33,275 bases of DNA from an uncultured Bacteroidales bacterium (GTDB lineage: Bacteria; Bacteroidota; Bacteroidia; Bacteroidales; Bacteroidaceae). Both the position numbers and the translations under genes were made by a program. Every line of letters starts with the position of its first letter. Positions within the stretch are counted from its first letter, which is position 1. The stretch lies in NCBI GenBank assembly GCA_902763865.1, contig CACWTR010000041.1:1-33275 (forward strand). The letters are read 5' to 3'. Below, one piece after another: positions 1 to 33,275 of this stretch. The notes below the pieces were generated by a model, which worked only from the letters and a program-made list of their open reading frames with translations, ran no database searches and had not been told where the DNA came from.

Positions 1-100
1 TAATTAGCTGACAAACAGCAGTTGAATAATTCGTGTAATTCGTGCAATTCGTGGTTAAAGCAAAAAAGGGGGCTGTGCCATTCATTCTGACACAGCCCCC
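1..100. repeat. Intergenic repeat, copy A (with 12141-12212)
   Basis: Bases 1-37 and 60-94 are repeated exactly at 12141-12177 and 12178-12212. Copy A has 22 extra bases (38-59) made of ATTCGTG-type short repeats. Both copies lie just downstream of a minus-strand gene and include its probable terminator, so the repeat may be a dispersed terminator-bearing intergenic element. Its left boundary is cut by the window edge. Confidence 0.8.
62..100 (-). terminator. Rho-independent terminator of the Wzc-like gene
   Basis: A perfect 10-bp stem (GGGGGCTGTG at 68-77, CACAGCCCCC at 91-100) surrounds a 13-nt loop. Read on the minus strand it is followed by six T residues (62-67). It lies about 60 nt beyond the stop codon of the minus-strand kinase gene, so it is the expected end of that transcript. 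Confidence 0.9.
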
Positions 101-161
101 GGTATGGAGTCTGAGTCCGACACAGGGCCGGACCCGGGAAGAGACGATTTACATCTCGGGG

Positions 162-2633
162 TTACTTCTCGATATGCTCCTTGCCCGAGTGGTCGCCATA
201 GTGGCCGTAGATACCATAGTGACCATAGCGCCCATAGCCGTAGCCGTACTTGCCATACTTACCGTACTTGCCGTATTTACCGTAGCCGTAGTAGTAGCCG
301 TACTTCTTCTTCTTCATATCAACGCCGTTGAGCACAAGGTTGATCTTCGGCAACTTGTTCTCTCGCTGGAGGCTGTTGATAAGCTCGAAGTTGGCACGCG
401 GGCTGTAGTCGGCACGGCAGACGAAGAGACACATTTCAGCTACGCGACCAATGGAGAGCGTATCGCTGACGAGTCCGATGGGCGGCGTGTCGAGCAGGAC
501 GTAGTCGTAATGCTCCTTGAGCAATGCGATGGCCTTGTCGAGCTGTTCGCGGGAGATAAGTTCGCCGGGGTTGGGCGGGATGACACCTGCAGGCAGCACG
601 TCGAGGTTCTTGTTGATTACGCCCTTCACAATCTGTTCGTCAAGCACGCTGTAGGACATGTCTGTGCCGGAAAGGAAGGTCGTGATACCCTTCTTGTCGG
701 CTGAGATGTTGAAAAGCTTCACCAGACGGGGCTTACGGATGTCGAGGCCGACGATGATGACCTTCTTGCCCATCAGGGCCAACGACATGGCAAGGTTGGT
801 GGAGACGAAGGTCTTGCCCTCGCCGGGGATACAGCTGGTGCAGAGGATGACCTTCTCGCCCGTCTCGAGGATGAAGCGCAGGTTGGTACGCAGGCCGCGG
901 AAGGCTTCCTCCATAGCATTGTTCGTATTCTCGCGCACGACGAGGGCTCTTTCGCCATCGACGCTCTTGCCTGCCAGCGGAATGTCGGCCAGGATGCTGA
1001 TCTTCGTCAGCTTCTCGATGTCGTCGCGACCTCCGACACGGTAGCGGAGCAAGCTCATCAGCAGGACGAGGCCTACGGGGAAGGCCAGGCCGAGGATGAG
1101 GGCTGCGAGCCAGATGATGGCGGACCTGGGCGATACCTTACCAAGGTACTGCGGCGAGTCGATGATACGGGCCTTGGCTGCTGTGCTGGCCAGGGAGATG
1201 TAGTTCTCCTCGCGCTTCTGCAGGAGCATCAGGTAGAGGTTGGCCTTGATTTCCTGTTGGCGGCTCATATTGGTGAGGGCACGTTCCTGAGTGGGCGTGC
1301 TGCTGATGCGGCTGCTGAACATGTGGTACTGGTTATCGGCACTGGCCTTCTGGGTCATCACGTCGCTGCGGATGGCATCGAGGCTCATTCTGATAGAGGG
1401 CCACATCTCTTCGAGCTGGGCAGTAATGCGCTGCACGAAGGGGTTGTCCTCGCTGGAGGACTTGAGCAGGCGGTTGCGTTGCAGCACGCCGTCGTTGTAC
1501 TTCTTGATGGTCTCATTCAGTGCGTTGTTCTCCAGACCGAGGTTGGCAGGAATGACCTGCATGGCGTTGGCCGGATTGTTCACATAGTTGAACAAGGCAT
1601 TAATGAGGTTGAGCTGCGTCTCAATCTCCACCTGCTTCTTCTGGTACTCAGTGGTACTGGTGAGGGCAGTCGTGGCATCGTTGGTCAGGTTGATGAGTTC
1701 GTTGCTCTTCTTGTACTGCTCCATCTCGCCTTCGGTGACGTCCAGCTCACCTCGGATGGCATCAATACGTTCCTTGATGAACTCTTCTGTCTTCATGGCC
1801 ACCTCGTTCTTGTCCTCGTTGGCATCATCGTTGTAGCTCTTGAACAGCTCGTTAAGGTAGTCGATAGAACGGTCAACCTGAGTGTCCGTGAATGTAACTT
1901 GAGCCACGGTCGTCGTCTTGCTGGTAGCTGATGCTTGAAGCTTTTTCCGGTAATTGCGGGCTGCAATCTCAATGGGAAGGATGGTGGCATAGAGCGTCTC
2001 ATTCTGCCACTTTGCACCGGGGTTCTGCTGGAAGATGATGACACCCATCGGCGTATTGATGCTGCCAGGCAGCTTCTGTATGCTGCGCTCGAAGGTAATG
2101 GGCTCCCTCTGTCCCTCGACATAGACCTTGCCCGAGACGTGCAGTCCCTTGCCCTCGCGGTCTATCTCCATCGCAATAGGCGTGTTGAGCACGGCAAGCT
2201 GGTGCTGAGGCATATCCACGATGATGGGGTTGTTCTGGTACTGCTCAATTTTACGGACACGACCCTCGATGGCGTAGCTGACATAGAGCTTCAGCGACTT
2301 CACGACGCGGCTGTTGATGTTCGTACTGTTCAGAATCTCCAACTCATTGTCGAAACCATTACTGTTGGAGATAAGGCCCATGCTCTCCAGGTTCATCTGA
2401 CCTGCAATCATGCGCTTGCGGTTGTCGTCATTGTCCTTGATGAGCACCTTCATGGCCGACTGATAGACCGGCTGCGTGTAGCGCAAATAGACAAAGGCCA
2501 GGCAAAGGGCAATAAAAGCGGAAAGAAGCATCCACTGCCAGTTCAGCACCACGATGGTCCAAATGGAGGATAGGGTAAACAGACTGGATTCCTCTTCCTT
2601 CTGTAGTTCTTCGTTAGCAACGTAATCTGCCAT
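162..2633 (-). CDS. Wzc-like polysaccharide co-polymerase / BY-type tyrosine kinase
   Basis: This 823-residue inner-membrane protein is expected to control chain length and export of a capsule or exopolysaccharide through cycles of tyrosine autophosphorylation. It has a Wzz-type N-terminus with a membrane segment at about 27-50, a long coiled periplasmic region, a GNVR-like segment (447-479) and a second membrane segment (505-529). The cytoplasmic kinase follows: an ExxRxxR oligomerisation motif (576-582), Walker A (CIPGEGKTF, 601-609), Walker A' (VGLDIRKPR, 628-636) and Walker B (YVLLDTPP, 711-718). Walker A' has Gly where many BY-kinases have the first Asp. The C-terminal tail (778-812) is an unusually long tyrosine cluster with 15 Tyr, built largely of KYG-type triplets. 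The gene is followed by a strong terminator and appears monocistronic here. It is divergent from a sugar transferase, which fits a polysaccharide locus. The family call is secure; the polymer is unknown. Confidence 0.95.
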   Translation of the reverse strand: MADYVANEELQKEEESSLFTLSSIWTIVVLNWQWMLLSAFIALCLAFVYLRYTQPVYQSAMKVLIKDNDDNRKRMIAGQMNLESMGLISNSNGFDNELEILNSTNINSRVVKSLKLYVSYAIEGRVRKIEQYQNNPIIVDMPQHQLAVLNTPIAMEIDREGKGLHVSGKVYVEGQREPITFERSIQKLPGSINTPMGVIIFQQNPGAKWQNETLYATILPIEIAARNYRKKLQASATSKTTTVAQVTFTDTQVDRSIDYLNELFKSYNDDANEDKNEVAMKTEEFIKERIDAIRGELDVTEGEMEQYKKSNELINLTNDATTALTSTTEYQKKQVEIETQLNLINALFNYVNNPANAMQVIPANLGLENNALNETIKKYNDGVLQRNRLLKSSSEDNPFVQRITAQLEEMWPSIRMSLDAIRSDVMTQKASADNQYHMFSSRISSTPTQERALTNMSRQQEIKANLYLMLLQKREENYISLASTAAKARIIDSPQYLGKVSPRSAIIWLAALILGLAFPVGLVLLMSLLRYRVGGRDDIEKLTKISILADIPLAGKSVDGERALVVRENTNNAMEEAFRGLRTNLRFILETGEKVILCTSCIPGEGKTFVSTNLAMSLALMGKKVIIVGLDIRKPRLVKLFNISADKKGITTFLSGTDMSYSVLDEQIVKGVINKNLDVLPAGVIPPNPGELISREQLDKAIALLKEHYDYVLLDTPPIGLVSDTLSIGRVAEMCLFVCRADYSPRANFELINSLQRENKLPKINLVLNGVDMKKKKYGYYYGYGKYGKYGKYGKYGYGYGRYGHYGIYGHYGDHSGKEHIEK

Positions 2634-2694
2634 GTTATCTGTGTGTTTTGTTTATAATCTGTGTATTTCGTTTATATAAATCAGAATCAGCGTG

Positions 2695-2702
2695 CAAAGA
2701 TA
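2695..2702 (-). promoter_or_regulatory. Promoter -7 box of the Wzc-like gene
   Basis: The minus strand reads TATCTTTG, matching the Bacteroidetes -7 consensus TAnnTTTG. It predicts a start site near 2688 and a leader of about 55 nt. No convincing TTTG box is present at the expected -33 distance, so the assignment rests on the -7 box and position. Confidence 0.6.
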
Positions 2703-2797
2703 CAAATAAATATGCTAATGTTAAAGTATTTTGCCGAAAATTTGTTATTTCCATGAGATTTCTTTGCAAATCAAGGGCCATATTGGATAAATTGTCG

Positions 2798-2805
2798 TAA
2801 CTTTG
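2798..2805 (+). promoter_or_regulatory. Promoter -7 box of the sugar transferase gene
   Basis: TAACTTTG matches the Bacteroidetes -7 consensus. It places the transcript start near 2812. That is only a few nucleotides before an in-frame GTG at 2816 but about 37 nt before the ATG at 2849, which favours the ATG as the true start. The -33 element is not clear. Confidence 0.65.
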
Positions 2806-2848
2806 CCTATGGAGTGTGCGCATACAGCGCACTCACTTCATCAACACT

Positions 2849-4195
2849 ATGCAAGAAATTACGACTAAGACACCCGCCGGTGCCGCTCTAAGCACGATGC
2901 GGCTGCGGCTACAGGACGGAATGACTCTCCTGACAGAGGCACTCCTCTGGACCGGCTGTGTCTATGTAGCCACGCTCTTGCCGGACGCAAAAGCCGGCGA
3001 AGCACAGCCCTACGCCTGGCTTGTGCTTATGGGATGGGCCGTCCTGCTGCTCTTCGTCGTGACGCGCTTCATTCCCTGCAACGCCTACAGCCGCACTGCC
3101 CGACGCGACGAAGTGGTGGCCTGTGCCATGAAAACCGCGCTGGCCTTCGGCATACTCTCCCTTGCCGTCTTCCCCGAAAGGACCGAACCGCAGCTTGTTG
3201 CCAGCGGCCTCTTCTTCGTGGCAATCACTGCGGAACGACTCATCTTGAACAGCTGGGCCATCCGTTACTACATACATCACCCCGAGCACGGCATCATCCT
3301 TTGCGAAGGGAATGCCACATGGCAGCAGGAAGCCTTGCAGCAGAACACCTACGGACTGAAGCTGAACCGCCTCCAGGAGCAGACGGCACAGCAGCTGGAA
3401 GCCTACCTTGCCGAACATCCCGAGGCAGAAAGCGTCTATTGTTCCACCAGCTTCCTCCCGGCAACAGAGCTGGCCGACGTGGCACACACCTGTCGCAAGC
3501 AGGGCGTCGTGTTGCATCTCCTGCCCCTTGCCCCCGGCTCCATGCCGCAGACCATGCAAGGCGAGTGCCGCGGCACCGTCTGCGTCCTCTCGCCGGCCAA
3601 GCTCCCCCTGCAAAGCATCTTACGCAGGACCGTCAAGCGCCTGACAGACATCGTGCTGAGCCTGCTGGTCCTGCTCACCGTCTTCCCGCTCTTCGCCCTC
3701 ATCGCCTTCATCTGCATCAAGCGGCAAAGTCGAGGCCCTGTCCTTGTCAGCCAACACATGTGCGGCATGAACGGCAAGACGTTCCGGAGCCTCACCTTCC
3801 GCACTCGCCACTACGAAGCAGCACCTTCCTTCTTCGACGGAACAAGCGACCCCGGCTATTTCTCCTTCGGCAAGTTCCTCATGCACTCCCGTCTCGACCT
3901 GCTGCCGCAATTCATCTGTGTGCTGCGCGGCACCATGACGATTGTCGGCTCCACAGTCATGCAGCCCGAACAGTATGCAGCCTACCGGAGCGAACTCCGG
4001 CAACACTTCGCCACAGACTGCCGCCTCAAGGCGGGCATCACAAGCTACCGCCTTGCCTCGCAAAGCAAAGGCAGCACGGAGGCCGACATCTGGTACTGCC
4101 GCAACTGGGGCTTCTGGCTCGATGTGCGCATCATGCTCCAGCGCCTCGGCACGCTGCTGAGCAAGTCAAAAGCCCAATCCATTAATTATATATAA
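2849..4195 (+). CDS. Bacterial sugar transferase (priming polyprenyl-phosphate glycosylphosphotransferase family), divergent
   Basis: The 448-residue product resembles WcaJ/WbaP-type enzymes that load the first sugar phosphate onto undecaprenyl phosphate. The N-terminal part has several hydrophobic segments (about 27-45, 55-72, 93-108, 115-133). A soluble middle region follows, then the membrane-associated sugar transferase domain (about 260-435) with KRLTDIVLS (263-271), SQHMCGMNGKTF (301-312) and the C-terminal KAGIT (394-398). Two hallmark motifs are altered. The usual LDELPQ, which carries the catalytic Asp-Glu pair, is LDLLPQ (349-354), so Asp is kept and Glu is lost. The usual VGPRP is VGSTV (366-370). 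It may be inactive, use a modified mechanism, or act as a scaffold. I chose ATG 2849 because the promoter at 2798 leaves almost no leader for GTG 2816. It faces away from the Wzc-like gene and probably serves the same polysaccharide. Confidence 0.85.
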   Translation: MQEITTKTPAGAALSTMRLRLQDGMTLLTEALLWTGCVYVATLLPDAKAGEAQPYAWLVLMGWAVLLLFVVTRFIPCNAYSRTARRDEVVACAMKTALAFGILSLAVFPERTEPQLVASGLFFVAITAERLILNSWAIRYYIHHPEHGIILCEGNATWQQEALQQNTYGLKLNRLQEQTAQQLEAYLAEHPEAESVYCSTSFLPATELADVAHTCRKQGVVLHLLPLAPGSMPQTMQGECRGTVCVLSPAKLPLQSILRRTVKRLTDIVLSLLVLLTVFPLFALIAFICIKRQSRGPVLVSQHMCGMNGKTFRSLTFRTRHYEAAPSFFDGTSDPGYFSFGKFLMHSRLDLLPQFICVLRGTMTIVGSTVMQPEQYAAYRSELRQHFATDCRLKAGITSYRLASQSKGSTEADIWYCRNWGFWLDVRIMLQRLGTLLSKSKAQSINYI

Positions 4196-4250
4196 TGTAA
4201 GAGAACAGCAAACAGCTAAATCGTAAATTGTCAAATCGTAAATACACATC

Positions 4251-4877
4251 ATGTCAATATTCAGCAAACTCTTCGGCAAAAGCAGTGAAGAACAACAAGC
4301 AAAGGCAGGCGGCATGGAGGACTTCATGCTCCTCATCCGCGTCTATTATCAGGCGGTGATGGCAGCACAGCTGGGCATCAACAACCTCGGCGCACTGCCC
4401 GACCTGCGCATCTTCAAACAGACCTACCGCGTTGCCACCCTCAACAACAAGCTCGGCATTGCAGAAAAGAAACACTGCCGCAAACTCATACAGGACATCT
4501 ACGGCATCAGCGACCCCTTCTTTTCCGAAATCGATGCCAGCATCAAGAAGCGTTGCCACAAGATACAGGACGCACAAAGCTACCTCATCCAGTTCCAAGG
4601 CTTCAGCCAGGACCTCATGATGCTCATGGGCAACCTTATGCAGTGGAAAATGAGGCTGCCCGGATTCTTCCGCAACGCGCTGAAAGAGATGACAGCAAAG
4701 CAGATACACCAGATCATGACAAAGAACGACTGGAAAGACGACGGCGTGCGCCGCACCTGCGTTGCCATCCGCAAATACCAGAACACACTCGGCTATTCGG
4801 AGCAGTGGATGACGGAGTACGTACACACCATCGTCATGCTTGCAAAGAAGGAACCGAAGAAAAATACTGAGCAATAA
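4251..4877 (+). CDS. Conserved-looking hypothetical protein (208 aa)
   Basis: I do not recognise a named family. The 208-residue product is soluble (no signal peptide or membrane segment), mostly helical by composition, rich in Lys, Gln and Met, and starts MSIFSKLFGKSS, a short amphipathic stretch that could contact membrane. It lies 55 nt after the sugar transferase in the same direction, separated by short repeats of the AAATCGTAAAT type, and has no clear promoter of its own, so it may be co-transcribed with it. A separate promoter starts the next gene. Codon use resembles its neighbours, supporting a real gene. Confidence 0.75.
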   Translation: MSIFSKLFGKSSEEQQAKAGGMEDFMLLIRVYYQAVMAAQLGINNLGALPDLRIFKQTYRVATLNNKLGIAEKKHCRKLIQDIYGISDPFFSEIDASIKKRCHKIQDAQSYLIQFQGFSQDLMMLMGNLMQWKMRLPGFFRNALKEMTAKQIHQIMTKNDWKDDGVRRTCVAIRKYQNTLGYSEQWMTEYVHTIVMLAKKEPKKNTEQ

Positions 4878-4879
4878 AC

Positions 4880-4910
4880 TTGCATAGTGAAAAAAAAAGT
4901 ACTAACTTTG
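4880..4910 (+). promoter_or_regulatory. Promoter of the coiled-coil/zapA/rny cluster
   Basis: TTG at 4880-4882 and TAACTTTG at 4903-4910 are separated by 20 nt, a good Bacteroidetes sigma-70-type promoter. The predicted start is near 4917, giving a leader of about 18 nt before the ATG at 4935. Confidence 0.8.
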
Positions 4911-4934
4911 TGCGCAAATTGAGATAATCGCATC

Positions 4935-5234
4935 ATGAATCAGGAGCTCAGAGACATCATCATCCGCCTGGAGACACGAGTCAGGCAGCTCATCATGCAG
5001 CAGCAGAAGATGCAGGAAGAGCAGGGCAGACTGCGGGAGCAGATTGCCGACAAGGATGAGGAGATTCTACGGCTGCAGATTCAGAACGAAGAGCTCAAGG
5101 AGCAGTACAACCGTCTGAAACTGGCAAAGTACATCGACATGGCCGACAACGACGTCAAGGACATGCGAGGCCGTATCAGAACCATGATGCGCGACATCGA
5201 CCGGTGCATCTCCATGCTCAAGGTGACGCAATGA
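4935..5234 (+). CDS. Small coiled-coil protein upstream of zapA (possible ZapB-like division factor)
   Basis: The 99-residue protein is almost entirely coiled coil (about 5-65, heptads rich in Leu, Ile, Gln and Glu), followed by a charged helix ending in DIDRCISMLKVTQ. It has no signal peptide or membrane segment. It is the first gene after a strong promoter and lies directly before zapA. Size, coiled-coil nature and position suggest a partner of ZapA in Z-ring organisation, as ZapB is in Gammaproteobacteria, but this is inference from context and no sequence homology to ZapB is claimed. A tandem 7-bp repeat begins five bases after its stop codon. Confidence 0.8.
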   Translation: MNQELRDIIIRLETRVRQLIMQQQKMQEEQGRLREQIADKDEEILRLQIQNEELKEQYNRLKLAKYIDMADNDVKDMRGRIRTMMRDIDRCISMLKVTQ

Positions 5235-5239
5235 CTGAG

Positions 5240-5288
5240 GATTAGGGATTAGAGATTAGAGATTAGAGATTAGAGAATAGGGACTAAT
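5240..5288 (+). repeat. Tandem 7-bp repeat (GATTAGA), seven units
   Basis: Seven consecutive 7-mers: GATTAGG, four GATTAGA, GAATAGG, GACTAAT. The array fills almost the whole gap between the coiled-coil gene and zapA. The same word occurs in reverse orientation at 18304-18324 upstream of phoH, and relatives (GTTAGAGGTGAG type) occur at 14704-14790. It could change length by slippage. Confidence 0.85.
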
Positions 5289-5299
5289 AAACGGGCATA

Positions 5300-5599
5300 A
5301 TGGACGATACCTTGTCAATAACCCTCCGCTTCGGTTCGTGGACACTGCCCATGACCATCAAGCGCGACGAAGAATACATCTACCGCCAGGCAGAGAAGCT
5401 CATCAAGGAAAGGTTCAGCTTCTACACAAGCAGCTACCCCGGCCAGAACACAGAGATGTATCTCGTGATGACCATTCTCGACATCGCCGTACAGAGCAAA
5501 CGGCAGGAGACAGCCAACGACGCAGAGCCCGTCCTGCAGCATCTGCGCCCCCTGCTGGCAGAAATCGAAACCGCGCTCAAAACCGAAAAGGAGAATTAA
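5300..5599 (+). CDS. zapA: Cell division protein ZapA
   Basis: ZapA binds FtsZ filaments and promotes their bundling in the division ring. The 99-residue product has the expected layout: an N-terminal beta-hairpin region (LSITLRFGSWTLPMTIKRDEE) followed by helices that form the dimer/tetramer coiled coil (YRQAEKLIKERF, then MYLVMTILDIAVQSKRQ). Length fits the family. It lies downstream of the small coiled-coil gene and 41 nt upstream of rny and is probably in the same transcript. The start codon ATG is clear; no strong Shine-Dalgarno sequence is evident, as is usual in Bacteroidetes. Confidence 0.88.
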   Translation: MDDTLSITLRFGSWTLPMTIKRDEEYIYRQAEKLIKERFSFYTSSYPGQNTEMYLVMTILDIAVQSKRQETANDAEPVLQHLRPLLAEIETALKTEKEN

Positions 5600-5640
5600 A
5601 GTATTAATAACAAATAAAATAAGAAGAAGAACAGACAATC

Positions 5641-7203
5641 ATGACAACAGACATCATAGTTGCTCTACTGATAGCCATCGGGGTATTCTTTATCCTCGTG
5701 GCTGTATGGTACTTCGTGGCAGTGCCTGCCAAGCGCAAGTCACTGGCCGAGGAAGCCCGAGAGAATGCAGAGAAGGAAGCAGAAGTCATCAAGCAGAAGA
5801 AACTGCTTGAGGTGAAGGAAAAGTTCCTGAGCAAGCGCACAGAGCTTGAGAAGGAAGTCAGACAGCACAACCAGCAGATACAGCAGAGCGAGAACCGCAT
5901 CAAGCAGCGCGAGATGCAGCTCAACCAGAAACAGGACGAGCTGACGCGACGCAAGCAGGAAGCCGACGCACAGCGCCAGCGCATGGAGACTCAGCAGGCC
6001 ATGCTCGAGAAGAGGGAAGAGGAACTGAACGCACGCTTCTCCGACCTCATCAATCAGGAGCGCACCAAGCTGGAGGAAATCTCCGGGCTGAGCGTCGATG
6101 AGGCTCGCGAGCGCCTCGTCGAATCGCTCAAGGACGAAGCCAAGACGAATGCTGCCGCCTACATCAACGAGATAATGGACGATGCACGCATGACGGCCAC
6201 CAAGGAAGCCAAGCGCATCATCATCCAGAGCATACAGCGCGTCGCCACCGAGACAGCGGTGGAGAACTCCGTCACCGTCTTCCACATCGACAACGACGAG
6301 GTGAAGGGACGCATCATCGGACGCGAAGGACGCAACATCCGCGCACTCGAGGCAGCCACCGGCACCGAAATTGTCGTGGATGACACGCCCGAGGCCATCG
6401 TCATCAGCGCCTTCGACCCCATCCGGCGCGAGGTGTGCCGCCTGGCCCTCCACCAGCTCGTCAGCGACGGACGCATACATCCCGCACGCATCGAGGAAGT
6501 CGTGGCAAAGGTTAAGAAGCAAGTCGATGAGGAAATCCTCGAAGTGGGCAAGCGCACCACCATTGACCTGGGCGTGCACGGCCTGCATCCCGAACTCATC
6601 CGCATCGTAGGCAAGATGAAGTACCGCAGCAGCTACGGACAGAACCTGCTGCAGCATGCCCGCGAGACGGCCAACCTCTGCGCCGTCATGGCCTCCGAGC
6701 TCGGCCTTAACCCCAAGAAGGCAAAACGCGCCGGACTGCTCCACGACATCGGCAAGGTGCCCGACGAGGAACCCGAACTGCCACACGCACTCTACGGTGC
6801 CAAGCTCGCCGAGAAGTACAAGGAAAAGCCCGACATCTGCAATGCCATCGGTGCTCACCACGACGAGATGGAGATGACCACGCTGCTCGCTCCCATCGTG
6901 CAGGTCTGCGATGCCATCAGCGGTGCACGTCCCGGTGCACGACGCGAGATTGTCGAGGCCTACATCAAGCGCCTCAAGGACCTTGAGGACATCGCCATGA
7001 GTCACCCGGGTGTCGTCAAGACCTACGCAATACAGGCCGGTCGCGAGTTGCGCGTCATTGTCGGCGCCGACAAGATCGACGACAAGCAGACTGAACAACT
7101 CAGCACCGACATCGCCACGAAGATACAGAACGAGATGACGTATCCCGGACAGGTGAAGATAACCGTCATCCGCGAGACACGTTCCATCGCTTACGCGAAG
7201 TAA
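5641..7203 (+). CDS. rny: Ribonuclease Y
   Basis: RNase Y is a membrane-anchored endoribonuclease that initiates mRNA decay. The 520-residue protein has an N-terminal membrane anchor (5-28), a long Lys/Glu/Gln-rich coiled coil (about 35-170), a KH RNA-binding domain with the loop [12 protein letters not shown] (223-234), and an HD phosphohydrolase domain with metal-binding His in LLQHARE (336-342), HDIGK (368-372) and the later GAHHDE. Length and order match the family throughout and no repeat insertion is seen. It is the last gene of the plus-strand cluster. Immediately downstream lies a perfect 68-bp palindrome, then other inverted repeats, before a convergent gene. Confidence 0.97.
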
Positions 7204-7217
7204 GACTGCACAAAGAG

Positions 7218-7285
7218 CCAGTACCACCACATGAAAACTCCAGTACCACCGCGGTGGTACTGGAGTTTTCATGTGGTGGTACTGG
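7218..7285. repeat. Perfect 68-bp palindrome (CCAGTACCACC family)
   Basis: Two 34-bp arms (7218-7251, 7252-7285) are exact reverse complements with no loop. Each arm contains two GTACCACC words separated by ATGAAAACTCCA. It starts 15 nt after the rny stop and could form a cruciform or a very long RNA hairpin, possibly a processing or termination signal. A related sequence with the same CAGTACCACC ends lies in frame inside a gene at 18015-18080. Confidence 0.95.
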
Positions 7286-7298
7286 AGATAACAAACGA

Positions 7299-7451
7299 TT
7301 AACTTCCGGAAGTTAAATCAATGATTATCCCGGGGCACATTATTTAACGTAAGCTCGATGAGAGCTAAAGGACAAATAATTTCGATAATTAATGGGATAT
7401 TAATGGCAATTACATGTTTTATCTTTAACATATAATTGCCATGTAATTGCC
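7299..7451. repeat. Two further inverted repeats in the rny downstream region
   Basis: An 18-bp perfect palindrome (TTAACTTCCGGAAGTTAA, 7299-7316) is followed by a 12-bp inverted repeat (GGCAATTACATG at 7405-7416, CATGTAATTGCC at 7440-7451) in AT-rich DNA. No gene is supported between 7204 and 7665. The first could be a protein-binding site; neither has a clear T-tract for termination. Confidence 0.75.
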
Positions 7452-7486
7452 TTTAATTATTTTCGTCGAATTCATGTTATTTATAA

Positions 7487-7634
7487 TGATTATCCTGGGT
7501 CTTACCACCATTCATTAGTTTCGGAACAGCCCTGAAAGGGCAGTAAGCCCATAGCCCAGGGCATCGCCCTGGGTGGTCTATGTGACATAAGGCACGCCCT
7601 GTCAGGGTGCTGGTGGTACGACCCAGGATAATCA
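7487..7634. mobile_element. MITE-like element with nested hairpins
   Basis: A 15-bp terminal inverted repeat (7487-7501 with 7620-7634) continues inwards, after one mismatch, for 8 more bp (7503-7510 with 7611-7618). The interior holds short hairpins: GCCCTGAAAGGGC, CCCAGGGCATCGCCCTGGG and CCCTGTCAGGG. This nested structure is typical of non-autonomous miniature elements or REP-like repeats. No obvious target-site duplication is seen. A 60-codon reading frame across it is not credible as a gene. Confidence 0.7.
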
Positions 7635-7665
7635 CGTTATTTATTATTACTGTCCACAATAGTAT

Positions 7666-10600
7666 TTACTCCTGCTGTCGGGGTTTCTTCTGGAACTTAT
7701 AGACGACGTGCAGGAGGCCGTAGCGCGGCAGGACGCCCGTGTAGGTTTCTGTCCGCCCTTGCGCATTGATGGTGCGCGTCACGTTGGATAGCTGGCCGAG
7801 GATGTCGAAGCCGTCGAGCATGACAACCCACTTGCCCTTGAAGAGGGCGCGGCTCAGGCGGGCGTTCCAGACCACGTCGGCTGTGTTGAGGCTCGCATCG
7901 TTGTAGCCCGTGCGCCCGTAGAGCGTGAGGTCGGTGGTGAGGTCGAACTGCCAGGGCAGATGGACGATGGCATTTGCGCCGATACGATACTGCCAGGCGT
8001 TGATGCTTTGGAACGTCGCACGGTCGCTCGTGTAGCGGTTCCAGGCGATGTCCGACGAGAAGCCCAGGGTGTGCTTGCCCAGCGCAAGACTCACCTTGGG
8101 CGAGAAGGAAAGGGTGGAACTCTTTACCAAACTTCTGTTGCTGGTAATCTCTTGCTCCTTGCCTCCTGCCCCTTGTTCCTCACTCATCAAATCGACACTG
8201 TTCCTGTAGCTGAACTGCGTGACCATGCTGGCGCTGTGTTTCTTGCCGTCGCCAAAGCTGTAGTTGATGGTGTGCTTGGCCGAGGCGTCCCAGTTGCCAT
8301 TGACGTTGGTGGGAATGAACGTGCGGCGACCAGTCGTGCGGTCGTATATCTGGCCCACGCCAATCGCGTCGTGAGTGAAGCCGTAGCTAAGGTCGATGCG
8401 GTTGTGCATGCGCTTCCCAAGCGAATACAGATTGCCGTCGAGGACCGCGTCGGTGCGGATGGCGTAGCGAAGGTCGGGGTTGCCGATGCGGATGTTCATG
8501 GGGTCGGTGTCATCGACGATGCCTGCCTCGTTCAGAAGTTCAGGCGCCTCGCTCCTCACCCGCACTTCCAGTCCGGCATGATGCCCTTCCCTGGTCCTGA
8601 GCCACGGCTTCGTCTTGAACTCAAACGTCGGGCTAAAGCGGTGGAGAACCGTGTCGATGGCGCCTCGCTCGTAGGCGTGTCGTTGCGCATCCAGCGTGGC
8701 ATTAATCCTGAAATCAAGGTAGAACTGACCCCATTCCTTCTGCCCCAAGCCGTATTTGAAGTCGGCCCAAAGGTCGCTCGTGTTGTCGATGTAGTGCGCC
8801 AAATGACTGTTCGCGCGGTCGAAGACCTGCCGGTATTCGTTCACGCTCGGCAGCAAATCGATTGCCTTAGAGAAGGAAAGCCTCTCCCCCATCCCCTCTC
8901 CCGAGAGAGAGGGGAGTTGGTCCAGGCGATAGATGCTCTCCTGCTCGCGCCGATTGCTGTGGCTAAAGCTATAGCCAAGCAGCAATTGGCGATAATGTTC
9001 GCCAAGGGAGAATGTATATTGGACGAAGGGATTGAGTTCGAACTTGCTGCGAGGAGGTGTGTCGATGTATTGGTGGCGAAAGAAGGAAGGCTCGCTCGAG
9101 CCGTTGGCACGCATTTCCTGACGCGAGAACTCCTGCCTTTTGTTCTCCTTGTAGCTGGCGTTTATGCCGAAGTTCAGGAAGTCGCCCGTGCCCTTTATCT
9201 TCTTTGTCTCGAACAGGCCGGCGTTTGCCTCGATGTCGTGCCCCGTGCCTTTGCTCTCGCGGAGCTGTCGGTTGATGAGCGTGTCGCGCAGGTTCGGACG
9301 GGGAGATGTCGGGGAGAAGAGGTCGTCGAGCAGTTGGTGGCTGACCTCGACGGGCGCAGAGAAGAGGGCCGACGTGGTGCCGGAGGCGTTCCGGAAGTAG
9401 CGGTAGCGGGCATCTGCCGTTGCCTGTGTCCGCAGTTGCTTGCCTTTATAGATGAAGCGGTGCCACGTCGAGACGTCCCACTCTTCGTTCTTCATGTTGC
9501 CGAATCCGTAGTCGTAGGTGTCGCCGTCGGGCAGGAAGGTCTGCGTCGTGGTGCGCGTATCCTGCCATTCCTTCGCATGATGCGCCTCGACATATACAAA
9601 GTAATCGCGCTTCTTGTCATCCGACATCAGGTTGGCATCCACGCGGGCCATCTCGTTGCGACTCAGCTTGCCCGACCTGTCGGGCTGCCATCCGTCGCCC
9701 CAGACCATGTCGCCCGAGCCTTCGTCGTTCAGGTTGTTGGCCTTGGCATAGAAGCGTATGTTCGAGCGCTCGTCGTTCCGCATGGCGAAGAGGCGTGCCA
9801 GGTAGGGCGTCTCGTCCTGCCGCAGGCCCACTCCGGCCTCGACGTTTGCCATCCAGCCGACCATGTACTCGCGCTTCAGCCGCACGTCGATGACGTGGTG
9901 CTGCGTGCTCTCGTCGGTCCGCCCGAGCCATTCGTTCTCTTCTGTCTGCTTGTCATAAACGGCCACATCCTTCACGGTGTAGGCCGGAAGGTTCTCGAGC
10001 ATCAGCTTCCGACTGCCTTTGAAAAGGTCCTTGCCGTTCAGCAAGAGGTCGTCCACGAACTTGCCATTATGGTAGATGCGCCCGTCGCTCTTGAGCTCGA
10101 CGCCCGGCAACTGACGGAGCAGGGCGTCGAGCATTGACCCTTCGGCCAGTTGGAATTGGCTGGCATCATATACGACGGTGTCGCCCCGGAAGTAGAAGCG
10201 GACGCGCGATGCCTTGACGGTCACTTCCTGCAGGGTCTTCGAGAGCTTATGCAGATAGAAGGGCGCGACGTTGCGCGACGTTTCCCGTCGGCCCACACGG
10301 TCCACCTCATAGCTAAAGCAGGTCGTCCGATAGTCGTCCATCGAAATGCGGAAGATGTAGTGACGGGGCAGGGCGGGCACCTCGATGCTGTATCGCGGCA
10401 TGTCGTAATCTACTTGCCGTCCGCTCCCGTCGTAGTAGAAGGCTCTTTGCCGGGCACGCACCGAGTCGATGAGCGTGCTGTCCTCGCTGAGGAGTTCCAC
10501 CTTCGCGTCCATCAGATACTGGCGCGTCCGGGCATCGCAGACCACGCCGGAGAGCTTGATGGTGCGTGGCTTGTAGCTGCGGTCGTACTGGATGAAGATG

Positions 10601-10863
10601 TCCTTCCCCTTTATCTTCATCTTGACGGGCTGTCCCTGACAGAGGCGCTTCACGGCTTCCGTCATGGAGAGCCCCGTGAGGTCGGCATGGACGGGCAGCT
10701 CCTCAAGGTCGTTGGCAATGAAGTTGATGGTGTAGTCCGACTTGACTTCCCTGAGAGCGGCGAGAGCCGTGGCGAGCGATTCGCCGCGGAAATGGAGGTC
10801 GCGTGCCGAGAGGCCGAGCTGGACGCCTATATATATAATAATGTATAAGACCGTGCGTTTCAT
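7666..10863 (-). CDS. STN-domain outer-membrane beta-barrel protein (TonB-dependent-receptor-like)
   Basis: The 1065-residue protein has a signal peptide (about 1-20), then a secretin/TonB short N-terminal (STN) signalling domain (about 22-92). A carboxypeptidase-regulatory-like beta domain (about 96-200) follows, then a plug-like region (LPGVELKSDGRIYHNGKFV) and a long C-terminal outer-membrane barrel ending in VVYKFQKK. An STN receptor encoded right after a sigma and an anti-sigma gene is the layout of cell-surface signalling systems, where ligand binding outside releases the sigma factor inside. There is no SusD-like partner. Its start codon overlaps the anti-sigma stop by 4 nt. Two in-frame low-complexity inserts are visible: EEQGAGGKEQE (about 8150-8183) and LPSLSGEGMGERL (about 8881-8925), the latter encoded by a CCCCTCTC/GAGAGGGG hairpin. 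The ligand is unknown. Confidence 0.88.
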   Translation of the reverse strand: MKRTVLYIIIYIGVQLGLSARDLHFRGESLATALAALREVKSDYTINFIANDLEELPVHADLTGLSMTEAVKRLCQGQPVKMKIKGKDIFIQYDRSYKPRTIKLSGVVCDARTRQYLMDAKVELLSEDSTLIDSVRARQRAFYYDGSGRQVDYDMPRYSIEVPALPRHYIFRISMDDYRTTCFSYEVDRVGRRETSRNVAPFYLHKLSKTLQEVTVKASRVRFYFRGDTVVYDASQFQLAEGSMLDALLRQLPGVELKSDGRIYHNGKFVDDLLLNGKDLFKGSRKLMLENLPAYTVKDVAVYDKQTEENEWLGRTDESTQHHVIDVRLKREYMVGWMANVEAGVGLRQDETPYLARLFAMRNDERSNIRFYAKANNLNDEGSGDMVWGDGWQPDRSGKLSRNEMARVDANLMSDDKKRDYFVYVEAHHAKEWQDTRTTTQTFLPDGDTYDYGFGNMKNEEWDVSTWHRFIYKGKQLRTQATADARYRYFRNASGTTSALFSAPVEVSHQLLDDLFSPTSPRPNLRDTLINRQLRESKGTGHDIEANAGLFETKKIKGTGDFLNFGINASYKENKRQEFSRQEMRANGSSEPSFFRHQYIDTPPRSKFELNPFVQYTFSLGEHYRQLLLGYSFSHSNRREQESIYRLDQLPSLSGEGMGERLSFSKAIDLLPSVNEYRQVFDRANSHLAHYIDNTSDLWADFKYGLGQKEWGQFYLDFRINATLDAQRHAYERGAIDTVLHRFSPTFEFKTKPWLRTREGHHAGLEVRVRSEAPELLNEAGIVDDTDPMNIRIGNPDLRYAIRTDAVLDGNLYSLGKRMHNRIDLSYGFTHDAIGVGQIYDRTTGRRTFIPTNVNGNWDASAKHTINYSFGDGKKHSASMVTQFSYRNSVDLMSEEQGAGGKEQEITSNRSLVKSSTLSFSPKVSLALGKHTLGFSSDIAWNRYTSDRATFQSINAWQYRIGANAIVHLPWQFDLTTDLTLYGRTGYNDASLNTADVVWNARLSRALFKGKWVVMLDGFDILGQLSNVTRTINAQGRTETYTGVLPRYGLLHVVYKFQKKPRQQE
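8150..8183. repeat. In-frame GAGCAAGG-type repeat within the outer-membrane protein gene
   Basis: On the minus strand this stretch consists of GGAGCAAG/GGCAGGAGGC-like words and encodes EEQGAGGKEQE. A very similar stretch lies in frame at 13724-13756 in an unrelated gene (EEQGARDMEQGAPNE). It lies between probable barrel strands, where an exposed loop could tolerate it. Confidence 0.65.
8881..8918. repeat. In-frame palindromic repeat within the outer-membrane protein gene
   Basis: CCCCTCTC (8893-8900) and GAGAGGGG (8907-8914) form an 8-bp stem with a 6-nt loop, preceded by CCTCTCCCCCAT. The sequence resembles one half of the large aroE element at 21588-21675. It is read in frame as LPSLSGEGMGERL, out of character with the surrounding barrel sequence. 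Confidence 0.7.
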
Positions 10864-11504
10864 TTCCTGTCCTCCTTCCTTTCGTCTGACTCGACATAGA
10901 GCATGTAGAATTCCTGCGTGACGTTGATACCGTCGAACATGTTCAGCGTCTCGACAAACTCTCTGAGCGACTGCGAGGTGCGGCAGGTGACGAAAAGGCG
11001 CAGATGCTTGGGGGCTTCGTCCTTGAAGACGACCTGGCGGTCATAGTGCCTGCTGACGACGGCAAGGATGCTGTCCAGGCGGATGTTCTCGAAGCGGAAG
11101 ATGGTGTCGCCGTCCTGCACGTCGCAATAGAAGCGTTCCCTGACGGTCTCCGTCGTGTCGGCCTGCACAGGGGCCTGCGGCGCTTTGTGCCAACCGGAGA
11201 AGGCACGGTAACCGGCCAGCGACAGCACGCCGAAGCTGGCTACGGCAATGACGATGGCGGCTATGCGGCGTAGGGAAGTCCCTCCCCTACCCTTCCTTAA
11301 TGAGAGGAAGTCTCCGCCAAAGTACTCTCCTTTTAAGGGGGAGTCAGAGAAGGTCTTGGAGTCAGAGAGTGTCTTCTGCCACGCTGCTTCGATGTCGGGT
11401 TCCTTGTCGAGCTCCGTCATCATGGCTTCAAGCTGCTCGTCGGAGTATAGCTCGGGGTGTTCCTGCATGTCAAGGAACAGCTGCTTGTCGTCTAAGGGCT
11501 TCAT
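10860..11504 (-). CDS. Membrane anti-sigma factor, FecR-like C-terminus (DUF4974-like)
   Basis: This 214-residue single-pass membrane protein is the expected anti-sigma factor for the ECF sigma encoded just upstream. Residues 1-45 form an acidic cytoplasmic segment, 79-98 a membrane segment (IAAIVIAVASFGVLSLAGYR), and about 130-200 a periplasmic domain (ENIRLDSILAVVSRHYDRQV and following) that resembles the FecR C-terminal DUF4974. It is shorter than a standard FecR because the central domain is missing. Residues about 46-78 (DSPLKGEYFGGDF...LRKGRGGTSL) are encoded by a palindrome-like repeat, so the linker next to the membrane is largely repeat-derived. It overlaps the sigma gene and the receptor gene by 4 nt each (ATGA), indicating translational coupling and a fixed stoichiometry. 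Confidence 0.82.
   Translation of the reverse strand: MKPLDDKQLFLDMQEHPELYSDEQLEAMMTELDKEPDIEAAWQKTLSDSKTFSDSPLKGEYFGGDFLSLRKGRGGTSLRRIAAIVIAVASFGVLSLAGYRAFSGWHKAPQAPVQADTTETVRERFYCDVQDGDTIFRFENIRLDSILAVVSRHYDRQVVFKDEAPKHLRLFVTCRTSQSLREFVETLNMFDGINVTQEFYMLYVESDERKEDRK
11276..11356. repeat. In-frame repeat within the anti-sigma gene
   Basis: The plus strand contains CCTCCCCTACCC and then CTCTCCTTTTAAGGGGGAG, related to the CTCCCTTAAAGGGGGACTT arm of the aroE element at 21351-21418. Read on the minus strand it encodes SPLKGEY and GRGGTSL, matching the SPLKGD string encoded in aroE. It directly precedes the transmembrane segment. Confidence 0.75.
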
Positions 11505-11980
11505 AGGCTTTTCTGGTTAAAGTGTTGCTTGACGGACGCGATGATGCCCGACAGGTGCTTCCAGACGGCAACGCGGCTGATGCCCTCCTTGGCGGCAATC
11601 TCCTCGTAGCTGTAGCCCTCCGTGAAGCGAAGGGCAAAGATGCGCCGGTCTTGTTCCGAGAGATGGCTGACCACGAACTCCACGATGTCCGCCATCCTTT
11701 CGTCCTCCTCTGAGGCACTCTCCCAAAGGGGGAGCAGGGAGGGGGCTTTTTCAACGGCTTTGTGTCTGAGCCGCTTCAGGCAACGGTTGCGGACACTCGT
11801 CATGAGGTAGCGTTCCTCCGTTCCCGGCACGAGAATCGTCTCGCCACGAAGCAGGCTTTCGAAGATGTCCTGACAGACATCCTCGCTCTCCTGCACATCG
11901 TAGAGCAGGGTGCGCGCCACCCGATGCATCCGTGCATAGTGCTGCATGAACAGCTGCCTCACAACCTCTCGTTCCATCAC
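11501..11980 (-). CDS. ECF-type RNA polymerase sigma factor
   Basis: The 159-residue protein has sigma region 2 (about 8-72, including DVQESEDVCQDIFESLL) and region 4 (about 105-155, with YSYEEIAAKEGISRVAVWKH as the helix-turn-helix). It lacks regions 1 and 3, as in extracytoplasmic-function sigmas. It is first in a three-gene operon with its membrane anti-sigma and an STN receptor, so it probably activates its own operon and other targets when the receptor is occupied. The linker between regions 2 and 4 (about 79-91, APSLLPLWESAS) is encoded by a CTCCCAAAGGGGGAG palindromic repeat, an insertion at a tolerant place. The start is the first Met of MMEREVV; the second Met is equally possible. 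A clear promoter lies about 60 nt upstream. Confidence 0.93.
   Translation of the reverse strand: MMEREVVRQLFMQHYARMHRVARTLLYDVQESEDVCQDIFESLLRGETILVPGTEERYLMTSVRNRCLKRLRHKAVEKAPSLLPLWESASEEDERMADIVEFVVSHLSEQDRRIFALRFTEGYSYEEIAAKEGISRVAVWKHLSGIIASVKQHFNQKSL
11713..11745. repeat. In-frame repeat within the ECF sigma gene
   Basis: CTCTCCCAAAGGGGGAGCAG followed by GGAGGGGG is a short palindromic repeat of the same general type as those in aroE and the anti-sigma gene. It encodes the flexible linker between sigma regions 2 and 4. Confidence 0.65.
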
Positions 11981-12041
11981 GTCTTTTACCTATAATACCC
12001 CTCAAGGGCAGAAAAAGCTAACCCGAAATGCAAAATTTGTA

Positions 12042-12072
12042 CAAAGATACGACTTTTTCTGCAAAGCTCAAA
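12042..12072 (-). promoter_or_regulatory. Promoter of the sigma/anti-sigma/receptor operon
   Basis: On the minus strand TTTG (12069-12072) and TATCTTTG (12042-12049) are 19 nt apart, matching the housekeeping Bacteroidetes -33/-7 arrangement. Transcription would start near 12035, leaving a leader of about 55 nt. The operon is therefore not dependent only on its own sigma factor. Confidence 0.85.
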
Positions 12073-12077
12073 GAAAA

Positions 12078-12217
12078 GAGGATGTGTCAAAACAATGAAA
12101 AAGTTTCCAAACCACGAATTGCACGAATTGCACGAATTTATAATTAGCTGACAAACAGCAGTTGAATAATTCGTGTAGCAAAAAAGGGGGCTGTGCCATT
12201 CATTCTGACACATCCTC
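12078..12217 (-). terminator. recA downstream repeat (copy B) with probable terminator
   Basis: Bases 12141-12212 repeat the window-start element without its 22 extra bases. On the minus strand the hairpin is imperfect (two mismatches across nine positions, arms 12206-12217 and 12188-12196) but is still followed by six T residues (12180-12185). In addition GAGGATGTGTCA (12078-12089) is exactly complementary to TGACACATCCTC (12206-12217), so the whole 140-nt unit can close on itself. It lies just after recA and before the sigma-operon promoter. Confidence 0.75.
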
Positions 12218-12242
12218 GTGATTCTGCTTCCTGTGGCGGAGG

Positions 12243-13274
12243 CTATGCCTTCGCAGCATTCATGGCTTCGTATATCTTGGCCGTAATCTCGTCCTGAAGC
12301 TCGGGGTTGTCGCGCAGGACGTTCTTCGTGGCCTCCTTGCCCTGGCCCAGCTTGCTGCCGTTGTAGCTATACCAGGAGCCGCTCTTCTCGAGGATGCCGA
12401 AATCAACACCCAAGTCAACGACCTCACCGACGCGGCAGATGCCTTCGCCGTACATGATCTCGAACTCGGCACGACGGAAGGGAGGCGCCACCTTGTTCTT
12501 CACCACCTTCACCTTGACCTCGTTGCCGATGACGTTGTCGCCATCCTTGATGCTCTGGGACTTGCGGATGTCGATGCGGACAGAAGCGTAGAACTTCAGG
12601 GCATTGCCGCCCGTGGTGGTCTCGGGGTTGCCGAACATGATGCCTATCTTCTCGCGCAGCTGGTTGATGAAGATGCAGGTGGTGTTCGTCTTGCTGATGG
12701 TGCCGGTGAGCTTGCGCAGGGCCTGGCTCATCAGTCGTGCCTGCAGTCCGACCTTGTTGTCGCCCATGTCGCCTTCCAGTTCAGCCTTGGGCGTCAGGGC
12801 AGCCACAGAGTCGATGACGATGAGGTCAACGGCAGCACTACGGATGAGCTGGTCGGCTATGTCCAGTGCCTGTTCGCCGTTGTCGGGCTGCGAGATGAGC
12901 AGTTCATCGACATTCACGCCAAGGTTCTGCGCATAGAAGCGGTCGAAGGCATGTTCGGCGTCGATGAAGGCAGCTATGCCGCCCTGCTTCTGGACCTCGG
13001 CGATGGCATGAATGGCAAGGGTTGTCTTGCCCGAGGACTCCGGTCCGAATATCTCGACGATGCGTCCCCTGGGATAGCCGCCTACGCCGAGCGCGTTGTC
13101 CAAGGCGATGGAACCCGTCGGGATGACCTTTATGTTGTCTATGTGCTCTTCGCCTAACCGCATGATAGAACCCTTTCCGTGGTCCTTCTCTATCTTCGCC
13201 ATCGCTGCCTGCAGCGCCTTCAGCTTCTCGCTCTGCTGCCCGGGGGCAGCCGTCTCTTCTAATTTCTTTGCCAT
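12243..13274 (-). CDS. recA: Recombinase RecA
   Basis: RecA forms ATP-dependent filaments on single-stranded DNA for homologous recombination and triggers LexA-type autocleavage. The 343-residue protein is full length with Walker A GPESSGKT (77-84), Walker B LIVID (151-155), the L1/L2 DNA-binding region (including [20 protein letters not shown]) and a C-terminal domain that ends EAMNAAKA, without a long acidic tail. There is no repeat insertion. It lies 54 nt downstream of the carboxynorspermidine dehydrogenase gene in the same direction. The gap holds direct repeats of AACGTAATAACG and no clear promoter, so co-transcription is likely. No LexA-type operator was recognised. Confidence 0.99.
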
Positions 13275-13328
13275 TGTTTTATTCTTTCGTTATTACGTTA
13301 TATCGTTATTACGTTCTTACAGGATTGA

Positions 13329-14603
<1,275 letters not shown>

Positions 14604-14631
14604 TGTTTTGCGTTGTTATTGTTAGCGAATG

Positions 14632-14662
14632 CAAACTTACGAAAAAAAGTCCAAAGCGGCAA
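14632..14662 (-). promoter_or_regulatory. Promoter of the carboxynorspermidine dehydrogenase gene
   Basis: On the minus strand TTG (14660-14662) and TAAGTTTG (14632-14639) are separated by 20 nt. The -33 box falls in the loop and stem region of the terminator at 14642-14679, so the two signals share the same 40 bp. The predicted start is near 14625, about 22 nt before the ATG. Confidence 0.75.
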
Positions 14663-14679
14663 GACTTTGGACTTTTTTT
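14642..14679 (-). terminator. Rho-independent terminator
   Basis: A 15-bp perfect stem (14642-14656 with 14665-14679), formed by AAAAAAAGTCCAAAG and its complement, surrounds an 8-nt loop. With seven T residues on each strand it can work in both directions. It should end the transcript of the small Gly/Arg-rich secreted protein gene. Confidence 0.92.
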
Positions 14680-14703
14680 CTTTGTTTGAGCGATGTATTT
14701 TAG

Positions 14704-14790
14704 TAGTTAGAGGTGAGGGGTTAGAGGTGAGAGGATTGCTGTGGAAACATGTATTCTCTAACCTCTAACCCCTGACCTCTAATCCCTGAC
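14704..14790. repeat. Inverted GTTAGAGGTGAG repeats
   Basis: GGGGTTAGAGGT (14717-14728) is complementary to ACCTCTAACCCC (14761-14772), with additional copies on each side. The motif is a relative of the GATTAGA tandem repeat at 5240-5288. It separates the stop codon at 14794 from the terminator and encodes nothing. Confidence 0.8.
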
Positions 14791-14793
14791 TGT

Positions 14794-15351
14794 TCAGAAG
14801 CCGGGGCCGCCGAAGCCGCCGCGTCCGCCGCCGAAGCCGCGAGGACCGCCCTCGAAGCCACCGCGCCTTCCGCCTTCTTCATTGCCGCGCAGATTCCTTC
14901 CGTTCTGTCCGCGCTGGGGAGTAAGCACCTTGAGCACTTGCTGCGGGGTGAGCAGTTTGCCAAACTCTTTGGCGTACTTCTTCTGCACCTCCAGGCGCTT
15001 CTGCATCGTCTGTATCTGCTGCTCCTGGCGGTCGAAGTTCTCCTGAATCTTGGCTGTTGCCTCTTCGTCGGTCAGCTTCTTCTCGCCGTCGCGCTCTGCC
15101 TGCTCGGAGCGCTGGCCGCGGGAACGGTTCGTCGCAAACATCTCCTTCTGGTATTCGGTAAAGGTGGCAATGAAGGTTTTCTTCGCGTCGTCCTTCAGTC
15201 CGAACTCCTTTGCCGCATGTTCGGCAGACTTCTCGATGCGCTCGCCCATTACCTTGGCACGTTCTTCATCACTCATGCGCTCTCTTTCCTGAGCGTTCAA
15301 TGCAGTACAGCCCATGAGAGCCACAACTGCCATAAGAATTGTCTTTTTCAT
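14794..15351 (-). CDS. Small secreted Gly/Arg-rich protein (Spy/CpxP-like, tentative)
   Basis: The 185-residue product begins with a signal peptide (MKKTILMAVVALMGCTALNA, then QERER). A lipobox reading (LMGC) is also possible but the LNA|Q type I site looks better. The mature part is highly charged and helical, with KLLTPQQVLKVL (about 132-143), recalling the LTxxQ repeats of Spy/CpxP periplasmic chaperones. The last 40 residues are a Gly/Arg/Phe-rich low-complexity tail ending GGFGGPGF. The function is not known. It is followed by repeats and a strong terminator and is preceded by a 119-nt gap with no clear promoter. Confidence 0.75.
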   Translation of the reverse strand: MKKTILMAVVALMGCTALNAQERERMSDEERAKVMGERIEKSAEHAAKEFGLKDDAKKTFIATFTEYQKEMFATNRSRGQRSEQAERDGEKKLTDEEATAKIQENFDRQEQQIQTMQKRLEVQKKYAKEFGKLLTPQQVLKVLTPQRGQNGRNLRGNEEGGRRGGFEGGPRGFGGGRGGFGGPGF

Positions 15352-15470
15352 GTTCTTTTTCCTTTTTTGTTAACTGGTTCTTGAATCACTCTTCACCCTT
15401 TTGACCGCGCGAATCGGGGAAAAGTTTAACGGGGAAAACCGGCGCTAACCTTTTTTAACGGTTCTTACCG

Positions 15471-17369
15471 TCACCTTTCACGCTGCTCAGGCCGGCCCTC
15501 CCTTTCTTGCAGCCAGCAGCGCAACAGGGCGAAGAAGGCTGGTGCATCAAGCAACTGCGCCGATGGCTCCAGACGGCAGGCTTCGCGCACCACTTCGTTG
15601 TACCAGGCCGGACTCTTCAGGATGCATCGCGACCAGTGGAAGGGTATCTCGCAGCGGTGGATGCGCTCGACGAGCACACGCGCCGCCTCGTGCGGGTCGT
15701 TGGAGACAAGGTCCCAGTCGGACCGCAACACCGGCATGTCCGCATGCAGGGATGCAGGCTCGCACTTCTGAGGCACGATACCGTTGGGGCTGAAGCGGGC
15801 ATAGGCGTCGAGCGAGCGCTGTCCCATAGCCGGGCCGTTGCCGTCGATGATGAACCCTGTCAGGGTGAGCCCCCACCGCCGATAGTGTTTCCTGCAATGG
15901 GCTTCCCATGCGTCGATGCGTCGGGAAGTGCCGTCCGCGCTGTCCTGCGCCTCAGCGGTACCCGGCATCATGTAGCCGGCACCGTTGTCGGCAGCGGCAA
16001 AGTAGTCGAGGGGTGAGGCTGTCCGGCGCAGGTAGTGCATGACGTGGGGCACACGCTCTGCCAGGACGGGACTGATGCACCACATCATGGGCAGCTCCCC
16101 GCGTTGGGGTGCATCCCACAGGACGGGGGTCATCTGGCTGAGCCAGGACGACGCATCGTAGTCTCCTACGTATATAATGAAATATGTACGCGAGGTATCC
16201 ACCCGCCCCTCCGCATCGAGCAGGCCGCGTGCCTGCAGTTCTTCCCTGCCGACCCACGGCTGCGGGTAGCGCTTTCGCAAGGGGAAGTGCTGCCAGAAGG
16301 AGGCGTTGGCCAGTGCTCCGAGGCCAATGGCATCGGCATCCTTGAAGGCATTGTAGTGGCTGATGAGCTCGGAGAACTGCCATTCGGTTGCCACGTCCTC
16401 GTGCAGTCCGCCTGCCCGTCGCGTGTATTTGAAGGCCCATGCGGGGAAGCCTCCGATGTGGCACATCCTGCTGCCTCCCCCCAGGCTGTCGGCTGTGTGC
16501 AGCAGTTCCTGCAGCGTGCGGAAGTCGGTGCCGGCGGTTTGCGACGGGTCGTCGGTGGCCGGTTCGTCGCCCCAGGGGGAGAGGTCGAAGAAGAAGCCCC
16601 GCCTGCTGACGAAGAAGTCGTGGTTGGTGAGCTGATGATGGTTGCGGTTGGTGCGCGTCGGCATCGTGCGCCAGAATTGGTCGGGATAGTATCCTGCATG
16701 GCGTGCGGGGCAGCGTCCCGTCTTCATGTATCGCTCGACGAACCACAGGTAGGGGTCGCACTTCACGGAACCCGACGAGTTGCGCCGGCAGCCGGGCAGG
16801 GTGCCCCGACCCGTGAAGAGCGGCGTGCCGTCCTGCCGCACCAGCCAGACGCTTACGGGCAGGCGGGGTCCGGCAAGGCACAGGCGGCTATAGAGTGAAC
16901 CGGGAGCCGGGTCGAACCTCACGGCCAGCAGGTTCTCGATGCCCGCTATGGCGGAGGCCACGTTGCTCGTCGAGGCCACGTTGGAGTCGTAGGCCACCGC
17001 GCCACGCAGCTCGCGGGCGAAGTACGCCACGGCTTCCTCGACAGAGGCGAGCGCCAGCGTGTCGCGTCCGGCCAGCCACTCGCCCTTGCTCCGGAACAGG
17101 CTCCACCAGTGTGCATCGATGGCCTTCTCGCCGTTCACGACGTAATCTATATAGAGGCGGGGGCGCTTGCGGTTGACTATGCCTTGCAGGGTGCTCGCGG
17201 CGTGCAGTTCGTCCCACATGGCAAGAACCGCCGCGCTGTCGGCATAATCCACCTGATTGAGATGGCGCAGGTTCAGATACACCAGCTTCTCCGCCCTGCA
17301 AGGCGGGCAGACGAGCAACAGGAGGACGAAAATCGCCTGGAGTGTGGTCTTCATGGTCTTCTTGGTCAT
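15471..17369 (-). CDS. Secreted GxGYxYP-family protein (putative glycoside hydrolase)
   Basis: The 632-residue protein has a signal peptide (about 1-26; a second in-frame Met is at residue 6). It contains the family-defining motif as GAGYMMP (463-469) within LDYFAAADNGAGYMMPG. The rest fits a GxGYxYP protein: an N-terminal domain beginning LVYLNLRHLNQVDY and a C-terminal TIM-barrel-like part (YFIIYVGDYDASSW, 396-409). The family is usually annotated as putative carbohydrate-active without a proven reaction, so activity is inferred. The gene lies 10 nt after the DUF5715 gene on the same strand, so the two are probably co-transcribed and co-secreted. No terminator is clear downstream. Confidence 0.85.
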   Translation of the reverse strand: MTKKTMKTTLQAIFVLLLLVCPPCRAEKLVYLNLRHLNQVDYADSAAVLAMWDELHAASTLQGIVNRKRPRLYIDYVVNGEKAIDAHWWSLFRSKGEWLAGRDTLALASVEEAVAYFARELRGAVAYDSNVASTSNVASAIAGIENLLAVRFDPAPGSLYSRLCLAGPRLPVSVWLVRQDGTPLFTGRGTLPGCRRNSSGSVKCDPYLWFVERYMKTGRCPARHAGYYPDQFWRTMPTRTNRNHHQLTNHDFFVSRRGFFFDLSPWGDEPATDDPSQTAGTDFRTLQELLHTADSLGGGSRMCHIGGFPAWAFKYTRRAGGLHEDVATEWQFSELISHYNAFKDADAIGLGALANASFWQHFPLRKRYPQPWVGREELQARGLLDAEGRVDTSRTYFIIYVGDYDASSWLSQMTPVLWDAPQRGELPMMWCISPVLAERVPHVMHYLRRTASPLDYFAAADNGAGYMMPGTAEAQDSADGTSRRIDAWEAHCRKHYRRWGLTLTGFIIDGNGPAMGQRSLDAYARFSPNGIVPQKCEPASLHADMPVLRSDWDLVSNDPHEAARVLVERIHRCEIPFHWSRCILKSPAWYNEVVREACRLEPSAQLLDAPAFFALLRCWLQEREGRPEQRER

Positions 17370-17379
17370 TACGGCTGTG

Positions 17380-18213
17380 CTACCTGACGGTGATGTGGAA
17401 ACAGCCCTGTTTCACTTCGTATTTGACGTAGCAGCGGCCTTGCTCCCTGATGTCGTGCAGCACCTCGCTCAGCACCCACTTGAGTGTGTCGCTCCTGACA
17501 GGCTGGCGCTCGGGCCCTCCCGGAGGGGAGACGGTGGAGAAGCGGTTGTAGCAGATGTCGAAGGTGGTGCCGAAGAGATGGCAACTCTGCTCCGTGGCAT
17601 TGCCGTTGCGACGCTGCAGGCGGGCTACGTCGTCCTGCGTCCGGAGCACACTCGACACGATAATCCTGTGCAGGGGTATTCCCTTCACATACAGGCTGTC
17701 GAGATAGCTGCGGCTGATGTCGGAGAGCAGGTGGGCAGCCCGGGGCACGAGGTAAGGGATGCTGTGGGTCATGCCATCGTCCAAGTAGTAGAAGGGATTG
17801 GCTCCGATATAGACAAGCTCCTTCCGGCGCCGTTCTGCCTCCTGGCGGTTGCGCACAGGGCTGACACCCCATCGGCGGGCGGCCACTATCTGCACCTCCT
17901 GCACGTCGGGGAAACACTTGGCATACGACGGCACACTGCGGACGGGATGCCAGCTGACCCTTTCTCCGGGGTCAGCCGACAGCTCCTTCAGCTCCATACT
18001 GCCCGGTCCTTCCTCAGTACCACCGTGGGAGTACTGGAGTTTTCCCGCGGGAGTACTGGAGTTTCCCTGCGGTGGTACTGGCTCCACGACGCTTTCCTCC
18101 GTACTGTTCACCTCGCCGCCCGTCACCTCGGGAAAGGCGAGTCTCACCAAACCGAGCACTGCAACAATGCCTCCGCTAATGCCCAGAAATATGCTTTTCT
18201 TTAGTCTTCTCAT
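17380..18213 (-). CDS. DUF5715-like protein, M15-peptidase-like domain
   Basis: I chose the start MRRLKKSIF (277 residues). An upstream in-frame Met at 18288 would add a stretch encoded by AT-rich intergenic repeats and would lie before the promoter. Residues 7-27 are an uncleaved signal anchor. The C-terminal domain has VSSVLRTQDDVARL, then SCHLFGTTFD (210-219) and CFHITV (271-276). His212, Asp219 and His273 are placed like the zinc ligands of VanY/M15 D,D-carboxypeptidases (SxHxxGxxxD and a late His), so peptidoglycan peptide cleavage is a reasonable hypothesis. Residues about 45-68 (PVPPQGNSSTPAGKLQYSH...) are encoded by a GTACTGGAG palindromic repeat lying in the linker after the anchor. 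It precedes the GxGYxYP gene in an apparent operon. Confidence 0.8.
   Translation of the reverse strand: MRRLKKSIFLGISGGIVAVLGLVRLAFPEVTGGEVNSTEESVVEPVPPQGNSSTPAGKLQYSHGGTEEGPGSMELKELSADPGERVSWHPVRSVPSYAKCFPDVQEVQIVAARRWGVSPVRNRQEAERRRKELVYIGANPFYYLDDGMTHSIPYLVPRAAHLLSDISRSYLDSLYVKGIPLHRIIVSSVLRTQDDVARLQRRNGNATEQSCHLFGTTFDICYNRFSTVSPPGGPERQPVRSDTLKWVLSEVLHDIREQGRCYVKYEVKQGCFHITVR
18015..18080. repeat. In-frame palindromic repeat (CAGTACCACC family) within the DUF5715 gene
   Basis: CAGTACCACC (18015-18024) and GGTGGTACTG (18071-18080) form the ends. Between them are two direct copies of GAGTACTGGAGTTT. The ends and the internal TACTGGAGTTTTC word are shared with the perfect palindrome at 7218-7285. 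The DNA is translated as a Pro/Gly/Ser-rich linker. Confidence 0.85.
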
Positions 18214-18228
18214 GCTACTTTCACCCTG

Positions 18229-18236
18229 CAAAAGTA
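18229..18236 (-). promoter_or_regulatory. Possible -7 box for the DUF5715/GxGYxYP operon
   Basis: The minus strand reads TACTTTTG, fitting TAnnTTTG. It would start transcription near 18222, leaving only about 9 nt before the chosen ATG, and no -33 box is evident. The assignment is therefore weak, though it argues against the upstream start at 18288. Confidence 0.45.
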
Positions 18237-18239
18237 CAA

Positions 18240-18324
18240 TAAAAAAGTGAAAAGTAAATGGTGAATAGTAAAAAATTATCATAATCACAAAATATCTTCA
18301 ATCTCTAATCCCTAATCTCTAATC
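18240..18324. repeat. AT-rich short repeats between divergent operons
   Basis: AAAAAGTGAAAAGTAAATGGTGAATAG-like words (18241-18270) recur at 21012-21037 before and in the aroE start. TCTAATC, CCTAATC and TCTAATC (18304-18324) are reverse-oriented copies of the 7-mer array at 5240-5288. No gene lies here. Confidence 0.75.
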
Positions 18325-18331
18325 TTTTTAT

Positions 18332-18339
18332 TACTTTTG
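18332..18339 (+). promoter_or_regulatory. Promoter -7 box of the phoH-purC-ubiE-aroE operon
   Basis: TACTTTTG matches TAnnTTTG and lies 17 nt before the phoH ATG, with a predicted start near 18346. The upstream region is occupied by CTAATC repeats and no TTTG is found at the -33 distance. Confidence 0.6.
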
Positions 18340-18356
18340 CATTAAAATAGCTACGA

Positions 18357-19343
18357 ATGATAGAAAAACATATCCTCATCGAAGACATCGACCCGATGCT
18401 GCTCTACGGAGTGAACAACACCAACATGCAGATGCTGAAGGCACTCTACCCGAAGCTCCGCATAGCAGCACGCGGCAACGTCATCCACGTCATGGGCGAC
18501 GAACTGCAGATGAGTGCCTTCGAAGAAATCGTGGAGAAACTGCAGAAGCACATCCACAAGTTCAACAGCCTGACGGAAGAAGAAATCCTGCAAATCCTGA
18601 ACGGAGAAAAGACCAACAGAGAGGGCGTGGAAGGCGTCATCGTCTATAGTGTGACGGGAAAGCCCATCACGGCAAGGAGCCAAAACCAGCAGCGACTGGT
18701 ACAAGCCTATCAGGAGAACGACATGATCTTCGCCGTAGGTCCTGCCGGCTCCGGCAAGACATATACCAGCATCGCACTGGCAGTAAGGGCCATGAAGAAC
18801 AAGGAAATCCGGAAAATCATCCTGTCGCGCCCAGCCGTGGAAGCCGGAGAGAAGCTGGGATTCCTGCCCGGAGACATGAAGGACAAAATTGACCCCTACC
18901 TGCAACCACTCTACGATGCACTGGAGGACATGATTCCCACGCAGAAGCTCCGCGAGATGATGGAGCAGAACATCATCCAGATAGCTCCGCTGGCCTTCAT
19001 GCGCGGACGCACCTTGAACGACGCCGTCGTCATCCTGGACGAAGCACAGAACACCACCAGCGCCCAGATAAAAATGTTCCTGACCCGAATGGGCATCAAC
19101 ACCAAGATGATCATCACCGGCGACATGACACAGATAGACCTCCCCAAAGGAGTCAGGAGCGGCCTGCGCGAAGCATGCAGCATCCTGGAGGGAACACAAG
19201 GCATCAGCTTTATCGAGATGAACGAGAAGGACATCGTCAGGCACAAGCTCGTAACCCGCATCGTGAATGCCTACAACAAATACGAAGCCGAAACAGAGAA
19301 AGGAAAGGAATATATCGGAAACAACAAAAACGAACAGATATGA
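18357..19343 (+). CDS. phoH: PhoH-family ATPase
   Basis: The 328-residue cytoplasmic protein belongs to the PhoH/YbeZ family of P-loop ATPases, which act in RNA metabolism, often with the endoribonuclease YbeY. An N-terminal KH-like segment (about 10-80) precedes the ATPase domain with Walker A GPAGSGKT (128-135), Walker [10 protein letters not shown] (about 222-230) and GDMTQIDLP. It is the first gene of a plus-strand operon; its stop codon overlaps the purC start by 4 nt (ATGA at 19340-19343). No ybeY gene is visible in the window. Confidence 0.95.
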
Positions 19344-20293
19344 ATGCATTGACAAGAACCGACTTCCGCCTGCCAGGGCAGGTGAGTGTCTATCACGGCA
19401 AAGTCCGCGACGTCTATAACATCAACGATGACCTCATGGTCATGGTCGCCACAGACCGCATCTCGGCCTTCGACGTCATCCTGCCCAAAGGCATCCCCTT
19501 CAAGGGACAGGTGCTCAACCAGATTGCCGCATCGTTCCTCGATGCCACAGCCGACATCGTGCCCAACTGGAAGCTGGCTACGCCAGACCCGATGGTCACC
19601 GTGGGCCTCAAGGCAGAAGGCTTCCGCGTGGAGATGATCATCCGCGGCTACCTGACCGGCTCTGCATGGCGCGAGTACAAAGCCGGCTGCCGAGAACTCT
19701 GCGGCGTGAAGCTCCCCGAAGGCATGAAGGAGAACCAGAAGTTCCCCGAACCCATCATCACGCCGACCACCAAAGCCGAGGAAGGCCACGACGAGAACAT
19801 CTCCGCCGAGGAAATCATCCGTCAGGGACTCGTCAGCCGCGAGGACTGGGAGACGATGGTCAACTACACACGGGCTCTCTTCCAGCGCGGCACGGAGATT
19901 GCCGCCGCAAAGGGACTCATCCTGGTCGATACCAAGTATGAGTTCGGCAAGCGCGACGGCAAGGTCATCCTCATCGACGAGATACACACGCCCGACTCAA
20001 GCCGCTACTTCTACGCCGAGGGCTACGAGGAGAAGTTCGCAAAGGGAGAGCCGCAACGACAGCTCTCGAAGGAATTCGTGCGCCAATGGCTCATCGAACA
20101 CAACTTCATGAACCAGCCCGGACAAGTCATGCCCGAGATAACCGACGAGTACGCACAGAGCGTGGCCGACCGCTACATCGAGCTCTACGAACACATCGTG
20201 GGCCGGAAGTTCGTGCCTGCCGACAGCGAAGGCGACCTGGCCCGACGCATCGAAAAGAACGTGACGGAGTGGCTTACAAGCAGGAACAAATAA
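19340..20293 (+). CDS. purC: Phosphoribosylaminoimidazole-succinocarboxamide synthase (SAICAR synthetase)
   Basis: PurC ligates aspartate to CAIR using ATP in purine biosynthesis. The 317-residue product has the family motifs [11 protein letters not shown] (18-28), [13 protein letters not shown], and [10 protein letters not shown], and later [11 protein letters not shown] and [14 protein letters not shown]. It is the longer form (about 310 residues) found in Bacteroidetes and eukaryote-like PurC. I used ATG 19340, which overlaps the phoH stop; longer in-frame readings extend back inside phoH and are not credible. The 3' end overlaps the next gene by about 25 nt. Confidence 0.96.
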
Positions 20294-21003
20294 CGCCCTA
20301 CGACAAGGGAAGCAAGCAGGAGCAGGTACGGCGCATGTTCGACAAGATAGCTCCTACCTACGACAAGCTGAATCATACTCTGTCGCTCGGCATAGACCGT
20401 CGCTGGCGGCGCAAGGCCGTCGATGCCCTCGGCAAGCATCAGCCGCAGGACATACTCGACATCGCTACGGGCACGGGCGACTTCGCCATGCTCATGGCCC
20501 GGCGCATCCAGCCCAGGCACATCACGGGGGCCGACATCAGCGAAGGCATGATGGACGTGGGGCGCAAGAAAGTCAAGGAGGCCGGACTGCAGGACACCAT
20601 CTCCTTCCAGCGAGAGGACTGCCTCTCGCTCACCTTCCCCGACGGGACCTTCGATGCCGTCACGTCGGCCTACGGCGTGCGCAACTTCCAGGACCTCGAC
20701 CAGGGGCTTCGCGAGATGCAACGCGTCCTGCGCCCCGGCGGGCATCTGCTCATCGTGGAGCTCACTCCCCCGCCCCGCTTCCCCATGAAGCAACTGTTCT
20801 GGCTCTACGCACACGTCGTCATGCCGCTCATAGGTCGCCTCATCAGCCACGATGACAGCGCATACACCTACCTGCCTCGCACGATGGAAGCCTTCCCGCA
20901 GGCAGAAGAGATGGAAGGCATCCTGCACAAAGCCGGCTTCGCAGAAGTGGAGTGGCACCGCTTCACCTTCGGCATCAGCACGATGTACCTGGCGAAGAAA
21001 TAA
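20269..21003 (+). CDS. ubiE: Demethylmenaquinone methyltransferase (UbiE/MenG)
   Basis: This SAM-dependent enzyme methylates demethylmenaquinone to menaquinone, the last step of the quinone pathway used by Bacteroidetes. The 244-residue product starts at GTG 20269 ([15 protein letters not shown]...), inside the end of purC, which gives the usual length and an N-terminus like that of other Bacteroidetes MenG. Motifs are [19 protein letters not shown] (25-43), the SAM-binding [11 protein letters not shown] (63-73), and [11 protein letters not shown]. The upstream in-frame Met at 20086 would extend deep into purC and is rejected. It is part of the phoH-purC-ubiE-aroE operon. Confidence 0.93.
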
Positions 21004-21022
21004 AAGAAAGGAAAAGTGAATA

Positions 21023-21961
21023 GTGAAAAGTGAAAAATTTGCTGCCGCCCCGAGTTCTCCCGGCAAAGAGGCCGCGAGGAGGGCGCTATATGGACTCATA
21101 GGATTTCCTCTCGGGCACAGCTTCAGCAGAGGGTTCTTTACGGAGAAGTTCGCACGCGAAGGTATCGACGCCGAGTACCTTAACTTCGAGATACCCGATG
21201 CCTCGATGCTCCTTGATGTGATTCGCGAAAACCCCGGGCTGCGCGGCCTGAACGTCACGCTGCCCCACAAGCAGGCCGTCATCCCCCTGCTCGACGAACT
21301 GAGCGACGAGGCACGGGAGATTGGGGCCGTCAACGTCATCAAGATAGAAAGACCCTCTAAATCTCCCTTAAAGGGGGACTTCAAGTCCTCCCCCTTTAAC
21401 GGGGAGTTAGAGAGAGTCCGCCTCAAGGGTTTCAACAGCGACATCATCGGCTTCACGGAAAGCATCAAGCCGCTGCTCAGGCCTTGGCACAAGAAAGCCC
21501 TCGTGCTGGGCACCGGCGGCGCAAGCAAAGCCATCTGCGTGGGGCTGAAACGCCTCGGACTGGAATGGACCTACGTCAGCCGAAAAAGCCTCACCCCCGG
21601 CCCCTCTCCCGTGGGAGAGGGGAGTGGGCTGCTGGTTTCTCCCCTCTCCCACGGGAGAGGGGCCGGGGGTGAGGCTGGATCGGGGCTGAGGCTGTCTTAT
21701 TCCGACCTCACCGCCGACGTGATGCAGGAATACACCGTCATCGTCAACTGCACCCCCGTCGGCATGTTCCCCAAGGTGGATGCCGCGCCAGACATCCCCT
21801 ACGGGTTCCTCACCCCGCAGCATCTGCTCTTCGACTGCGTCTATAATCCCGAGGACACACTCTTCCTGAAAAAAGGACGCGAACAGGGGGCAGTGGGCAA
21901 GAACGGCCTGGAGATGCTGCACCTGCAAGCCCTCGCAAGCTGGCATTTCTGGAACGATTAA
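21023..21961 (+). CDS. aroE: Shikimate dehydrogenase with two repeat-encoded insertions
   Basis: AroE reduces 3-dehydroshikimate to shikimate with NADPH in aromatic amino-acid synthesis. The 312-residue product is longer than the usual ~250-270. Conserved elements are GFPLGHSFS (27-35), the catalytic-lysine motif NVTLPHK (77-83), NSD (138-140), the NADP loop GTGGASKA (163-170) and NCTPVGMFP (242-250), so the enzyme looks functional. Three segments are foreign. Residues 1-21 start at a GTG inside an intergenic GTGAAAAGTGAAAA repeat and replace the normal N-terminus. Residues about 110-133 (PSKSPLKGDF...) and about 189-222 (SLTPGPSPVGEG...) are encoded by large palindromes. Both inserts are in frame and lie between secondary-structure blocks. 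It begins 19 nt after ubiE and ends the operon. Confidence 0.93.
   Translation: MKSEKFAAAPSSPGKEAARRALYGLIGFPLGHSFSRGFFTEKFAREGIDAEYLNFEIPDASMLLDVIRENPGLRGLNVTLPHKQAVIPLLDELSDEAREIGAVNVIKIERPSKSPLKGDFKSSPFNGELERVRLKGFNSDIIGFTESIKPLLRPWHKKALVLGTGGASKAICVGLKRLGLEWTYVSRKSLTPGPSPVGEGSGLLVSPLSHGRGAGGEAGSGLRLSYSDLTADVMQEYTVIVNCTPVGMFPKVDAAPDIPYGFLTPQHLLFDCVYNPEDTLFLKKGREQGAVGKNGLEMLHLQALASWHFWND
21351..21418. repeat. Palindromic repeat 1 within aroE
   Basis: GACCCTCTAAATCTCCCTT pairs imperfectly with the end of the element (GGGGAGTTAGAGAGAGTC), and the centre holds AAAGGGGGACTT and AAGTCCTCCCCCTTT. The 68-bp element is read in frame as SPLKGDFKSSPFNGELERV between the native INVIKIE-type strand and LKGFNSD. 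Relatives are in the anti-sigma gene (11276-11356). Confidence 0.9.
21588..21675. repeat. Palindromic repeat 2 within aroE, perfect 35-bp arms
   Basis: Arms 21588-21622 and 21641-21675 are exact reverse complements, separated by 18 bp. Each arm also contains an internal hairpin (CCCCTCTCCC GT GGGAGAGGGG). The 88-bp element is translated as about 29-33 Gly/Pro/Ser-rich residues after the NADP-binding strand. The perfect arms suggest recent insertion or continuing arm correction. Confidence 0.95.
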
Positions 21962-21981
21962 AAGAAAATTTCCTTCTTCGC

Positions 21982-22012
21982 TTGCTTTTATCTGCAAAAA
22001 AAAATATATTTG
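21982..22012 (+). promoter_or_regulatory. Promoter of the LamG/GLUG protein gene
   Basis: TTG (21982-21984) and TATATTTG (22005-22012) are 20 nt apart, a good Bacteroidetes promoter. The start near 22019 leaves an AT-rich leader of about 65 nt before the ATG at 22086. Confidence 0.8.
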
Positions 22013-22085
22013 CGGAGCAAACCTTAAAAAACAACTATATACTTTTCCTATCAACACTTTTTATTAACCTAAAAAAGTTGTACCT

Positions 22086-25000
22086 ATGAAAAAACAGTTA
22101 CTGACAATGCTCCTGCTTGTCCTGGCAGGAAGCGCGACTGCTACGGCTCAGACACCCGAGCCGTCCGGGCAGTGGAAGTTCGAGAACCCAAGCGACCTTA
22201 TGGCAGCCACGACGGGGAATGTGACACTGACCCCAGCCGTAATCGGCGCGTCCAGCATTGCCGCCTCAACCGTTGAAGAGGCCGGCATAACCGTGGCCGA
22301 GGGTCCCGCCGGAGGCAGCGCCATCTTTGTGCCTGCCGCTTCAGCCTTGAAGGTGGAACGCGCCGAGGGTGCAGCGGCCTCCACCTCCTTCTCCTTCATG
22401 ATCGACCTGAAGGTGCCTGATGCCTACGTCTATGACGGTCTGTTCCAGACGAGTCCGGGCAACAGCAACGACGGCGAAATCTTCATCAGCAAGAGCCAGA
22501 TTGGTGCAGGTGCGCTGGGCGGCTACGCGGGCTGCATCTGGAACGACATGTGGTACCGCGTCATCCTGACCAACAGCAACGGCTCCGTCAAGCTCTACGT
22601 GAACGGCGTGAAGTTCATCGACTACGAGACCACAAACACGCGCTGGGAGATTGACCCCGTCTTCTACCTGCTCTGCGACGAGGACGGCGAGAAGTCGGAC
22701 ACCTACGTCTCCGAGGTGGCATTCTGGGAGACTCCCCTCACCGACGAGGAAGTAAGTGCGCTGGGCAGCATCGACCAGACGCCCTGGATTACCGACGTAA
22801 GTCAGATAAAGGAGGGCGACCAGTTCTACATCATCAGCGACCGTGCCAAGTTCAACGGCAACACGACTGCCAAGCCCAAGGCCATGGCCTGCATCCAGGA
22901 GAACTTCCCGACCAATTGGGGCGAACAGTATGTCTATTGGGGCAACCTCGACAAGGAGAGCGACGGCTTCATCTGGACAGCAGAGAAGGTCGGCGACCAG
23001 TGGGCATTCCTCAACAAGGAAAACGGCAAGTATCTGGGCAACATGAACACCGGTGAGGCCGACGTCATCTTCTCCGAAACGCCGGTAGGCTACACGCTCA
23101 CCGACCTCACGGAAGGTGCAGGCCGCTTCTACATGACCAACGACGAGTCGGAGTACTCGCTCCACGTGCAGGGCTACCTTCGCGGCGACCGCCAGAACAA
23201 CAGCCTTGCCAAGCAGGAAGTGGGCAACGACGAATACGAGGCTGCCAATGCCGCACTCAACGGCTATCCCGGTCGCTGGAGACTGATGAAGCTCAATGCC
23301 GACGAGCCCCTCGACCCGCGGACACAAATCGGTACGGCTGAAGACTTCGCTGCCTTTGCTCAGGCTGTCAGCGAAGGCCAGACCGACATCGATGCCGTCC
23401 TGACTGCTGACATCGAACTCACAGGCAACGTGATGGTAGGCACCAGCACCAACCAGTATGCCGGCACATTCGACGGACAAGGCCACAAGGTGACATACAA
23501 CTACAGCATCGAAAGCAACTACTCCGGACTGTTTGCCTTCGCGAACAATGCCACCATTCGCAATCTCTTCGTGGAAGGCAGCGCAGTCTCGACAGCCATC
23601 CACTTCGGTGCACTCATCGGCCAGGCTAACGGCACAGTGCTCGTGGAGAATGTCGTAACGAATGTTGACATCACAGGCAACCGCTCCGGTGTGACGGGCA
23701 ACAGCGGCATGCTGGGTGCAAACTATGCCAACATCACCTTCAACAACTGTGCCGTACTCGGTCCGATGGGCAATCCCGGTAGCTCTATGTACAGCCCCTT
23801 CTCCGGCTGGTCAAATGGCAACAGCAGTGTAACACTCAACAATTGCTATGCAGCCTGTGAGTTCAAGGCCGGCACAGTAATTGACGGCAACAGCGCCACC
23901 CTCTCGCATGGCGGCACGAGTGCCAACTACTTCAACAACTGCTACTACCTCAACTACATTGACAAGAACCAGGGCACACAGGTAACCGCAGAACAGATTG
24001 CAAGCGGCGAACTCTGCTACAAGCTCAACGGCGACCAAAGCTCTATTGGCTGGTATCAGAATCTCGACGGCACAGACAGCTATCCTGTTCCCTTCGCTAC
24101 CCATAAGCAAGTATATGCCACCGGCCAGCTCCGCTGCGACGGCGAGGAACTGCCCGACAGCCCCATTGCCTACAGCAACACCGAGGGCCAGACCACGATA
24201 CCGGCCCACAAGTATGGCGCCGACGGCTCCTGCACCGTCTGCGGCAGCCCCAAGCAGAATGCCGACGGCTTCTACTTCGTCAGCAATGCTGCACAGCTGA
24301 ACTGGTTCGCCCAGAAGGTTGCAGCCGGACGGAAGGACATCGACGTGCTCCTGACAGCTGACATCGACCTGAGCCAGAGCGACTGTCCAGACCTCATGAT
24401 CGGCACCGAGAACGCCGAGTATGCCGGCATCTTCGACGGCCAGGGACATACCATTACCTATAACTATGTACTCGTCGAGAGCAAGTGGCGCGGACTGTTT
24501 GCCTTCGTCAACAACGCCGTTATCCGCAACCTGAGGGTTGAAGGCAGCGCCATCGTGACGAACATCCACTACGGAGCCCTCATCGGACGCGCATACGGCA
24601 CCGTGCTCGTCGAGAACGTCATCACCGACGTCGATATCACCGGACAGCGCAGCGGCGTGACGGGCGACGGCGGCATGCTGGGTGCCAACTACGCAAACAT
24701 CACCTTCACGAACTGTGCCACTCTGGGCAAGATGGGCTACGAAGGCAGCTCTATGTACAGCAGCTTCTCGGCATGGTCCAACGGCTCGTCTTCCACAACG
24801 CTGAACAACTGCTTCACGCTGTGCGAGCTGACCGCAGGCACCAGCACCGGCAACTGCTTCACGCTGACACACAGAAGCGGCAAGGTTACCATCAACAACT
24901 GCTACTATCTGAACGAAATCGGCGTGGTTCAGGGCACAGCCGTCACCGCAGAAGAGGTTGCTAACGGTACGCTCACGGCTCGTCTGGGCAACGGCTGGTA

Positions 25001-25985
25001 CCAGAACATCGGCGAGGATGACTGCCCCGTCCTGGACCAGAAACACAACGTCGTGAAGGAAATCGGCGAGGCAGGCTACGCCACGATGTACGTGCCGAAG
25101 GCCGTGGAAGCCCCCGAGGGCGTGACGGCCAACACCGGTTCCTTCAAGGAAGAGGGAGGCGCAACATACCTCAACCTCAATCCCATAGAAGGCATCATCC
25201 CCGCCTGGGAGCCCGTCGTGCTGAAGGGCGAACCTGGCATCTACGAGTTCCTGCCTGCCGTTCCGACCGAAGAGAAGAGCGTCAACATCGCCTTTGCCAA
25301 CCGGGGCTTGGAGAACGCAGCCGACCTCAGCTCCTTCGAGCAGGAAGGTCTGAGCTTCAGCTTCGACGCAGGCACCAACAGCACCCCGCCCCGTTACTAC
25401 GAAAACGGCAATGCCGGACGCTTCTACGGCAGCAACAGCCTCACCATCTCCGCCGCAGGACCCATCACGAAGATTATATTCGAATTCGCCGGCAACAACT
25501 ATGCCCTCAAGAGCGGCAGCTTTGAGTTCAGCGACGGCGAGTACAGCCTCTCCACCAAGACATGGACGGGTGCTGCCGAGACCCTGACCCTCACCAACAC
25601 CAGCACCAGCCAGTTCCGCATCGTCAGCATGACCGTCACCTACGCCGCCTACCCCGCTGGCATCGAGGGCAACGTGCTGCTGGGTGCCGACGAAGACATC
25701 GAGGCAGCAGGCAAGTACATCCTGGCTAAGCCCGAAGAGGGACCGGTAGGCTTCTACCTGGCCGGAAGCGGCACCATCAAGGCCGGCAAGGCATACCTCG
25801 AGCTGCCCGAAGCATCCGGAGTGAAAGCCTTCCTCTTCGGCGGTGACAACGCAACCTCGATAGGTGAAGAGCTCAGAACGAAGAACGAAGAATCCTCCGC
25901 AGGCATCTTCAACCTGTCCGGCCAGCGCATCCAGAAGATGCAGCGCGGCATCAACATCGTGAGCGGAAAGAAAATACTCTTTTGA
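22086..25985 (+). CDS. Large secreted LamG/GLUG-repeat surface protein
   Basis: The 1299-residue protein has a signal peptide (cleavage after about residue 21, TATA|QTPE), a LamG/concanavalin-type domain (about 28-235) and a middle domain (about 240-400) with a WAFLNKENGKYLG motif. Two copies of a GLUG-type beta-repeat module follow (about 415-668 and 724-978), each with DGQGH, GLFAF, IRNL.VEGSA and GALIG. They are joined by HKYGADGSCTVCG (about 707-719). A GYATMYVPKAVEAPEGV domain comes next, and the C-terminus (GIFNLSGQRIQKMQRGINI...) resembles Prevotella C-terminal sorting-type domains. It is probably cell-surface or secreted and may bind glycans; no catalytic motif is recognised. An in-frame LRTKNEESS near the end is encoded by a GAACGAAGAACGAAGAA repeat. 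A 50-residue ORF and a terminator follow. Confidence 0.87.
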   Translation: MKKQLLTMLLLVLAGSATATAQTPEPSGQWKFENPSDLMAATTGNVTLTPAVIGASSIAASTVEEAGITVAEGPAGGSAIFVPAASALKVERAEGAAASTSFSFMIDLKVPDAYVYDGLFQTSPGNSNDGEIFISKSQIGAGALGGYAGCIWNDMWYRVILTNSNGSVKLYVNGVKFIDYETTNTRWEIDPVFYLLCDEDGEKSDTYVSEVAFWETPLTDEEVSALGSIDQTPWITDVSQIKEGDQFYIISDRAKFNGNTTAKPKAMACIQENFPTNWGEQYVYWGNLDKESDGFIWTAEKVGDQWAFLNKENGKYLGNMNTGEADVIFSETPVGYTLTDLTEGAGRFYMTNDESEYSLHVQGYLRGDRQNNSLAKQEVGNDEYEAANAALNGYPGRWRLMKLNADEPLDPRTQIGTAEDFAAFAQAVSEGQTDIDAVLTADIELTGNVMVGTSTNQYAGTFDGQGHKVTYNYSIESNYSGLFAFANNATIRNLFVEGSAVSTAIHFGALIGQANGTVLVENVVTNVDITGNRSGVTGNSGMLGANYANITFNNCAVLGPMGNPGSSMYSPFSGWSNGNSSVTLNNCYAACEFKAGTVIDGNSATLSHGGTSANYFNNCYYLNYIDKNQGTQVTAEQIASGELCYKLNGDQSSIGWYQNLDGTDSYPVPFATHKQVYATGQLRCDGEELPDSPIAYSNTEGQTTIPAHKYGADGSCTVCGSPKQNADGFYFVSNAAQLNWFAQKVAAGRKDIDVLLTADIDLSQSDCPDLMIGTENAEYAGIFDGQGHTITYNYVLVESKWRGLFAFVNNAVIRNLRVEGSAIVTNIHYGALIGRAYGTVLVENVITDVDITGQRSGVTGDGGMLGANYANITFTNCATLGKMGYEGSSMYSSFSAWSNGSSSTTLNNCFTLCELTAGTSTGNCFTLTHRSGKVTINNCYYLNEIGVVQGTAVTAEEVANGTLTARLGNGWYQNIGEDDCPVLDQKHNVVKEIGEAGYATMYVPKAVEAPEGVTANTGSFKEEGGATYLNLNPIEGIIPAWEPVVLKGEPGIYEFLPAVPTEEKSVNIAFANRGLENAADLSSFEQEGLSFSFDAGTNSTPPRYYENGNAGRFYGSNSLTISAAGPITKIIFEFAGNNYALKSGSFEFSDGEYSLSTKTWTGAAETLTLTNTSTSQFRIVSMTVTYAAYPAGIEGNVLLGADEDIEAAGKYILAKPEEGPVGFYLAGSGTIKAGKAYLELPEASGVKAFLFGGDNATSIGEELRTKNEESSAGIFNLSGQRIQKMQRGINIVSGKKILF
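25868..25894 (+). repeat. Short in-frame AACGAAGAA repeat in the GLUG protein gene
   Basis: GCTCAGAACGAAGAACGAAGAA contains two copies of AACGAAGA and encodes LRTKNEES between the gene's main body and its C-terminal SGQR domain, as a linker. The stretch is similar in kind to other translated intergenic repeats in this window. Confidence 0.55.
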
Positions 25986-26002
25986 TTCAAAATCCAAATG
26001 AT

Positions 26003-26155
26003 ATGAAATACGTACAGCCAACCATGCAAATCGAAGAGGCACAGGCAGCTCAGATGCTGGCAGAGAGCCTCGTCATCAACGGCAGCACCACAGTCGATGG
26101 CGGTGATGCCCTCACGAAGAGAGACATCAGCTGGGACATCTGGGGCGAAGAATAA
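26003..26155 (+). CDS. Small 50-residue protein downstream of the GLUG gene
   Basis: An ATG 17 nt after the large gene's stop opens a 50-codon frame: it begins MKYVQPTMQIEEAQAAQMLA, continues with SLVINGSTTVDGGDALTKRD and ends DISWDIWGEE. It has no membrane segment. The pattern (basic start, Met/Ala middle, Gly/Asp/Thr-rich region, acidic Trp-containing end) is one I associate with short hypothetical proteins seen near surface-protein genes in Bacteroidales, but I cannot name a family. It ends 30 nt before a strong terminator, so it belongs to the same transcript. No modifying enzyme is adjacent, so calling it a peptide precursor would be speculation. Confidence 0.7.
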   Translation: MKYVQPTMQIEEAQAAQMLAESLVINGSTTVDGGDALTKRDISWDIWGEE

Positions 26156-26185
26156 GCTCCTGACCGCATTCCCGCAAATATGAAC

Positions 26186-26221
26186 AGAAGGGGGCAGTTC
26201 CATTGCGAACTGCCCCCTTCT
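26186..26221 (+). terminator. Strong hairpin terminator
   Basis: A perfect 15-bp stem (AGAAGGGGGCAGTTC at 26186-26200, complement at 26207-26221) surrounds a 6-nt loop. It lies 30 nt after the small ORF's stop. The T-tract is weak (GCCGTTT) but the stem is very stable. Confidence 0.85.
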
Positions 26222-26325
26222 GCCGTTTCAACGAATCGGACACGGACGGTCATCAACCTCCCCAACACCTCGCGGGCTGAACCTTAGACAGAGGCGCAAC
26301 ACAACGGACGGTGATTTGTCCGGGG

Positions 26326-26342
26326 GAAAGTTTGGAACTTTC
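26326..26342. promoter_or_regulatory. Possible operator palindrome at the DUF3791/DUF3990 promoter
   Basis: GAAAGTT TGG AACTTTC is a perfect 7-bp inverted repeat with a 3-bp centre. It covers the -33 box (TTTG, 26331-26334), where a bound repressor would block RNA polymerase, as expected for an autoregulated toxin-antitoxin operon. Confidence 0.55.
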
Positions 26343-26362
26343 AATAATTATTCTTAAATTTG
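26331..26362 (+). promoter_or_regulatory. Promoter of the DUF3791/DUF3990 operon
   Basis: TTTG (26331-26334) and TAAATTTG (26355-26362) are 20 nt apart, an excellent Bacteroidetes promoter. The start near 26369 is about 19 nt before the ATG at 26388. Confidence 0.85.
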
Positions 26363-26387
26363 CAGCCGTAACGTAAAAACAAAGAAT

Positions 26388-26624
26388 ATGGCTGCAGACG
26401 AGATAAGAGAGACCAAGAACCGCATCGCCTACACGGTGATGATAGTCCGCGACTTCGGCGAGGCCCACCACCTGACACCCCGTCAGGCACAGAACTATCT
26501 GCGTCGGCACAAAGCGATGGACTACTTGGGGGAGTTCTACGACGTGGAGCACACGCTTTCACCCATTGATACTCTCAATTCGCTCGACACCATCTGCAAA
26601 AAGAATGGAGGAGGCATGGTATGA
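26388..26624 (+). CDS. DUF3791-family protein (candidate antitoxin)
   Basis: The 78-residue protein fits DUF3791: a helical core ending in the characteristic MDYLGEFYDVEHTLS (44-58). DUF3791 genes are commonly found next to DUF3990 genes, and here the stop overlaps the DUF3990 start by 4 nt. That position suggests an antitoxin or immunity partner, though this is inference from context. It is first in the operon after a good promoter with a palindrome at its -33 box. Confidence 0.8.
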   Translation: MAADEIRETKNRIAYTVMIVRDFGEAHHLTPRQAQNYLRRHKAMDYLGEFYDVEHTLSPIDTLNSLDTICKKNGGGMV

Positions 26625-27115
26625 TGAGACTCTATCACGGTTCAAACCAGGAAATCGACAAGATAGACCTTTCGCTGGGATTGCCCGACAAGGACTTCGG
26701 TAGAGGGTTCTATCTGACTCACCTGCACCATCAAGCTGAGCGTATGGCACTATCGAAGGCAAGCCGCTCGCAAGGCGGCAAGCCGACGGTGACCGTCTTC
26801 GATTTCGACGAAGAGGAAGCACAACGACAGAAGCTGCGGATAAAGGTGTTCGAAAAGCCCTCCGAATCCTGGGCTAAGTTCGTCTCCGAAAACCGCAACG
26901 CCAGTCGGACAGGCTTCACACACCACTACGACATTGTGATAGGCCCGGTAGCCAACGACAGCATGGCACTCCAATTCCGCCTCTACGAACAAGGCTATAT
27001 CACGTTGAGACAATTGGCCAGCAAAATCACATTCCCGAAGGACAATAGCCAGCACTTCTTCGCCACAGAGAGGGCTGTCAAACTGCTCAGAAAAGTGGAA
27101 GTCATCAACCTATAA
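26621..27115 (+). CDS. DUF3990 protein, ADP-ribosyltransferase-like fold (candidate toxin)
   Basis: The 164-residue protein matches DUF3990, placed by family knowledge in the ADP-ribosyltransferase superfamily. Visible motifs are LYHGSNQEI (4-12, His6), DFGRGFYLT (25-33, Tyr31), YDIVIGPVAND (103-113) and SQHFFATERAVKLL (143-156, with Glu150). These fit an H-Y-E type NAD-binding triad, though I infer the role of each residue. Two adjacent Met codons (26621 and 26624) are possible starts. It lies between two small DUF3791-like genes and may modify a protein or nucleic-acid target. Confidence 0.85.
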   Translation: MMRLYHGSNQEIDKIDLSLGLPDKDFGRGFYLTHLHHQAERMALSKASRSQGGKPTVTVFDFDEEEAQRQKLRIKVFEKPSESWAKFVSENRNASRTGFTHHYDIVIGPVANDSMALQFRLYEQGYITLRQLASKITFPKDNSQHFFATERAVKLLRKVEVINL

Positions 27116-27127
27116 CACCTGATTGCC

Positions 27128-27358
27128 ATGCGCCAGCCTGAAACCAAAGAACAGAAGTTCCTCATCGACTGCATCATTGCAGACCTCGCCTTCTACCTCG
27201 TAGAGGACGAAGGCATGAGCGTGAACGACGCACTGAACACCGTCTATAACTCCGACTATTACTTCCTGCTCAACAACCTCGACACCGAGCTCTACCTGCG
27301 AGGCTCGCTGAACAACTACCACTACCTGCGCCGCGAACTGGATTACGGCAAACCGTAG
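27128..27358 (+). CDS. Small DUF3791-like protein (third gene of the module)
   Basis: The 76-residue product begins MRQPETKEQKFLIDCIIADL and has a helical, acidic character. The FLIDCIIADLAFYLVEDEGMSV part resembles the first half of DUF3791 proteins, but the YDVxH ending is replaced by LNNLDTELYLRGSLNNY. It starts 12 nt after the DUF3990 stop and is probably co-transcribed. It may be a second partner of the ART-like protein; function is unknown. Confidence 0.7.
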   Translation: MRQPETKEQKFLIDCIIADLAFYLVEDEGMSVNDALNTVYNSDYYFLLNNLDTELYLRGSLNNYHYLRRELDYGKP

Positions 27359-27878
27359 TCCCCTCCCCGACAGTCCGCCTTCACAGGAACTCCTATCCGC
27401 CGGAACGTCCGGGAGATGTGCCCGACGGTTGCCGGCCCCGTTCACCAAATGACAAAATGTAAGCAAAACAGGCTTTTTGCTTACACGCGATTTTCGGACT
27501 TTTGCCTCAGAAACGACTTTTTTCGCTTTCGGGGCACTTTTCTACCCCCTGAGGGGAAACATGGGCTTAAATCGAGTCAGTGCTGACTATCAACATCTTA
27601 CGATTCAAACTTCACCGTTTCGGGATGCAAAATTGACAACTTCACCTTGCAAAACAGGGTGGTTTGGGCCGTTTTTGCACACTTTTTCGGCATGGAGTGC
27701 CGGTACAGGACACCCCGACGCGCCCCCCAACACGACACGAGGTTCAGCCCTACACGTCGTGAGCTTATTGTTGCAAGTTCACGTTCCTTCGGCAAAATCG
27801 ACGCGAAAAGGGCGCTTTCCAGACCCTTTCCGGAGTGTGCAATAATTGACGTTTTGACAGGGAATCGCTCCCTCTTGC
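27359..27878. other. 520-bp gene-free region with hairpin
   Basis: No credible gene. It contains a perfect 10-bp hairpin (GTAAGCAAAA at 27459-27468, TTTTGCTTAC at 27475-27484, loop CAGGCT), many homopolymer T and C runs, and phrases such as ACTTCACC repeated at 27610 and 27640. Frames through it have no recognisable domain. It looks like a dispersed intergenic repeat or a decayed element, or possibly a non-coding RNA; I cannot distinguish these. It separates the DUF3791/DUF3990 operon from a convergent gene and could hold terminators for both. Confidence 0.5.
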
Positions 27879-29636
27879 TTACTTTCCGACAGAGGCAGCC
27901 TCCTCGAAGTCGCGGAAGAAGCGGTCCTGCTGTTGTCCCTCGCGGTGCATGGCCTTGTATTTCTTCATGAGGCGCTGCAGCTCGGCCCACTTGCCGTCGC
28001 CGACGGACTCGGCCTTGTGGCGCATGCAGTGGAGGTAGAGGGGCTGCATATAGACGCGCTCCACGCGCTGCCGCACCTCGTCGCTCTCCGCGGCCCGGCT
28101 TGCCTCGCCGAGGATGGCAAAAGCCTTGGCGATGAAGTCGTCGCTGTAGATTTCGTGGTCCTCGTTGATGTAGATTCCGTAGTGGACGTCGGGCCGGACG
28201 AGGCTCTGGCACAGGCGGTAGTAGTCCATGATGCGGGGTGCAGCCTGGCCGTAGAAGCCGTCCATGAAGATGCTCACCAGCGAATCCGTGTCCTGGAAGG
28301 GGTTCCAGAGCAGCTGGTTGACCGTCCAGGCCTTCATCTCCTCGAACTCGGCTCCCGTCGATTGGTACTGCGACTCCTCGAAAATGCCGATGGCCTTGTT
28401 CTCGCCGAAGATGCGGATATTGGGTGCCAGCACCTGGAAGTTGGGCCAGGGGGCAATGTACTGCATGTAGTTGACGATATAGTCCCAGATGAAGAGGTGC
28501 GGAGCGAGGTCGGCCCATGCCCGCAGGTCGCGCATGAAAGCCTCGTTCTGGGGGCAGCCTGCGTCCAGGGGATGAGCGAAACAGCACTCTATGCTGCAAA
28601 GGCGGATGACGACATTCTGTCGCGGCTTGATGCCCTTGGGCGGCTGCCGCGAGTACTGATAGGCAAAGGTGCCGACGAACTTGTCGGGGAACTCGTCGCG
28701 CAAGGCATCGGCCACCTGATTGACGAACCAGACGATGATGCCGGAGTGCCCGCCGTACTGCTGTTCGATGGCAGCGCACCGCTCGCACTGGCAGAAGAGC
28801 TGGTTGTCGTTCTGCGAAAGGCTGTAGATTCTGTGGCCCGGGTTCTTTCGCATGAAGTCGCGCAGGCGCTCGGTGCATATCCTGAGCACGTCGGGATTCG
28901 AGAGGCAGAGCTGGCCGTAGCCGCCATAGCGTTTGCCGTCGCGCAGGCAATAGTACTCGGGGTGCTCGGCAAAGAACTCCTTGGCCGGCATGAAGTGGTC
29001 CCAGGTATGGCAACCCCAGTAGCCCTCCTGTCCGCCCCACTCGTTCTGCGTCGTGAAGCGCATGTTCTCCTTCACGTGTGCACCCCACTCCCATTCGCCG
29101 TCCGTCACGAAGTAGCAATGATAGCGAAAGCCGATGTAGGGGCTCTCGGAGTGGTCCAGCCGCGGCAGCTTCCACGCCCGGCATTCGGGAACCACCGTAC
29201 ACTTGGGCGCAAGCCAGTGGACGCCCAGTTCCCTCTCCAGGAACGTGAACACACCGTACATCGTGCCGCGCCGGGACCCGCCCCAGATGAACAGGTCGTG
29301 CCCCAAAGTGCGGTAGGTGAAACTCTCGTCCTCGTCGGCAGGCCGCGCCGCACCCGTCAGCGACGCCACCCGCTCGCTATAGCCCACGAAGATGCCGGGG
29401 CCCTTGGTGCCGAGGTCGGAAGTGATGGGCAGCCGCACCCCGCTCATCTGCTCGATGTACTGCTGCAGCTCGCGAGCCGCAGTCCGCTCGGAGACAGAAG
29501 CCTCGGGGGAAAGAACAATCTGGTACTTGCTCTGGCCGTCGCGGAAAAGCCACCGCGCAGCCTCCGCACCGCCTGCCTCGAACAACAGCACGGCGGCAAG
29601 CACGAGGCGGGAAATAAAGGACTTGAAGTGGAACAT
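27879..29636 (-). CDS. Secreted DUF4838-domain protein
   Basis: The 585-residue protein has a signal peptide (about 1-26, ending GGAEA). An N-terminal domain like that preceding alpha-glucuronidases (about 33-150; SVSERTAARELQQYIEQMSG, GTMYGVFTFLERELGVHWLAP) is followed by the DUF4838 region (about 180-480), with SLSQNDNQLFCQCERC (263-278) and APHLFIWDYIVNYMQY. The family is linked to carbohydrate degradation in Bacteroidetes but the reaction is not established. It faces the DUF3990 operon and is driven by its own promoter, whose -33 box lies in the arm of a large hairpin. Confidence 0.85.
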   Translation of the reverse strand: MFHFKSFISRLVLAAVLLFEAGGAEAARWLFRDGQSKYQIVLSPEASVSERTAARELQQYIEQMSGVRLPITSDLGTKGPGIFVGYSERVASLTGAARPADEDESFTYRTLGHDLFIWGGSRRGTMYGVFTFLERELGVHWLAPKCTVVPECRAWKLPRLDHSESPYIGFRYHCYFVTDGEWEWGAHVKENMRFTTQNEWGGQEGYWGCHTWDHFMPAKEFFAEHPEYYCLRDGKRYGGYGQLCLSNPDVLRICTERLRDFMRKNPGHRIYSLSQNDNQLFCQCERCAAIEQQYGGHSGIIVWFVNQVADALRDEFPDKFVGTFAYQYSRQPPKGIKPRQNVVIRLCSIECCFAHPLDAGCPQNEAFMRDLRAWADLAPHLFIWDYIVNYMQYIAPWPNFQVLAPNIRIFGENKAIGIFEESQYQSTGAEFEEMKAWTVNQLLWNPFQDTDSLVSIFMDGFYGQAAPRIMDYYRLCQSLVRPDVHYGIYINEDHEIYSDDFIAKAFAILGEASRAAESDEVRQRVERVYMQPLYLHCMRHKAESVGDGKWAELQRLMKKYKAMHREGQQQDRFFRDFEEAASVGK

Positions 29637-29665
29637 AGTTGTCGTCAGAGTTAGTTTTCTGGGCG

Positions 29666-29696
29666 TAAAGTTACTACTTTTTGTCCAAAACGCAAA
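29666..29696 (-). promoter_or_regulatory. Promoter of the DUF4838 gene
   Basis: On the minus strand TTTG (29693-29696) and TAACTTTA (29666-29673) are 19 nt apart; the -7 box has one deviation from TAnnTTTG. The -33 box lies inside the 3' arm of the hairpin at 29690-29735. Confidence 0.6.
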
Positions 29697-29735
29697 ACAG
29701 GCCGGCAGCTTTTTTGCTGCCAGCCTGTTTTGCGT
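29690..29735. repeat. Large hairpin, 20-bp arms with a six-T loop
   Basis: Arms 29690-29709 and 29716-29735 pair with one mismatch (C29703/A29722) around TTTTTT. Each arm contains GCAAAACAGGC or its complement, the word found in the hairpin at 27459-27484. The unit sits between two divergent genes, so it is more likely a repeat or regulatory element than a simple terminator. Confidence 0.85.
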
Positions 29736-29911
29736 ACCCAGAGCCGGAACATAACCGCCTCAAACAAAGGAAAGAAAAAGCAACAAAGTAATTGATATAC
29801 AATGATTTGCAATGTTTCTCAATTTTTCTGATTTTTGACAAAATACCCCATTTTTGCCCTTGTTTTGTTAGAATTAACACCTTTTTAACACCCCAGAATT
29901 AAAACTTTTTG

Positions 29912-29919
29912 TACCTTTG
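29912..29919 (+). promoter_or_regulatory. Promoter -7 box of the integrase gene
   Basis: TACCTTTG matches the -7 consensus, with a predicted start near 29926 and a 29-nt leader. No TTTG box is at the -33 distance in the AT-rich region upstream. Confidence 0.6.
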
Positions 29920-29954
29920 CAGACGAAAAGAAAACATCGGTAAATAAACGAGTT

Positions 29955-31133
29955 ATGGCAGAATCAAGAGGCAAGAATAAGAACCTCGTGGAAGCAGGAA
30001 ATCCGCGATTATTGAAGAAATTAGTGAAGAATGATACCGAATATAGCCTATATTTGGAGTATCAGATGGGGTATAATCGGGACAACGGCACATCCATTCG
30101 CAAGAAGGAAAGTCTGTCGCTATATCTTTTGGCATCTCCCCGTACACCCATCCAACGACAACAAAACAAGGAGACGCTGGAACTAGCCAAGAAGATTCGT
30201 TTCGAGCGTGAGCAAGAATTCCTGGACAACCGCGAGGGCTATCGACTGAAGAAAGAGAAGGGCATCAACTTCCTCGACTATTACCAGTCGTACATCAGCA
30301 GCTACTCCAAGAAAGACATTCGCATGATTCAGATTGCCCTCAATCGTTTCAATGACTTTCTTGCAGAGTATCATCCGCTGTTGAAAGACTACATCCGGCC
30401 CGACGCCATCACTCATGAAATGATGGTGAAATTTGCCGAATACCTTCAGACTCGTAGTGTGGGCGAAGGGGCAAAAAGCATCTTGCAGCGATTCAAGAAG
30501 GTGGTGCGTTCTGCCGTTGACCAGGGCATCATGGCGAAAGATCCATGCAAGGGAGTTGTCTGTGTCGTTGATGACCAGGTGCTGAAGAAAGATGTGCTCT
30601 CACAAGAAGAGATTAAAAAACTCATGGATACCCACTATCAGTTTGAGAAAGAGAACGTCCGTAATGCCTTCATTTTCTGCCTCTATACAGGTATGCGTTT
30701 CTGCGACGTCAAAGACCTTCGCTATTCTAATATCGACTATGCCAACAAACTCCTGCGCTTTGAACAGGACAAGACTAAAGGGCACTCTGCCCGTAGTTGG
30801 GTCACCATTCCCCTTAATGATGGACTCATCCATCTGGTCGGTAGGCCAAAGGAAGGCGAGACAAAGGAATCGCTTGTTTTCAACCTCCCATCATACGAAA
30901 GCTGCTGTAAGTCCGTCAAGCGATGGGTGAAACGTGCCGGCATCGACAAACACATCAGTTGGCATTGCGCTCGCCATTCCTTCGCAGTGAACATCCTCAA
31001 CAATGGTGCAAATATCAAGACTGTTGCCAGCCTTCTCGGCCACAGCGGTTTGAAGCACACCGAGAAATACACCCGTGCCGTTGATAAGTTGAAGGAGGAT
31101 GCCATCAACAGCCTGCCAGCACTCAACCTATAG
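29955..31133 (+). CDS. Tyrosine recombinase / site-specific integrase
   Basis: The 392-residue product has an N-terminal arm-type DNA-binding region (about 1-95), a SAM-like core-binding domain (about 103-200) and the catalytic domain. The catalytic set is complete: Arg248 in YTGMRFCD, Lys273 in QDKTKG, His337 and Arg340 in SWHCARH, His363 in LLGHSG and Tyr372 in EKYTRAV. The gene is more AT-rich than most of the window and begins an island that continues into hsdR. In Bacteroidales, recombinases of this type next to type I restriction genes often invert hsdS segments; the hsdS genes would lie beyond this window, so that role is inference. A classical integrase of a mobile island is the alternative. 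Confidence 0.95.
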   Translation: MAESRGKNKNLVEAGNPRLLKKLVKNDTEYSLYLEYQMGYNRDNGTSIRKKESLSLYLLASPRTPIQRQQNKETLELAKKIRFEREQEFLDNREGYRLKKEKGINFLDYYQSYISSYSKKDIRMIQIALNRFNDFLAEYHPLLKDYIRPDAITHEMMVKFAEYLQTRSVGEGAKSILQRFKKVVRSAVDQGIMAKDPCKGVVCVVDDQVLKKDVLSQEEIKKLMDTHYQFEKENVRNAFIFCLYTGMRFCDVKDLRYSNIDYANKLLRFEQDKTKGHSARSWVTIPLNDGLIHLVGRPKEGETKESLVFNLPSYESCCKSVKRWVKRAGIDKHISWHCARHSFAVNILNNGANIKTVASLLGHSGLKHTEKYTRAVDKLKEDAINSLPALNL

Positions 31134-31147
31134 CATTGATTCATTTA

Positions 31148-31206
31148 CTGGCGAAAAGAGAAGATATTTTTTCCTTTCGCCAGCAATCGTTATTGTTCTG
31201 GCGAAA
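31148..31206. repeat. CTGGCGAAA inverted and direct repeats downstream of the integrase
   Basis: CTGGCGAAA (31148-31156) is inverted at 31175-31183 (TTTCGCCAG) and repeated directly at 31198-31206, followed by similar purine runs (AGAGAAGATAT, GAAGAATATG). The first pair could form a terminator-like hairpin; the third copy is not explained by that. It may be a binding or exchange site for the adjacent recombinase. Confidence 0.7.
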
Positions 31207-31332
31207 GAAGAATATGTTTAGTCCATGTTGCGTATATATAGCAAAGTGGCAAACCGCCCCTGATTTTATATATAACAATGTGAATAATGCTTGTTTTTAG
31301 GCCGTTAATGCAATTTTTCGACTAAAAATTAG

Positions 31333-31340
31333 TACCTTTG
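31333..31340 (+). promoter_or_regulatory. Promoter -7 box of hsdR
   Basis: TACCTTTG, with a predicted start near 31347 and a leader of about 60 nt before the ATG at 31407. It is preceded by AT-rich DNA without a clear -33 box. Confidence 0.6.
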
Positions 31341-31406
31341 TACCGCAAATTGATTATATTGGAGATATAGTATCTCTAATGTTGTTCAAAATGATTTGAT
31401 TCGAAT

Positions 31407-33275
31407 ATGACGCAGAGCGAAGAGATACTGGAGCAAGGACTAATAAAAACCCTGACGGAAATGAACTACGAGTACGTTTCTATCAAGGAAGAAGAGAACT
31501 TGCTCGCTAATTTCAAAGTGCAGTTGGAAAAGCACAACCAGAAGGAACTGGCTGCGCATGGTCGTGAACACTTTACCGATAAGGAGTTTGACAAAATACT
31601 GCTCTATCTGGAGGGCGGCACCCGCTTTGAAAAAGCCAAGAAACTGCGTGATCTTAAGAACTTCCAACTGGAAAACGGCGAACGTATATGGATTGAGTTC
31701 ATCAATAAGCAACACTGGTGCCAGAACGAGTTTCAAGTCAGCAATCAGATAACTGTTGAGGGACGAAAGAAGTGCCGCTACGACGTGACTATACTCATCA
31801 ATGGCCTGCCACTGGTACAGATAGAGTTGAAGAAGCGCGGTGTGGAACTGAAACAGGCATATAACCAGATTCAACGATACCACAAGACTTCGTTTCACGG
31901 GCTCTTCGACTACATACAACTCTTCGTTATCAGCAATGGTGTGAATACCCGTTACTTTGCCAACAACCCTAACAGCGGCTATAAGTTCACGTTCAACTGG
32001 ACGGATGCGGAGAACGTGCCGTTCAATGACCTTAGTAAGTTTGCCTACTTCTTCTTTGACAAGTGCAATCTTGGCAAGATGATAAGCAAGTACATTGTAC
32101 TGCATGAGGGCGATAAGTGTTTGATGGTGTTGCGTCCTTATCAGTTCTACGCTGTAGAGCAGATTCTCGACCGAGTACAGAACACCAACAAGAATGGCTA
32201 CATCTGGCACACGACAGGAGCAGGTAAGACCCTGACATCATTCAAGGCGGCTCAGTTAGTGAGTGAGATTGATGGTATTGATAAGGTGATGTTTGTCGTT
32301 GACCGCCACGACCTCGATACCCAGACACAATCGGAGTATGAAGCGTTTGAGCCTGGTGCCGTTGACAACACGGACAACACCAAGGAACTTATCAAGCGAT
32401 TGCGCGACGACAGCAAGATTATCATTACAACAATTCAGAAACTGAACGTGGCCGTTACCCGTGAGTACTACAACAAACGGTTGCAGGGAGTGCGTGATCA
32501 GAAAGTGGTGATGATTTTTGACGAGTGCCATCGCAGTCACTTCGGCGAATGTCATAAAAACATCGTGAAGTTCTTCAATAACCTACAGATATTCGGTTTT
32601 ACAGGAACGCCCATTTTTGCAGAGAATGCCAAACAGGAGCATACGACGGCAGAAGTATTTGGCGACTGTCTGCACAAATATCTCATCAAGGATGCCATTG
32701 CGGACGAGAATGTGCTTGGTTTCTTGGTAGAATACTATAAGGGGCAGCAGAATATTGACCTGTTCAGTGAAAAGCGCATGACGGAGATAGCACAGTTCAT
32801 CCTCAACAACTTCAACAAGTCAACATTTGACGGGGAGTTTAATGCTCTATTTGCCATCCAGTCCGTTCCCATGCTCTTGAAATACTACAAGATATTCAAA
32901 TCATTGAATCCGAAAATCAAGATTGGAGCCGTATTCACTTACGCTGCCAACGAGAGTCAGGACGATGCACAGACAGGCATGAACCAAGGCTTTGCAGATG
33001 ACAAGGTGACCTCTGACGAGTTGCAAGCCATCATGGACGACTATAATGATATGTTCAATACGGCATTCACGACGGAGAACTTCAGCGCATATTACGATGA
33101 CATCAACTTGCGTATGAAGAAGAAAAAGCCGGATATGGAACCTCTTGACCTACTATTGGTTGTAGGCATGTTCCTTACGGGCTTCGATGCGAAGAAGTTG
33201 AACACGCTCTATGTGGATAAGAATCTGGAATATCACGGACTGCTGCAGGCATTCAGTCGTACCAACCGTGTGCTG
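31407..33275 (+). CDS. hsdR: Type I restriction enzyme, R subunit (5' part, runs off the window)
   Basis: An uninterrupted frame of 623 codons starts at ATG 31407 (MTQSEEILEQGLIKTL) and is open at the window end. It encodes the N-terminal PD-(D/E)xK nuclease (YDVTILINGLPLVQIELKKR, 125-144: Asp126, Glu140, Lys142; QxxxY at 154-158). The translocase motor follows: HTTGAGKT (268-275, Walker A), FDECHRS (371-377, DEAD-box-like motif II) and FGFTGTP (396-402, motif III), then GMFLTGFDAKKL and QAFSRTNRVL at the edge (motifs V-VI). HsdR cuts unmodified DNA in complex with HsdM and HsdS, whose genes should follow. The start is 273 nt after the integrase. The DNA is AT-rich like the integrase, so the two were probably acquired together. 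Confidence 0.96.
   Translation, partial: MTQSEEILEQGLIKTLTEMNYEYVSIKEEENLLANFKVQLEKHNQKELAAHGREHFTDKEFDKILLYLEGGTRFEKAKKLRDLKNFQLENGERIWIEFINKQHWCQNEFQVSNQITVEGRKKCRYDVTILINGLPLVQIELKKRGVELKQAYNQIQRYHKTSFHGLFDYIQLFVISNGVNTRYFANNPNSGYKFTFNWTDAENVPFNDLSKFAYFFFDKCNLGKMISKYIVLHEGDKCLMVLRPYQFYAVEQILDRVQNTNKNGYIWHTTGAGKTLTSFKAAQLVSEIDGIDKVMFVVDRHDLDTQTQSEYEAFEPGAVDNTDNTKELIKRLRDDSKIIITTIQKLNVAVTREYYNKRLQGVRDQKVVMIFDECHRSHFGECHKNIVKFFNNLQIFGFTGTPIFAENAKQEHTTAEVFGDCLHKYLIKDAIADENVLGFLVEYYKGQQNIDLFSEKRMTEIAQFILNNFNKSTFDGEFNALFAIQSVPMLLKYYKIFKSLNPKIKIGAVFTYAANESQDDAQTGMNQGFADDKVTSDELQAIMDDYNDMFNTAFTTENFSAYYDDINLRMKKKKPDMEPLDLLLVVGMFLTGFDAKKLNTLYVDKNLEYHGLLQAFSRTNRVL

Follow-up and report, generated by a model that had tools for sequence, protein, structure and literature searches.

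The window, a 33,275-nucleotide stretch from the 2.91 Mb genome of a rumen Prevotella-like Bacteroidales bacterium, contains several genes that hold, in frame, segments resembling intergenic repeats. This raises the question of whether these segments belong to the proteins themselves or are DNA elements that have entered coding sequence. A sequence-only reading of the window had taken them to be dispersed DNA repeats, a view that is supported by the analysis described here. The account that we regard as probable is that hairpin DNA elements of several families have spread as DNA both between and into genes, and that copies read in frame as soluble loops persist. The comparison genomes were, at this depth, drafts, most of them assembled from metagenomes, or limited samples of such drafts, and genes were called with a simple in-house caller; genomes carry G numbers and loci L numbers.

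When the pattern of each repeat family was counted across the 2.91 Mb genome against its reversed pattern as a control, family A gave 31 matches (control 0), family B 44 matches, which correspond to 22 palindromes (control 0), family C 27 matches (control 1) and family D 140 matches (control 2). Recurrence of the repeat units elsewhere in the genome was thus borne out for families A to D; family E, with 3 matches against 4 in the control, showed no dispersal across the genome and was ruled out as a dispersed repeat. The copies in the window are partly degenerate and were assigned by similarity together with comparison of the sites (Table 1), the C pairs and the receptor copy of family B lying outside the 27 and 44 genome matches, respectively. 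Seven window genes had been named as carriers of repeats, and this held for five of them (the outer-membrane receptor, anti-sigma, carboxynorspermidine dehydrogenase, DUF5715 and aroE genes); the sigma gene was a weak case and the GLUG gene, with an 18-nucleotide run only, was unsupported. The span from 7218, which had been counted as in-gene, proved to be intergenic up to 7285.

Table 1. Repeat features of the window and their positions on the 33,275-nucleotide stretch
Feature	Position	Strand	Remarks
Family A array, 22-bp units, perfect 34-bp inverted repeat (arms 100% complementary)	7218..7285	.	Intergenic, directly past the rny stop codon; folding z -14.1
Degenerate D-like heptamers (GAGCAAG) in outer-membrane receptor, read EEQGAGGKEQEITSN	8134..8184	-	2-3 mismatches to D word
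Family B half-element in receptor, read QLPSLSGEGMGERLS	8875..8920	-	7 residues missing in L004, L005 and L020
Family C pair in FecR-like anti-sigma gene, read SPLKGEYFGGDFLSLRKGRGGTS	11274..11342	-	3-4 mismatches to C pattern
Short CTCCC/GGGAG palindrome in sigma gene, linker between regions 2 and 4	11711..11743	-	Weak in window
Family D arm remnant in carboxynorspermidine dehydrogenase (CANSDH), read EEQGARDMEQGAPNEAPK	13701..13754	-	Coreless; 1 mismatch to D word; folding z +1.0
Intergenic core element, GGTTAGA/GGTGAGA arms	14706..14790	-	Core 14731-14758 GAGAATACATGTTTCCACAGCAATCCTC; folding z -8.9; matching copy in G075 (L329)
Family A array in DUF5715 linker, membrane segment to domain, 66 nt = 22 codons	18015..18084	-	Folding z -4.5
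AAAGTGA heptamer run at aroE start	21007..21036	+	Provides apparent GTG start and N-terminal extension
Family C pair in aroE, read RPSKSPLKGDFKSSPFNGELER	21350..21415	+	3-4 mismatches to C pattern; folding z -4.4; model residues 114-129 pLDDT <50
Family B inverted pair in aroE, read SLTPGPSPVGEG...PLSHGRGAGGEA	21580..21683	+	Folding z -13.9; model residues 191-219 pLDDT <50
AACGAAG run, 2.6 copies, in GLUG protein	25875..25892	+	No dispersed family here; 3 genome matches against 4 in the control

Family A consists of arrays of a 22 bp palindromic unit, 15 of the 16 arrays being intergenic and one lying in a gene. Families B and C are short palindromes in inverted pairs. Among 15 family B loci read from the 22 palindromes, 13 were inside open frames, where at least four of the six frames were used and none of the 13 oriented copies was in the TGA-holding frame.

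In family D, inverted heptanucleotide arms (GAGCAAG, or GGTTAGA/GGTGAGA) flank a 28-nucleotide core, GAGAATAC-N12-CAATCCTC. Twenty-five copies of the core were counted in five genomes, nine of them intergenic and 16 in open frames, a figure of which part may be read-through between genes since the open frames holding the copy in L157, L161 and L127 join two unrelated Pfam families. The count of 25 excludes L325 (G019), a core match without arms (0.24 and 0.29), and retains L327 despite its weak arms (0.52 and 0.57) and L328 with one short right arm (0.33). Control matches to the core numbered 0 across 61 genomes of the genus. Outside the genus, the exact core was present in five of 198 genomes from the order, with one or two matches each and six in total against one in the control; none of the six had period-7 arms (identity 0.10–0.43), so they were rejected as elements and taken as chance. 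Twelve of the 16 in-gene copies are read in F0, which has the highest hydrophilicity among the six frames (hydropathy -1.03), and the other frames are nearly as open. Frame use of family D broadly tracks hydrophilicity, not openness. F1 is nearly as hydrophilic (-0.89) yet holds only two copies, so hydropathy leaves part of the frame bias unexplained. Elements recur in HisRS in two genomes (L324 and L339, 93% identical) and in YbeY in two genomes (L348 and L179, 77%). The D copy of L345 (G042) was considered as a frame-changed LeuRS gene and rejected, as it has only 44 residues in common with the LeuRS of G049 and its surroundings differ. The ends of D and B elements are inverted, and the empty sites are too diverged for any target-site duplication to be read.

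The identical DNA core in intergenic and in-gene copies, the reading of family B in several frames with the stop-bearing one avoided, and the finding that the segment is missing or replaced by another repeat in close relatives all agree with the earlier claim that DNA was dispersed, as opposed to protein homology. Alignment of the host proteins with their orthologues showed mostly insertions, often with different repeats at one loop in related species, and the same residues were not found in the compared orthologues, close sisters excepted. A repeat of another type, ACAACAG (read DNGQQTTDNGQ), stands at the D-like site of the receptor in L004 and L005. At the C site of the anti-sigma gene these two loci have a shorter form, and L020 is unrelated in sequence. 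All three aligned relatives carry repeats at the sigma gene site: a TGTTCAA/TTGACCA heptamer pair with 22 extra residues in L001 and L004, and a CCTCCCCCGAGGGGGAGG palindrome in L005. CANSDH has 14 extra residues (42 nt) relative to most orthologues shown. Against the solved structure 8deb, 26 residues stand opposite two, the local alignment stops on both sides, and the insert maps by sequence alignment between residues 275 and 278. At the identical codon the element is complete in the sister L001, with both GGTTAGA arms and the core; the window copy is assigned to family D by its arms alone, the core apparently having been lost, and no hairpin is predicted there because the folding z is positive. 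In DUF5715, whose domain spans residues 128–302, L001 is 22 residues (66 nt) shorter across the linker that contains the A array. The linkers of L002 and L003 are similar in length and unrelated in sequence, and only the comparison with L001 therefore shows a clean insertion. The C and B inserts of aroE are missing from L004, L005, L006, L010, L017 and L020; the B insert is common to L001, nearly letter for letter, and the C insert is partly present in L002. The N-terminal extension was found in the window and L001 only, among eight sequences. The AroE model agrees with solved shikimate dehydrogenases, and its confidence falls below 50 at residues 1–21, at residues 24–34, which are native, and at the two inserts (Table 1). 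Both aroE inserts thus sit in loops that the model predicts with low confidence, which, with the CANSDH alignment, fits the placement in linkers and loops that had been proposed.

The clearest case of different repeats at one loop is alanyl-tRNA synthetase (AlaRS). At a single site of this enzyme each of three species has its own heptamer pair, and no such pair is present in 21 of the 24 aligned sequences (24 of 25 genomes, the G032 fragment being left out). The predicted folding z of the AlaRS insert was -2.75. The hosts belong to genuine and often housekeeping families, namely AlaRS, HisRS, LeuRS, a class I (I/L/M/V) synthetase, TsaD, GMP synthase, YbeY and XseA. Another site in GMP synthase has 6–40 extra residues in 9 of 21 sequences, mostly not repeats, so ordinary length variation also occurs. 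RecA, checked as a neighbour gene, had no inserts among 74 sequences. In the window genome's own sample, all 19 arrays whose heptamers have stops on both strands were intergenic; in the relatives, among 45 of the 62 families listed, at least four such arrays were called in genes. Imperfect arrays can escape the stop.

Local replication slippage or drift of low-complexity linkers, each heptamer run being seeded in its own gene without dispersal, would account for the prevalence of period 7 across many heptamers that bear no relation to one another (21 families in the own sample and 62 in the relatives) and for the lack of dispersal of family E. The G035 AlaRS array extends a native-looking word, GTTGAAAGT, and some runs may stem from such a local seed. 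Under strict search criteria, 6 of 46 arrays of the own sample had inverted partners, the same number as in the reversed control (6 of 46), whereas in the relatives inverted partners lay within 120 bp in 31 of 106 arrays (reversed 1, complement 3); the claim of inverted pairs thus rests on the relatives' loci and the core elements, because the own sample shows no excess. Slippage may hold for family E and for heptamers at single loci, but as a general explanation it appears unlikely, given that the 28-nucleotide D core occurs at unrelated loci with no control matches, that families A, B and C are not simple repeats and that intergenic and in-gene copies have sequence in common. Mobilisation as REP/REPIN elements by a RAYT (Y1_Tnp) transposase is suggested by the hairpins and inverted pairs, which resemble those of REPINs (PMC3116915), and by a Y1_Tnp gene in G000, G049 and G057, three of the five genomes that contain D cores. 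Against this, no A–D element lies at any of the three RAYT loci examined, each of about 3.3 kb, and family D had no mobilising gene next to it; the loci of G000 and G057 contain other 22 bp arrays. No RAYT gene was found in G042, which has 10 D cores in a genome 62% complete, nor in G019 or G035; G075 gave a weak partial match only, and among 12 other genomes of the genus there were partial matches (E >1e-4) in three and none in nine. The in-gene share also differs, 16 of 25 for family D against 14 of 1,067 REP 16-mers in P. fluorescens SBW25 (PMC3116915). RAYT as a general driver therefore finds no support, and we consider this explanation rather doubtful.

Retention of in-gene copies for a function, as regulatory mRNA hairpins or useful protein linkers, would be in line with the strong predicted hairpins of most elements, the constant core and the strand and frame bias of family D in genes, of which hydropathy explains only part. 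It is nonetheless improbable, since most of the compared copies are lineage-specific, the hosts are unrelated and insert-free orthologues are the rule. The hosts include housekeeping enzymes and the hairpins are long, which might suggest that the inserts are skipped in translation or excised from RNA, leaving proteins without them; such a process would tolerate stops and lengths that are not multiples of three, which does not match the absence of in-gene B copies from the stop-bearing frame or the preference of D copies for hydrophilic readings, and we give it hardly any credence. Assembly artefact or contamination of the metagenome-assembled genome is similarly far-fetched: the compared genomes are drafts and L345 resembles the G049 LeuRS over a short stretch only, but the aroE B insert is nearly identical in the sister L001, the HisRS and YbeY elements each occur in two genomes and the contamination of G000 is given as 0.37%.

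The preferred reading is that hairpin elements of several families have spread as DNA across these genomes, within and between genes, with insertion seemingly indifferent to gene borders. To judge from the copies that remain, insertions causing a frameshift, introducing stops or giving a hydrophobic peptide would have been lost, and in-frame soluble stretches in exposed loops would persist. Judging from their reading frames, in-gene copies are most likely translated as extra protein loops. Related species may carry different repeats at one site because the same permissive loops are struck repeatedly. It is possible, and is offered tentatively, that family D represents a new class of hairpin mobile element, with a constant 28-nucleotide tip and a stem of heptanucleotide arrays whose heptamer varies between copies and species (GAGCAAG, GGTTAGA, GGTGAGA), which gathers in genes in one strand and frame and whose decay contributes to the heptanucleotide repeats that bacteria carry in unexplained excess.

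Protein-coding palindromic repeats are in themselves a known kind, also present in Wolbachia and Methanocaldococcus jannaschii, and the comparison with Rickettsia made by the sequence-only reading was apt. Rickettsia palindromic elements are described (PMC10969869, PMC2996958, PMC3733652) as in-frame insertions in non-structured segments of unrelated, often housekeeping genes, with ten families and 44 integrations in R. conorii genes (PMC10969869). The present repeats are alike in having several families per genome, in-frame copies in unrelated genes and missing from orthologues, palindromic or hairpin DNA (except in the CANSDH remnant) and inserts in unstructured, exposed parts (AroE by pLDDT, CANSDH by alignment to 8deb). 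They differ in their host, the likeness being one of architecture and description, in a family with heptanucleotide arms around a constant core and in the different families at one loop of orthologues. Intragenic copies of GTAG and CGTC REPs are reported for both O. terrae and R. conorii (PMC3733652), and REPs are mostly extragenic and linked to RAYT (PMC3116915). Families B and D share with REPs and REPINs palindromes of 20–40 bp in inverted pairs, and family A is likewise mostly extragenic, whereas B (13 of 15 loci) and D lie mostly in open frames and a GTAG or CGTC tag was not apparent by eye in the A–D consensus. Short tandem heptanucleotide repeats of cyanobacteria go by the name STRR. 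Family D resembles this type in its tandem array of a 7 bp unit and differs in that its arms are inverted around a conserved core, which is not known from STRRs, and often lie in genes; the heptanucleotide repeats TAACTGA and GGGAATC are described as mainly intergenic direct repeats of a seven-base unit at many sites (PMC4679880, PMC4692102). The BrickBuilt MITE of Porphyromonas gingivalis, also a Bacteroidales host, is a minisatellite of 23 bp units in 19 copies, always intergenic and with leader and tail ends (PMC4596501); by description its units are much like the 22 bp units of family A, one array of which is, in contrast, in a gene. A literature search, including the repeat strings as text, returned no description of these repeats in Prevotella or Bacteroidales. 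What is new here is the host group, the co-occurrence of several families and an element whose heptamer arms differ while its core stays constant.

Housekeeping genes of a gut and rumen lineage are thus invaded in frame by selfish-looking DNA, and close genomes provide many natural replicates of insertion against empty site. AlaRS, TsaD, GMP synthase, AroE and CANSDH would allow the effect of an unselected loop of 10–30 residues on an enzyme to be measured, and the core-plus-heptamer architecture is a lead on the over-representation of seven-base repeats in bacterial genomes. In annotating such proteins, one should not take EQGARSK, SPLKGE, LTPGPSPVGEG and similar strings as homology. The string REQGA in aroE, which the sequence-only reading had not listed, was considered as repeat-derived and found to be native, as L002 has REQGA and L004 has RKQGA.

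Each repeat word was searched across the whole draft genome of the window's organism (G000; 2.91 Mb, 75 contigs of which the window is C41, 84% complete) with its own reversed pattern as control. Family A, a 22-bp palindromic array, gave 31 matches (control 0); families B and C, inverted pairs of short palindromes, gave 44 matches representing 22 palindromes (control 0) and 27 matches (control 1); and family D, inverted heptanucleotide arms such as GAGCAAG around a 28-nucleotide core, gave 140 (control 2). Families A–D, which exceeded their controls, are thus demonstrably dispersed. The sequence-only reading had extended this to family E, an AACGAAG run, which gave 3 matches against 4 for its control and so is not a dispersed repeat here. 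Copies in the window itself were degenerate for C (3–4 mismatches to the pattern) and for D in the receptor gene (2–3); the D copy of the carboxynorspermidine dehydrogenase (CANSDH) gene had one mismatch, and the receptor copy of B was absent among the listed B matches of G000. An unbiased sample of G000 (433,275 bases; the window and twenty 20-kb stretches) contained 47 arrays of period 7, 34 of period 22 and 31 of period 21; a single Markov shuffle contained none. The B motif also had distant plasmid matches in Pseudanabaena, Cupriavidus and Sulfitobacter (4 of 72,556 records) and so extends beyond the present clade. The relatives of the window CANSDH came mostly from rumen and gut MAGs labelled Prevotellaceae, Bacteroidaceae or Prevotella.

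A common tip between inverted heptamer arms emerged from the D copies read. The core pattern GAGRATAC-N(8-16)-CAATCCTC, sought in 61 same-genus genomes, was present in six (G042, 10; G000, 7; G075, 4; G049, 3; G057 and G019, 1 each), with no matches to the control pattern. The G019 match lacked arms and was excluded, leaving 25 cores in five genomes, all with period-7 arms, weak or short in two (L327 and L328). The majority of arms were GAGCAAG-like; four copies, three in G075 and one in G000, had GGTTAGA/GGTGAGA arms, and one of these four is an intergenic copy in the window. The arms thus vary around a constant tip. Outside the genus, 5 of 197 genomes drawn from the order had one or two core matches (control 1), none with arms. 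Judging from the same Y1_Tnp place, L001, the sister locus of the window, probably belongs to G075.

Copies were assigned to genes or intergenic DNA with a gene caller of our own. In the G000 loci read, open frames held 13 of 15 for family B (15 of the 22 palindromes), 14 of 24 for C, and 27 of 30 for D (30 of the 140 matches), corresponding to 17 of its 19 distinct arrays; no A array lay in an open frame (16 arrays in 30 loci), the DUF5715 copy of the window being counted as in-gene because orthologues start upstream of it. In the unbiased sample, 10 GAGCAAG-type arrays were in genes and 5 intergenic. The comparison of in-gene with intergenic copies proposed by the sequence-only reading gave, for the D cores of the five genomes, 16 of 25 within open frames and the other 9 intergenic. 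This differs sharply from the REPs of P. fluorescens SBW25, of which 14 of 1,067 overlap genes (PMC3116915). With ~87% of the G000 sample coding, one third of insertions in frame and no other loss, random insertion would give at most ~2 in-gene copies per intergenic copy. The observed ratio of 1.8, from small numbers in several genomes and with some in-gene calls possibly read-through between genes, is near this maximum; this suggests that insertions are either widely tolerated or somewhat biased towards genes. Three repeat-bearing open frames each united two unrelated Pfam families (Table), perhaps by read-through or by fusion at a gene border.

The window proteins were set against orthologues from 80 loci to see, as the sequence-only reading had proposed, whether the in-gene segments are clean insertions. 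In AroE, segments C and B were missing from L004, L005, L006, L010, L017 and L020; L001 carried B nearly letter for letter and C in a different arrangement, and L002 part of C. In CANSDH (81 aligned sequences), one loop had extra residues in the window (14), L001 (29), L050 (15), L040 (7), L078 (7) and L053 (5), as did another site in L080 (10) and L050 (9). Residues 279–304 of the enzyme encoded in the window lay opposite two residues of the solved structure 8deb, the local alignment breaking on both sides. The DUF5715 linker was 22 residues shorter in L001, but L002 and L003 had linkers of similar length and different sequence. No extra residues were found in recA (74 sequences). The same loops were hit repeatedly: one site of the sigma gene held a heptamer pair in L001 and L004, a CCTCCC palindrome in L005 and a short palindrome in the window, and one place in the receptor held GAGCAAG-type repeats in the window and ACAACAG-type repeats in L004 and L005. 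The linker just before a C-terminal motif that we take to be of YDLSGR type was a recurrent landing place (Table). An N-terminal extension of ~20 residues in AroE was common only to the window and L001 (8 sequences), and the gene apparently starts within a heptamer run.

The best insertion case lay beyond the window, in the alanyl-tRNA synthetase of G000, which carries family D. Of 25 genomes matched, one fragment was excluded; the site was empty in 21 of the 24 aligned sequences and held three different heptamer pairs in the others (G000, GAGCAAG; G019, AATGGTC; G035, GTTGAAA). The TsaD proteins of G000 and G049, 90% identical, had D at corresponding positions, with differing core middles. 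A family C insert occupied one and the same site in both GMP synthase genes of G000; of the 21 sequences aligned, 17 had no insert there and two had 7 extra residues. At another site of this protein, 9 of 21 had 6–40 extra residues, mostly non-repeat, so ordinary length variation is also present. Hosts of heptamer elements included the synthetases for Ala, His and Leu, a class I enzyme of G035 that is presumably IleRS by its motif (four aminoacyl-tRNA synthetases in all), TsaD, YbeY and QueG (L168, L230–L232, L324, L334, L313, L151, L330, L179, L348 and L337); genes for translation and tRNA functions are perhaps over-represented. In L345 of G042, the match to LeuRS was confined to a D copy and the 44 residues around it, which shared 91% identity with the G049 copy (L334); a piece of the host gene may have travelled with the element, or this contig may be misassembled.

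Hosts and coordinates of repeat-associated features
Feature	Genome or locus	Position	Detail
Insert hosts (Pfam)	G000		TsaD, AlaRS, two GMP synthases, poly(A) polymerase-like, XseA, UvrD, LicD, YbeY, two HATPase (histidine-kinase-like), family 2 glycosidase, M24 peptidase, aldehyde dehydrogenase
Insert hosts (Pfam)	G042/G049/G057/G075		HisRS, LeuRS, TsaD, QueG, PLD, GH43, GH127, YbeY
Insert hosts (Pfam)	G035		class I I/L/M/V synthetase, AIR-synthase-like protein, MatE, hydroxyacid dehydrogenase
Insert hosts (Pfam)	G019		RmlD, helicase, Omp85
GMP synthase genes	G000	C44:35374-36996; C57:5500-7119	89% identical; C inserts at same site, different lengths
Intergenic D core	window	14731-14758	
AAAGTGA run at aroE start	window	21007-21036	
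39-bp sequence	window	27-97; 12113-12215	97% identical; adjoins 9-bp CACGAATTG arrays
Repeat before YDLSGR-type motif	L116		B
Repeat before YDLSGR-type motif	L117		B
Repeat before YDLSGR-type motif	L167		D
Repeat before YDLSGR-type motif	L305		other heptamer run
Repeat before YDLSGR-type motif	window	25860-25985	E
Joined Pfam families	L157		Na/H exchanger + subtilase
Joined Pfam families	L161		glycine transporter + T9SS plug protein
Joined Pfam families	L127		NanM + SSF symporter
RAYT-like Y1_Tnp locus beside 22-bp array	G000 (L225; L206)	C4:17736-18074	
RAYT-like Y1_Tnp locus beside 22-bp array	L356	627-697	
21-22-bp array	L206	17283-17454	
21-22-bp array	L212	8837-8959	
21-22-bp array	L218	6986-7085	
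21-22-bp array	L210	5118-5184	

The window AroE was modelled with AlphaFold from 8 aligned sequences (mean pLDDT 71.8, pTM 0.73). The model matched solved shikimate dehydrogenases (2hk8, E 8e-22), with pLDDT below 50 at residues 114–129 (insert C) and 191–219 (insert B), and also at 1–21 (the extension after the heptamer run) and 24–34 (native). As single strands, the elements had a predicted hairpin form, folding far below shuffles for B (z −13.9), the 14706 element (−8.9) and both A arrays (−14.1 and −4.5), and below them for C (−4.4) and the AlaRS insert (−2.75); the CANSDH remnant showed no such fold (z +1.0).

Reading of the elements was biased. Among 13 oriented in-gene copies of B, five used F2, two F1, three R0 and three R2 (of the element's six frames, F0–F2 and R0–R2), and none the frame containing TGA; one copy showed a fifth frame in its partner half, and two further in-gene copies had no clear orientation. 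Fourteen of the 16 in-gene D cores were on the sense strand, and a single frame accounted for 12 of these (P about 2e-6 against stop openness; 6e-6 when an orthologous pair is counted as one). Stops do not account for this, since the other frames were nearly as stop-free (of 25 cores: F0, 23; F1, 20; F2, 21; reverse, 19–20). Frame use ranked in step with mean hydropathy: F0 −1.03 (12 copies), F1 −0.89 (2), R0 −0.41 (2), and, with no copies, F2 −0.19, R2 +0.46 and R1 +0.53. We read this order as pointing to selection on the translated peptide, which would be indirect evidence of translation; the F0–F1 step is too small for 12 against 2, so a further factor contributes. Heptamers with stops on both strands were intergenic in 19 of 19 arrays of the own-genome sample; in the relatives, the gene caller placed at least four arrays of this kind within genes.

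Earlier reports describe in-frame palindromic repeats in proteins of Rickettsia, Wolbachia and M. jannaschii, as well as REPs within genes of O. terrae and others (PMC10969869, PMC2996958, PMC3733652); heptanucleotides are reported to be the most abundant longer simple-repeat class in most genomes surveyed (PMC4679880, PMC4692102). Literature searches yielded no description of these repeats from Bacteroidales. In-gene palindromic repeats are therefore known as a kind, and the heptamer-armed element is the novel part. The elements would move as single-stranded hairpin DNA, and the D arms would change through slippage within arrays. No mobilising enzyme was found: RAYT-type Y1_Tnp genes were present in G000, G049 and G057, with A–D elements absent from all three loci read, and G042, the genome richest in cores (62% complete), yielded no such gene.

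Two of the three RAYT-like loci adjoined 22-bp arrays of differing sequence. GCCCAGGGC and GCCCTGAAAGGGC words recurred on both sides of the G000 gene and may be its own REP. Period-22 arrays (34 in 433 kb) were intergenic in 32 cases and at gene edges in two by our caller. The own-genome sample (L202–L221) held many unrelated families with a 21–22-bp unit, including palindromic TTGCTTCATCGCGATGAAGCAA, TTGCACATACATGTACGTGCAA and TGAAAATTAATTTTCACGTCA and CTCACGAG-type arrays, and 9-bp CACGAATTG arrays recurred across it.
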